The notes beneath the pieces are model-generated. The model was not told where the DNA came from. It saw nothing but the letters and a program-made list of their open reading frames with translations, and searched no databases. From positions 10,313,501 to 10,377,500 of the forward strand of contig CP099848.1 of assembly GCA_030062745.1 (NCBI GenBank): a stretch of 64,000 nucleotides of DNA. Reading direction: 5' to 3'. The stretch is from Capitulum mitella. Taxonomy: Eukaryota; Arthropoda; Thecostraca; Pollicipedomorpha; Pollicipedidae. Below are positions 1-64,000 of the stretch, piece after piece. Numbering within the stretch: the first letter of the stretch is position 1; every line of letters starts with the position of its first letter. The position numbers and the translations under genes were made by a program.

Positions 1-109
1 GACTCCACGTTGCACCAAAATCAGTCCCAAGTCCCACTCACTACCTGCCCACGTCAGGAGAACCCCCCCCGCGGCCCGCCTCCACGTGACCGGTCGTGCG
101 TCGCCTCAG

Positions 110-299
110 GGCATCTTCTGGCACATCACGTTCGAGCTGCCGCTGTACGTGGGCGGGGTACGTGACGTCAGCGGCGTGCAGCTGCGGCTGGGCGTGATCG
201 GCGGCTTCCGCGGCTGCCTCCGGCTGCTGGAGCTCAACGGCAAGAGCGTGGACTTCCGGCCGGCGCCGACCGGCCACGTCCTCCGTGGCTGGGACATCG
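110..299 (+). CDS. LG-protein exon 1: C-terminal half of LG1
   Basis: Acceptor cctcag precedes 110 and donor gtgagt starts at 300. The exon enters in phase 0 and leaves with one extra base. The peptide has the LG hallmarks LYVGG, then GFRGCLRLLELNG about 20 residues on, with the single Cys expected near the end of an LG module. The exon encoding the first half of LG1 is outside the window. Confidence 0.85.
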
Positions 300-3200
300 G
301 TGAGTCCGGGTCAGAACAGTGAGCCATGCCGGGGCGTCGGAGGGTCAACGCTGGGTCTGGCCGGGATATCGGTGAGTATGGGTTAGCGCTGGGTCCGATC
401 TGGGACATCGAATAGTACGGGTCGGCTCCGGGACAGACCGGGATATGGGTGGGTCGGAGGTGGGAGAACGATGGGTCAGCACTGGTACGTGGATGAACCA
501 GAGATGGAATATCTGTTATAGGTCGGAGATTCAGTCAGTCAGTCAGCGGTCACCAGTGTGGCATAAAAGGGACAGCCGGGACTGAGACAGGGCCGGGAGG
601 GCGAGGGATGAGACAACAGTGGCTCAGTGCCGCGATGAATTGGCAGCTCAGTATTGTGAAATCCGTGGGTCAGAGCTGAGAAGGCGATGGTTCAGTGCTT
701 GGACAGCGATGGATTGGGGAGAGGACATCGCTGAGTCTGTTCTGTGCTTGTGGTTAGTCTGCACTTTTGTTATCGATCACCACTTATCCCGTGCTGACAT
801 GTGTTACAGTATTCGAATAATTCATTTGACTGATGGGTCTGCAGAAGTCCCTGTCTGTGTGGGATGTTTGTTACATGCTGGGCAAGAACGTCGGCCAATG
901 GCCGTCAGTGGAGGAATGCTCGTTCAATGGACTGATGTGTTTGCGAACGTGCCTGTCTGTGTAGGTAATCTGCGGAGCACGGACGTCAGCATTTCCCGCC
1001 GGTGAAGAAATGCTCGTTCCCTTTCCATAGTCGCCCTCCTCCAGTTGGCAGAAGCCTCCACGCACCATTCCCACCTCATCCCGTCCTCCGGACGCGCCAT
1101 CGGCGCCGCCGCCGCCGATCGCCTCTCGCCGCCGGCGGCCGGCGGGCCATTTCCTCCCGGTCACACGCGCCAAGCTGTCGCCGCGCCCGAAATAGCGACG
1201 CGATGAGCGATTGGTTCGAGTCGGGACGGGGCGGCGCGGCGGACCGGCCCCCTCCAGGCACGGCGGACGGCCGGGCCGAGTGATCGCCGGCGATATTGGG
1301 TGCGGCCAGCGGCGGCCGAGCGGCCCAGATCGAACCGCCGCGCTGCCGGACCAGTGGTAATACTATACGGACAGTCACAGCCGTGTTAAAATATGCTTTT
1401 GTTCTAAAGGCGTCGTTGGTAAAGCGCGCAAATGTCTACGAAAAGGAGGCGAAGTATGATTTAAGCACGTCGGAATCAGTATGCTTCAGAAATGTCCAAA
1501 GTTCCTGACGTGGTAGCGAGCAAGGCTGGGTAAGAGCGCGCTCTGCTGTAAAGAGCAGAAAACAATCATATTAAGCGGCCCGATCCGACTTGGTTCTGGT
1601 CGGGTCAGGCAGTCACTTAGAAAAAAAGAAAAGAAAACGGTGAAAACATGGGTTTTGTTCAGTTTTTCGATGTTATCGTCTATAGTACAATATATGTTCT
1701 TAAGTCATTTGCAAAAGAGCTCATATAGATCGTGCGGTCCCAACTTGTCGGAAAGCTACAGAATTACGGGTACGGCCATACTGGGGCCCAGTTGTTACGA
1801 TACCGTTTTCCCTAAAAGGCAAAACAGCGACATCTCGAAAGTAACAGTAATCAATAACAACTTTGCCGCGCAGCACCGCAAAGGCAAGTTGGACAGCGAG
1901 ACAACAATATAAACTAACTTAAGTCATAACAAGTTCGGGCGAAGCTACATGCCACTTATTCACTGCCAGAGGCCTTCATCCAAGGCAATCAAACTCCGCA
2001 CACTTCCGGATTGTAACTTTCAGGATGTCGAAACTTCCCGGCCAACTGCGATACGAAAACTTCGAGAAGGGTGCATTGCGTCGTAACGAAAGCAAATTAG
2101 CAAACTGCCCCGAAACATTTCTAATTAAATAGGACTTTGTAACACTTGAATGCCAGGACATCTCTTTTTAGGCTAAGCTTCTCTTTAAGACATCATTGTT
2201 TTTGTTCGCTCCAAGAACTTATTTTTGTTTAGCCATGTTATAATTTTCTGTGCAAAACGTACGCCCGTTTTTCACGCTTGGCTGCTTTTGCTCAGGACTA
2301 AATCCATTTCAGACAACGTGAAACGTGTAACACGGTATTACACCACTGTGGTGGTTTCGCTCGAGCCGGCTGAGTACGTCTCTCATTAACCCGACCCCGA
2401 CCGAGAGACGGGGTGCTGACAGCCCCCCCCCCGCGGGGTTTTTCAAAGATTGCGAGAGAACAAACAAACGCAGCGCTGCCATCTGGTTGGGCGTAAGGAG
2501 CTTTCTGCGATCATTTCTGCGATATATGTTTTCTAGCCGTGCCATGCCTATTTGTTGCAGCCACAGGACCTGGCTTAATATTTCTCCGGCCTCTAAATTA
2601 TTCTGCATAGTTGCTGTTCCCCAGGCTTTGGCAGTTTCCCTCCAGAACACGCTTTTTATGTGGATTTCTATTTCCTTGTCGTCCGAACAGCACTCAAATA
2701 CTGACGTGCCTCCTTGCATAGACAGCACATGTGTGACGGCCGCTCGTCACTTGGCTTGTGGCTGCTCTAAGTAACGTTTTACCCATGCCACTTCCAAAAC
2801 TTTTTGCAGTCGTTGCAATGTCGGGTACTTTAAGCCCTCCATTTTTATGCTGTTTTTTTTTAGAAGAGCCCTTTTGATCTTGCCCCGCTTATTCCCCTCA
2901 TATAAAGCGGAATAATATTTTTCGATACTTCCAATGATCGTCATTTGGCAAAGTACCACTGACCTCCAACCACTGACCTGAGGTCAGGTCATCAGTTACT
3001 GGCAAGAGCAAAAATGCACCACCCTTAAAATTGGCAACACGAACGAATGGAAAATGGCAGAAGTGGCATTCAGTTATTAATGGTGCCAATAAGTTAAAAA
3101 ACACATAGCTTAAAAATAATTGGGTTTTCCCTAAAAAAACTCCGCCCATTGTATATGCTGGTAAGCAGTGACTTTTTCGCAAATTTAACATGGAAAACCA

Positions 3201-6200
3201 TAACACAAACCCCCAGTATGACGAAAAACAAACTGTTAATACCTATTTCACCAAAATAAAGGAACGGCAAGATAAGTGACCGTCGATTTTACCTCGCCTT
3301 CAGCGCCAGCGCGCGTCGCTCTGGCGCAGAAGATATCGCTGCATCTTTAACTCGGCGTTCCCGCGTAAATATTCAGCAAATCAGAGAAATTAGGCGTGTG
3401 TCGGTATCTATGGATGTTTATCGATCTGTTGCCCATGGGCACCTTTACCTGGTCTTTATAAGTCACAGCTCTTGAGATCCGGAGGCGTTTTTCTAGTATA
3501 TAAAATCAGCTATGACAAGACAGATGTAGAGCGTAATTAGCTTACATATTTTCCAAAAGCAAAAAATGATACGAGTTTCCAACACTACTTGTCACGTGCT
3601 TTTCAAAAGTGTGCTCATTTTTATTGCACAACAAATCTTTCGCGACGGGGTCGTCAACAGTCTGCTTCCGACTGTCAGACACAGCTTAACCCACGCAGTG
3701 GAAGGGGGTTTCGCACTAATGCTTACTGGAAGTGGGGAGTCTAAAAGTGCCCCCTTCCGATCTCAAAAACGGAAAAAGCTAGAGACATGAAACTTCGTGG
3801 AAAGCATTGAAACTATAACAATTTACACTATGTACAATTTTCATGACCCTAGGATGATATCTTCAAGGTCAAATGGGATGGAAAAGGTCAACCTTGGTCA
3901 CTTTCTTGGCCCGTACAAGCCATTCCGTACAACTTTTCGAACGAAACGGGAAAATGGTGTTCGTTTGGCTGTTGAAACGTGGAATGCGACAACTTCCATT
4001 CATTTGGCATCTTGACTGAGGATTTTGGGTCGAGGTCATGCCAGGTCATTGACCTATGGCGTCATTTTTTCATCTTTTGCAGATCAGATTTCGAACAACA
4101 CCGGATAGTTTGAGAGTAAATCAGGACGCAACGTGTATCTTTTGGCGTATTTGCAGTGAAGGTAGCCAACATCGGTACGTTTGGTCACTTCCAGAGTCTA
4201 CGTTTATGTATGTATATGTAAATATGTATGTCTACGTGAGTATCAATGTGCAAACGTGTTTTAATTGGGTCTCTGAATAAATATTTCATACAAATCGACA
4301 TATTCCAAAGCAAATCTGAACCAGATCACAAAAAAGTTGCCCCTGGTCTTTGATGACCTTCACCTGAAATGACTCTGGCATATATGTATGCTTATCCATA
4401 TGCGCAAACGTGTTTTTTAATTAGGGTCTTTGAATTCATATTTCATACAAATCGGCATGTCGCAGAACAAATCTGGACCAGGTCGCAAGACATTTGACCT
4501 TGACCTTTAATGACCCTGACCTTCACTGACCTTGGTATATGTAAGCGTATCAGTGTTCGCACACATGTTTTTATCAGGGCCTCTGAATGCATATTTCATA
4601 CATACTGCCATGTTGCAAAGCAAATCTGGATCACGTCGCAAGCTGTTCGGCCTTAACTTTAGATGATCTTGACCCTTAATGACCCCGGCTATGGTCTTAG
4701 TACATCCATTACTTATGCCCGAATGACATCGCCTGACTGTGTTCGCATGGCAGTCTTAAGTAGAACGCTGGTTCTTTGACAAAGCTACCACTTGTCAGCG
4801 ACAACCGTCGCTTTCGTCATGTTTGCCTGACTTCAAATGCTTGAAACTTCAAAAAGTTCCGGCCGATTTCCGATTTTTCTGCGTCATTCGACGAGTTATT
4901 CAATTGTCATAAATGCCACAAAGTAGCAGCAACCAGCTCCGATCCGTTCTCGAGATATTCAAGAAAAACAGGTGGGGGGCAGAAAAAGATCCCCTTCCAG
5001 CGCGCGTGTTAAGGTATTAACCCGCGCACGACAGTCGGTCGGTTACGACCACGCCCGACTGGGGGGGGGGCAGTTGGCCGCCCCCGCTAACTCACGAACG
5101 GTTAGTCGCACGATAAAAATAAGCACGCCATTGGAAAGCTTGTGACGAGTAGAGCTCAAAACTGGTCTCATGTTTTGGTTTTAGATAATATGTAAGCAAT
5201 TTACGTCCTATATATGTTTTCTCATAGCCGACTGCATGAGACCGAGAAACGGCCTGAATCTCAAGGGCTGTGACTAATAACGCAGAGGTAAAGGCATCAG
5301 CGAACAAGTAAAGGTCCGCGAATGCCGATACACATCTAAATTCTCGGATCTGTTCAATATCCCGTCCCAGACTGGGGGGGAGTTGACTGCCCCCCCCCCT
5401 GAGGCTTTTCTGGGATTGTGAGAGAACCAGCAAGCACAGGGTCACGAAACTTTTTGTGCCTTTTGCTCCATCAATTTAACATCTCGTGTCAAAATTTTGA
5501 CCTCAGATCACGTCAGGTGCCTAACCTAAGTCAGGTCAAACAGACCTACGTCAAAAAAAGTTTAGCGCCCTGTGACGTTTTCGCAAAACAAGATATCTCA
5601 GTAATACTTTCATGGATTAGTGATCGTGATAAATGCAACAAATCTGCTTTCTCAGATTTTTCGGAATTTTCCGGGTCATTGATCTAAGGCCAAGCCCATT
5701 TTTAAGACATATTGCCGTTTTTTCGGAAATTGACGGAATATTCCATAACGTTTTTAGTGTGGAGTGAAACAGACATCTAGTTACGGTCATTGGGCAAAGT
5801 ATCAGTGACTTCCAGCCATTGAGGTCAGGTCACGAATAACTATAGTGGGCCAAAATGTACCACGGTCAAAATCGACGATGAATTATTCAGAATGGGTAGA
5901 AAATGGCAGAACTAGCTTGCACAGACGTAATTAATACTAGGAACCTCAAAAAGTTTGAAAATGTAGCATATTTTGCAAAATAAACAGGCTCTCGCGAATA
6001 AAGCTCCGCCAATTTTGTAGATTGGTAACTAATCAATTTTTCCAAAATTTAAGCATGAGAAACCATCACAACAACCACAAAGATCAATAAAATTGGCATA
6101 GATCGTCTTTTTAAAAGGAACGCCAAAATTAGTTCCCGTCAATTTGGTACCGCACTGACAACTGGTGGGAGAATTACGGTGTCTTTAACTCAACGTTTCG

Positions 6201-9200
6201 GCGTACATATTGCAGAAATCTGGGGAAATTAGACGTGCATCGGCATCCGCGGACCTTTACTTGTGCGCTGGTGCCTTTACCTATGCGTTATTAGCCACAG
6301 CCCTTGAGATTCAGGCCATTTCTCGGTCTCATGCAGTCGGCTATGAGAAAAAAATATATAGGGCGTAAATTGGCTTACATATTATATGAAACTAAAAATG
6401 GGACCAGTTTGGAGCTCTACTCGTCACAGGCGTTCCAACGGTATGCTTATTTTTTTCGTACGACCAACCGTTCGTGAGTTAGAGGGGGCAGTCAACTGCC
6501 CCCCCCCATGTCGCCCCATATGTTCGAGACGGACCGACGGTCATGCGCGGGATATATACGCGGAAACGTTGAGTTAAAGACACGGCAACTTTCGCGCCGG
6601 CTGTCGGCGTGCGCCGCAGCCGTACACAGTAAGAAATTAACGGAAACTAGTTTTAGCGTTCCTTTATTTTCGCGAAAAAAGCCTATCCATGTAAATGCTA
6701 TTGATTTTAGTGGCTTTTGTGATGGTTTTCCATGCTTAAATTTTGGAAAAATTAATTAAATACCAATCTATACAGTTGGCGCAGCTTTATTCGCGATAGC
6801 CCGTTTATTTCCCAAATATACAATTTTTCAAACGTTTTAAGCTTCCTGGTATTAATAACGTCTGTGCAAGCCAGTTCTGTCATTTTCTACCCATTCTGAG
6901 TAATCCATCGCTGATTTTGACGGTGGTACATGTTGGCTCACAACAGTTATTCGTTACCTGACCTCACTCAGGTCAATGGCTGGAAGTCATTGATACTTTG
7001 CCCAATGACCGTAACTAGATGTCTGCTTCACTCCACACTAAAAATGTTATGAAATATTCCGTCAATTTCCGAAAAAACGACGTCATGCGTTAAAAATGGG
7101 CTTGATCTTAGACCAATGACCCGGAAAATTCCGAAAAATCTGACATAGCAGATTTGTTGCATCTATCGAGGTCACTATTACCTGGAACTATTATTGTGAT
7201 ATCTTGTTTTCCAAAAAACTTACAGGGCGCTAAACTTTTTTGGACATAGGTCCGTTTGACCTGACCTAGGCCAAGCACTTTACCTGACCTGAGGTCAAAA
7301 CGTTGACACAAATTGTAAAAATGATCAAACAAAAGGTACACGAAGTTTCATGGCTTTGTGTTTGTTTGTTCTCTCGCAGTCCCAGAAAAACCTCAGGGGG
7401 CGCGGTCAACTGCCCCTCCCCCAGTCGGGGCGGGTTAAGGTTCACATATGGAATGGTTTGGCTCAAACTCCAATCCTATTGCTCGGGTGACGAGAGCAAA
7501 GACATATCACATATATTTGCAAGGGCCTAGACACGATATTTGATCTGCGGGAAATTTCGGAATGACGGAAAGATTCTGTTACGCTTTCAAAGCGGATGAA
7601 AGGGTGCACCAAGATGTTGCCTACATCACAATGTCCTTCAGTGCTGCAGCCTGCTTTTGACCACCCTGGTGTAGGTGTGCATTCGTATTTCATTGGAAAG
7701 CTAACCCTAGGTAACATTTCCTTCGCATCTGTCTGCTGACTTCGTTTCAGTTCTTTCCGTTCTCGGAGCACACGACAGGCGCCACGGCCTCGCTGTGGAA
7801 ATCGAATCGGGCCACCGGCTAATCTGTTAGAGCCGGCCTGCGACCTTGGCGACACCGCTAAGGTTTCCGCGACGTTTTCGACGCGGCGCTGGTCGCCGCG
7901 ACGTCCCGTGCTTTAGATAAGCGTGGCGCGAAGGCCAGCGTCCTAAGGGCGTGACGCTGGCAGCCTTAAAATGACTTACTGGTATTCTCCAGGGCTTATC
8001 CGTTCCATTAGCGGTCGCTGTGAGAGCGCTTATCCCGGTAAAGGTCACATAAGCTTTGTCGTGGGTCATACTGTATTGCTCCCAGTGGACGAACAAGGCT
8101 GCTTGCAAGCTGGTCACGTACTGGCCAGTACTGCGCCGACCTTTCACTGCACCTTGTGCACAGCCAGGCTGGTTTCACTGTGAGCCACTAGCGTTCTCGC
8201 GTATTGGTACCACGGTGAAAAGCTGTCTGTGCTGTGATGTGCCAGGATGTGCCACCAAGCAGTCCGAGGTACTTACCTTCTGACAATCCCTCTGATGAAG
8301 AAGACATAGACCCTTGCGGGTGGCGTTTGGCGAACTTAGCGGCGACCTATGCCTCAGATGACGCCGCTGGCCTAAGACGTGCCTCCATGCGAGCTGAGCA
8401 GTGACGCATAAGCTTACCACTAAAGGATCCCGCGGACGCAGAGAGCTTCCTCCAGACGAGCGCAGTGATAACCTGCATCATCTCTAAACGGGGACCTTTA
8501 CCACCAGTAGATCGCACTGAACTTGTTCACACCCCTGACGAACACAGCGATGACCCTCAGGGGACGCCGTTGACCTCGGTCATGCCCTCAGGCGAGTGCA
8601 GCGGTGGCGTGCACTCTCGGACGACCCTCTGACCTTGGACGTGCCCTCAGGCGAGTGCAGCGGTGACCTGTGCAGCCGGACACCGTGCGACCACGGCGGC
8701 AAGTGCGTGACGGCGCCGGACGGTTCGGCCACCTGCCTGTGTCCTCTCGGCTTCCTCGGCGAGCTCTGCGAAAAACCAGTCGACCTGCAGGTGAGGGTCG
8801 ACCCGGCCGCGCCGGCGGACTGTGCCGTCAGGCCCGCCGCCAGGACAGCGGGGGGGGGGGCACCCTCTGCAAGAAGAGGGGGTCTCATCACCCGGCTGCC
8901 GAGTTGGGGCGGGCGTCGAGCTAGGAGAGCGATTGGTCTGGTGCGATAAGGGACGCTGGGTGGATGTTGCAGATCTGATTTTATGAAGCCAGAAATGATA
9001 AGATAATGGAAATGAAGGGGATGTGAGTCGTTTTTTTCCTGGAAATACTACCAACATTGGACGCAAGGAGACGTGATGGGGCTATTTTCCTCACGATTTT
9101 GATTCGGTGGCTGTGATCACGGTTTTGAACACTCACAGAAAGCAATATATGGCAAAGCCCGATGTCCACAGTGCCGTCTTAAGAGCTGTGGTGTAAAACG

Positions 9201-12200
9201 AAATCTCTTCCGGCGAGAAACGGGTCGCTTATTACTACGAGCCATAAGGCCGTATAGGAAAAAGATGCTTCTCAGTGATGTGTCATCGCCGGGCGGCGTT
9301 CCGTCCTTTTATTATTATCTGTACTGCTATTTTTGCTTGCATACTTGCTCATGAAAGCCAAGCAAGTAGAAGAGCTCACTGATCCTAGCCAGCATCTAAA
9401 TCTTCCTCAGGGCCGATGGCATAAGTTATTACATGCTTCAGAACAAAAAAAAAATGATGCAACCTTTCTTCTTGTACTATTATTTGGAAACGTCATGGGA
9501 CCTGCCAGACTGGGAAAACAAAATTGCTGACATTTACTGGCGATGGCAGATGGCACAGAGCACGTCTTAACCTTAGTGACACATCAACGTAAAATCGACA
9601 TCGAATGGACATCGCGACATATGTCAATTCGACATCGATCTTGTTACCCACTCGCGACGCTCGATCGATTCGACATCAAATTGCAATGTCGATTCGACAT
9701 CGAAATTATGTCGATTCTACATCAATGTGAACCCTTAAGCGTTTCTTTATGTTTTCGACATAAACTCGAGTTTAAACTACTGTCAAATCGACATTGATTC
9801 GATGTTGAAATGCGATGTTAAATATTGGTATATGCAACTTTACTTATTTTCAACTAAAAACGACATGCTCTTTATGTAAGTCAACGTTCAATCAAAGTAT
9901 ATATATCGAAAGATAATTTCGCATTTAAGTTGCCATGTAACATTGGAATTATGCTGATTTTAAGTCGAAGTGTAACGTCACATTTCTTCGTGTTTTCGAG
10001 ATGAACGCGACCTTGAATCAGCATAAATCAACGTCGAATCAACATCGATTCGATGTCGAAACGTAATGTTGCATTTCGACCTGACTTAGATCAAACCGCG
10101 ATGTCGAATCAATGTCGTGTGATACTAGGGAAAGTTTTTTGCGTACATGCACAAAAAAGGAATCATGATAGATTGTCGCGATCGGGTAGTGGTTGATCAT
10201 AGCGGATTTAAGTTTTATGCCGAATTTTTGGACTTGCGGTCGAATATAATTAATCGATTTACAGTCTTTAAATATTTATTAGCGGTCATATGTGCTTTAG
10301 AAACAATGATATATGGTACGGACTTACTTTCCAAGATTGATGCAAACCCATTTGACTCAGGGTGACCTGATCTGACATTTGAAAGTTACTGCTTTCTGTT
10401 CTTACTGCTAATGTACACGTATGACGTATGACCACAAATGATACAAACCATATCTATCTTTCCCTTCTGTTCAGTTCCTGCTCCCCCAGTTCTCTGATTT
10501 TGTTGTTTCTTTTCCCTTTTTCTGATCACCAAAATAAGAGTCCTGCATATTGTTAAGTAACTTCTCGTCAAATGCTGAGCTTTTACGTTGCAGCCGCATC
10601 CACCGTCCGGTATTTGTGTAACTTAACTATGTCACCGGCAGGGGGCTGAAACCGCCCCCTCGGGTTTTTGTTTGCCAATTCCAGGATTTTGAAGAGGTTT
10701 CACGAAACTTGGCGAACTTTCGTACCTATTCTTTCTACGTACCGTGACAGAATTTCGGAATTATGTTTTGCTCAGGGGCGGAGTCAGGCAATGTTTTTAG
10801 GAAGTACCACATGCCATTTTCGGCTCTCTTGAGGGTTAAAGGAAAATGACTGCCAAAAATACGATAGAGCTTCACACTTCAGATGGATGTATGGCTAAAT
10901 AGGCGGGCAACCTACAAATACAATTTTGTTCATCTGAGGGCACTTTACATGGTCAGCCCAAGATCAAAACTCGAAATTTAGTTTTATAGTAACAATTTCG
11001 GCGCTATTTTCTTCAAATGACGAGCCCGAAATACGTGTGACGTAGAAGGATGCCCTCTACTTGCGTATCAAGTTTCAGCTTGATATCAGGCCGGGTCACG
11101 AAGCTATGACCTAAAATGTATATGTAATGTAATATTGGTATATATATTACATTGGTAAATATATATGTAATGTAAAATGTAAAAGCTATGACCTAAAATG
11201 TCAGTGGACGCACCCTATACCACAATAGCCGTAAAACAGAATTTTTGAAAGAGTGGATTCAAATGACTGAAAACGTTTTTAGACAATATTAAATGTATAC
11301 GAGATCATTCCAAATGACCCCAAAGTCACTGGAGGTCACTTTTGGTCAAAGGTCACAAGCTAATCTGAAGAACATGTGACCATTGCATGAACATGTGACC
11401 TTTTCATGTCTCTGTCACCGCCTATGCTAACATTATACAAACAATGAAATACGATTTGTGCTTCTTTAGTATAACATGACTAGCAGAAGCCAAAAAAGTG
11501 TTTTTACCTTTTTTAGTTAAATCATTTGTTGAAAAACTAGTCCTCCTATTTTAAAATCCCTGTAAACGCTCATGAATTTTCTCAAAACTCCAAATGTGTG
11601 TACCGATGGTAAAAGCCCCATCCATAATCTCTCGATTCATGCCAATTTCGTCGAAATCAGTCCATAAACAACGGAGTTATAAGAAGTCCAAAAGTACCCC
11701 CTTTTAATGCCCCCATTTTAACATTTTTCACCCTCTGTAATGCTTCTTCAAAATTTTGGAAACTTATTTTTTAAATGTAGTTTACGTCATGGCAAATCGA
11801 TTGCCGTTTGTTGCGATGAAATCGGATGCGTAGTTCTTGAGATCTCGGGGGGGGGGGGCGAATTCGCTCCCCTGCCGGGAATCGGCCATACCGTCTAGCC
11901 CTCCGGGAATAGGGTTAAATGAAGAAAATGCTTTGGGGCATGGGTCTTATGATGTAAAAGGGGTATTGTGTGAAACCGTGGTGTAGGATTTTATGCAGTT
12001 TCCTGTCTGATCAATAGTGATACGTATACAGCAGATCGATGATACGACCAACACCAGAAACTCCACAAACTAAACACGCGACTTTGTATGTGTGAAAAGT
12101 TTGACTTAGGTTTACCTTGTTTGGCCTTAATATGATGGTTGCAGACCTGATATGCGACTCAGACACAATGCCGGCATGATCTAGCCCAGAAAGCCTTGTC

Positions 12201-15200
12201 ATTGAGAAAAACGCGACACTTGCCCTAATAAAAGGGTTGATTTTTTGCTCGCTTTCAGTTTCGTATTAAATAGCCAAATTTGACCGATTTTACTGCACCA
12301 AATACGTAAATCAAGCATTCTATTTAAGTGTGACCTCTTTAGAACCATGTAAACAACTTGATTCTTACAGTTTTCTCCCGAAAACGTCAGCAAGTAATTT
12401 GACCTAAGACGATCTAGGGTGACTTTAATATTGATTTAATTAGACTAAATCTGGCTGCTTTCTTCTAGTTTCGCGAAGGCCTTTCCAGCATTGTTATACT
12501 TGTTCCGTGCGACTTATAGTTCTTGAGATCTTGGGGGAGGAGGTTATGAACCGTCCCCGGCCCGACGAAGTCGGATCTGGCAGCCCTCCCGGCTAGGTTA
12601 ATTTGCAGGTCTGAAGCAGTCATGAGCCAGTTAACATCAGTTACTTGTTATCATCTCCCTGCGAATGCCGTCGCAGAAAACAGTACTAGCTGGTACTGTG
12701 GGCATGAGAGACCTCGAGTAACCGTTTTTCGCCAGTCCGCGCGCGAACTGTTCACGGATGTCGCTTTCGTTCCGGCAAGGTTGGACCAAAACGCCTGGAC
12801 GATTCGGTGCCGCATCATCGGCCGTTTCCCTTGTGTTACTGAAATAGGACAGGGCCATATGCCGTACTTCACAGCAGGAGTTTGTGCAGCGTGAAATTGT
12901 CTGCGGTCTTTTGATAGCTGAGAGACGCGACGCCATTCTTTCAACTAGACCGCGCTCTTGAGCCCGTCTCATCTCAAAGGTTATTTCAAAAAGAATGGGC
13001 GACTGAAATGATTCAGGAGATATAATTTGCTCTTGGGTACATCAGTCGAATGTGCTGACATTCTTGCGCATGTGGTCCTTTTGAACAAGAAAGTGGTATG
13101 CTGTTGACATCATTGTTCATGCCCAATCTATTTCATTCACTTGTGAACCGTGGTTAAAGCCAAATAGTTGATATAGTTCTGTCACATTTTTCCAGTTGAC
13201 TCACGTTTGGATTAATTAACCACATTTTTAACAGACTTAGTGCGAAATAAAGCTTGTGATATCTTGGTAATCGATACTAATGTTGCCTGAAAGATCTCAA
13301 TTTTTAGTGAAATGACTTGAATTTGGCTGAACAAAGAAGAAATGAAAGAAATGATTTAAGTCTTCTTTTTCATAACTTTCCGCCAAAGGTTAGCCTGTAA
13401 CAGTTTGGTCACACCAACGCGTTCAGTCCTAAAAGGGCATCGTTGTGAACGTTCCCGAGAACCCTTCCTCAAACCATGTCGCCAATCAGATTTTTCAAAA
13501 GACATCAAATCACCAAGGCATACGTTTTTAGCTCCAGCGTTTGCATAAGTTTGTCACCGTTTGTCCTCACTATCTGACGGAGGCCAAAACATGAGTCGGT
13601 GGTGAGCATCCGTTCCAGCTGCTGGGTGCTGCTGGGGATGTTGTTGCATTCGGCCGCCTGTGTCTGACGCCCTCCGCGCACCTCGTGGGGCGCGACTCGT
13701 TGTGAGTGGGACTAAACGCGTGGCCAGGAGCGTAGCCAGGATTTTCGAAAAGGGTCAGGGCTAAGTGAAAAATCCTTGATACTGCCCTTACCATTTCGTT
13801 GGAAACATGGGGGAACTGGTGTTATCGAATGGCATGTCTGGAGATTTGGAAAATAAAGTAAATTTCTTCTTAATGTTAATGGAACCTTATCTTTGAAACT
13901 AATAATTTGCGCTAAAAGCTAATTTTTTGGAGCCTCTGAACATACGTGCGGTTGAGTCCCCCTGACCCTCTCTGGCTACGATATCGCGCGTGACGTCAGA
14001 CCCGGCTGGCCAATCAGCAACAAGTAAACATTAGCTTGTCAGCCGGCCCGTAAGAATGCTCGAGCGCTTGTCGGGGAGTCGTCCAAAGATCGCGGGGATG
14101 CTCTTAACCCGCGCACGACCGTCGGTCAGTTACGATCATACGCGACTGGGGGGAGGCAGTCGGCCGCCCCCCCCTCTAACTCACGAACGGTTGGTCGCAC
14201 GATAAAAATAAGCACACCGTTGGAAGGCTTGTGACGAGTAGAGCTCGAATCTAGTCTCATTTTTAGTTTTAGATAATATGTAAGCAATTTACGTCCTATA
14301 TATGTTTTCTCATAGCCGACTGCATGAGACCGAGAAACAGCCTGAATCTCAAGAGCTGTGACTAGTAACGCATAGTTAAAGGCACCAGGGCACAAGTAAA
14401 GGTCCGCAAATGCCGATACACATCTCATTTCTCGGATTTGTTCAATATATACGCCGAAACGTTGAGTTAAAGACACACCAATTTTCGCACCGGCTGTCGG
14501 CGCGCGGCGCAGCCGCATGCAAGAAGTGAGTAAGAAATTGACGGGAACTAATTTTAGCGTTCCTTTATTTTCGTGAAAAAACCTATCCATGCAAATTTTA
14601 TTGATCTTAGTTGTTCTTGTGATGGCTGTTTATGCTTAAATTTTGGAACAATTCATTAGTTACCAATCTACAAAAATGGCGGAGCTTTGTTCGCGAGAAC
14701 CTGTTTATTTCCAAATTATGCGATTTTTTCGAACTTTTTCAGGTTCTTGATATTACTTACGTCTGTGCAAGCCAGTTTTGCCAATTTCTACCCATTCTGA
14801 GTAATTCATGGCTGGTTTTGACGGTGGTACATTTTGACTCACAGCAATTATTCGTGACCTGGCCTCGGGTCAAAGGCAGGAAGTCATTGATACTTTGGCC
14901 AATGACGGTAACTAGATGTCTGCTTCACTCCACACTAAAAATGTTATGAAATATTCCGTCAATTTCCGAAAAACGACGACATGTCTTAAAAATTGGCTTG
15001 TCCTTAGGTCAATGATCCGGATGACCTTAGGTCAATGATCCGGAAAATTCCAAAAAATCCGAGATAGCAGATTTGTTGCATCTATCAAGATCACGAATTC
15101 CTGAAAGTATTATTGTGATATCTTGTTTTCTGAAAAAGTTACAGGGCGTTAAACTTTTTTAGACATAAGTCTGTTTGATCTGACTTAGGTCAAGCACCTG

Positions 15201-18200
15201 ACCCGATCTGAGGTTAAAACTTTGACACAAGGTGTAAAAGTGATGAAGCAAAAGGTACACAAAGTTTCGTGACTCTGTGTTTGTTGGTTCTCTCGCAATC
15301 CCAGAAAAACCTCAGGGGGCCAGTCAGATGCCCCCCCCAGTCGGGGGCGCGTTAAAGCCCTGTTTCTGCATAACGCGCGAGCGGCCAAGGCAAAGAGGCA
15401 CACCCAATTCGGATTTTCGGTGGCGCGGGGCGGGCGGACGGCGGCGCGTGCCTCGCAGGAGACTGACTCTAACAGGAGCGCTGATCATGTGGCGAGCAGA
15501 CGGCCGCGAGTATTACTGCGCAGCGGACGGCCATTCGTCGGCACAGAATGCCAGTCTTTACTCGTACTGAAGCGCGGCTGGCGCTTCGGCGATTCGTCGC
15601 AATAAAAATTCGTAAGAACCCGGAACGAAACGACAGTGTTGCAAGAATGTTCTTCTTTGGTGAATCAGACGTCAGTGATGAAAAGCGGAATGACATACAT
15701 TGTAGTCCAAAGAAGCTGAAAAACTCCAGTGGCACTGCTGTATCGTGAGGCCTGATTTCTAATTTTTGGTTTCTGAGTGCTCTGAATAGAACAAATCAGT
15801 GCGACGCTCACTCGATACGAGGCAAATTGCGAGAAAGAACTCATAAAATGTGATTTCGGAACTGCACGCTGATTAACCGTGAAACAAGGACAGAAAGAAT
15901 GGAAACAAGCGGTAATCAAGGTTTATTTCCCAAATAGATTCCGCCACCTTCTATATCTCTGCCATCCGCCACGCCAGCTGCCGCAGTCCTCCACCGAGCC
16001 CATCCGACGATCCCCCCCCCCCCGCCCGGCAGCCCTTCCCTGCTAAGTGCTTCCCAGCAGGTGGCGGCTCCGTCCCGGCGGCGACGTGGGCCGTAAGTGG
16101 CGAGCGGCGGCGCCCGTCGGTCGTTTGTCCCGCGGCCCGACGCCTCGTCAGGCGAGACAAAGCGCCTCGAACCGCGACCGGCCGGCGACGGCAGGCGGCC
16201 GACTCAATGGCGGCCCACCATAGATCGGAGAGGACACTGAGAGAGACCTGGCCACCAGCAAATCAGAGGACAGAGGGGGACTGGGGGAGATCTGGCCACC
16301 AGCAGATCAGAGGACACTGAGGGAGATCTGGCCACCAGCAAATCAGAGGACAGTGAGGGAGATCTGGTCACCAGCAAATCAGAGGACACTGAGGGAGATC
16401 TAGCCATCGGCAGATGAGAGGACACTGAGGGAGATCTGGCCACCAGCAGATCAGAGGACAGAGAGAGACTGAGGGAGATCTGGCAAGCGGCAGATCAGAG
16501 AACACTGGAGGGGATTTGGCCACCAGCAGATCGGAGGGTACTGAGGGAGATCTGGCCAGCGGGAAATGAGAGGACAGCTTGAAACTACGATAGATCCGGC
16601 CACTAGCAGATCAGAGGACAGAGGAACACTGAGGGAGATCTTGCCAGCGGCGGATCAGATGACACATGGAGAGAGGACCATCTTACCGGTGATTGATCAC
16701 AGGATATTGAACACGGGGGGTCAGTCACCTCGCGGGCAGAGATTCTGCTGGTTATCGGGCAACTCGCACAGAGGAGGCTAGCAGACCTGTGACTCATCGA
16801 AATTTTGCCTGGTAAAACATTCATGGCGCCGACGCAAAAGGATGTGTGCTCGTTTGTCGTCTTACGGTTTGCGATTTCCGAGCGATATTTCGACATCCCA
16901 ACTTTGACGCTTGGTAACTGCAACCTCATTTGGCGTGGGATACCGAAAGAACTTCAAATTCGTGAAGAAATAAACAAAACAGAACGCACAGGGGAATGCG
17001 TGGTTCAGACGGCTAATCAGCGAACCACACGCAGGGGGTCACCTCATCAGGTCAAAGATGATTTGGTCCCGATGACAGAGGTATGACTGGGTTAGACAGG
17101 CAGCGGCTAACAGCTAGGTGATGTTAGGAGGGGGATATGGAAGCTCGCAGTCAAGAAGAAAAGTCGCCTTACGGGTGGAATGGGTCGCATTTAACCGGAT
17201 TGCGAAATGCTCCTGGTGATGAATGCGGGATTTACGAACGACTAATGGGTCGCGACGAACATATTTTTCGCTCGAACTAGCTGCGAGAAACGCACGGGGG
17301 TCGCGTCTCAGTCAGCTCAGAGTCCGCAGGCCGCGCGATCAGCCAGGCAGCATCGGCCCTGTGTCTCTGCTGACAAATCGAGGCCTTAAATGGAGTCAGG
17401 GTCACGATAAATTCTGCTCAGCCGCCGTCGGCGATCTTCACCGTCCCTTGAGGTCCGGACAGAGAACACCATCAGTTGTACCACCGGATTGAATGCCAAT
17501 TGAGAAGGGGATGTAGGATGGTGGCCAGGCACGCCCCTTGACTTTTGGTCACATTCAGTGTAGGCTTACGACGTTAAATGGGACATGCTCAAAGGAATAT
17601 TCGTTTTTTATGCTCTCTATGCCTGGGTTACAGTCTACCGACAAAGAATTAGTATGGAAGTCCGCGATCAGGACTGATAAACACATGTCACTCTCTTCTT
17701 TCTCCGTATCAGAAGCGCCGGAAGCGACGTCTGCATGTCTCGCAGCCGCCTGCGCCCGGGACACTGGACGTCGGTCTTTTAACCCCTGTTGCTGGTGAGA
17801 TCTGCCGCGTAGAGACGCAGAATTTCTCATTTCATACGATGTAGGTCTCGTAAGGGTGAACCAGTAGCTACGATGATTCTTTCAGCCTATTCTTTGGTAA
17901 ACGCGCGTCGTTTCGGCGCATCCGTTGGTAAGCGAAAGTGGCCATGTCGGTGGTCATCCTGACTTTTCTGAACAACGAAAAGAGCAGACGGAAACATCCA
18001 TGCTGATGACAGATGACCGCCAGTGCTGGAATTCCATTCGCGACAGATAAGTTCAGCAGCTCCCTCCAGCCAGTTCACTGACGAGGAACGCGGGCGGAAA
18101 GAGCGGTCCAGAGGTGTCCAGGACTATCAGTACGCCGCGACAGCGTAAGTTGTCCCCCATCCATTGCAGCCTTACTACAGCGGGGCGCAGCGGCCTCTCA

Positions 18201-21200
18201 TCGATCGTCGAGGCGGCCCTGGCACGAGCGGCCCGGCGGGGACCTCAGCCGCCGCGGAGCTGTAACCGCCGCTGTCGGCGATTAAAAACGGACGGAGACA
18301 AATCCCCGTGATAATGGAGATCAATGGCGCCGAAAGTGGCGCGACTGCGCCGCCGACAGATGGCCGCGCAATCCCAGGAACACTTTGTCCGGATGAAGGG
18401 CAGCGTGCAGAGTTTCGGTCGATGTTGTTTGATATTTCTTCGCTTGATTTCCTGACAAGACATTCTGCCGGAAGCGATTCCTGCAGTGATGACTGTTCCC
18501 CGCATCGCTAGCAAGTCATTGCCTAATTTAGCCGCCTAGGTCAGTCGTGCGCACTATGCATCTGAACCGTCACCGGACGATGAAGTTGTTTTAGACTGCC
18601 GACGGAACGGCCCGCACGATGCACCTGAGCTCTGTAATGGCTAACCTTACATCAGAGACATGGCTAGTTTTGACAGAACATAAACAGAGTGAATACCACT
18701 CTCGTCTTTTAAGATGTAGGCCTGGTATTACTTACGTTTACTCTCATCCAGTGCTTGGCCTTTGATTCGTTAAAATGGCTGTGAACTGTTTTTTTGCATA
18801 ATTGGTATTTGCAAGCCCTGAGACATGCTTGCTCTAGATCTTGTTCTTTTTTGCTTCGTTTTCTTTTGTTATGCTGTTATCCAGCACACAACCTGTTGCC
18901 TTCTTTGCTGAGCCAGATGGAATACAAAGGGACAAGTAAAAAAGGTCAGCGCGGCGGCGAAACGTAAAATGGCGTTGAAGTTAAACCGCATCGCTGGCAA
19001 AAACGGTTTGGATTTTGACGCTGCACAGTGAGTCGGATCGCCTCAAAAGTCGTTTTTTAATAGCCAGATAAGCTTTTCGTTTGGTTTCCTCTGAACGCGG
19101 GTACTGATGCAAAAATGAGGGCACATTTAGTGGTACAGAAATTTTGGCTTTAAGCAACAAATCAACTCGTGATAATATGTGAACCTTAACCGTAACTTCA
19201 TGAAATATGCCGCCAAAGGCAACCAGTGCCGCGGTTTCTTTAAACGGTTCCCAAGCTACGTTGTCAACGAGCCGTGTTTATTAAGCTGTAAGTCCGAATT
19301 CGGTGATTCTACAATAAAAATAACGATTGCATGGGGCAGCTTGGTTCATTTGCTCGTGATAACCACCGCTTCTAGAAACAAAACGGAAAATTACGGACCT
19401 GTTTGTTACGGTTTAATGAGGAGGGCAATATGGGCATTCATAAGAAAAGCTTCCCGAGGTAACTGTAGAGTTGTAAAGCGAGTCTCGCCGAGTCCCACCG
19501 AGATTTTTAGCTCATCGACTCTCCAGTGTGTTCAGATCATGGATCTCAAGAGCAAAGTTGAGCATTTTTACGCGAAATCCATAAATTCCAGTTTCAGTGG
19601 CCCCAGTCACGTGTAGATGCGTGAGTGCTGGCAGCTTGACGCCATATGGAGAAAGGAACTTCTTGAGTGCGTTGAATCGCAGAAGATGTCATCAAGACGA
19701 CAGCTGATAGTTTAATTCCTTAATTTAGGTCCGTAACTTAACCCGCGCCAGACGGGAGGGTTTTTCTCTTGCACCGATAACGAGGGAGGAGCGGTGGTAG
19801 GCACCCTCCTTGCCATTGGGCCCCTAATTGAGGTAGCTCCACGGGTCAAAAGCAATCGGTAGCAATCGATACTCCTATCGATAGCAATCGATAGTAGTAC
19901 CCAAGGAATCTGACGGCATCCCGTTCCACTCTGTCGAGTCAGCCTTCTAGATCAGGTCAAACTTTATGCGTGGGAATTTAAGTCGATTTTCCAGAGTTAA
20001 AAACTGTCCATTTTGGCCAAATAGTCGTAAAATCGTCTCCTTATCATATTCAATATCCAAAATTAGTATAGGAACGTTTTAAGGTCAAAAAGGTCCTCTT
20101 AGATCACTGGCCTCGTATGGCCTTTAAAAAATCATTGACCTGTCCAAACTGACGTGCTCACATGTGGTCTACCATTCTGAACCGATTTCATGCCAGTCAT
20201 CTGCCGCTTATGCATACATACTGCCCTAAAACAGAAAAAACTGACATTTGGAGCAAAAATTGCTACGCATTTCTTGAACGGTGACCCAATCTTTTTCAAA
20301 ACATGCGCAATGAATTTATCGTCAGTTCTCGTGCTTTGGGATAGAATCCACCACATCCTCGTTCGGCGAGAATAAATGCCGTAAATTAGGTCATGTGTAA
20401 TATGTGTTCTTGCCACTACAACAAATAATGCAACAATATTAGTGGTCCCTAATGTACTTGTCTTGCAGGCTTAGTGAAGCAATATCCTAATCCTAGCCAC
20501 GTTTAGCAGCTGCCGGAACCGGCGCCCGCCAGTATACAAATTCGTCCACGAAGCTAAGCTGAGAAAGTTACCCCATCTCCCGGGCTGCCAGTAGTTTGTC
20601 TGACAAAATAAACAACAAAATCCGGCTCACGGTACAAAATAACCTTGTTATACTCCGTACCGTGGTGCTGGGCAGTCACATCGAATTAAAAACTCTTTTG
20701 AAGGCAAAGCGGCCCACCGTGCACCGGACCAACGATCTGAGGGACGGATTCGGTTTCCGTCTGAATGTATGCCACGTGAACGTAGAATCTATGGATACGT
20801 CCGAAAAGGCATACGATCCAGTTTCCTTTCTTGACAGTGTTTATTATCAAGCTTCGAGGTGCCAAACGCGGAGCTGAACATAAGTTACTGCGAACAACGT
20901 AAAACGCAGTTGCCCAAAAAACCAATCAACCGTGGATGAATACATGTACGGAAATGAAGAGAAGCAAAACCGCGTGCTAGTCGAGCTGGCACTAACGCTG
21001 GTATTGAAAGAACAAGAAGGCAAGAACCGCGCCTAGCATTTTGGAACAATGTAAATAGAGACGTTAGTTATAACTGCAACATTCTGCGGCAGTGAAACCC
21101 GCCGCTTCTGGCCCGAGGCGCCAGCCTAGCCAGACAGCGGCGCCGGGCCGGTCGTCGCGTCGTTTGCCGCCAACTTGCGCGGCCTGCCAGCCGGTGGGGC

Positions 21201-24200
21201 GCGGAGTTGGGCCGAGCGGTGACGGCGCCGCCAGGGTTGCTCGCCGGCGGCGTTTCTGCTGCGCGTTCATTGACCTGAGGACCAGGCCTGCTGTGGCCGG
21301 AGGCCAGACAGAGGGGACACGGCGCTGCTGGCTGCGAGTCGGGCCGAGTCGGACATTTTGATCGACGTGATGAGACACTAGACGAGGTCTGAAACGCCGG
21401 CCGCCGCCATGGAGGCTGTTATCCCGTCTGCTGAAACCTCTTCGCCGACCAGACATGCAAAAGCCTGGTATGCCCATTGGGCTGTTTAAGAACTTTGGTC
21501 AATGTTTCGCAGTACCAGAAAATCTGATGTCGGCACTGAATTCTTGCGTTACAGAAACAAAGTTGACTTGGGCTTTTGTAGTTCATTTGTTTTCCTGCCA
21601 GAACTTGAGCTCTGGCAGGAAAACCGGCAGTGGGAACAACCTGATGCCTATTTCTGGATGAGAAATTCGTTGATATAATGAATGAATCCACCAGATACTT
21701 TGAAACATTAGCATTATTTAACGTGGCACAAGACGCAAAGTTGTTGTTCCGCACGTATATGAGAATGATTACAGCACATGGGCTTCGTACGAGGTATTGG
21801 TTTTGCAATCGTCCTCTATTCATCTTGTCGTAAGGCAATCCAATAAAACTGCGTAGGCTTGAAATGAGTAGACTAAGTCGTCTATGTAAACGGCAATGTT
21901 TGACATGGGCTGCAGCTATGGAATTAATGCCGCAAAGCCTTACCGCGAATGCAGTGTGATGCCGTTGCCTTCAGCCCGGTCACGTAGGTGCTGTTGGTTC
22001 TACCAGGGTGTTGTTGCTCGATGATCATTCCGATGTGGAGGCAACGTGCCAAGGTCGTCCAGCCCAATTCATGGTCATCCGCCTCCGAGGGAGCCAGCCG
22101 ATTAGGTCGCCAAGAAAGCGCCGAGCTTAATTAATGGCTACCTTGCCTGCTTCATCAGCTAGGAAGCCGGAACGGCGGGCCAATTTACGCGTCAAACTTT
22201 CCGGACGGAAATTAATGTGCGCGAACAACTCTCCGCCGTCCGACGATGAAACCGTACATTTTCCGCAGGTGCCATCGTTTAACGGCTCCTCCCACTTGAA
22301 GTTCGCCGGATTGGGCACATCAGCATTGTCGTATCTCTCGCTGGAGGTCACCATCAAGCCGACAGCGACCAACGGCATCATCTTGTACAACGGCTTCCAC
22401 GACAACGGGCAGGGGGAGTTCATGGCGGTCAGCATGCGTGACGGCCACGTGGAGTTCGCCTTCGATCTTGGCACCGGAGTGACCTTTGTCCGGTGAGTGG
22501 GCGGAGGCCTGACCATGACCATGAAACAGTCACCGAGCGCGGGTTGTCCAAAGGTCGGTAGCTGCTGAAAGCTGGCCCGTTTGTGCATTCCAGGTAACCA
22601 TTGATTGTTACGCGCTACTCTTTCATACGCTGACTACATTCTAGGACCGCTGTCACACCGGGCTTATTTTCTTCGGTTTTCGGTAAAGGTATAAATTTAC
22701 GTAAACAGCCTATTTTGAAGGCCGATTGCCCATTAATGTAATTGTCGTAATGGGAAAGGGGACGATGCCTGACGACATGTTCAGCACAGCTTGCCACGTA
22801 AAAAAGTGAGGCCTCATTACCACAACTCGGAAAACGTCTGCCGAGCCGCTGCCATCGCACACCGGGACAGTTCGGCAGCCTGGACCCGTGCTCCCGGGCC
22901 GGTGCCCGGTACCCGCCGGTCCGCTGCCGCCCGTGACTGTGTCCCGCCGCCGGCAGCACCACGCAGCCGGTGCAGCTGCACGCCTGGCACGAGGTGCGCG
23001 TCAGCCGGACAGGCCGCGAGGCCGTGCTCGAGGTGGACCGCCAGCCGGCCGTGGTGGGCCGCAGTCACGGCGGCTTCACGCAGCTGACGCTGCCGCAGAG
23101 CCTGTACCTGGGCGGCGTGGCCGACTACGACGCCGTCTCCAGCGCGCTCTTCCTCAAGGACGGCTTCCAGGGCTGCGTGCAGAAGGTGGGCGGCCCGGTG
23201 GGAGCGGGAAGCGCGCTCAGGGTCGGCAGAGGGCTGGCAGACGCGGGCGGGGGCCGGATGGTGCACCACGGAGCCACTGAGGACCTTGTGGTGGGACACG
23301 CTGAGCGCCGTGGTGGTCTCCGGTGCGTCTGCAATTGTGATGTTTCGGCTCGTCAGCGCTTGCCACCGATCTGGCGTCAATATGTCACAGTACTGAGCAC
23401 GACGGACTGGACCCACCCGAGCCGCCGCCTGACACCGTTCCCCTGCCCGCAGCTGGTCATCAACGAGAAGCCGGTGCACATGCTGGCGGCGGCGCTGTCC
23501 GGCTACAACGTGGCCAACTGCGCGCATCCGTGCGTGACGCGGCCGTGCCAGGGCGGCGGCGTGTGCCTGCCGCAGGGGGAGACGTACCGCTGCCAGTGCC
23601 GGCTGGGCAGCGGCGGGCCGCACTGCCGGCGCAGCCTGCCGCCGCCGCAGGTGCCGCGGTTCGACGGACGCAGCTACCTCCTCTACGACCGCGCCGACGT
23701 CGCCGAAAAGTGAGCCGCCGCCGGCCACGGGGCGGGGGGATGGTGGACGGCCCCTGGGAAGTCCGAAAACCATGTTAATGGCGAATGGTTGTGGTTTGTT
23801 CGGTGCCTTGCGCTGGCTATGTTGCATCCGTGCGCGTGTGGTCTGTGAGAACGCTCTGGTGTCCGAATCTTACGTCAAGTCGCCACGGAGCTGAGTCTTT
23901 TGGGAGGGCATTGTCGAGACCGAGGGACGTCTGGCGACGACTCACAAACGCGCACTTGGCACATTGCACTGGCAACGCGGAAAGATGATTCCCGCCATGT
24001 TTGGTAAAACAAGAACCCGAGACTTACAGGCTGTCATTTGTTGCTGCGTGACGGTGCCTGAAAATCACAGCCGGCTGCATGGCTAGAAAATCATATGGCT
24101 AGAAAGTCATATCTAGCGAACTTTCGTCAGCCGACTCACCGCGAACCACCGACCTTTTGACGAGTTCGTTTGAGCTTCTCAGATCATTTGGCCGGTTCCC

Positions 24201-25750
24201 AACGAACTTTATTAATCAAACGTGCGCTGAGCTCTGAAGGAGTGCCCTCACTATCTTTCTAAGCCCATTCAGCCCTCTAAAACTGGACCAATTCTGACTT
24301 CTCTTCCCCCCTCTCGCCTTTTCCGCCTTTTTTCTCTCTTCATTGTATCGGTCTTCCTCTCCCATTCGTTCACTGACTCACCAGCCAGTCTGCTAGCTAA
24401 CTGGCCAACTCCCTGCCTCCTTCCCTGACTCATTCAGTTACTCATTGCTGGCTCACTCACTCGCCCATTCATTTACTGACTCACCCACTCATTCACTCGC
24501 ACTATAGTGCTGTAACACATGCCGTTCTGCGTCCTCAGGCTACGCGGCTCCACCAACGGGATCGAGCTGGAGTTCCGCACCCGTTACCCGGACGGTCTGA
24601 TGGTGTGGACGGGCCACTCGGAACAGTGGACGGGCGACTTCCTGGCCGTCGGCCTCGAGGACGGCCACGTCCACTTGCGGTTCAACCTCGGCAGCGGCGT
24701 CGTCACCGTCGTCCACAACGCCAGCCGCGTCGACGACGGCCAGTGGCACCGAGTGCAGGCGTCACGGTGAGGATGGCGCTGCTGGAGACGATGCTGGATT
24801 GCTGGAGGTGGGGGTAGGGGCTGAGAATAGTACCGCTGGAGACGTTGCGGGAGAGCAGGATGGCTCAGAGCGGCACGGATGACGCTACTGAAGTCAATAC
24901 TGGACGACTGGGCCGTCGATAAGGGTGGAAAGGCACCGCTAGAGGCGCCGCTGGACGACGGAACGTCTGAGAATGGTGAGGACGGCGCTGCTGGGGAGTT
25001 CGCCCCCACGCAGTGAAGACAGTGAAGACCAGATCAGAACAGTCTGCGTAATGTTCAGTGTACGGTGAGTAGTGCGATGGGATGGGCAGAGGCCGGCTTA
25101 TGGACGGGTCGGACGAATCGGCGCGGTCCTCATAGTCGTGACTTCACCCGAAGCTGTGATACATATGCCGTCCGCTGGCCGGAAGTTGCCACCTGTGCGG
25201 GGCGGGCCGGGGCGATGTGATCTGAGTTGTGACCTCGCTCACCTGAGGCTGTCGCCCCGGGCAGGGTTGGCCGGGACGGCGTGATCTCGGTTGACGGCAG
25301 CTACCCGGCCAGCGGCGTATCGCCGGGACTGCTCAGCCAGCTGGACACGGACGGCAGGCTCTTCATCGGTGAGACGTGCGGCGGCGGGCCGGCGGCTGCC
25401 AGCCGGGCCCAGCAGGGGGCCAGTGAACAACAGCGGAGCAGGGGGCCAGCTGACAGGAGCAGACGGTGCTAGGGATATCACCGCAGAAGACAAAGCACAC
25501 TTGTCCACATTGTCCTGTCAACGAGCCTGTGCTGCAGGACACTGGCGGATCCAGGAGGACCACCCCGGCCATGCCCCCTCCCCCAACCACGATTAGGGGG
25601 ACCAAATGGTCATTTGACCCACCCGAAAAGACATGTGTACTCAACCAGAGTATAAAGCTGAATATTAGACAGCGCTAACTGAATGAGCAGCATTATTACA
25701 ATTAAAAATATAAATATAAGTAGCCTGATGCTCATAAGAAAATGGTCGGG

Positions 25751-25806
<56 letters not shown>

Positions 25807-28656
25807 GCCGTGCGCCTTCCTCAGTACACACACAAGCAAACATTCAATTCAAATCACAACGTCGTACATTTGAAAAAGTATCACGCAATGTTCTCGGACA
25901 GTGCTATTTCAAGGAACTCTGTTAGAAAGAAATACTAATGGGCGCCGAATGACCCTGCAGTCGGTGCGCCCCTAAGCCCCAATAACCAACCAAGAAATAC
26001 TAAACGTTGTCATATGGGACAGACCTTAAAAGGTTCCTGGAGGAAGTCATGGTGTTCAGGGTACGTTTGAGGTTTCTTATTTGAATAGATTTAGCAACTT
26101 CTAATTTGGCGACATCTTTGCAAACTTGGGGGATGGATACTTCGAAGAGTTTGCATCAACAGTTTCAGTACAATGTGCGTTAGTGAAATGGTCGTCAGAC
26201 GGGCTTTTTTGCTTTGTTTTTGGCACCTTGGATATGTTCGTTAAAACGCTTCCTAACCCTACGTTTCGTCTTGCCCATGTAGGTGTTCGTAACTCTTTCA
26301 CATAATTGGCAAGTGATAATGTGCAGAACATTTTTCATGCGACACTTTCCCACCAAACCCGCTACGCAAGAATTGCATGGCCTTTTCCCAGCCTGGCGAT
26401 CGTTATCGCTGTCGTGGTTTCTATCGCTATCGCTGTCCTCTCAGCCGCTATCGCGGTTTCTAAAGTGAGTAATATCTCACTTCTAGCGTTTGTACCAGCT
26501 CACCTCAAGAACACGTACGATTATTTAGATCGTCTTCGTACACAGTTCCCCGAAGGTGTGCCTGTTGGAGCCATAGCATTCACGATGAACGTAGCAAACC
26601 TCTGCGGTAACGTCCCCGCCACTAAAGCAATATCCGCCACGATCGACCTCATCAAAAGACGCCACGACAAAATGGACACATTTGGGCTCACTCTCAACGA
26701 TCTCGAAAAACTGTTGCTGTACTGTCTCACTAACAACTGCGTCCGGTTTAGTCAGCATTAACATATATAGGCAGAGGGAATAGCTATGGGTAGCCGTATT
26801 GCCCTACCGCTGGCAACTGTCTTCATGAACGCGACAGAAACGATGATACTTACGTCCGAGCGTGCCCAACTGATCACCTACTTGCGGTACGTAGGCAATA
26901 TTCCAGGGGTTTGGACTCCTGGGTCTTTGGGTCTTTGGATCGCTATTTCGAATTTATCAACAGCTTCCACTATGCGCTCAAATTCTCCATTGAAAGAACG
27001 GACTATTCCAACACCAGCCAAATTCCCTTCCTGGACACTCCACTCACCGTCCAAGAGACCGGGAAATGCACCACCGAACTCTATATCAAGCCTATGTCGG
27101 TGTCCGTCATCTTACAGTTCACATTAGCCCACCCAATGAAAGCCAAAAAATCAGTGCCCTACGCACAGCTGTTGAGAGCGAAACATCTTGCAACCGACGA
27201 ACCAGCTGCAACACGGGGATTGGCCAAAATCGACTGCCTCTTTACATCAAACGGTTGTCCACACAGGATGATTCAGCAGTGTAAGTATCGCGTCAAAACA
27301 TGCATCAGACAGTCTACACAGACATCTCATATCCATCTACGACTCAGAACTACGGACGCTACGTAGATCAGTCTTCCGTTCATAGAGGACATTCTTTCAA
27401 GGAAAGTCTCCTCAACGATCAGAGCATCAGAACTACCAGATGACAGCAGTTTCTTTGTGATGGAGCTCCTTGAAATAGGGCTGTCCGAGAACACTGTGTG
27501 ATACTTTTCATATGTACGATGTTGTGATTTGAATTGAATGTTTGCTTGTGTGTGTACTGGGGTAGGTCCACGGACGAAATAGATATGCATTTTTCTCGAT
27601 AGATACATATACATTTCTTTATATGTATAAACACTTCTCAAAAAATATATACATTTCTTTATTATGAACATAAAGCTATTTGTATTTCTTTTTTTCAGTC
27701 TGAGGTTGTTGGAACTCTGAATCCAACCTATGGCGAACCTTCCCCCTCCCCCCGCCCTCCTCCCTGTCGATGGCTTACCATTCATAGTCAGCCGCTGAAG
27801 TACATTCCGAACCCACGGCCAGCGTCTTCCACCCCTCCTCCCCCGGGTCAACGACTTCGCTGACCTACCATATAGACCGTGGAAACTCTGGTTTACCCCC
27901 CCCCCCCAAAAAGAGAATCGCTGGATCCGCCCCTGCTATAGGAGCGTAGCCAGGGGAGCCAAGGGGGCCATAACCCTTCTTGGGGCTGAAAATGTAGCGC
28001 TTACTATATACAAAAAAAAACAAGAGTAAATTTTCGGAACTCGAAAATAAAGTGGCAGAAATCCTAGGAAGTTTTCAGTTTTGAGCCGGGGTTAGTTTCG
28101 TCTTGGCCCTTTCCTCGGAGAAATCCCGACTATGTTCCTGCTGTGCTGTGCGTGTTGAAACACTCCTAACTCAGTCCCACCCACTATGATTGAATAACTG
28201 AATAGCTTAACGATGGTGTGGTTTATTGGTGTGGACTTGTCGCAACATTTTGTCAACAAAATGTTCGCGAATTTATTGGGCGTTTTGTATATCGTTGATA
28301 AGCAATGGTTAGCTCGCAGTGTGTGTCTGTACTCTGTAAAGTCGCGTTTGCGTGAAGTATTTCAGAAGCTCGATATTGACGCCTGGGCGTGTTTCCTTTA
28401 CACAAAACAGTTGATCACTTGAGAACTCGACACTTTCCCAAGCCCGTGGAATTTCCTGCATCCCGGCCGACTGCCGTCTGACCGTGCGTGGTTGGCCTGC
28501 CCCTCGACAGGCGGCGCCAGTGAGCTGAAGTACACCACCCACGGCCACTACGCGGCCGGTCTGGACGGCTGCGTGGCCGAAGTGATCGTGGCGCCCGACC
28601 ACGTGATGGACCTGACATCGTCCGACGACGGGCGCAACGTCGGCTACTGCCTATGA
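110..28656 (+). CDS. Agrin/pikachurin-like laminin-G and EGF matrix protein (3' part, 8 exons)
   Basis: Eight exons join in phase: 110-299, 8651-8790, 22269-22492, 22957-23185, 23453-23709, 24539-24766, 25265-25368, 28511-28656, giving 505 residues and a stop. Domain order is end of LG1 (about 1-63), EGF1 (about 64-105), LG2 (about 111-262), EGF2 (about 285-325) and LG3 (about 330-505). LG-EGF-LG-EGF-LG at a C-terminus is the layout of agrin and pikachurin, secreted proteins that bind dystroglycan and organise synaptic or sensory matrix. The LG3 end (LDTDGRLFIGG, then a late GYC) fits this group. There is no membrane segment. The 5' half lies left of the window. Introns 1 and 2 are long (8.4 and 13.5 kb) and full of transposons. 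Seven of the eight exons start or end within about 1 kb of a transposon or tandem repeat. Perlecan or eyes-shut are less likely because their EGF spacing differs. Family confidence is high; orthologue identity is not settled. Confidence 0.85.
291..457 (+). repeat. Degenerate tandem copies of the exon 1 donor site
   Basis: The junction sequence gggacatcggtgagtccggg (291-310) is followed by copies at 363 (gggatatcggtgagtatggg, a full donor), 401 (gggacatcgaatagtacggg, donor lost) and 440 (gggatatgggtgggtcgg). Spacing is about 72, 38 and 39 bases, so the intron begins as a decayed tandem array built from the splice site. Confidence 0.7.
460..2385. other. Intron 1, first part
   Basis: No coding exon was recognised. 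Positions 530-1000 hold unique sequence with chance reading frames only. A CpG-dense patch is listed separately. From 1400 to 2385 the sequence is AT-richer and unremarkable. Confidence 0.5.
1060..1365. other. CpG-dense intronic patch
   Basis: About 300 bases of strongly GC- and CpG-rich sequence with GCC/CCG runs stand out against AT-rich flanks. No splice-compatible coding exon was found in it. It could be an internal promoter or an unmethylated island, or only a base-composition fluctuation. Confidence 0.35.
2390..3685 (-). mobile_element. Diverged TTAA-flanked MITE, family 1 (reverse copy)
   Basis: Flanked by TTAA at 2386-2389 and 3686-3689. It begins CCCGACC, followed by a G/C-tract hairpin (cagccccccccc) and gattgcgagagaacaaacaa, matching the inner end of the copies at 5361 and 14108. 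The middle (ctgacctgaggtcaggtca at about 2977) and the far end also match, at lower identity, so this is the oldest of the four family-1 copies seen. No transposase frame is present. TTAA with CCC/GGG termini is the piggyBac signature. Confidence 0.7.
3690..5008. mobile_element. TTAA-flanked MITE, family 2
   Basis: Bounded by TTAA at 3686-3689 (shared with the previous element) and 5009-5012. The ends form an imperfect inverted repeat: CCCACGCAGTGGAAGGGGG at the left, and CACGCGCGCTGGAAGGGG when the right end is reverse-complemented. The right tail carries gttctcgagatattc, a phrase with close relatives in the tails at 11.84, 12.52, 31.39 and 37.06 kb. The middle is rich in tgacctt/aatgaccctgac motifs. 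No coding capacity was seen. Confidence 0.6.
5021..7434 (+). mobile_element. TTAA-flanked MITE, family 1, split by a nested copy
   Basis: The left part 5021-5360 and right part 6552-7434 together match the intact copy at 14108-15351 from end to end (about 1,223 bases without the insert). Flanks are TTAA at 5017-5020 and 7435-7438. It begins CCCGCGCACGAC and ends GGGGCGGG. The break falls in the (AT) stretch of ttcaatatatacgc. No transposase is encoded; it is presumed to be mobilised by a piggyBac-type enzyme elsewhere. Confidence 0.8.
5361..6551 (-). mobile_element. Nested family-1 MITE, inverted, in an AT-rich target
   Basis: A near-full copy of the 14108-15351 element in reverse orientation, starting CCCGTCCCAGACTGG and ending CATGCGCGGG. 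It lies inside the element at 5021-7434. Its flanks read ...caatat and atatatacgc..., so its target duplication would be ATAT-like rather than TTAA. Poly-G/poly-C tracts near each end can fold into hairpins. Confidence 0.75.
7439..8550. other. Intron 1, last part
   Basis: Unique sequence of mixed composition. Several short frames overlap on both strands, but none has a family resemblance or splice-compatible boundaries. A polypyrimidine-poor stretch leads into the repeated acceptors near 8554. Confidence 0.4.
8554..8666 (+). repeat. Repeated splice acceptor of the EGF1 exon
   Basis: The phrase ccctcag occurs at 8554, 8585 and 8644. The last two copies extend into exon sequence: tgccctcaggcgagtgcag followed by cggtg is identical at 8583-8606 and 8642-8665, 59 bases apart. 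Only the last acceptor keeps the reading frame. Use of the 8592 start would read about 12 codons and hit TGA at 8630-8632. Confidence 0.8.
8651..8790 (+). CDS. LG-protein exon 2: EGF1
   Basis: Starts after ccctcag and ends before gtgagg, phase 1 in and 0 out. It encodes a full EGF module with the C-x4-C-x5-C-x8-C-x-C-x8-C pattern (CSRTPC...CLCPLGFLGELC) plus one extra Cys at the front, which in agrin-type proteins can bond back to the preceding LG domain. Confidence 0.88.
8791..9570. other. Start of intron 2
   Basis: The first 150 bases are GC-rich with a G10 run at 8850. The rest is AT-rich unique sequence without recognisable genes. Confidence 0.4.
9571..10130. mobile_element. MITE built of cgacatcgaat-type motifs
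   Basis: Ends are loosely inverted: ccttagtgacacatcaacg at the left, and ccctagtatcacacgacat when the right end is reverse-complemented. The arms (9590-9810 and 9990-10120) are filled with variants of tcgacatcgattcgacatcg on both strands, so each arm can fold on itself. CACTAG-like ends suggest a CMC/Chapaev-type or related element; the superfamily is uncertain. No reading frame is conserved. Confidence 0.55.
10131..10622. other. Intron 2 interval
   Basis: AT-rich unique sequence; nothing recognised. Confidence 0.4.
10627..11914. mobile_element. TTAA-flanked MITE, family 2-like
   Basis: TTAA at 10623-10626 and 11915-11918. Near the left end ccggcagggggctgaaaccg is followed by a C tract. The right end, reverse-complemented, reads CCCTATTCCCGGAGGG and then cccggcaggggagcgaattc, so the sub-terminal hairpins correspond. 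The tail contains gattgccgtttgttgcgat and agttcttgagatctcgggg. The element at 30480-31467 is its closest relative in the window. Confidence 0.6.
11919..14103. other. Intron 2 interval with a TTAA-type tail
   Basis: At 12500-12597 there is another family-2 tail (agttcttgagatcttggggg ... ctcccggctagg, then TTAA at 12598-12601). No matching left end was found, so that copy is probably truncated. A short element at 13725 is listed separately. The remainder is unremarkable; the frames at 12622-12972 overlap on both strands and are probably chance. Confidence 0.4.
13725..13985. mobile_element. Short MITE with gtagccag termini
   Basis: Begins near aggagcgtagccaggatttt and ends near ccctctctggctacgatat, an inverted terminal match of about 10 bases. 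Relatives occur at 27945, 32178 and 33622, all with the same agccaggattttc-type edge. Confidence 0.5.
14108..15351 (+). mobile_element. Intact TTAA-flanked MITE, family 1 reference copy
   Basis: TTAA at 14104-14107 and 15352-15355 flank 1,244 bases that start CCCGCGCACGACCGTCGG and end CAGTCGGGGGCGCG. Sub-terminal gactgggggg / ccccagtcggggg blocks are inverted relative to each other. Internal landmarks (aacgttgagttaaagacac, cactccacactaaaaatgtt, gattgcgagagaacc in reverse) are shared with the copies at 2390, 5021 and 5361. It has no transposase frame. Confidence 0.8.
15356..16214. other. Intron 2 interval, GC-rich patches
   Basis: GC-rich stretches at 15400-15560 and 15950-16200 flank AT-rich sequence. 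Open frames on both strands lack splice signals or a family match. Confidence 0.35.
16215..16690. repeat. Minisatellite, about 36-base unit
   Basis: Repeats of gatctggccaccagcagat followed by cagaggacactgaggga run from about 16215 to 16690, with most units near 36 bases and some extended by cagagagactgag. Because 36 is divisible by three, the reverse strand reads as a 12-residue periodic peptide (ARSPSVSSDLLV); this is a by-product of the repeat, not evidence for a gene. Confidence 0.85.
16700..19737. other. Intron 2 interval
   Basis: About 3 kb without a recognised gene or high-copy repeat. A CpG-rich patch lies at 18160-18300. The longest frame (19179-19616, plus) has no recognisable domain and is not supported. 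Confidence 0.4.
19738..19830. mobile_element. Left terminus of a TTAA-type element
   Basis: TTAA (19738-19741) is followed by CCCGCGCCAGACGGGAGGG and a nearby hairpin-capable GC tract, as in the family-1 and family-2 starts. No right end was located, so its length is unknown. Confidence 0.4.
19831..22268. other. End of intron 2
   Basis: Contains a short direct run of tcgatagcaatcgatag-type repeats (about 19856-19890) and a CpG-rich patch at 21080-21420 with chance frames on both strands. From 22134 a plus frame runs without a stop into the LG2 exon, but the acceptor ttttccgcag at 22268 defines the exon start. Confidence 0.4.
22269..22492 (+). CDS. LG-protein exon 3: first half of LG2
   Basis: Acceptor ttccgcag, donor gtgagt, phase 0 in and 2 out. 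The peptide begins VPSFNGSSHLKF and contains NGIILYNG, GEFMAVSMRDGHVEF and FDLGTG, the usual first beta-sandwich half of an LG domain with its calcium-site aspartates. Confidence 0.9.
22957..23185 (+). CDS. LG-protein exon 4: second half of LG2
   Basis: Follows ccggcag and ends before gtgggc, phase 2 in and 0 out. It carries WHEVRVSRTGREAVLEVD, SLYLGGV and GFQGCVQK, the canonical LG second half. Reverse-strand frames of up to 336 residues here are shadows of GC-rich coding sequence. Confidence 0.9.
23453..23709 (+). CDS. LG-protein exon 5: LG2 end, EGF2, LG3 start
   Basis: Acceptor cctgcccgcag, donor gtgagc, phase 0 in and 2 out. After LVINEKPVHML comes a full EGF module (CVTRPC...CQCRLGSGGPHC) with one extra preceding Cys, then VPRFDGRSYLLYD, which starts LG3. 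The intron before it is only 267 bases. Confidence 0.9.
23710..24538. other. Intron 5
   Basis: Unique at first; from 24330 to 24505 a low-complexity run of actcactcattcactcg-type tetramer and hexamer variants leads to the next acceptor. Confidence 0.5.
24539..24766 (+). CDS. LG-protein exon 6: LG3 core
   Basis: Acceptor gtcctcag, donor gtgagg, phase 2 in and 2 out. Motifs are NGIELEFRTRYPDGLMVW, GDFLAVGLEDGHVHLRF, NLGSGVV and DDGQWHRVQ, all typical of LG domains. Confidence 0.9.
24767..24997 (+). repeat. Degenerate repeats starting at the exon 6 donor
   Basis: The donor phrase ggtgaggatggcgctgctgg (24766-24785) reappears as ggtgaggacggcgctgctgg at 24975-24994. Between them are partial units such as accgctggagacgttgc and accgctagaggcgccgctgg. 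Confidence 0.55.
25197..25298 (+). repeat. Diverged copy of the exon 7 acceptor and exon start
   Basis: Intronic gcggggcgggccggggcgat (25197 on, continuing gtgatctgagttgtgac) resembles the true junction gcagggttggccgggacggc (25261 on, continuing gtgatctcggttgacgg), about 64 bases downstream. The upstream copy has lost its AG. Confidence 0.5.
25265..25368 (+). CDS. LG-protein exon 7: LG3 middle
   Basis: Acceptor ccgggcag, donor gtgaga, phase 2 in and 1 out. It encodes VGRDGVISVDGSYPASG followed by LDTDGRLFIG, the strand that leads to the GG of the LG signature. The LDTDG-x-L-x-x-GG phrase is typical of agrin-type LG3 domains. Confidence 0.85.
25541..25562 (+). mobile_element. hAT-like terminus
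   Basis: cactggcggatccaggagg resembles the CAGNGGCGGATCCAGG start common to non-autonomous hAT elements. Similar edges lie near 27918 (reverse), 29866, 31799 and 38089. No matching partner end with an 8-base target duplication was established. Confidence 0.35.
25752..25804. repeat. (TA)n microsatellite
   Basis: About 50 bases of alternating TA lie directly at the 3' end of the minus-strand Penelope-like remnant. Confidence 0.95.
25805..26475 (-). pseudogene. Penelope-like element remnant A: Cys-rich linker and GIY-YIG domain
   Basis: On the minus strand an acidic SDRN/HDSDNDR linker leads to PCNSC, KCRMKNVLHIITCQLC and NTYMGKTKRRVRKRFNEH (about 26400 down to 26235), the zinc-like cysteines and GIY-YIG endonuclease core of Penelope-like elements, which nick DNA for target-primed reverse transcription. 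A stop interrupts the acidic linker, and frames break after the nuclease core. The 3' non-coding end (25925 down to 25812) is shared, inverted, with remnant B. A 54-base retroelement insertion lies within it. Confidence 0.7.
25927..26002 (+). mobile_element. 54-base retroelement 3' end with target duplication
   Basis: The target duplication aagaaatacta is at 25927-25937 and 25992-26002, perfectly matched. Between them (25938-25991) lies only the 3' tip of a retroelement, atgggcgccgaatgaccctg ... cccctaagccccaataaccaacc. The same tip with a longer body is at 36286-36532. Extreme 5' truncation is typical of target-primed insertion. Confidence 0.8.
26461..27660 (+). pseudogene. Penelope-like element remnant B: reverse transcriptase
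   Basis: The frame from about 26485 resembles the Penelope-type reverse transcriptase: RLRTQFPEGVPVGA, FGLTLNDLEKLL, NNCVRFSQH, then the AMGSRIALPLATVFM block. After a frame change come IPFLDTPLTVQETGK, LYIKPMSVSV and KKSVPYAQLLRAK. It is inactive: TAA and TAG stops fall at 26759-26775, a frameshift occurs between 26890 and 26930, the first catalytic Asp position reads Asn (FTMNV) and the YxDD site reads YVGN. No GIY-YIG domain follows. The end (27448-27580) mirrors the end of remnant A. Confidence 0.75.
27661..28510. other. Intron 7, last part, with element edges
   Basis: A hAT-like edge (cgctggatccgcccctg, 27919-27935) is followed by a MITE of the gtagccag family (from about 27945, ggagcgtagccagggg, to about 28140). 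The rest to the acceptor ccctcgacag is AT-rich unique sequence. Confidence 0.45.
28511..28656 (+). CDS. LG-protein exon 8: LG3 end and stop
   Basis: Acceptor ccctcgacag, phase 1 in. It encodes GASELKYTTHGHYAAGLDGCVAEV, then DDGRNVGYC, Leu and TGA at 28654-28656. The LDGCV Cys and the C-terminal Cys would close the LG3 disulphide. The protein therefore ends with LG3, as agrin and pikachurin do. Confidence 0.88.
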
Positions 28657-30060
28657 GCCTCGGCCACCGCCGCGGCCCGGCGTCACTCGCAGTGACGTTA
28701 CGTGCCCGTCACGGGCCGGCCGTCACGCTGACGGCGTGACGTCGCCTCTTCGCGGGCCTGACGGCTTGGAGATGAGGTTTGCGGGACATCTGGGAGGCGA
28801 GAGGCGGCCGAGGATCGCCTCAGGGCAGGTCTGTGTCTCGAGGTCCCGCGCCAACGTGGTCACCTTCGGGCGGTCGCGGTCGAGGGCAGACGGACAAGTT
28901 CGCATGAGCAATAGGGATCGGGCGCGACGGAGACGACGATGCGACGAGTTTTCATGGCGCTGTGGCGAATCGGTGAGCACCGTGGCACGTGCCGTGCATA
29001 GTTGAACCACCCCTGCCATAGACGTTCAGCACCAAGCGCCGACATACGTTGTTCTATAACTCGCACTCGATGTCAGAATGTGTCCGCTGGTGCCTGTGCG
29101 CGTGACAGTGACGGCGCGGCTGCGAGCTCGCGTTCGAGTGTCGGTTGCCGGTCGTGCGTGTCGCTGTGGGCGGGACGCGACGGACTCGGCGCAGAGGTCG
29201 CCGGCCTCCGGCGCCCCAACATATCACAGCTGCACCAATGACAGAGGGCGGCGAGCCCTGGCCCCGCCCACCCGACGATCCGATCGACGGTCGGCCGGTC
29301 ACGTGCTGCGGTGTCGCACGTATTTTTTATACAGCCTTACAGCGCTCGCGAAAGGAGAGTTCGTCAAATGGTGGACGAAGACGACGGAGCGGCTGACACG
29401 CGGGCGACCGCAACTTTGGCACCCGCGCAGGCTTGGCTATGTGAATATACTGAGAAATCTTGGGCGAGTTTAGGCATGGACATGGGTGTTTGCAGGAATC
29501 CATTGGACAGGCCGAGCGGCGGCCCTATCAGGTTTGGAAAATTTTAACCAGAGCCCTAAGGTGATACGCGGAACGAAATCGACTAATTTTGGACAGCTTA
29601 TATTGCCCAGCTTGCCTGTCTAGGAGCCAAGACACAAACAGCTGATTGTGTCACGGCCCCACCAAAAAATGAGGTGGGTGAATATGGATATGAAGACCCC
29701 ACGAGTCAGTTGCTATCAAAACACTATGGAAAGCTCAGAGAGTTTCGCTAAATACAACAAACAGGCGTATTTGGTGAAAGTTTTCAAGACCTCATACCAG
29801 GTCTGGTTAGTACCGTTCTGAAAGTGCAGTTTGCGCCGACTGATGAAATATTGGCAATAGCGGTGGATCTAGGATGTCAAGCGGGAGGCGATTTTTTAAG
29901 AGCGCCAAAACAGCATTGTAGGAGCGCCAAAATCGTTCCGGGAGGGCGCTAAATCTGATCGTGATAATGCTTAATTATATCAAGCGGCTGAAAATAGTGA
30001 TAAAAGTGATTGCCAAAGTAATTCTTCAAATATGAAATATGGTTCATACATCTACATAAG

Positions 30061-30065
<5 letters not shown>
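28657..30065. other. 3' flank of the LG gene
   Basis: The first 650 bases are GC- and CpG-rich (possible 3' UTR); no AATAAA was seen close by. From 29300 the sequence becomes AT-rich. An hAT-like edge tagcggtggatctaggatg lies at 29859-29877. No gene was recognised. Confidence 0.4.
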
Positions 30066-30112
<47 letters not shown>

Positions 30113-30273
30113 CATATCGTAGTTTTTAAGACGGAACTTAAAACCTCACGCAACTTTATGTATATATATATATATGTGTATATATATATATATATATAAT
30201 CAAAATTTTAATTCTCCCCATGAAATGGCCTCGAGAAGTGACCTGTAGTCTCCCTCTCTCTCTCTCTCTCTCT

Positions 30274-30345
<72 letters not shown>

Positions 30346-30425
30346 CCTCGAGAAGTGACCTGTAGTCTATATATATATATGTATATATATATATACATGT
30401 ATGTATGTATGTATGTATGTATGTC
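30066..30425. repeat. Cluster of TA, TC and TATG microsatellites with a duplicated flank
   Basis: (TA)n arrays occur at about 30066-30106, 30160-30200, 30276-30344 and 30366-30395, with (TC)n at 30250-30273 and (ATGT)n at 30400-30423. The 20-mer ctcgagaagtgacctgtagt occurs at 30230 and again at 30346, bracketing one TC/TA block. Confidence 0.9.
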
Positions 30426-30479
30426 ACTTCAGGTCACTTCGCACGATCAGTTTAAGGTCTAAATACAAATTCTGATTTT

Positions 30480-31467
30480 AAATAAATATTTTTGACGCTA
30501 ATTTTTAAGAGAAAATCGGGAATATATGCAACTCAACACAGTGTTTTTGTATTTGCGTTTCAAGCTTCAGGTCGCTATCAGGTCGGGTCAAGGAGTTACG
30601 GTAGGAAATGTCCTCGCAAATACCATATATCACGAACTGGAAACGTTTTCAAGTACTATGAAAGGGACCCAAGGCCATTCGATGTCATTTCAAGGGCATA
30701 TGAGGTCTTTGAGGTCAAAGGTCGTTAGTTGACCTGTTGGATATACTGGAACACACAATCAAGACAATTTCTCTTTCTTCATGCCCCTGGCTCCGCCTGT
30801 GCCAACATCATGCGAACAATACAATGTGATTCGTACTTCCAAAGTATAGAATAACTAGTAAAACCTTAAAAGAATTATTGTAAAGTTTTCTGTTAAATCA
30901 GCTTTCAAAAAAAAAACGTTTCTCTCATTTTCTAAGCTCTGCGAACGTCTAAGACTTTTCCCAAAACTATAAAAGCATGCGCCTTGGGTGGGACTTGGGG
31001 CTTTTGGGGATTTTTAATTTGGTAATTTATATAATAACACCCCATAATAACACCAACACCAATTTGGTAATCAATAATAATAACACCTCCCAATAATTTG
31101 GGATTTTTTACATTAGGTCTATGAGGTGCATGGAAAGAATGAGCATCAAAAACATCAGCGCTGGTCGAAATTAGCACTTGGGCCCCCTCACTATAAATTT
31201 TTGCGAAGCTCCACCTCTCGCATGCGCCAAAGGAAAAATCCCATCGATTATGTCTCGACTGCATAAAAATCGGTGAATTAAAATCTGAGTCCTAATCAAT
31301 GAAAAATATCCCTATTTCTGACTTGCCATAAGAAAGACAGTTTTCGTCATGTCGAATCGATTGTCGTTTGCTGCGACCAAACTGCAGGGATAGTTTTCGG
31401 ATCTCTGGGTCGAATACCCTCCCCCCATAAGGGAATGCGTACCAGCGCTGTGGGGACGGGAACAGGG
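30480..31467. mobile_element. 5'-truncated TTAA-type MITE related to 10627-11914
   Basis: The right end ggggacgggaacaggg is followed by TTAA at 31468-31471. Internal parts correspond to the 10.6-11.9 kb element: the cttcaggtcgctatcaggtc block, the aatgtgattcgtacttc block and the gattgtcgtttgctgcgacc tail. The left end is lost in the microsatellite cluster. Confidence 0.5.
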
Positions 31468-31471
31468 TTAA

Positions 31472-31959
31472 CGACAGTTTGCTTTTGTATCCACGGACAA
31501 CATTCGTCCGTGAACGGCTTTCATGTTCTCATCCGCCTTCGAAAACTAAGGGCTTTGCATTTCGCGCCTTTAATTGTTGCCAGAGTGTCCCTGATTGAAA
31601 ACATAGGTGTCGATTTTTATATTTTTGGATGGGCCCTCTCTCCACCCCGTGTTGAGCTCGCCCCCCATGATGCTCTTACCCCCGCCCCCTCCAATGACTT
31701 TCAGCCCTCAGATGGCATTTCACATGTTGGTTCCTCTCACGCAGTGTCTTCACATGTGAACCACGGTCAGGTCTGCGAAGAGAAGTCATCTCTCCTCAGG
31801 CGCGGATCCAAGGGGGAGCGATGTGGGCGACGCCCCCTCCCCTGCCTGAGAAGGGGCCCCTCTCAGGCCGGCCCCAAAAGATTTCCTCTGAGACTGAAAA
31901 GGGACCACGAAGGGGTCCGTATAAGCCCCACTGGGTTTCTGTGAAAATGTGACGGTTTC
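31472..31959. other. Interval before the satellite
   Basis: Unique sequence, then an hAT-like edge (caggcgcggatccaaggggg at 31798). A frame at 31435-31944 is open but has no recognisable domain. Confidence 0.35.
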
Positions 31960-32177
31960 TTGATGCAGTCAGAGGGGTTTCTGGGAGGGTTAGATGACTC
32001 TTAAGACGCATAGAAGGGCTCCTGAAGCTCCCGAAGGGCCCCAGAAACGACAACAGGGCCTCAACACGGCAAGTTGCCCCTGAGACCGCCAGAAAGGTCA
32101 CAGAGCCCCTGAGTCGGCAAAAATGAGGATTGGGTCCTTAGGACGGCGTAGGGGCCTGTAGAATGTCATAGGAGCCC

Positions 32178-32423
32178 AGACACGGAGCCAAGATTTTCCT
32201 CGGGGGCCCAAAATGTCAGTTTCCTTTTTGGCACTGGCATATCACAATATTTACGGCAAGGAAAAATTTCATGTAATTAACCCTATGTTTAACGCACAGA
32301 AAAAAACATAACGTTTGTTTTTGTGGCATATATATTTTTGTGGATCACTTTGCTCAATATCTAGTGTAGACCGCTTGGTTCAGGGGAGCATGACCCCTAT
32401 GCCCCCCTTGGCTACGTGCCTGT
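32178..32423 (-). mobile_element. Short MITE in the satellite, inverted copy
   Basis: Edges are acggagccaagattttcctc and ccccttggctacgtgcctg. Its reverse complement aligns with 33622-33875 through gcacgtag, caagcggtctaca, agatatt and ggaaaatc.tggct blocks. Confidence 0.65.
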
Positions 32424-33621
32424 AGGTGCGCCGAATGGGATTCACAGACCTGTGTGAAAAACTAAAGGTTCCTAATGCAATCAGAGGGCCTCCTGGAGGG
32501 TTAATAAAATCCCGAGAGGGCATGATGGCCAATAACATGGGCAGAAGAGCGTCTGAAACCCTCAAAGGGTCCCTGGGACCGCAAGAGGGGTCCCAACACG
32601 GCAAAGAGCCCATGGACCCGTTTAAAGTGCAAAGGAGGCCCCTAGGACAACAGGTGTTTAAGAGAGTGCCTAGCACGGCATAAGGAGACCCGGCCAGCCA
32701 GAGGGGCCACATAAACAGGGATTCATCAGTGACATTCTCAACCTTGAGAAGGACCCCAAACGGGCTACGCTGTTTTTTTTAACCCTGAAGAGATTTTGAT
32801 GCAGTCATGGGGTCCTGGGAAGGTCAGGTGGGTCTTGGGACGGCAAGACGGCAGAGGGCCCCTGAACCCTTGAAATCGCCAAAAAGGATGTAGGGCATAT
32901 TGCGAGGCAAAGACTGTAAAAGAACCTCTAAGACAGTACGGGGGTCTTGGATGGCCAGAGGGCCCTGAATGTGTTAGGCAGGCTTCCTGGCACGGAAAAA
33001 GTCCCCCTGAGACTGCCAGTGAGGCCCCTGAAGTGCCAACAGAGACTCCTGGTACAGCTAGAGGGGCCCTAAGACTAGATATATCTTATTATATAAGACT
33101 AGATATATATCTTAGGCCCTAAGACCCTAAGGTATACCCCATGTAACAGCGGAAGACCTCTGATACAGTCATGGAGACCACCGGAGACGTTCAGAGGGCC
33201 CATAACACTGCACAGAGGCCTTGAAATTGTTAAAAGATCTTTCGGAACTGCCAGATGGCTCCTGAGACGAAAAAAATTCCCAGAGATAAGAGGGGCACTT
33301 GGGACAAGAGGAGGCCCACTCAGACTGCCAGAGAGGGACCCTTAAGACTGCTAACTAGCAGTCTCTAGCAATCGGGGCCCCTGAGATGACTAGAGGAGCC
33401 CCTGATAATGAGACTGATAAAATTTGAGAGTCCAGACAGCTCCTGAAACGTCCAAAAAACCTACAGTATTGCCAGAGGCGCTTCTGTCACGGCAGAGAGG
33501 GACCTTGGTATTGCGTGAGGGGCTCCTTAGACGGCAAAAGTTCCCCAGGGGCGACAGGAGGGAACGCGAGATGGCTTAACTGTCCCTGAAACTGTCAAAT
33601 GAGTACATGAAACTGTCCGAA

Positions 33622-33875
33622 GCAGGCACGTAGACAAGGGAGGGGGCATGGGTGCCATGCCTCCTCCCCCAAGCCAAGCGGTCTACATAAGATATTTAGC
33701 GATTTCGCAGGAATACAGAGTGGTTATCATATATATATATGCTACAAAAGCAGGCACTGTATGTTTTTCCTACCCGATAAATATGAGTTTAACTGCACAA
33801 AATTCGTTATAATCCAGTGGCATTGGACAAAATTTGATATTTGGCCCTCCTCCTCAGGAAAATCCTGGCTACATA
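33622..33875 (+). mobile_element. Short MITE in the satellite, direct copy
   Basis: Starts gcaggcacgtagacaaggg and ends ggaaaatcctggctacat. It is an inverted partner of 32178-32423, 1.2 kb away, both embedded in the same satellite. Same family as 13725 and 27945. Confidence 0.65.
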
Positions 33876-34010
33876 TCTAGACCGAGGTACCCCTGAAACC
33901 GCCAAAGGAGCGCCTGACACGTCCCGAGGGATACGTGAAACTGTAAAATTATCTTGAGACCATTAACGGACCCTGACACGGAAGAAGGCCTTAGACCACC
34001 AACATTGTTC

Positions 34011-36185
34011 CTGTAAGTGCAAGAGGGAACCTCACCTAAGCTAACCTAATCTAACCTAACCTAGCCTAGCCATAAACTGCGAAGGGGCAGAGGAACTTCT
34101 GGATCAGATACAGAAACGACATTTCAAATAAAGGGAGTGACGCAACTGCCTAAAATCCCGCCGTTGTCACCATGTTTTGGCCATTTTGTAGAGGAACAAA
34201 ACGCATTTTTTTTTTAAATAAGGTGACGAGCTTGAATTTTTCCGTTACTGTATATGGCAAAAGCACAAAATTATCTCAGATACTTCCTCCTTAACCCGAG
34301 CACATCAACATTTTCTCACGTCATTCATGAAATATGCCAGTATTTGGCATGAAATGTGCCATGAAAATATTCAGCCAGATTCGTGTCAACTCTGACGACA
34401 CATTTTCACACATATTTCTTTCCCCACTCGTTTGTTAAAAACATGCATTGTTTAGCAACCAAGCTTCCTGCTAAATAACTTCTCATGCCACCAGACCCTC
34501 CATACAAGCTTCGACACGGACGCTTGAGCCCAACCGGCTGTGCGCCCTAACTCTACAAGAACAAGAACAAGGGAAGTCTGAGTGGCATAACATGAGAAAT
34601 GACACGTAATGTTGGGAATCCAGTCATTTTATATAAATAAATAAAGTCGGTTAAATGGTGGGAAGAAAGTAAAGCATAACAATAAGCCGGCATGGTGGCT
34701 GAAATGCAGTTATGTTACAAGCCAATATTGCGGGGGAAAGGTGTGCTTTAACCATGTTGCTCATCATGAATGCCAGTTTGCAGTTTGCATGTGCTGTTAA
34801 ATACCTCTGGGTCATCGGCAAATTATTAGACCTGTTTCTGGTTTGCAATGCTGGGATACAGTTGTGGGCCTTCCATAGGGGTAGTGTTGTATTTGTATTT
34901 CTGGGGTGCATGGGCAGCCCCAGTAATCTCAAAATTGAGCATTGTGCCTGTTGGCAATACATGAGCACGTGAACCTAAAACCTGGCTGAGCACTCTCAAC
35001 AGTTTCATAATTAAACTGCGTTCATGGAGCATCTGCAATTAATAAACTATTAGAAAATTTCTAGTCTAGTCAGTTCATTTGTTCTCGCAAATGCTGTCAT
35101 AATATATTGTGTTCTGCTTGAATATAATCAAGGCATTAAAATTGTAACCAATGCTATGCATTCCAATTTTCACCTAGAAGTCCACAATGATTGGTCTGGC
35201 AAGCAGCAGTCTTGTTTCACTTCAAATGCATGCAATAAAGATATGAGCATTTAATGTGTAAAATTGAATAGGGTATGCAAGGTGCATGAGCCTAACCAGC
35301 CACGGTGTTGAGTAACTACCAAAATGATATTTTTGTGCCATGCTTGGAGTTGAGTTTAAAACTGGAATATTAAGCAACATCTGGTTCCGTCACGTTTGTT
35401 TGGTAGCTGACTTCCAATATGCTGTCCATTTTTTTCTGAGAAATAAGTGCTATGTCCAGCCGATTTCCAATTCGGAAGTCGGAAAATCTTGGAAAACTCG
35501 GAATTCAGATTCCGATTACCATCTCTACCGTGGATACAGTCCTGACTGTAGCTACATGGCTATGGTTATGGTCCGTTTTCGGCAGCCACCGCGACTGGAT
35601 GTCTTGATGCACCGAAGAAGGTCCACGGCTGAAACGACTGCAAAATACCCAGCTCTTTCCAGAGCTTCCAACTCCGTTGCCCCAAACAATACGATAGTGC
35701 CGCACGCCACCATCCAGCGGGCTCTCCGAGAACTCCGACTGCATGGACAACTTAAAATGGAACACATCCATCAAGCATACTAGCATAACATCACAAAACA
35801 GAAACATCTGCTCTATATAGTCAGCGCTATATTCCATGCGCTCCTCATATGCTGGGTATTGGTTGAGCAGGCTTCCCACTTCTCATAACTCCAAAAACCC
35901 ACGTAGTTGCCAAGCCATATTGGTGTCAAAAGATGCGCAATTGAAAAATAGGTCAAATGCAGGCTTGTGTGCCTTATTAATGCCACAGCTTCTCCAAAAC
36001 AACCTCTTGAAGTGGTCCAGTCACCGACCGCCTTCACAATTAGCACGACGGCAAAGCACGGAGCATCCCCGCGCAACAGATCAACTCCAACTCACAAGGA
36101 TCGACAGTTTGCGAAGGTTTCGTGAAATATGACGTCACTGAAAGATTTACTAATATGCAGCAATCCCGAAACTCGAAATAAGGAA
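34011..36185. other. Intergenic interval
   Basis: Starts with a short cctaacctaacctagcctag tract (34037-34068), the complement of the telomere-type motif. The rest is AT-rich. A phrase at 35612-35636 (accgaagaaggtccacggct) is similar to the 3' motif of the Penelope-like remnants. No gene was recognised. Confidence 0.4.
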
Positions 36186-36227
36186 TCTGGCGGTATTGAA
36201 ACGGGACAGGTCGAGGTGGACTGGTAC

Positions 36228-36690
36228 CGATCAAGGACAGGCGCGGGTGCCCGGGAGAGAACAGGGACAGAGAAGGATAACCGGGGTTTTTATTGGATGT
36301 CGGTTTTTCTGCGGTGTTTTCACGCTACTAGTCACAGGTGTTTTATTTTGTGTATGCTGTTGTAGGCAACTTTTTTGTCTTGACATAATTACGCTATATT
36401 ACGCCGTCGGATTTTATTAATCGTCGTGACTGTTGTTAATGGAGCTACTTAAAGAAGTTATGGGCGCCGAATGACCCTGCAGTCGGTGCGCCCCTAAGCC
36501 CCAATAACCAACCAACCAACCAAAGGATAACCGGGATTGCACATGGATATGGAATCGGACCAGGATGGGATAGGGAGAGAGATCAGGACTGTATGGGGAC
36601 GGGCATTGAAGGGTGTTGAAACGGGACGGTGAAAAGACGCTGGGACAAAAAAGGGACAAGTTAAGAGTTGGTGGCGGGACGGGACCTCCC
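36228..36690 (+). mobile_element. Left arm of a large inverted repeat
   Basis: From atcaaggacaggcgcg to ggtggcgggacggga this copy is almost identical to the reverse complement of 37243-37446, after removing the 247-base insertion at 36286-36532. It is rich in gggacag/cgggacgg motifs and non-coding. Confidence 0.75.
36273..36545 (+). mobile_element. Retroelement 3' end, 247 bases, with target duplication
   Basis: Target duplication aaggataaccggg is at 36273-36285 and 36533-36545. The insert (36286-36532) ends gcgcccctaagccccaataa and then ccaaccaaccaacc, a short-repeat tail typical of LINE or LINE-mobilised SINE 3' ends. Its last 54 bases match the insert at 25938-25991. The core gggcgccga ... 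tcggtgcgccc can form a hairpin. Confidence 0.8.
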
Positions 36691-36844
36691 GGACCAATGC
36701 AGAAAAGTATTGGTTCCAAGGTCTCCAGGCCGACCTGGAACTGCCAGTTACATCCGCAATCTAATACAACAAGCCACGTTTTTCCTGAAACGGTTTTGGA
36801 CACAAACATTAGAGCAACGTCTTGATCGTACACCGGGAACTTAA

Positions 36845-36947
36845 ATATCCGGCAATATCCGGCCGGATCACAAAAATACCCGGCCGGATGCCGGATACCG
36901 GATAATCTCTAATATCCGGCCGGACCGGATATCCGGTGCATTCCTAC
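36845..36947. mobile_element. hAT-like terminus with ccggatatccgg palindromes
   Basis: Dense ccggccggat and ccggatatccggt motifs end in gtgcattccta, which in reverse gives taggaatgcaccggatatcc, a phrase common at ends of hAT elements. A partner end was not identified. Confidence 0.4.
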
Positions 36948-37087
36948 CTGTGACATCATCAGCAGTGGCTCAAAATTAAACCATGCATATGCCGCAGGAC
37001 CGCACGGTTCGGCGCTATCGATTGCCGTTTGAATCAGCCGAACCGGGCGATTGGTTCTCGAGATAGATGGGGAGGGGGCGCTGGGGG
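36948..37087. mobile_element. Truncated TTAA-type element tail
   Basis: Contains atcgattgccgtttgaatc and ggttctcgagatagatgggg, then ggcgctggggg followed by TTAA at 37088-37091. Only this tail of about 140 bases remains. Confidence 0.45.
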
Positions 37088-37242
37088 TTAAACCTCCTCG
37101 TCAATGGAAAGTGGTGAAACACCCCAGCCAACGCCAGGTTATTGGCCTCGTCCAATACCCCATCACTGCGCCTGTCCCGTTACTATCCCTCTCCATAGTT
37201 ACCAAACCTTGTTCCCCTCTCTTTTCCGTCCCTCTCTGTCCC

Positions 37243-37446
37243 CGTCCCGCCACCATCTCTTTACTTGCCCCTTTCCTGTCCCAGCGTCTTTTCACCGTCC
37301 CGTTTCAATACCCTTCAATGCCCGTCCCCATACAGTCCTGATTCTCTCCCTATCCCATCCTGGTCCGATTCCATATCCATGTACAATCCCGGTTATCCTT
37401 CTCTGTCCCTGTTCTCTCCCGGGCACTCGCGCCTGTCCTTGATCCA
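37243..37446 (-). mobile_element. Right arm of the inverted repeat
   Basis: Reverse complement of the left arm at very high identity (only scattered differences over about 200 bases). This arm lacks the retroelement insertion, so the insertion is younger than the duplication. C-rich gtcccgtt-type sequence continues to about 37150. Confidence 0.75.
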
Positions 37447-39299
37447 GCGCCGATATCGCCCTGTTCTGAGCGTCTCAAAAACAGATTAATGTTAAGTCCT
37501 TTGACGGTACCTTTCTGGTAACTGCCGATGTGAAGCTGTTCTTTCTACCTACTCCCCCATTGTGAGCCGTATGTGTCACGCGATCCGAGAGCTGCGACGA
37601 GACAGCGTTTGCCATCGACTACCGAAGACCGTTCTGTGTCGTCGAGACTAGGCTGCCCAGTTCCAGTGCTTGTCAGAAACGGTGAATTCTCGTCATAAAC
37701 ACGACGGCAAAGGCGTCTGAACTTTTTTGGAAATCATGTGGTGGTATGGCAATAACCCATCCGTTTTCGGTGTACTGCATTGTCATTCATCAAGTTTCAA
37801 ATACATCTTAAAAATTCTTCGTGAAAGATACCAAATGCTATCAATGCACTTAAAAAGTAATGTCCTATAATTCTAAAACTTCAAGTTTCCGCATGATACG
37901 AACGATGAGAATGTTTGGTGTTACCCTCCTTTTTGAATTTTAATATCAATGAAGACTTGCTTTGGGAATGCAAAACACGACCTTTTGAACAAAAAGTTGG
38001 TGCTCCAAGAATATTCTGGGGAATTTTTATTTCGACGTTTGCCATTGTTTTAAAGTCCAATGCAAGCTGCGGTGCGTGGGGAATGCCCCGGAATCAGGGG
38101 CGCAACCAGGATTTTCTTTAAGGGAGGGGGGGGGGCCGGAGCTCAGGGTGAACTGAAATCATGCGAAAACCGCCTGCCGGCAAGACGATATTCAATGGTT
38201 TTCGCAAAAACTGCGGGCCTAAGGGGGCCAGGACCCCCGGCCCCCCTTAGCTGTGCCAGTGCCCGGAACAAAACCCTAAAATCGATCCGGTCTAATAGAC
38301 AGTTCCACATGCTTCATAAATTAAGGCTCAAGCCACCCATTTCTCTTCCCTGGCACCGTCATTGTAAGCTAATTTATATTTTTGCGCTCCAAAATACGGA
38401 AACGGCTTACAGGGTTTCATTTTGGGTCATTTCAGACGGCGCAAATTTGTTTAAAGTACAAAGAGGATGCTCTCCCTTGTATAGTCGTTGGATACACCAT
38501 TGATAAGTGTTTAACACTAAGCTGAAGATATTTTAATCTTAAACACGTTTTCGACTTTTGCGTCTCATTCCCATTCATTCTGGAGGATTTGTTGTCAGCA
38601 ATATATTGTTGGATCAGATGCATCAGTTGAATTAGTTGGATCAGTTGGGTCAAGTATATGTCATCCAACTGCGATAAAGGTATATGACACAAAACTCTTT
38701 TTTGGGGTTCTTGGCGCCGCCATTAAATTTTTTAGGATTTGAAAACAGGTCAGATCGTAGATTACATCACGACGATTCGTTGCAGCCGTTTCCCCGCAAA
38801 ATCGGACGGTTATACTTCCTGAGGTGTGGGGAAGGGGTGAATAGGACTCCCCAGAGACATATAGTTCTAGAATTTAGGACCGGAATATGGTTAAACAAAG
38901 CTACGGCTCTCGAGAGGTTAATGATGGAGAAAAGCTATCGTTTCCAAGGCAAAAAAGCATGGTTTTAAGAAGGCCGGGCCCGGGCAGCGAACCACTCTAA
39001 ACTAACAAAAAAAAAATCTTGCTCGTGGAGCAACGTTAAGATGCATACGGATTTTTCGTGATTTCATTCCTATACCACCGTAGTAGATAGGTACTAATTG
39101 AATACCAGGTTGGGAGACCTGGCCTCCCCACCTCCTCCAGTCAAAATTCCTTAGACCACGCCCTGACATAAATCATTTCAGATAAAACTAGACCCATCCA
39201 CTGCAGAGGTTTTCTATTTTAGCTACCCTGAGTAGTATCACAAATGAAACGCTTGTGCCGCACTAAAGACATTTCTGAGCCGTACAGTATTGCATAATG
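37447..39299. other. Intergenic interval
   Basis: A MITE/hAT-like edge (caggggcgcaaccaggattttc) begins at 38096. Otherwise the sequence is unique and AT-rich. No gene was recognised. Confidence 0.4.
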
Positions 39300-40280
39300 G
39301 TTACTGAAATTGAAGCACTTGGAGAAGACCGGGATTGGGGAACTCCGACGGACGCGTCCGAAAGGTTTCCGTGCATCTACGCATTCGTGGATTGAATATG
39401 GATGGCGCTGTTTATTACATATTTTTTTTGCGCTCGTAAACAGTTGTAGGATACCTGTCTCTGCTAAAATTTGTCCGTATATTTCCCACAGTTTGCTGTT
39501 TTGGGAAAGAAATAACTGCCCATGTTAGCAACCTAATGTGTCCTGATTTTGCCAGTCTGCTGCATTCCCTTTTCTGGTATCATGATAAGTCTGCTAAATC
39601 CTGATTACCCCATTGTAGAAGGTACATGGCATGGTGCACAGTCTGCATAGATTGTTTGCATGGGAGGTTTGATTAGTTGCACAAATGAGCCTCTGATGTT
39701 TAATGATATTTCAATCATGAAATAATGGTGATGTTATCAATTTGTCTGTGGTACATTGCTGCTTGTACTGGGTACCTGTAGTCTATATGCATTTGCATGA
39801 TTATTTTCCTTTGTTGTTTGGAGAAAAACAATACAATGGGTAATAATGAAACTGATCACTTAAAAGATGAGCTGGTTGTAATAAAGGTAAAAAGTCATAG
39901 AAAGATAAAGTTATCAGCAAGATATTACTGACTGAGAAAATAGCGGACTGGCACAGGAGCATTAAAATCTTTTCTGAGTTGTAGGCTTATCCATTTTGAT
40001 CCATTTGTGTATGTTTCTCAGTGGGTTATACAAACCAAGGCATTTTGTGCTTTTGGAAAAAGAGATCCTTGGTTTGGACTCATGAGGGATTTGGACAGGG
40101 TCAGGTCATCATGAAAAGACTCACAATATGGTTAAGTTTGAGGCTAAGTTTAGCAGAATGTACATCACTACTCCAGGTCTCAAAACAGTAGTCTTAATGG
40201 CAGGAATAGTTTCTACTTGGAACCATATGTATCATGAACAGTCAAATTTGAAGAAGATAAACCCATTATTTGCTCTGCAG
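39300..40280. other. Upstream region of the FASTKD gene
   Basis: A short CpG-bearing stretch (39330-39450) precedes AT-rich sequence leading to the acceptor tgctctgcag. A non-coding first exon and promoter may lie here, but no core promoter motif could be singled out. Confidence 0.3.
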
Positions 40281-40384
40281 GATACGTCACCAACATGCTA
40301 TCAGCATTAAGACTAGTGCAGCGTCAGTCAGTCCTTCAGCGCCAATGGAAGTGCATGGGACAGGCAATGAGATTTATACAGAAG
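40281..40384 (+). CDS. FASTKD exon 1: start and targeting sequence
   Basis: Acceptor ctctgcag, donor gtaagg. The start codon is at 40295 after 14 bases of 5' UTR, so the coding part is 40295-40384 (30 residues, phase 0 out). The peptide is rich in Leu, Gln and Arg with no Asp or Glu. Confidence 0.75.
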
Positions 40385-43300
40385 GTAAGGTGCTTGTTTC
40401 TTGTTTATTGTGTTGTTGAAAATTGGCTTATAATAAGTGAACAAAAAGTACATCATTATTGCAGATGGTTCATGGGCTTTACCAGAGCATGATCATCAAG
40501 TCTGTTTCATTTTGTATGACTCCTTGTACATTTTTGCCCACAGGTAATGCTTAGTGGAATGCATATAGGTTTTTTGCAATTGTGTTAGTCACACATAACT
40601 TGCCTTGACATGACTGGTGTCCAGGGTTGAACATTTGGTTTTCATTCTTGGTGCCAATATAATTTTTGTTTTGGAGTACAAAATTCTACAAACAGTAATA
40701 CTGGTTTAAGCCGGCATTGTTGGTTTAAGCCAGTCATGACATACTGCCTGCTTCTAACTGAATGGAGATAGAGTCATTTGCTTTTGGAGTTAGACTTTTG
40801 TGAACATAGTTATAATGTAGCTTTTTGATGGAGGCACAAGATCAGGTTTTTCAAGTATAAGATGTTTTTGGAGGCATATTTTTTGATGTTCTGCAACACA
40901 AAACACATCTTTTTGAAACCTTGCTGGTGTCTCCAGCATCTGATGTGTGTCACACTGTTTGTTGATATATGTCTTTCAGAAATGCTAATGTCAGCCCAGC
41001 TGAAGCATGAGGTCATATGCCTGGAATTTTCATGGGAGGAACATGTTTTGGTGGAAGGTGTGTAGGTTCATTGTTACTCCCCTGACTCTCTGTGATGTTT
41101 GTGGGTTTGTTAGGACATCGTGACAGACTGTCTTGAGTACATCATTCATTCCGAAGTCCCCGGAAACTGCTAAATCCCGCGGGCACCACTGACCGCAAAA
41201 ACAGAAATGAATGCCCTCCACTTTCCCCAGGGTGACGATGACATTGCGACAGTGCCTCCGTCAACGGCGGCGGCCACGGCGCGGCCGGACACCGACGCGG
41301 CGTTCTCAGCGCACTCCGACGCTGAGGCGGCGGTCTCGCCGCAGCAGCTGCAGGCCACGTTTCAAGCGCTGCGCCGACTGTTTGCGCAATGTCAGACGGT
41401 GGACGAACTGCTGGAGACGGCCCAGCGCCGCCAGCTGACCGCTACTGAGTCGCTAGTCTGGCTGACTTCCGTGGCGCACATGGCCATGGACCAGGGCGTG
41501 CCGGCCACCACCGTCACATCGCACCTCTGGTCAGTGACGGGCGACGTCATCCCTGGACAGTGATGGAGGGCACCCCTGATCAGACCACCAGACACGACGA
41601 CGTTGGAAACAGAATTCTCTGGTTGTTGCGAGGAAAGGTGCATTTGTAGTGTCGTCCCGCGCTGGAAACCACATGCATCCCATACAAGAGATGTTTGCCT
41701 CTTCTCACTTGGTCAATTTGGTGGATATTTGTATCTGTGCTCACCGTTTTGGACCTCACGCGGCCTTTCGCCGTCTGTAGATACGCCAGAAGCGTGTCGT
41801 GAATATTCACAGCTGAACTACGTAATGTTCTGTGTCCGAATCTGGGCCTTTTTCGGGTGCCACCTAATACTCGCCAACGGGCGGATCGCGCCGAATCGGC
41901 CGCTGAAGAGATTGCTGCCGTCGCTGTATCCTGTCTGCCCGCCGGCGCCAGTGTCCGCCGGCGGGGTCAGCCGCCGACGCTCCTGGTAGCCGGTTCTCGG
42001 AGCCGTCTGACACCCCGCCGTGACCCCCAGCTACCGAGCCGCGGCCGAGCAGGTGAACGGTCGGACGGAAAACATGGCGCCGCACAAGTTGCTGGCGCCG
42101 GCGCGCGCTCTGGTCGACCTGGGCGTGCCGCTGGCCGACCCGCTGCTGGCCTCGCTCATCAACGACCTGGTCTGGAACCTGCGCAAAATGACCATGAAGC
42201 AGCTGGTGCAGGTAGGCGGGCGGCCTGCGGCCGGCCGGCGGCCGAGGCGCTTTCTCAGGCGGCTGACGCTACGTATTGAGTTTGACATACGTCTGCCTCT
42301 GGTGTTGTGCCTTTGTACTTAAACGATATGCTTTGGTATTTTTCCTCTCCAGATTAGGAGCAGCAGAGGAGGACTTCACCATAACACGCCTCCGCGGCAT
42401 AAAGATAATAGATATAAGTGCGATTCATGAACTAGTTGCTCATGATAACTTATGTTATTGATTAGATTAATTGTTTGTGAAATTAATATATAACTTTTGT
42501 TAATAGATGCATTGTTTGGTGTGACTCACCGAATATTTGTTCTAAAAAACATGTTTACCACGGTAATGCGATAATTCTCCATTGAAATCACGAAGCATTT
42601 CCACACACGTGCGCACCTGCCGCGGACCACCACGCCACCAGAGAGGTAAACGGTTGCCGGCCGCTCTGCCGGCCCGCTGCCGCTCCGCCGTCACCAGGCA
42701 GACGCCTTCTGAAGTGCGCCCTCCCCTGGTTCGCAGAGCTTCTGTCTGGCGCGCCGGTTTCCTGACGACGGACAGGTGAAGCAGCTACTAGCGCTGAGCC
42801 AGGAGATGATCCAGCGCCGCTGGGTGGAGCTCACAACGCCGGAAGAGATCCTGCCCATCCTGAAGCACAGGTAAGGGCTGCATGCGTAGCCCCTTTACGT
42901 GTGTTGTGAGCTCACTGCCGATTCCTTCTTCGTTTTGTTTCAAGAAGCTATTCAACAGACTGACATTAGTGCGCTTTAATTCAGTTTCTATCGCCGGCAG
43001 TGTATCAGAGCCGAAATAAGACCGATGCTCTCATAGTGCTACAGATCACTGGTGCTCCCCAGATTGTTCGTTTCTCTGTTCTGCCTCTAGAGGTACTGGT
43101 TTTCTCGGCACGAATAACTTAACGAGTTTACGTCTACGCCATGCCTGCGGCCCACCCCAAGGAACGTCGCGCATCACAGCCCTATCACCGTCACGCGAAA
43201 TGGACTGTTGCCGGTCGCGTCGCCGTCCCTCCGCCGCACCTCGCCCTCGCCGGCCCGGCCGGCCGGGGTGACGTGACGCCGACTGACCGGGCGGCGGCGC

Positions 43301-46300
43301 CGCGCAGCGCTTCGTTCTCGGCCGAGTTTCTGCGCCGACTGGATGACCGGGCGCTGGACGTGGCCGGCCAGGTGTCGGCCAGCCACGCGTCGCGGCTGCT
43401 GGCGCAGCTGGCCGCCCTCGGCCGCCGGCCGCTGCCGCTGCTGCGCGCGCTCTGCTTCCACTCGGCCCGGCAGCCGGAGCCAGTCTCCGTCAAGGACGCC
43501 GTCCGCTGTCTGTTCGCCATGCAGAAGCTCAACTTCCCCGACCAGGTGACGGCACTGCGGCCAGGCCGGGGGGGGGGGGAGGGGAGACGTGGCAGGTGCC
43601 AGCACGGTGTGGGGGCGTGGCTGTTATGTGATCTGGTGCCGACTCTGCCAAAATCCGAGATCGGCTGTAACTTTAAAACGGACATGGGCAGTGGAACAAC
43701 TAACGACGCAGGGCACTTATCTGGCGTCGACTCTGTCGAAATATGAGATCAACTATAACTTTAAAATGCACATGGCAATTTGGAAAACTGAAGGGCAGCT
43801 GGACAACCGTGCTTCGGGGGCCAGAGGCTCCTGAAAACGGCACTATCGCAGGTCAGTCGTTGCTCGGCAATTCTGTGCGTGTTCGGGCCGTGGCTAGCCG
43901 GGGCGTGTTTGTCGGCCGCTCAGACGCCGCCTGTCGCTGCCGGCCGACAGATGCTGCTGGAGAAGCTCGGCAGGGACCTGGTGACCCAGACGCCGGCCGT
44001 CGAGCGGCCCGGCGTGCTCAGCTCGGCCCTGACCGCCGCCGGCCTCCTGCGCTGGCGCCACGTCGGTCAGTGACCCCCCCCCCCTCCCCGGCGGCGAGAC
44101 GTTCGGCTGACGCGGGGGTGTAGGCGCTTCGCCGAGCCGCGGACGGTCAGGGTGAAGGATCGCTGCGGCCGGTGGCGCCCCGTGGCGTGACTGATGGAAA
44201 GAAGTGGTCGAGCCGCGGACTGCGTCATTCGCCGGTCCGCCGGCCATATCTCGTTAAGAAATCCAGAACGTACGGTGGACCTATTTGTGACTCAGCTCCC
44301 TATTGACAAAACAAAAACTCCTGGTGAAAGTTTTCATGTCATGGCTCTGACTTGATTCATTCCCTCATGGATTGCCGTTTTGTATTGTTGGTCACGGATT
44401 TTAGTAACTGCTGTGTTTGGTACGTCGATGAACCATAAGAGATAGCTGTCATTAGCCCTCATATCCACCTTTCCGCTCCCAAAAGTTCGAACATCGATTA
44501 TAAACCTTGAAACTGGCTCCGATGACTAATATACTTGGGGAACTTCCCCAAGTATATTATATTCCCTATATTGCCCCTGCTATTTTGAGGTCCTTTGCTT
44601 TTCATGTACGTCAAGCTTACAACCTGTATGCATATCCAAGGTCGTCTCCCAACATTTCATAAATTCGTGTTGGGATTCAGGCGGCTTGCATTGCAGTGCA
44701 GCCAGCCCGGTTGCGTGTTGCGGACCCCGAAACTTCCGGCGCGGTTGCAGAGTTTCTGGAGGCGGCCGCCCAATGGCACGAGAAGCACGCGGCGACGCTA
44801 CGGCCCCAGGACGCCGTCTCGCTGATCATCACCCTGGCCACGGTCAACTACTGTCCGGCGAACGCGGCCACCCTGCTCCCGGTACGTGCCGGTACGCCGC
44901 GGCGCCGCCGCTGGCTGGCGCTCCGTGTCTGCGATGACGGGAAGGGCTGAAGGCAGTGTGAGTCTGATCTCAGACAAGCAGACAAGTCAGATTGAGCGGC
45001 TTGGCCCGGCAGGGCCCGCTTGTGACGCTGTTATATCTCACCACGGACTAAAGGGGCTGTCCGTAAGTAATTTTAACACTCCGTGACGTTCAGTCAAGCC
45101 GAACCCCCACAACTGCATAATGCTCAGCCCCCTCCCCCCTCCCCCGCCGCCTTTCTTCTCTCTGTCCCAACCGTTTGCTTACCCTGCTTTTTTTAATGGC
45201 GCGTCACGTATTTTAGTGTACTTTCGTCGACGAACAGAAACTGGAATGATGAGGTATGTTAGAGATGAGTCCCTAACTTTTTTAGGCTAACAGTCTCTTT
45301 TTCATTGATCTACAGCGTTATGTATTGCTCTGCCTCCCTCCCCCCCCCCGTGCGCTTTATCATGCATTGACCAGACCCCATCACCCCCCAGCGTTACATA
45401 ATTTATGGACGACTCCAGAGAGGGGGTCGTCTGCTCGTACCGTAGAATGCAACAAGGTAAAATCGATGCAGAAAGCATCGTTTGCAAATATGGCTCAACA
45501 TTTGAAGAGAAACGCAGTATTGCTGGCTATCCATGCGCTCCAAATGCCTCTTGCTGGTTTGCAACAACTTGCGAGCTGACCTTTGCAATAGTCTGCCAGT
45601 TATCATTGGCGTTTGGACGCCTGACGTCAGCCTACACGGTGAAGTCATCTTCCCGTGACCAGCATGTCCTCATCATTGTGTACCTCACGTGGCCGTCGTG
45701 CCTTCACCTTTGTGTACCTTCCGTGATTGGCATGTACTCGCCACTGTGTAAATCTGGTGACTGACATGACCTCACTGCTGTGTACATCCCATGACCGGCA
45801 TGACCGCGCGTATGCGCCAATGTACGTAAGGGCAAATGGACGTATGCAAAGGTACGTATGGCTAATGTACGTTTGCGCAAATGTACGTAAGCGCAAATGT
45901 ACGTATGCGCGAAAATATGCATGCATTTATCACGTAAACGCAAAATACGCATACTCAAGAATACATAAGCAAGCATTCATAGAAATAACTTCTTATTTAC
46001 TGTAGCACTGGTACACAAATGATCAGCGGGGCTGACATCTATATTTTCTTCGAAGATTGATACAAAAGACCTTTCCTAACGTTGCATTATGTGATCAATT
46101 CTGTGTCTTCACGGAATGACAAATTGTGTGTCTTCATGGAATTTGCCATGGAATCCCGCGTACTTCCTGCGATTACATGTTCTCACGGCTAACAGTAAGT
46201 TTCTGCCCGACGAAATCGCAAACAATCCTTTGTATAATTGCCACCAATGTAAAGAATGTATCACCCTGTTTCTAACCATACTTTCCACTACTTGATTTTC

Positions 46301-49300
46301 TAAAAAATAAGAACAAAATCGTAACGATAACGTACCACTGAGTAATACCGTGCTGCAGTCCACAGGCGGAGAACAACATTATTCCGCGGCGGAAAATGTA
46401 GTACCGCCAAGGTTAAGGTTATTGACATCAAGGATGTGTAGACCCTGCCTACATCTTCAAGCGATTAATGACGTCATATATATATATGAAATTTTTTTCT
46501 GTTGCCACAAACTGAACTTGGAGTAACTGCTGTATTATTACGCCGATATATTATTGTATTAGATAATTATTGGGATATCTGATATCAGTATTATTACATT
46601 ATGACATTTAATACTCGTTAGATTACATTAGGTTGCTAGGTTGGGTTGTGCTGGGCTAGGTTAGATAAGGTTAGGTTAGGTTAGGTTAGGTTAGGCTAGG
46701 CTAGGCTAGGCTAGGCTAGGCTAGGTTAGGTTAGGTTAGGTTAGGTTAGGTTAGGTTACTATGTAAGGTTAGGGTAGATTTTTTATTTATTGTTTTATTT
46801 CACTTTGTAATATTTTCCAGTTTTGTTCCGTGATTTCTTTTTCAGATATTTTATTTCACTGCTTTTTATTTTTTTGTATTCTCAAAATTGCAACTTCAGC
46901 TTTCCACCTTTGTAATATTTTTACTTTTTTGTTATTATTGTTTATTACTATTATTATTATTATTATTTTATTATTATTATCATTATTATTATTGTTGTTG
47001 TTGTTATTACAACGTCTAACCTTTTATTTCAAAGATAATTTATATCGCATTAGTTATTTTCCCAACCTTTTTTATTACTCTTGATTGGACCTTGAGTCCG
47101 ACCGACGACCAATCAGCGTCGAGATCTCACGTAAACAAACTATTTAACGCAGAAACGTCAAAAATACCTACGCGAGCGTCTGGCGTTTAGCATACCAGTG
47201 ACGACACATTCTGTTTCGGGGGAAATAATGTGTGTTTCAGGTTTTTCGGACTGAAATCGTAAGTACTACTTATCAGTATTGCATTTGAAGCGCCATGCAA
47301 CCACTACTACGATTATTTTCCCTCAAAGTAAGCGCTCTGTCAAAATCTTACTGTTGACCGTTCTCACCACTGAGTACCTCCCGTGACCGACATGGGGTCA
47401 CCGTTGTTTACGCGCCTCCCATGCGCGCTTACCGCCTGTGCCGCGCTCGACAGGCTCTGCTGGAGCGGTGTCCGCGCGCCGAGCTGCCGTCACCGCTGGT
47501 CTGGCTGGACCTGGTCTGGTCGCTGGCCGTGCTGGGCCGCGCCTCGGCCGACCAGCTGCGCTCCGTGCTGGAGCCGGAGTTCTGCCGCCAGCTGGCCGCC
47601 CGGCAGCTGGCGCTCGGCGCCCGGCTCAAGCTGCTGAACCTGGCCGCCCTGGCGCGGCTACGGGACGGCCTGCAGGGTACGTACCGACCCCGGGGTCCAG
47701 AGTCGGGGTGCGTACCGACCCCGGGGTCCGGAGTCGGGGTGCGTACCGACCCCGGGGTCCAGAGTCGGGGTACGTGCCGACTCCAGAGTCCGGAGTCAGG
47801 GCACGTGCCGACTTATGAGTTCAGAGTCAGGGCACGCACCGCCCCCGGAGTCCAGTCAGGGTACGTGCCGACTGTGGAGTCCATAGTCAGGGTACGTACC
47901 GATACCGGAATCCAGAGGACGGAGTCAAGGGTGCCGGTGCCTGCTTCCAGAATCGCTGCAGTTGTTTCATGTGATTCGGAACGTAGTTTGTCTAGATCCA
48001 TGTCACGTACCTAGTTTTCCCTTTATCGACGCGAGGCCATCTTGTGGCTGCATCGTCTCAGTTGGCCTTAGTTCATCTGTTGCTATTGATTTGCTTTTTG
48101 CGAAATTTATTTCTGCATTATTGTTTTTTCCTTTATTTTTGTTTAAAGCCTTTGCTTCGCTTCAGGTGTAAGACACAGACGATACGTGGGTTTTGATATT
48201 TGTATGCGACTGACCATGGGTAGAACAGATTGGCAGACCGTATAAGCGCATTCGGACGTGGAGTATGACGTCCCTCCGCCATGCGTCGGGCGTTGAACAG
48301 CATGCCATATTTTTACCGTAATTTAATGTGTGGACAGTGCAACCTGGCATCTTTGTATCAGAGACTTCCCACCTCAGACTGACCGACCCCATTGCACCAT
48401 TTGTAGTAAAGTACCCTGTCCCAACTGGACACTCGGACAAACATTGTTTTGTAATTTACTGTTTTATTATGTATCGTCTGTTTTCATCGAATTTCAGCAA
48501 CACACTGCGATTGGCCCATTAAATGTTGCAAACTACTGCGGTCTGCATTCGGAGTGACTTGACCTGAGGTGACCTGACTGCCCTCAGGGCTGCAGTCGGC
48601 CGCCGAGCTGGGCGCGACCCTGACCTGACCTGACCTGGCATGACTTGCCCTCAGAGCCGCAGTCGGCCGCCGAGCTGGGCGTGTCGGGCGGCGGCGGCGA
48701 GGCGGCCGCACCGCCGCGGCCCCGCGAGGCCGAGCTGCTGCAGAAGGCCGTGCTCGAGGCGCTGGTGAACTTCCTGCCACCGCCTCGCTACCTGCGTGTC
48801 GGCGCGCCACCGGCCGCCGCCGCCGCCGTCGACGCCGAGTTCGTCGTCGGCGACGACGGCGCGCCGCTGCCGTGCGAGCCGTACGGAAGCGCGCTGCCGG
48901 GCTCGCCGGCGGCGCCGGCCGCCCGCCCGCCGCCCGGCGTGCACAGGTGAGCGCCCACCGACCGCGGCCGACTGCCTGCCAGGGCGGACGCGGGGCCTTC
49001 CTTCGCGGCGCGGAGCGGGCTCAGATGAGTCGGTCAGGAATGATCCTGCCGTGCTTCCGCCGTGGGCGAACGCCGCCCCGCGGGCTTTGGCGCGGGGAGT
49101 CGGGGATTGAACCTGGATGTTCTCTGTCTCTAGCAGGCATTTGACAACTGGCATTACGTCTGTTGTTCGCAGTGTGCCGTTGGGCCGCGGGGCGAGACAC
49201 TAACCAAGCGGTCGTGTTTTCCAGGGTGGCGCTATGCACGTGGACGTACCGGGACTTTACACTGGACTCGGTGGAGCTGACCGGCTACAACAAGATCGTG

Positions 49301-49432
49301 GTGGACTTGCTGGAGCTCAGTGGCTACAAGGTGCTCGAGGTGTCGCACGCGGAGTTCAAGCCCCAGGACAGTGTGGTGCAAAAGGTCAAGTTTCTGCGGC
49401 AAAAGATCCGCGATCTTGTGGCCGTGCGGTAG
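40281..49432 (+). CDS. FAST kinase domain-containing protein (FASTKD family, RAP domain)
   Basis: Ten coding exons join in phase: 40295-40384, 41231-41529, 42031-42211, 42776-42870, 43308-43545, 43951-44065, 44697-44881, 47454-47676, 48655-48946, 49225-49432; 641 residues. The N-terminus (MLSALRLVQRQSVLQRQWK) is basic, with no acidic residue in the first 30, as expected for mitochondrial import. Leu-rich helical FAST repeats fill about 100-470. An Ala/Gly/Pro-rich linker (about 476-570) follows, then a RAP domain at about 573-641 (RVALCTWTYRDFTLDSVELTGY). FASTKD proteins bind mitochondrial transcripts and govern their stability and processing; RAP resembles a PD-(D/E)XK nuclease fold. Length is close to FASTKD4/TBRG4 (about 630), but the subfamily is not assigned. 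The start is the first ATG in the exon opening after ctctgcag. A polyadenylation signal lies 400 bases past the stop. Confidence 0.88.
41231..41529 (+). CDS. FASTKD exon 2
   Basis: Acceptor ttccccag, donor gtcagt, phase 0 in and 2 out. GDDDIATVPPSTAAATARP is probably disordered; LQATFQALRRLFAQCQTVDELLETAQ begins the helical array. The alternative of reading on to the TGA at 41561 would end the protein before all FAST domains; the phase match to the next exon favours splicing. Confidence 0.75.
42031..42211 (+). CDS. FASTKD exon 3
   Basis: Acceptor tgacccccag, donor gtaggc, phase 2 in and 0 out. YRAAAEQVNGRTENMAP is followed by LVDLGVPLADPLLASLINDLVWNL and MTMKQLVQ, amphipathic helices typical of FASTKD repeats. 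Confidence 0.85.
42776..42870 (+). CDS. FASTKD exon 4
   Basis: Acceptor gacggacag, donor gtaagg, phase 0 in and 2 out. It encodes VKQLLALSQEMIQRRWVEL and TTPEEILPILKH, one helical repeat. Confidence 0.8.
43308..43545 (+). CDS. FASTKD exon 5
   Basis: Acceptor gccgcgcag, donor gtgacg, phase 2 in and 0 out. SFSAEFLRRLDDRAL, ASRLLAQLAALGRRPLPLLR and DAVRCLFAMQKLNFPD resemble the conserved LxALxxLxY-type repeats of the family. Confidence 0.85.
43627..43785 (+). repeat. Diverged 88-base tandem duplication in intron 5
   Basis: atctggtgccgactctgcca ... aactttaaaacggacatggg (from 43631) is repeated as atctggcgtcgactctgtcg ... aactttaaaatgcacatggc (from 43719). Confidence 0.75.
43951..44065 (+). CDS. 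FASTKD exon 6: start of FAST subdomain 1
   Basis: Acceptor ccggccgacag, donor gtcagt, phase 0 in and 1 out. MLLEKLGRDLVTQTPAVE followed by LTAAGLLRWRHVG fits the FAST_1 subdomain. Confidence 0.78.
44697..44881 (+). CDS. FASTKD exon 7: rest of FAST subdomain 1
   Basis: Acceptor gcattgcag, donor gtacgt, phase 1 in and 0 out. VAEFLEAAAQWHEKHAATL and DAVSLIITLATVNYCPANA match FAST-type helices around a Tyr-x-Pro turn. Confidence 0.8.
45813..45912. repeat. gcgcaaatgtacgta minisatellite
   Basis: Six or so imperfect units of about 16 bases (gcgcaaatgtacgtaag / ggcaaatggacgtatg). Confidence 0.8.
46618..46766. repeat. Interstitial TTAGG tract
   Basis: A run of ggttaggttaggttagg with a central block of (ctagg) variants and degenerate edges (ggttgctaggttgggttg). 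TTAGG is the canonical telomere repeat of most arthropods. Shorter traces occur at 34037 and 55075. Confidence 0.9.
47454..47676 (+). CDS. FASTKD exon 8: FAST subdomain 2
   Basis: Acceptor gctcgacag, donor gtacgt, phase 0 in and 1 out. SPLVWLDLVWSLAVLGRASADQL, LEPEFCRQL and ARLKLLNLAALARL are characteristic of FAST_2 (a conserved W-x-L...L-N motif). Confidence 0.87.
47677..47925 (+). repeat. 31-base minisatellite beginning at the exon 8 donor
   Basis: The donor ggtacgtaccgaccccgggg is the first unit; gtaccg/gtgccg recurs at 47681, 47712, 47743 and 47774, a strict 31-base step, then degenerates through about eight units. Early units retain donor-like g|gtgcgt or g|gtacgt. Confidence 0.85.
48580..48681 (+). 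repeat. Duplicated acceptor of FASTKD exon 9
   Basis: gccctcagggctgcagtcgg (48580-48599) and gccctcagagccgcagtcgg (48647-48666) match through the following ccgccgagctgggcg, 67 bases apart. Only the second acceptor keeps frame; the first would meet TGA at 48626-48628. Tgacctgacctg repeats fill the gap. Confidence 0.85.
48655..48946 (+). CDS. FASTKD exon 9: linker before RAP
   Basis: Acceptor gccctcag, donor gtgagc, phase 1 in and 2 out. After a low-complexity GGGGEAAAPPRPRE stretch it has LLQKAVLEALVNFLPPPRYL, a conserved pre-RAP element, then VDAEFVVGDDGAPLPCEP and an Ala/Pro-rich tail. Confidence 0.83.
49225..49432 (+). CDS. FASTKD exon 10: RAP domain and stop
   Basis: Acceptor gttttccag, phase 2 in, TAG at 49430-49432. 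It encodes the complete RAP core: VALCTWTYRDF, LTGYNKIVVDLLELSGYKVLEVS, AEFKPQDSVVQKVKFLRQKI. This is the strongest family signature in the gene. Confidence 0.92.
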
Positions 49433-49838
49433 CCCCGGCACGGCGCCTCTTGTCTTAGATCAAGGCTTACGTGCGGTCTGTGTGTGCGCTTTGTGTGAGC
49501 TACCGGCTGGGCTGGCGAGTCGGCAGGGCCGGGCGGGCTGGCGACCGTGAGGGCGTGGCAGGGCTGGGCGGCGCGAAAACCAGCACGGATTCGGCGTCGT
49601 TTCCGGGTCGCATGCTCAGCGCGCTGTTTTGGGAACTGAACTGCGTGCTCCAGACGCCTTGTCTCGCCCGGGAATATGAACGAAATGGCGCGGGCGGCTG
49701 CCCCAGCGCGAACGTCGCCGTGGGATCGTGCATGCTAGGCGTGTTTGTCCGCCTTGTCGCACCGTATTTATTGGTGTGCATCCCCGGTTACCGCTTCACT
49801 CCAGCGCAGGACGATGTTGAACCGAGTCAGGGAGCCGA

Positions 49839-49844
49839 AATAAA
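49839..49844 (+). terminator. Polyadenylation signal of the FASTKD gene
   Basis: AATAAA in ccgaaataaaaac, 407 bases after the stop; the nearest canonical hexamer seen downstream on this strand. Confidence 0.55.
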
Positions 49845-50742
49845 AACAAACGCCCAGTCTTGCGTTACGCTTAACGTATGAAGCTCGATGTTCATTTTGT
49901 CGCTAGTTCTCATCTGGAGCTACTGGCGAGCAGGCCACAGGAGACTACAAAACATCCTATGGAAAACAGGACCGCATATATTAGTCGACCCACTCTGCAT
50001 GGTTCTCACGGCCCTGGACCGGTCGGGACCGAGCCGCCTTGCCGTGGATCGCCCAAGGAGAGCGGCTGTGCCGTCGTCCGTCGCAGTTCTCGTCCGGCAC
50101 GGCTCGACAGAAGAGCTAAACGCCGACCGAGGCCCGGCGCAATGTGTTGCCGCCGACGCCTCAGAAGTCCAGTGGAGTGGGAGTAATTCAGTCGCTGCCT
50201 CCGGCAGCGCGCGAGGGACGCACGTCTCCGACCTGTGTCCGCGACTGCGAGCAAAACGCTGCACTTCGCGGGATCGTTTATTCCACACCAAACACCGAGA
50301 GTACGATCATTCGGTTAAGGTGACGTGTTTCACGTAACTACAGGATGACGGTCAAACGCTAGGAAGCACAGATGAGATGGTAAGACCTACCAGGAATTAT
50401 GAACTCCAGATACGAGCAATGCCCATTCTTCTATGATACTGACGGTAAAAATGCCCTTGAGGATTCTTCCACGCTTCGCGTAGGGTCTTGACATCCGGTA
50501 ACGAGACTGAAAGTCCCACGTTTGTTTTATCTGTCAAGATACTTAACCGTTAACTGGGACCAGGGGTGTCGACTTCTGTAAATGATTGAGGAGGGGGCCG
50601 AGCCGAGGGCCCGACAGCCTAACCTCCCTCAAAATGTGTCCTTCTCAACGGTTTTAGGCCAATTTATTTTCACCAATGAAAATTTATAGTTTTTTCGTTA
50701 CTATTTATCATTAAAAAGTTGCATCGATACCCATGTATACGG

Positions 50743-50796
<54 letters not shown>

Positions 50797-51691
50797 AAAT
50801 ATGGATACGTGTGTGTACATATACATATAGACAGAAGATACAATGATACAATTTTTTTTTCGTTCTTACTGCTCATTTTTCCTTAAAATCGGTAAAAAAT
50901 ATATGGTGTACAAACCAACATTGGGGGGAACAAAGCAACATGAGTGGGCCTGGGCCCTCTCAAAAGAAAAGAAATCGACACCCCTGCCAGGGACTCTATC
51001 AAATTTTGCCCAGCTATCCGGGAACTTTACGATCAATCTAGACCACACGGTAAACGTGAAATAGTCCTCCAAGGTAAACGGCGCCATCTTGCGCCACCGA
51101 TGCCTAACAAGTTACCTACAAAAAAAATTGTGAACTAGAGACCACAGCACATAACAGCTCGGCTCAAACCGCAAATAATATGTCTATGACAGCCTATAGA
51201 AAACTCTGCAACACCAGTCCCCTGCAGGGCCAGTCCGCTTGTGACCTCTACGCAGCTCTTCAAAACAAAAACGACAACAAAAACCGCACCGTTCTGGCTG
51301 GGGAGTACAAATGCGGCAAGACGCAGTCACCTGTGACGCGGTCCGACGGCGGCACACACGGAGGGGCGCGCACACACACACACACATGCAGACGACAAGA
51401 CTACCGACACGGAAACACGCAAGCCCCGCCCTAAGCCGGAACCCGGGCAGACACGCGCATGCATGCCGTGGGCATGCATGCGACGCTACCGTCTAAGACC
51501 ATCTTCCGTTTCAGAATTTCCCGGACGCATCAAATACCTCTGGCTAACAAGTGGATCAACGGTCCATTTCGTGAACAAACCCTGCCTCGACGTCGTGTGG
51601 GTGGGTAAACTGTGTCGGCCCGGGTCCCGACTTCAGGCGGCCATCAGACGGAGCCGGCCGCGCGCTGTCCAGGCGTCGGCCGCGCCGAGCC
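49845..51691. other. Interval between the convergent FASTKD and HMGA-like genes
   Basis: The two genes face each other, so this holds both 3' ends. A (TA)n array lies at 50744-50788 and a CACACA run at 51369-51384. A possible minus-strand AATAAA (tttatt at 50663) is a distant candidate for the HMGA-like gene. Nothing coding was recognised. Confidence 0.4.
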
Positions 51692-51766
51692 TCATTCGGA
51701 CTCCTCGGCCGACTCGGCCTTCTTCGGCGCCTTCTTAGGCGGACGTCCGCGGCCGCGGCCCGGCAC
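51692..51766 (-). CDS. HMGA-like exon 3: third AT-hook and acidic tail
   Basis: Acceptor gtgacgccag read on the minus strand, phase 0. It encodes VPGRGRGRPPKKAPKKAE then SAEESE and TGA at 51694-51692. The GRGRPPK core is a textbook AT-hook. Confidence 0.82.
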   Translation of the reverse strand: MPGRGRGRPPKKAPKKAESAEESE

Positions 51767-53830
51767 CTGGCGTCACAGGGGTGACAGGGTCACACGAGCC
51801 CGCTAGAGGGGTGACCAAGGCACATTGGTCCTTGGTCAATGTGTCTTGGTCAGTGACCAAGGCTCAATCGGCCTGAGGGGCAACCAGGTCACACGAGCTG
51901 GCCAGAGGGGTGACCCGGTCACACGAGCCGGCCAGATGGGTGAACGGGTCAGACGAGCCAGCTAGAGGGGTGACCCGGTCACACCAGCAGGCTAGATGGG
52001 TGACTCGTTCAGATGAGCCGTCCAGAGGCGTGACCCGGAAAGACGAGTCCCAGAGGGGCGACCTGGACAGACGAGTCGGCCAGAGAGGTGACTCGGTCAG
52101 ACGAGCCAGCCAGAGGGGTAACCTGAACAGACGACTTGGCCAGAGAGATGACTCGGTCAGATGAACCAGCCAGAGGGGTGACCCGGTCACACTAGTCGGC
52201 CAGAGGGGTGACCTGGTCACACCAGTCCAGGCCAGAGGGGTGACCGTTCACATCAGTCGGCCAAAGGGGTGACCTGAACAGACGACTCGGCCAGAGAGGT
52301 GACACGGTCAGATGAATCAGACAGAGGGGTCACCCGGTCACACCAGTCGGCCAGAGAGGTGACCCGGACAGACGAGTCGGCCAGAGGGGTGACCGTTCAC
52401 ACGGAACGCCGGAGGCGAGACGACCACATGGGCGGCCGTGCACTCGTGAAATACCGACCTACCCAGCAGCAACACTATAGGAACCATGCAACCCAGCATT
52501 CTGATACAATTCAATAAAGCACCATCTCACCACGAATTCACAATGTTTTAGATTAAGGCAAAAATGACCGATGAAAAACCAAACCATGAGACTCAGAATG
52601 CGAAACTCGAAATTCTGGCGAGCATGCTAATCTATTAACACATCCATTTTCCCTGCGCGAATTAGCTTCCAACGACCAACATCGCTGGAGAGGGAACAAA
52701 TTGACACAAAATCACCATTTCCAATGAGAGCAATTTGTCGGTTTCTTTCCAAATCGAAGAAAGAGACTGGTGTTTCGAAACCTGGCGAGGCGCAAGAGTA
52801 TTGTTTCACATTTCAAGCAAGAGAACAAAATGACTGCGACACAATAATGGCACAACGTGGCGTACGCACGACAAAGACGACCATGAAAACTAACTATAGA
52901 TGGTATACTGGAACATACAGCATGCATACAACACACATATTCAAACAGTCATGCACTCGAAATAAGAACGAGCTTGTTCATTTAATACAAGCTAATTCTA
53001 CTTTCAACCCTGCAACACGACCCTTGGAATTCCTTTTACAATGCACACTGTGACAGGCTACAACACACGCAGAATGGAAGCATTGTCCTTCCAGTGACGG
53101 AAAGACTTTCCAACCGGCAGGCGGCGAATGTTCCGTTTTCATGCGCTGCAAACGTCACAAACGGTTAGGCACACAACACGAAAAGAAAGGAACAGAAACG
53201 CCCATCAAACGTGACGTGGATCCTGACATCAGCTGCTGCTGACTACATCAACTGTTTGCAGGGGCCTGCTGGCAGCGTGGGCGCGACCGAAGCCGCGTAC
53301 CGACCTTCGGGGCCTTCTTGGCGGGTCCGCCGGCCTTGGGAGGCCGGCCCCGACCTCTCTTGACCGGGGCCGGCTGCTCGGCGGCCTCCTCCGCCTCGGC
53401 GTCGGCTACCTTACGCTTCTCGGCCACCTTGGCGGCCGGCTGACAACCACAGCACGGCGCTTAGCACCTTCTCAGACCAGGCACGTCATAACTGGAGGCC
53501 AACTTCACTGATCCAGCCAAAGGTTAATGTGGTCTGCCAATATACATCAAAGGTCTTTATCTTAATTACCAAGGTCGAACATCTATTTAAAAATATGCCT
53601 GACAGAGACGATAGTTCTTTGAAGGCAGCTGGCCCCAGATTTACTCTTTCTACCCATCTCTGCCTAGGTACCACTGCTATGATGCCACAGGCCTGTATAT
53701 TAAAAGTGAGCCTCAATCTGGAGCAAAGAAGAGGTGACACAGTGCATACCTTGTCCGACTTTGGTGGCTTCCCACGCCTTTTCTTCTCCACAGCATCACT
53801 GTTGTCCTGAACAGCAGTCTCTTCAGGCAT
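51692..53830 (-). CDS. HMGA-like AT-hook protein
   Basis: Coding exons on the minus strand are 53830-53750, 53439-53305 and 51766-51692, about 96 residues. The protein starts MPEETAVQDNSDAVEKKRR and has three AT-hook-like cores: RRGKPPK (about 18-24), KRGRGRPPK (27-35 of exon 2) and GRGRGRPPKK (exon 3). It ends with the acidic tail AESAEESE. Three hooks, small size and an acidic C-terminus are the hallmarks of HMGA (HMG-I/Y) proteins, which bind the minor groove of AT-rich DNA and remodel chromatin. The weak point is the exon 2 donor: the in-frame site is gtcggt, while the more canonical gtacgc four bases later would break the frame into exon 3. The first hook has Lys in place of the second Arg. 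Confidence 0.8.
51770..52415. repeat. 30-base minisatellite abutting the exon 3 acceptor
   Basis: About twenty units of ggtgacccggtcacacgagc with cggccagagg, period 30, start within a few bases of the acceptor and fill the start of the intron. Each unit holds an inverted ggtgac...gtcac pair. The periodic peptide frames in it are a repeat by-product. Confidence 0.9.
52416..53304. other. Rest of the HMGA-like intron 2
   Basis: AT-rich unique sequence. No further AT-hook exon was found on the minus strand, so the exon 2/exon 3 phase question is not resolved by an extra exon here. Confidence 0.45.
53305..53439 (-). CDS. HMGA-like exon 2: second AT-hook
   Basis: Acceptor gtggttgtcag, phase 0. 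PAAKVAEKRKVADAEAEEAA, then VKRGRGRPPKAGGPAKKAPK. The exon end is placed at 53305 (donor gtcggt) so that exon 3 stays in frame; the alternative at 53301 (donor gtacgc) would not. Confidence 0.75.
53750..53830 (-). CDS. HMGA-like exon 1: start and first AT-hook
   Basis: 81 bases, 27 codons, donor gtatgc. ATG directly follows ttctggcag, which may be an acceptor; an in-frame ATG 12 bases upstream (53842) would add MFWQ if there is no splice there. The hook reads KKRRGKPPK. Confidence 0.75.
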
Positions 53831-53842
53831 CTGCCAGAACAT

Positions 53843-56800
53843 ATGATGGACACCTTGTTAATGAATGATCCATAAGGCTTTCCTGATGTTAAAAGATATT
53901 TTGACTCCATCAGTCAGCCCAAGAAGTGCTTGGCACAAAGCATGTTTCATACATAATAACTTACAATGCTTTATACATTACCATGTCTTGTCAGCAATAA
54001 CAAAGAACAAATATTTCCTGCAATACAAAACACACTTTGAAAACAATAACTGAGATAAAAACAACAACCTTGTTCAACTGGTCAAACTGCAATACCATAG
54101 CAGTAATCTCTGTCCCCAGCTAGAAGTACCAAAGGACTTCCTGAAACTATTACCTGTGACCAGGTGGCCTGGTGTTACCCATCCCCATAACCCAAACAAC
54201 CTAACTGAAGTTACCAGGACAATGAGCCATTAGAACAAAAGAAAAACAGCCATGCTGTGGTGCTCACTGGTAAACAGTGGCAAAATTATAAATAAGATTT
54301 GTATGCAAATGAATACAGCCATCACAAACTATGCTGTATTAAAAACAATTATTAAGAGGGCAGCCCTCAAGGCCAGGGGCATCAGATTCACTATTGAAAC
54401 AATGATGGAATGACAGAACACATCAGATAACATGGTAAGGTAATGATCACAGGATAAAAAAAAACATAGCAGCAATGATTGCATTTTGTGATTCACAAAT
54501 GACAAAAATAAGATTGTAGGCATGTGCCAAGCTGTTAGAGTAGTCTATGCAATGCCTATATAGTTTTCCTTATTGTTAAAACTTAAGCTGATGGGTCACA
54601 GCCAGGTCCCTGGTGGGCCACAAGTCATTTTTCAATTTTCAACATTTTTCAACAATATATGATACATTTACCTTTTCACAAACCACTTTGTTCCACACAA
54701 CATGCATAAGAGCACATAAATTTTCCTATGAAGGAAAGAAATGGTGAAACTACCAGCATGGTTTCCAAAAGAAATGAGGCTATATTTCACCTATGCAAAT
54801 GCAACTGGAACTGATGGCACCATCCTATTTACACTGTCTTTGCTCCAAGGATGTCTGACATACTGCATAACATTTCATGACTTCAGCAGTAAATGATACA
54901 ACAGGATGCATGCCAATAAAGGGACATTCATGGGGAGAAATGCTGCACCCAAGGCACAACCCCATACCACAGGCACAGTGCAGGATACTACAGGCTGCAG
55001 GCCAATAAAGGGCACAATCAGACTTGGCTCTGTCCAGCAGAGGTAGGGTCACACATCTAAATAGGTAAAGTTAGTTTAGGTTTGGTTGATTGGGTTGGGT
55101 TAGGTTAGGTTAGACTATATTGATTTAGGTTAGGTATCTTGGTAATCCTGCTAATTATCCATCAAGTCTGGTTATAGTAATGATGTCATAAGGCCCAAAA
55201 TCCCTCAACCTCAGAAACTGCCCTTTTTGAACTTGGCACCAGAGAACCACAGCAGAAATGAAACAGAGAAGTGGTGCACCATTCATCAACAAATGGAATG
55301 ATGATATTCTTTGGTATTTTTCCACATTCCTCATCTTGGAATAATTTTATGCAGTGATGAATCACAAGTATTTGCCTTGAAACCATCTGACATGATTTTT
55401 GCCCTTTATGTTATTTTTGCCAGAAAATAAGTGCTTGGTAAAAATGTGTTGCACAGTTTTTTCCTAGAATTCATCTAAGTAGCAGTGGTAGTCATAACTA
55501 CCACTTCTTCTGTATGTTGGTTTTCCAAAGCAGCCTTTCATAATGTTGATTTCAACTGCCTTGGAAAACCTACCCTGAATAAATAAGACCACATGTCCAT
55601 CCCTCCCTGTCCCTTTCAAAACACATCACCAAAAGCAAATCATCAAGTCCTTGTTACTCATATCACCCTTAAGCACTTAATGCAGTTCAGGTGTTCGCTG
55701 TGCCGTCCACATAAATTTTATTTTTAACGCGTTTTCCACCCATGAGATAGGTATGAAGAACTTACGCTGCAAAGTTGGACAAAAAGACGTTAAAATTACA
55801 ATATGTGTCTTAAAAATACCACCGCATTCCAAACAAGTTACCTTATCAGGTACGTCGAAAACGCTCAAAAATATTGTCTCTCTACGCTTCGGTGTCTGTC
55901 CAACTTCTCGAGATGCCACTCGTGCAGGAAAGAGGAAATAACGTCGGCGTCGGCGTCTGTCGGTGCGGCATTCAGATCCTTTGATTCTAACCGCAAATGT
56001 CTACAGTCGCCCGGTAAGGCTTCCAGATCGCTTTCGGCGAGAATTCCCCTATAGGGCCCTTTGCGTCCTTTTTCACAATGGGTCACTGAGTACGCATCGA
56101 GTAACACCTTTAACACAAGGGGTCCTCGCTGAATGTGGTGTTAGTTGAGTTGGTCGCGCGAACAGCTTCTGTATTTATCTAGCACCATGAATGCTGACTG
56201 GCTAGCCCCAACGGGGATGCTCCTAGAACGGTACAAGTGGTTACCTATATTTCCAGTGGTCATTGACCCAACCGAAGGTCACCAAGTTCTAGAAAGGTAC
56301 GCCAAGCGTATGGTGCGTCAATTTGCAAGGGCTTGCAGCTCGAATATGGCAACGCCTGGGATTTCTGTGGCATTTTATTGGCCTCTGACTTTCCTCTGAG
56401 CCAGAGGCAGGGTAATGTCAGAGTCTCTGACATTACCTAGGGTGGAGATACACTTACCTAGGGTCACCCACCCTGTTTGAACCATCTCGGGGTCGGGGTC
56501 ACACACTAGGTTTCGAAGAAATCCGAAAATGATGCCATTCACGTTGACAGGTGAAGGTTTGGAGGCAGCTGTAAAAATACGCTGAAACGTGACATTGCCG
56601 CAAGTATTGTCAGTAATTTAGTACCAGCGGGCTCACCCCACCCTCAGCCAAACAAACAAGAGGAAACTTGAGGTGGAGCAACGTGGAAAGGGGCGGTGAC
56701 GAAAGAGTTAATCGCTGCTGAGTGGGCCACTGCGGACTGCAGGGGTAAGGGGGTTGATAAGTGTTGAAGGAGTTGAGGAAAAGTATTTATGCCTCGGTAT

Positions 56801-57060
56801 ATGTCTTGAACTTACTCCACATGCCTCCACCGTAATCTGGCGTGTTTTACAGTCCAAATCCATGAAGCCTAAACCAGTTGTTGTCTATCTTTTTGAAGTG
56901 TTATTGTGAAATAAGTACAAGATTGTGGTGCATATTTGACTGTACTGTTACTGTGTTTCTAAACACTGCACAAATGCCACGCAAGTAATATGCATCTGGG
57001 AATTTTGTATCGATGTCTTCACATGTACTCCCCAAAATTTCAGGACAGTATTCTTTGCTT
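53843..57060. other. 5' side of the HMGA-like gene and intergenic sequence
   Basis: Mostly AT-rich unique sequence with a weak ggttaggttaggtta trace (55075-55130). On the minus strand a moderately GC-rich stretch (about 56110-55842) ends in gataag|gtaact and could be a non-coding first exon of the HMGA-like gene. The frames in it have no recognised family. This assignment is tentative. Confidence 0.3.
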
Positions 57061-57067
57061 TGTATTC

Positions 57068-57392
<325 letters not shown>

Positions 57393-57834
57393 ACAACTTG
57401 TTTCTATATGGTCAGCTCAGCAATCTGTCTCTATTTAGATAGAACCTAATACCACATTTTGTGCAACCTAACCTTTTTGTTACACAGAAGCAGGTCTGAT
57501 CACACACTTTTATTGGCCTCTGGCCACTAGCAGTCTGTGCTTTACCATCATTGCAAGGTTAGGCCCTGTGAATGCCCTCCCCCACAGTCATTGCAAGGTG
57601 GCACAATACCCCAATTAAGTTAGTGTGGAAAGTGAGTCTACTAGTCCTACAGTTTCTTGGGCACCATCTGTGGTGCCACTGTCACAAGTGACAATCTATG
57701 AGGGTGAATTGGTGCCTGCCCAACCATTGCCATTGACGCATGCCATCCTTTGGATGTGTGACTGGAACCACCTATTCCTCAGTGTCACCCTTCCTTGTCC
57801 ATCCACCTGGGCTGGGTGCTTGTCATGAGGCTTG

Positions 57835-58355
57835 CCCTTAACAACCTTGATGGTCCTGTCTGAGCGCTGTCTGTGGGTGCCTGTTGGGTTCTGCATCAGC
57901 ACCATGGCATCTAGCATTAATGGTGGCAGTTGATGTGGTTTTCACTGGGATCATCAACTTACCTGGCAAACATCAGCCTGAGCACCTCTTGCTGATGTTC
58001 CCTCATCCACACGACACAGGGTAGATAGACCGCTGCGCTCATGAACACTTGCATCCTCATTGCAGTGGACAGTACATCAGCAGTTGGTCATGAAGGTTTC
58101 TGCCAAAAACGTTATGTGCTGGTGGCATGCCATCTCAGGGTCTGACATGTTATGAAGCTGCACAAAAAGCTGGTCTTGCTTTAGCACGATCTGTGGGCAC
58201 CCATCTGGCTCTGCAGAAGCACCATGGCGCCTGGTGTCAGTGGTGGCAGCTGACATGTGTGATGATTGAGATTGTCGACCTACAAGGCAAACCTCACCCG
58301 AGTGCCTCTTGTTGACCCACCTAATTCTCTCGCGCCACACAAGGTAGACAGTGGT
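57835..58355. repeat. Diverged direct repeat beside the Ty3-type element
   Basis: tctgtgggtgcctgttgggt ... agcaccatggcatctagc (from 57868) is repeated at lower identity as tctgtgggcacccatctggc ... agcaccatggcgcctggt (from 58189), continuing through the ggcaaac...gcctg/gcacctcttg and cacacaaggtagac phrases. Each unit is about 320 bases. Confidence 0.65.
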
Positions 58356-58409
58356 GCCGGTTAACACTTCAGCCCTCAGTGCGATGGGCAGTAGGCCGTG
58401 AAAGGACGT

Positions 58410-59043
58410 TTAACGAAACTGAGCAGACCGGCCGGCCATCGCCCCCGTGTCGAGCCCTCCGTCAATGTCCATCTGTGACGTCAGGAGGCACTTCATGGAC
58501 TTTGCGGCCAACTCTGCTCTCCCGTTCGACTGACGATGGTATGCGGATGAGAGTCGGTGTTGCACACCCAAGCGCTGTAGAGGGGCCGCCGCCTCCTTTG
58601 CGGTGAAATCCGGTCCACCGTCCAAGCTCAGCTCCTTGGAGACGCCGAAAGTCGCGAAGTAACTGATGACGGCCTGGCCGAATCCCTTCCGCCAGAGATG
58701 CAACGATGTGCGGTCAGCCACTGAACCTGTCCACCTCAAGCACGAATCCGGCGCCGCGCGCCGTACAGAAGTCAGCGGGCTAGAAGGCTCTCGTCGGCAC
58801 ACTTGGCTGCGCCGGCGGCAGGTGTGGCTGCGATGGTGACATGCTCCAGCATTCAAGGCACCTGCTGTGTGTCCTCTCGATGTCCTGGGAGATGCTGTGG
58901 CAGAAAACGGCATCATGCGCCCGACTTGACATCCTGCTTGTGCCCTGACGCGCTGCGTGGAGCGCGCGCAGCACCTCGATGCGCAGCGTTTGTGGCACCA
59001 ATACCTGGTCGTCCACCATGGTGACCTCATGGACCGTCGACAA
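58410..59043 (-). pseudogene. Ty3-type integrase fragment
   Basis: An N-terminal His/Cys zinc finger (RALHAARQG ... CLECW) lies in one frame at 59043-58780. The end of the catalytic core, FGVSKELSLDGGPDFTAKEA then HRLSSAYHRQSNGRAELA with its Glu, lies in another, so the core is frameshifted and partial. Confidence 0.75.
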
Positions 59044-59061
59044 CCTGTCGTGGTGCTGCCA

Positions 59062-59835
59062 CTACGGTTCTAGCGCTTCCGGCACGCAGTCACGAAATGG
59101 TGGGAAATCGGACTGGATGAACTGGATAAGCAGCTGGAGGTCACCACCCTTCCGAGTGCTCTCCTTTACAGACTCCCACATGGCCGCTCCGAGTGCGTCC
59201 GTTGAAGACTTCGCCTCAGTCATGATGCGGATCTCCAGGCCCGCATCGTCGTCTTCATAGCCGCGGATGGCGGCCAGAGCGCCCGTGCTGACCCCTCTAT
59301 CAGATCTGGTTATGATCGACGGGCGCCTCGACGCCGCAATCGCTGTCGTGATGTCCTTGCCAGGCACGTGCATGATCCGGTACCTCCACATCAGCGTCCG
59401 TTGCTCCAGTCTGAAGAGCCTGATGGTCTGGATGCCGTCGAGTGCCCGGTCTCTGAGAACTTTCACCAGTGGCTTGTGGTCGCTGGCGATGACCAGGTCA
59501 CGGCAGCCCATCGTGGAGAAGCGGCTGTCTTCCAGCGCCCACGCCACCGCTAGGGCTTCACCCTCGACCCAGACGTACCGCTTCTCCAAGTTTTTGAGGA
59601 AACATGAGCCGGCCAGTGCCACTCGCCATCCGTCTCGGTAACCTCCGGGGGTTAGCGAGTGGCACCCGCAGCGCTTCTGGTGGAGCCAGTACCCCACACC
59701 GGTCTTGGACCAGTCAGGGCTGAAGCGCGTCCGTCGGCTGGGGTGGAATATCTCAGCTCCCTCCTCGATCTCCTTGATGATGGCCGCCTTGGAGCGCTGG
59801 AAGGTGGGGTTCGGACCACGAGGTCCGAACGCCAC
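59062..59835 (-). pseudogene. Ty3-type RNase H fragment
   Basis: FQRSKAAIIKEIEEGAEIFHPSRRT, DWSKTGVGYWLHQK, GEALAVAWALEDSRF and ASDHKPLVKVL are typical of the tethered RNase H of Ty3-type pol, and the frame is open across the domain. It overlaps the reverse-transcriptase frame by frameshift near 59830. Confidence 0.8.
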
Positions 59836-60548
59836 CAGAAGCCGACCTTGGGGCTCAGCAGTGGTTTGAATGGCGCCACCAGTTCAGTTGTTCTGCCGTA
59901 GTGCGATGCCTGGTTGACTAGACCGAACAACGCCCACACGTCAGTGATGCTGAGGGGTTTCGGAAACGTGGCGATGGCGTCCAAGTACTTGGGCAGGGGC
60001 TTCTCGTCGGTCGCCGTGATCCGAGACCCTGTAAGGTCCGCCTCGAGCGACGAAAACTGGAACTCGATAGGGCTCGGTACCACACCGTTCTTCCCCACCA
60101 GTTCGAGATACTCCATGACGCGCCACCAGTGAGCTTGCAGGCCCTCATGCCACAGAATAGTACCGTCGACGCAGTAAGACTTTCTGGGCAGGTCAGTGAC
60201 GATTGCGTCGTGCCGCTCGTTGTAGGCGTCCAGGGACACGAGGAATCCCATGGGTGCGCGTCGGTAGCGAAGCCTGCTGTGCTCTGTCAAGAGCGTTGTC
60301 TTGTGTGGGTCTTCGGCTTGATTTCGAGGGAGTGGATGCCGTCTCCCGCGTCCATCGCGGTCTTGAAGGTCCTCGGCGGAATGGCCCCTTGGAATGGAAC
60401 GCCCTGTTTCACGAGCGGGACGGTGTGATGCGCTTCGTTCGCTGTGGCGATTCACGGGTTCCAGGTCGACTGTCCGACGAGGCGCGACGTCTGGCTTGGG
60501 CGCCAGCACCATGCTGTGCAGCCATATCACGTTGATGTTGGGTGTCAT
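59652..60548 (-). pseudogene. Ty3-type reverse transcriptase fragment
   Basis: Recognisable pieces are WLHSMVLAPKPD and PRRTVDLEPVN at the start, RYRRAPMGFL in the palm, then SYCVDGTILWHEGLQAHWW, where the YxDD position reads YCVDGT with the second Asp replaced by Gly. DVWALFGLVNQASHYG and APFKPLLSPKVGFWW follow in the connection region. The segment between the PRR block and APMGF is scrambled by frame changes. Confidence 0.8.
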
Positions 60549-60905
60549 GTGCTCAATGACGCACAGCGCCGCGTCTCTCTCGGACTGCTTCTACACCTGC
60601 TGCCAGTGGCGCGGGACATTAGGCCTCCTCGACATTATCGATTGCACGTTTGGGTCGCCCTGATCTCCATTGGTGGCCCAGTCATTGCAGATAGTGGTTG
60701 GTGGAGGCACGTGTTGAGGGTTGATGCCGCGTACCTTTCCAGCAGCCATGTCCTCATGTGTTTGGGATTCTCCGGCCATGGTTTGACAGGCAGACTCTCC
60801 GGGCGGTCGGGTGCTGTCGCACGCTGCGGTCACCCGCACAACGCTGTCTTGCACTCATTTGTGTTGCTTGAAATCACCTTGCTTGATGGAATATTTAAAA
60901 ACTGA

Positions 60906-61561
60906 AAAATTTTGGCCCTATTCACATTTCAGTTCCTGGGAGTCCATTGTCACTGGTGGAGAGCAGTGATATCACGCCAGTCATGTGCAGAAATCATGCA
61001 CTTGATTTTACTCATGACGATCTGAGTTCTGACCATGCTTTGCTGCTCCTTTTGTGCCTCTTACCGACCTTTGTCGGCGGTTTGTGGACCATTGCAAAAC
61101 AGTTTTCATTAAAACTGACAATGTTGTGAATATGACCAAAATATTGTTCAGATGTTAAGGAAAATATATTGCATTAAAATGGATTATGATAGCAATGAAG
61201 ATGGTAGAGATATGCAAATTATGGCATGGTAGGGTTAGTGGTAATACACATTCACATGACTGAAAAGATCATGGTAAGGACAGGCTGCTGTATTAGGTTG
61301 TCTGATAGATGTTTCACTTATCAGGGCCTTGATACAACCGCTTTTGGCTTAGGAACTGTTTCTCTGTTGGATCAGTTATGCTGGGTCCCGGTAAACGTTG
61401 GCCCAACACAAGTTATTAGAGAGTGTTGCCATTCATGTATTGTCACCATGGTACAGTAACCCTATTTGGTGGACATTCAGAAGGCTTCTGAAAAGCTTAC
61501 ATCTTCATGTTTGATACAGTGGTCACCAGCTACTGCCGACACAAGCTCCACATCACACAAG
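60906..61561. other. Upstream region of the TRPA-like gene
   Basis: AT-rich unique sequence. A frame runs open from 61466 into the gene, with an acceptor-like cattcag at 61480, so a 5' UTR exon boundary may lie there. No promoter motif was identified. Confidence 0.35.
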
Positions 61562-62957
61562 ATGGCCACAGACGCAGTCGACGCGAGGCAGCGGCGGTTA
61601 CATGATGCGTTCTTCGGGGAGGACCCGGCTGCCTTCGACACGATGCTGCGCCAGGAGTCGGGCAAGTTCGACATCAACTACCTGTACGGCGAGCCGCACT
61701 GCGAGCCGCTGCTGCTGACCGCCTGCAAGCGGCACGACCTGGCGCGCGTGCGGCGCCTGTTGCAGGCCGGCGCCGACCCGGAGGCGCGCGACCTGGCCGC
61801 CGACCGGACGGCGCTGCTGCTGGCCGCCGAGCAGGCGCACGAGCCGCTGCTGCGCCTGCTGCTGGCCGAGCCGGCCGCCGGCGACGCCACCGCCGAGGAG
61901 ACCAGCTTCATCGCGCCGGCCGTGGACGTGAACGCGCGCAACGGGCGCGACTGCACGGCGCTGCACCTGCTGGTGGAGGCGGCTGGCCGGCCGCGCTCAG
62001 CAGACGCAGCCCTCGCCTGCCTGCCGCTGCTCGCCGCTCGGCCGGACGCCGACCTGGGCGCGCGCGACGAGCGCGGCCGCAGTCCGCTGGCGCGCGCCGT
62101 CGAGCTCGGCCTGGCCGAGCCGGCGCGTGTGTTGGCCGAGGCCGGCGCCGAGCTGACGACCGAGCTGCGCCAGCGCATGGAGGCCGAGCCGCTGCTGCGG
62201 CCGGTGTTGGCGGCCTTCCGGCGGCCGCCGCGCGCCCGCCGGCCGGCCGAGCTGCTCTGGGAAGCCGTGCACCAGGCGGCGGACGAGGCCGGCCGGCTGG
62301 ACGCGGCCCTGGCCGGCCTGCCGACCGATCCCTGGCGCGCGCCAGGCGGCGCTGGACCGCGTGTTCGGCAGCTACACCTGCCTGCAGTGGGCGGCGCACG
62401 CGGGCCGGGCCGACTTGGCCGCCCGCCTGCTGGACGAGGGCGCCAGCGCCGCGCTCGAAAACCCGCTGAACCCGAGACAGCCGCTGCTGTACGCGGCCGA
62501 GCGCGGCGACTCGGCACTGGTGGAGCTGCTGCTGAAGCGACTGCGCGTGCCGCCGGACCCGGTCGACCTCACCGAGCTGCGCGACGCCGGGCCGCGCGGC
62601 ATGGGCGAGACGGCCGTGCACAAGGCGGCGCGGCACGCGGCCGCCGCCGGCGCTACTGCCGCCGCCGCCGACTTCGCCGGCTGCCTGCGCCTCCTGCTGG
62701 CCGAGCGCGTCGACGTTAACCAGGCGAACGCGTTCGGCGAGACGGCGCTGCACCTGGCGCTGCGGGCCGGCTTTTCGGAGGGCGCGCTGCAGCTGCTGGC
62801 GGCCGGCGCCTCGCTGGCGGCGCCCGACGACAACGGCCGCATGCCAGTGGACCTGGTGCGGCCGGAGACGCTGCGCTGCGCGCTGAACCGCTGCGTGACG
62901 CCTGTTCGGCCGGGCCTGTCGCAGCAGCAGCTGTTGGCCAACGACTGCCAGATGCAG
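61562..62957 (+). CDS. TRPA-like exon with ankyrin repeats, frameshifted
   Basis: The upstream frame is coherent to LAGLPTDPW (about 62333) and the downstream frame from QAALDRVFGSYTCLQWAAH (about 62343). The shift lies in the run ggcgcgcgcc and equals loss of one CG pair: exon length 1,396 is one over a multiple of three, and two more bases would restore both the frame and the phase-0 donor (gtgagc at 62958). A sequencing or assembly slip is the simplest cause; a real mutation is possible. Confidence 0.85.
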
Positions 62958-64000
62958 GTGAGCCGCCAAGTCTGAGGGCCGGGGCGGTTGTTTGTTCGGT
63001 AGAACGAATAAACAACCGCCGTACTTGACAGCTTTGGGAGATCAGCGGTGATACGCTTTGTCTCTTGAGGCTGCTCCATATACTTGTTGTCTTGATTGCC
63101 AAATTCAGCACTGAAATGTATCGATTTTCCGCCTTTGGTGGACGTTCTCTTGCTTTTATGTATGCCCCATGTCATTTGTACGTGGCCGATTCGTGCCATG
63201 GTGTGCGGAACAGACACGTGCTCCGCAGCTCCGTGCTCGTTCTTCCCACTCCCGCGTTTGTGCTGGCTGGTCTTCCCTGCCTCCTGGATGCTCGGCAGAC
63301 CTGTGGTCGGGTCTGGTCTGTGTTGACACTCGTCCGGGCCGCCTGCAGATCGACTTCCGCTGCCTGGCGCCCACCCAGCGGCCGCAGAAGTCGCCCGAGA
63401 TGCCGGCACTAGTGCGCATGCGCAACAACCCGGCGCTGCGGCCCGTGCTGCGGCACCCGGTGATCGCGGCGCTGCTGTACCTGAAGTACAACCGCGTGCG
63501 CGGTATCTACTACCTGAACCTGGCGCTGTTTGTCGGGTTCACGCTGCTGCTGACGCTGTTCGCGTTCGGCCTGGACGGCCGGGCCAGTGCCGGGCCGTGG
63601 ACCACCTCGGATGGCGTGCGCGCCACGCTGACAGTCGGCCTGACGCTGCTGGCGCTGAGGGAGGTCGCCCAGCTGGCCATCTCCGGCGTGGTCTACTTCC
63701 TCAGCTTGGAGAACCTGTTCGAGCTGGCCGCAGTCGGGCTGGGCTTTCCGCTCGTCTGGGCGGAGCTGACGCCGACAACTGTCAGGCACCTCTCCGCGTG
63801 GGTGATGGTCTTCACTTGGCTGGAGGTGGCCATGAGCATGGGCAGGATGCCCACCTTGGCCCGCTACAAGACCATGATGGAAAGCATCGCGCTCAGCTTC
63901 GGCAAGCTCATTTTCTTGTACTTTGGCCTGGTGATCGCCTTCGCCATCGCGTTCTACTTCGTCTTCAACGGCAACGACAGCTTCGCCACGTTCGGCGCCT
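61562..64000 (+). CDS. TRPA-family cation channel (painless/pyrexia-like), partial
   Basis: Two exons are seen, 61562-62957 and 63349 to the window end. The first encodes about 466 residues with six or more ankyrin repeats (PLLLTACKRHDLARVRRLLQ, TALHLLVEAA, LQWAAHAGRADLAARLL, TALHLALRAG). The second has LLYLKYNRVRGIYYLNLALF entering S1, then S2-S5, ending in IAFAIAFYFVFNGNDSF before the pore. N-terminal ankyrins plus this six-segment layout mark the TRPA group; a short ankyrin set resembles painless/pyrexia more than TRPA1. These channels gate cation entry in response to heat, irritants or mechanical force. ATG 61562 has a strong context (caagATGG) and is the first in frame. One frameshift lies near 62337. 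Exon GC content is extreme, so reverse-strand frames of 280-350 residues are shadows. Confidence 0.85.
62958..63348. other. TRPA-like intron
   Basis: 391 bases, gtgagc to gcctgcag, moderate GC, no embedded element. Confidence 0.7.
63349..64000 (+). CDS. TRPA-like exon with S1-S5, runs off the window
   Basis: 217 codons are open to the edge. Positions within the exon peptide: pre-S1 linker 1-50 (with LLRHPVIAALLYLKYN-type residues), S1 about 53-75, S2 about 95-115, S3 about 118-133, S4 about 142-158, S5 about 172-200. The selectivity filter and S6 are outside the window. Confidence 0.85.
   Translation, partial: MDFRCLAPTQRPQKSPEMPALVRMRNNPALRPVLRHPVIAALLYLKYNRVRGIYYLNLALFVGFTLLLTLFAFGLDGRASAGPWTTSDGVRATLTVGLTLLALREVAQLAISGVVYFLSLENLFELAAVGLGFPLVWAELTPTTVRHLSAWVMVFTWLEVAMSMGRMPTLARYKTMMESIALSFGKLIFLYFGLVIAFAIAFYFVFNGNDSFATFGA

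Follow-up and report, generated by a model that had tools for sequence, protein, structure and literature searches.

Do tandem duplications in this stretch of DNA sit on splice junctions by chance, or do they record a process by which introns lengthen from their own ends? The question was posed by a sequence-only reading of the window (the whole stretch that was analysed, 64,000 nucleotides), which reported tandem copies at no fewer than seven exon-intron junctions and proposed independent events of one junction-centred process. Overall that interpretation is partly supported.

Gene models and junctions

Four gene models were considered, giving 40 internal junctions (18 donors and 22 acceptors), twice the figure of about 20 counted originally. 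Gene 1 (110..28656, plus strand) encodes an EGF/laminin-G protein with eight exons, counted from the first one inside the window, and a reading-frame check found a single open frame through all eight. Gene 2 (41231..49432, plus strand) encodes a FAST-kinase-like protein with nine exons and likewise a single open frame, and its true start may be further upstream; a search for its relatives with a 174-residue query found none in a viral contig collection (viral_contigs). Gene 3 (51692..53830, minus strand) has three exons and encodes a small AT-hook-like protein, a likeness judged by eye only, with no match in Pfam. Gene 4 encodes ankyrin repeats, together with a sub-threshold ion-channel match. 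Junctions were chosen by eye first and passed through the reading-frame check afterwards for genes 1 and 2, while the models of genes 3 and 4 are supported by fewer checks. The seven named sites, three donors and four acceptors, do lie in three unrelated genes (1, 2 and 3), as had been claimed; they are confined to four of the 18 complete introns, three of which carry arrays at both ends. Rfam returned nothing at gathering scores.

Tandem copies at the named sites

The tandem copies at junctions are genuine, and the original observation is partly confirmed. Self-matches at five of the 40 junctions (299, 24766, 47676, 8651 and 48655) were unreached by GC-matched positions in 24 dinucleotide shuffles (p printed as 0.0); 51766 and 25265 scored 0 in the same scan. 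Of the seven sites originally listed, five thus exceed the shuffles and a sixth is occupied by an array that reaches the acceptor at 51766, but the site at 25265 is weak. When a 48-base probe (24 exonic, 24 intronic) was compared between introns, the junction's own intron beat every other tested intron at 299, 47676, 8651, 25265, 48655 and, by one base only, 53830; that is, at six of 40 junctions, with about one expected by rank. Exon bases are present in the unit at five sites, at least 14 of them at 299, 8651, 25265 (weak) and 48655 and about four at 47676. TRF at default settings placed arrays in contact with two of the seven sites (47676 and 48655), with the 51766 array about 100 bp away. 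A gapped self-alignment scored +1/-1/-2 was dropped, since in GC-rich DNA it gave many matches in shuffles too, and was replaced by the stringent scan (+1/-1.5/-3).

In gene 1, all four sites are on the plus strand. The donor of exon 1 (299|300) carries a degenerate array (286..495) with a unit near 37 bp that takes in the last 14 exon bases; the stringent scan recovered 286-386, and the stretch to 495 appeared in the lax scan only. Copies at +72 and +111 matched at 30 and 27 of 48 positions (best cross-control 26), a spacing that fits a unit of about 37 bp, 72 being two units. The acceptor of exon 2 (8650|8651) is preceded by degenerate copies of about 60-65 bp (8353..8667) containing 14-17 exon bases. 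Those lying 59, 262 and 321 bp upstream matched at 38, 31 and 29 of 48 positions (best control 24), and a fourth, 195 bp upstream, was at control level with the 48-base probe but exceeded the control when a shorter probe was used. From the donor of exon 6 (24766|24767), about four units of about 52 bp extend on the intron side only (24766..24997), with no clear exon part. Here the 209-bp step corresponds to about four units (autocorrelation peaks at 103, 157 and 209). At the acceptor of exon 7 (25264|25265), a weak single 64-bp copy (25173..25283) contains 19 exon bases and has no AG at the corresponding position. It is close to noise: it matched at 28 of 48 positions against a best control of 27, fell under control with an intron-heavy probe and was not detected by the stringent scan.

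In gene 2, the donor of exon 7 (47676|47677) carries a minisatellite of eight 31-bp units (47673..47917, plus strand; 80% matches in TRF) that begins four bases within the exon, and the donor GT is kept in six of the eight units, as read from the unit sequences. The 31-bp unit also holds perfect palindromes. The acceptor of exon 8 (48654|48655) is spanned by a 67-bp tandem duplication (48555..48681, plus strand; 1.9 copies, 86% matches) containing 22-27 exon bases. In gene 3, a 30-bp minisatellite of 17.6 copies, about 18 units (51767..52421, minus strand), ends at the acceptor of exon 3 (51767|51766) with no clear exon part; the stringent scan started it at 51774, and the alignment of its terminal unit begins at 51767, the first base of the intron. 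The units at the seven sites are unlike in both length and sequence, and the TRF match percentage varies from array to array (86%, 80% and 74%), which supports the proposal of independent events.

Probable mirage-like structures and proposed intron growth

The sequence-only reading knew of no standard description of such duplications. This was wrong: in lancelets they are named mirages, and a junction-spanning duplication occurs in human CBS. Mirages consist of tandem units that span a 5' or 3' splice site or lie directly against it, found in several unrelated lancelet genes, with units of 10-72 bp in Adh3, 150-160 bp in globins and 60 and 108 bp in PGBD5; many copies, not all, keep the AG or GT, splicing is reported to be undisturbed, and in BflGb6 the units are 81-100% identical and vary in copy number between haplotypes (PMC3087553, PMC3902484). 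The arrays described here share this anatomy. Units span the boundary at 299, 8651, 48655, 25265 (weak) and 47676 (about four bases) and abut it at 24766 and 51766, both 5' and 3' boundaries are affected in several unrelated genes, and GT or AG is kept in many copies, though not all, with AG retained at 8592 and 48588. Most units are more decayed than those of BflGb6, and they are known from the sequence of one haplotype. The published mirages considered are all from cephalochordates, but the host here is probably not a lancelet, since the window holds a TTAGG-type array, without TTAGGG, which points to an arthropod. We consider it likely that these are mirage-like structures, namely short tandem duplications, some grown to minisatellites, of DNA including or abutting the exon-intron boundary, and they probably represent a new occurrence of this type of structure, one outside lancelets if the TTAGG-type array does indicate an arthropod.

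We infer the following course from these copies. A segment across the junction would be duplicated through slippage or unequal exchange, and splicing would stay with the outermost copy, that is, the 5'-most donor or the 3'-most acceptor. Since the outermost copy would still be spliced, the mRNA would be unchanged and the additional copies would become neutral intron, so that the intron would grow inward from the junction while inner copies decayed; selection would in most cases eliminate a like duplication within an exon. The reading frames of genes 1 and 2 stay open when the outermost junctions are used, and a stop is met from each of the cognate inner copies (371, 8592, 24975 and 48588). Stop protection against inner-site use is not universal: among the inner donors at 47676, use of +93 would leave the frame intact and open and use of +31 would shift it without meeting a stop, and at 8651 the inner AGs at 8561 and 8597 remain open.

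A rival reading is that the inner sites are themselves used and kept by selection, whether as decoys or as alternative sites, either tuning splicing or giving alternative or unproductive transcripts. The GT in six of the eight units at 47673-47917, with its open +93 donor, and the intact GTGAGT at 371 speak for such use; yet the four cognate copies end in stops, the copies are decayed, often with GT or AG missing, and lancelet mirages are reported without aberrant mRNAs, which makes this reading very unlikely. More improbable still is an assembly artefact, in which collapsed or mis-joined reads or haplotypes would have produced false tandem copies: repeats near genes are error-prone and a lancelet mirage is known to have been put together wrongly in a draft genome (PMC3087553), but the copies here diverge by 14% or more and vary between sites, unlike a false duplication of identical reads.

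Several more specific forms of the mechanism were considered. Hairpin-driven slippage was rejected as a general cause, the seven junction units, folded as DNA, giving z of -1.86 to +1.18, compared with -0.60, 0.48 and 1.45 for three other arrays and 0.15 and -1.85 for two plain stretches (12 sequences in total). The putative branch-site module CTGAC showed no clear excess in the four acceptor arrays (lowest p 0.09). TGACC was in excess in three of the four (p 0.037, 0.0 and 0.0) and was dropped as a branch-site module, one array being nearly as rich on the other strand and two of six non-junction arrays also showing an excess. None of the three introns that bear arrays at each end has the same unit at both (scores 13.0, 9.0 and 11.0, each below its best cross score).

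Related structures are known elsewhere. In human CBS, a junction-spanning tandem duplication is present as a polymorphism with one extra copy, in which splicing favours one site and the extra segment is removed, with mRNA evidence (PMC2630376). Its anatomy and size nearly equal those of the 67-bp duplication at 48655, which is known from DNA alone. CBS reportedly also contains a 31-bp VNTR, a minisatellite across an exon-intron boundary. The 47673-47917 array, also a 31-bp minisatellite at a boundary, is likened to it by description rather than by sequence comparison. Intron gain by tandem genomic duplication at AGGT sites is similar in that the duplication provides splice sites (PMC3443670); there a new intron arises out of exon DNA, whereas here pre-existing introns carry copies at their ends. 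As regards introns flanked by two copies of one segment, 17 of the 18 complete introns lack excess end likeness. The ends of the remaining one (53305/51766) score 20.5, the best cross score being 14.0, but what is alike there is a pair of exons each encoding an AT-hook motif. Finally, variable internal tandem repeats in human segmental duplications, whose units, about 30 bp long, recur about four times, lengthen exons and introns, some lying at exon-intron boundaries and half in coding sequence (PMC2812944). They share unit size and boundary placement with the arrays here and are defined among recent human paralogues.

Placement of arrays relative to junctions

Evidence that the location exceeds chance is mixed and depends on the test used. 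Per junction, six of 40 lay within 10 bp of arrays, compared with 4.6-5.1 expected in GC-matched DNA (p 0.31-0.39), and a circular shift gave p 0.095. Per array, six of 20 non-coding arrays were in contact with a junction, where 0.99 would be expected (p 8e-5), and six of 16 against 1.61 with an intron-only background (p 0.0013); across 14 settings of GC-matched random placement, 4 to 6 arrays touched a junction where 0.6 to 1.6 were expected (p 8e-5 to 0.0096). The stringent array counts exclude matches with an internal period of 6 or less, and the placement tests exclude arrays at least half exonic (two of 22 at threshold 16) and, in the null, let a placed array cover no more than 35 exon bases. 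With TRF at default settings, where 35 rows were hand-merged to 13 arrays, microsatellite rows excluded, two of the 12 non-coding arrays touched a junction at 10 bp (p 0.12, not significant) and four lay near one at 110 bp (p 0.045); relaxed settings gave five of 59 at 10 bp (p 0.09, not significant), two of the five being at junctions that were not among the seven. All placement tests concern a single window that was selected once the pattern had been noticed, and they cannot settle enrichment. A single junction-centred process is no more than suggested by array placement, and per-junction coverage and the TRF arrays at 10 bp do not bear it out.

Three readings of the location can be compared. 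Ordinary GC-rich minisatellite turnover with no junction preference has a substantial chance of being right, somewhat short of even: introns beside GC-rich exons would be GC-rich, arrays would form there and halt at the exon edge, and those at the edge got noticed. The per-junction and TRF-based tests agree with this, as do strong arrays distant from junctions (4240-4689, 16215-16672 and 45651-45963), but random placement and the inclusion of exon bases in the unit at four or five sites count against it. Alternatively, selection may hold the copy in the exon and splice site while only its partner decays, leaving such pairs recognisable longer than all-intron pairs, with no hot spot needed. This detection bias, a consequence of neutral decay that suits the old and degenerate arrays at 299 and 8651, is possible though doubtful, as by our own estimate it would produce an excess no greater than about two-fold, against three- to seven-fold in the placement tests, and it leaves unexplained 24766 and 51766, with little or no exon part. 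That junctions are true hot spots of tandem duplication in this lineage, with introns growing inward from splice sites, often at both ends of the same intron (three of the four concerned), and lancelet mirages a single instance of something more widespread in animals, we regard as unlikely on present evidence.

The main relevance of the mirage-like arrays lies in a possible record of intron growth. Were a genome-wide excess of junction-ending arrays true, they would mark a recognisable mode of growth in which the mRNA is protected through the outer splice site, the lancelet mirage would become a more general feature, beyond one lineage, and intron lengthening would be measurable from assemblies. 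Gene annotators should also beware that the introns hold near-copies of exon edges.

Gene models and junction copies

Four gene models were drawn on the window, a stretch of animal nuclear DNA: an EGF/laminin-G gene (gene 1, 110-28656, forward strand), a FAST-kinase-like gene (gene 2, 41231-49432, forward strand), a small gene that by eye is AT-hook-like (gene 3, 53830-51692, reverse strand) and returned no match in a Pfam search, and the first part of an ankyrin gene (gene 4, 61520 onward, forward strand), in which an ion-channel match stayed below threshold. Open frames, stop included, span 506 codons in gene 1 and 607 in gene 2, with GC3 values of 0.91 and 0.90; both models lack a start codon. 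The models contain 18 donors and 22 acceptors, placing the denominator at about 40 junctions rather than the roughly 20 internal ones counted in the sequence-only reading.

That reading had reported tandem copies at donors 299 (that is, junction 299|300), 24766 and 47676 and at acceptors 8651, 25265, 48655 and 51766. Most of these copies proved real. A stringent gapped self-alignment scan, controlled by 24 dinucleotide-shuffled copies of the window, placed five of the 40 junctions (donors 299, 24766 and 47676; acceptors 8651 and 48655) in self-matches unreached by GC-matched shuffled positions, while acceptors 25265 and 51766 scored zero. The runners-up are in line with 40 tests: 23709 with p 0.013, then 48946 with p 0.13. 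In a second control, the 48 bases of each junction (24 exonic, 24 intronic) were compared with its own intron and with introns belonging to junctions over 700 bp from it; the own intron was the best match for six of 40, with about one expected by rank. The six are 299, 47676, 8651, 25265 and 48655, plus 53830 by a margin of a single base, a junction absent from the earlier claim. Three further probe shapes gave 6, 5 and 6 of 40, the marginal members varying. The copy at 25265 is weak.

At 51766, a strong 30-bp minisatellite is present, whose final unit aligns as far as the first intron base, and 8651 carries three clear copies, perhaps a fourth. The 209-bp step described at the 24766 donor comprises about four 52-bp units, and the 72-bp step at the 299 donor is compatible with a pair of units, each about 37 bp long. 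Two perfect palindromes occur in the 31-bp unit (47676-47697): a 10-bp one on the donor site, with a 12-bp one beside it.

In gene 3 (51692-53439, reverse strand), the end of exon 2 resembles the start of exon 3 (score 20.5, best cross score 14.0) because each codes an AT-hook motif; the likeness ends exactly at the donor, and may represent an old exon repeat or a duplication-born intron. Within gene 4, the reading frame of the large ankyrin exon (62157-62719) switches between two overlapping open frames, which may reflect an assembly slip, a polymorphism or an unseen intron.

Reading frames at duplicated splice sites

A duplication spanning a junction would leave the transcript intact provided that the outer splice site is used, the extra copy turning into intron. 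Models using the outermost junctions have open frames, and each of four cognate inner copies (371, with a step divisible by three; 8592; 24975; 48588) runs into a stop codon. The stop-codon picture is softer at 47676. There, use of the inner donor at +31 would shift the frame and meet no stop, use of that at +62 would shift it and meet one, and that at +93 preserves an open frame. At 8651, the frame likewise stays open from the inner AGs at 8561 and 8597.

Placement of arrays relative to junctions and introns

Whether duplication is centred on junctions, as had been proposed, depended on the question asked. Counted per junction (array within 10 bp, scan threshold 16), six of 40 lay near arrays versus 4.6 to 5.1 expected from GC-matched positions, themselves partly occupied by the same arrays (p 0.31 to 0.39), and versus 3.2 expected by circular shift (p 0.095). 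Counted per array, which we think is the better question, six of 20 non-coding arrays touched a junction versus 0.99 expected from random placement of length-matched arrays in GC-matched DNA (p 8e-5); an introns-only background gave 6/16 versus 1.61 (p 0.0013), and p ranged from 8e-5 to 0.0096 over seven thresholds and two backgrounds. Tandem Repeats Finder (TRF) arrays showed no clear excess in touching junctions (2/12 versus 0.63 expected, p 0.12; with relaxed settings 5/59 versus 2.5, p 0.09, including three at named sites), and 4/12 lay within 110 bp (p 0.045). The preference is suggestive only; the idea arose from this same window. A counter-example is the GC-rich 36-bp minisatellite at 16215-16672, deep within the 13.5-kb intron of gene 1 and far from modelled junctions.

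The seven named sites are confined to four of the 18 complete introns, three of which (299/8651, 24766/25265 and 47676/48655) have an array at each end. When three donors and four acceptors were dealt randomly among 18 introns, this pattern, itself a post hoc observation, had p 0.005; two paired introns remain if the weak 25265 is dropped (p 0.056), as with the five stringent sites only (p 0.02). End-to-end comparison found no unit common to both ends of the three paired introns. The pairing hints that something acts on the whole intron, e.g. local instability.

Known systems and other repeats

Similar cases have been described. In lancelets, Adh3 and globin genes contain tandem repeats, termed mirages, that span exon-intron boundaries of both types, with regular splicing and units of 10-72 and 150-160 bp (PMC3087553); they also occur in PGBD5 and troponin C, where repeats abut or overlap splice sites (PMC3902484). 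In human CBS, a 68-bp stretch of an intron-exon junction is duplicated in 844ins68, and splicing removes the additional segment (PMC2630376); minisatellites at human exon-intron boundaries (PMC2812944) and intron gain via tandem duplication (reviewed in PMC3443670) have also been treated. Among the matches listed from a partial paper library, no title or abstract opening reported mirages beyond lancelets or a genome-wide test for an excess at junctions. The boundary duplications are a real set, belong to a kind that already has a name in lancelets, and here probably represent another animal lineage.

The window also contains an interstitial TTAGG-type array at 46657-46758 (about 20 pentamers, with TAGGC variants, and no TTAGGG found within it), a repeat type consistent with an arthropod. 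Finally, a broken retrotransposon remnant, presumably Ty3-like, lies at 58410-60590 on the reverse strand, and encloses the RNase H domain of a reverse transcriptase at 59062-59883.
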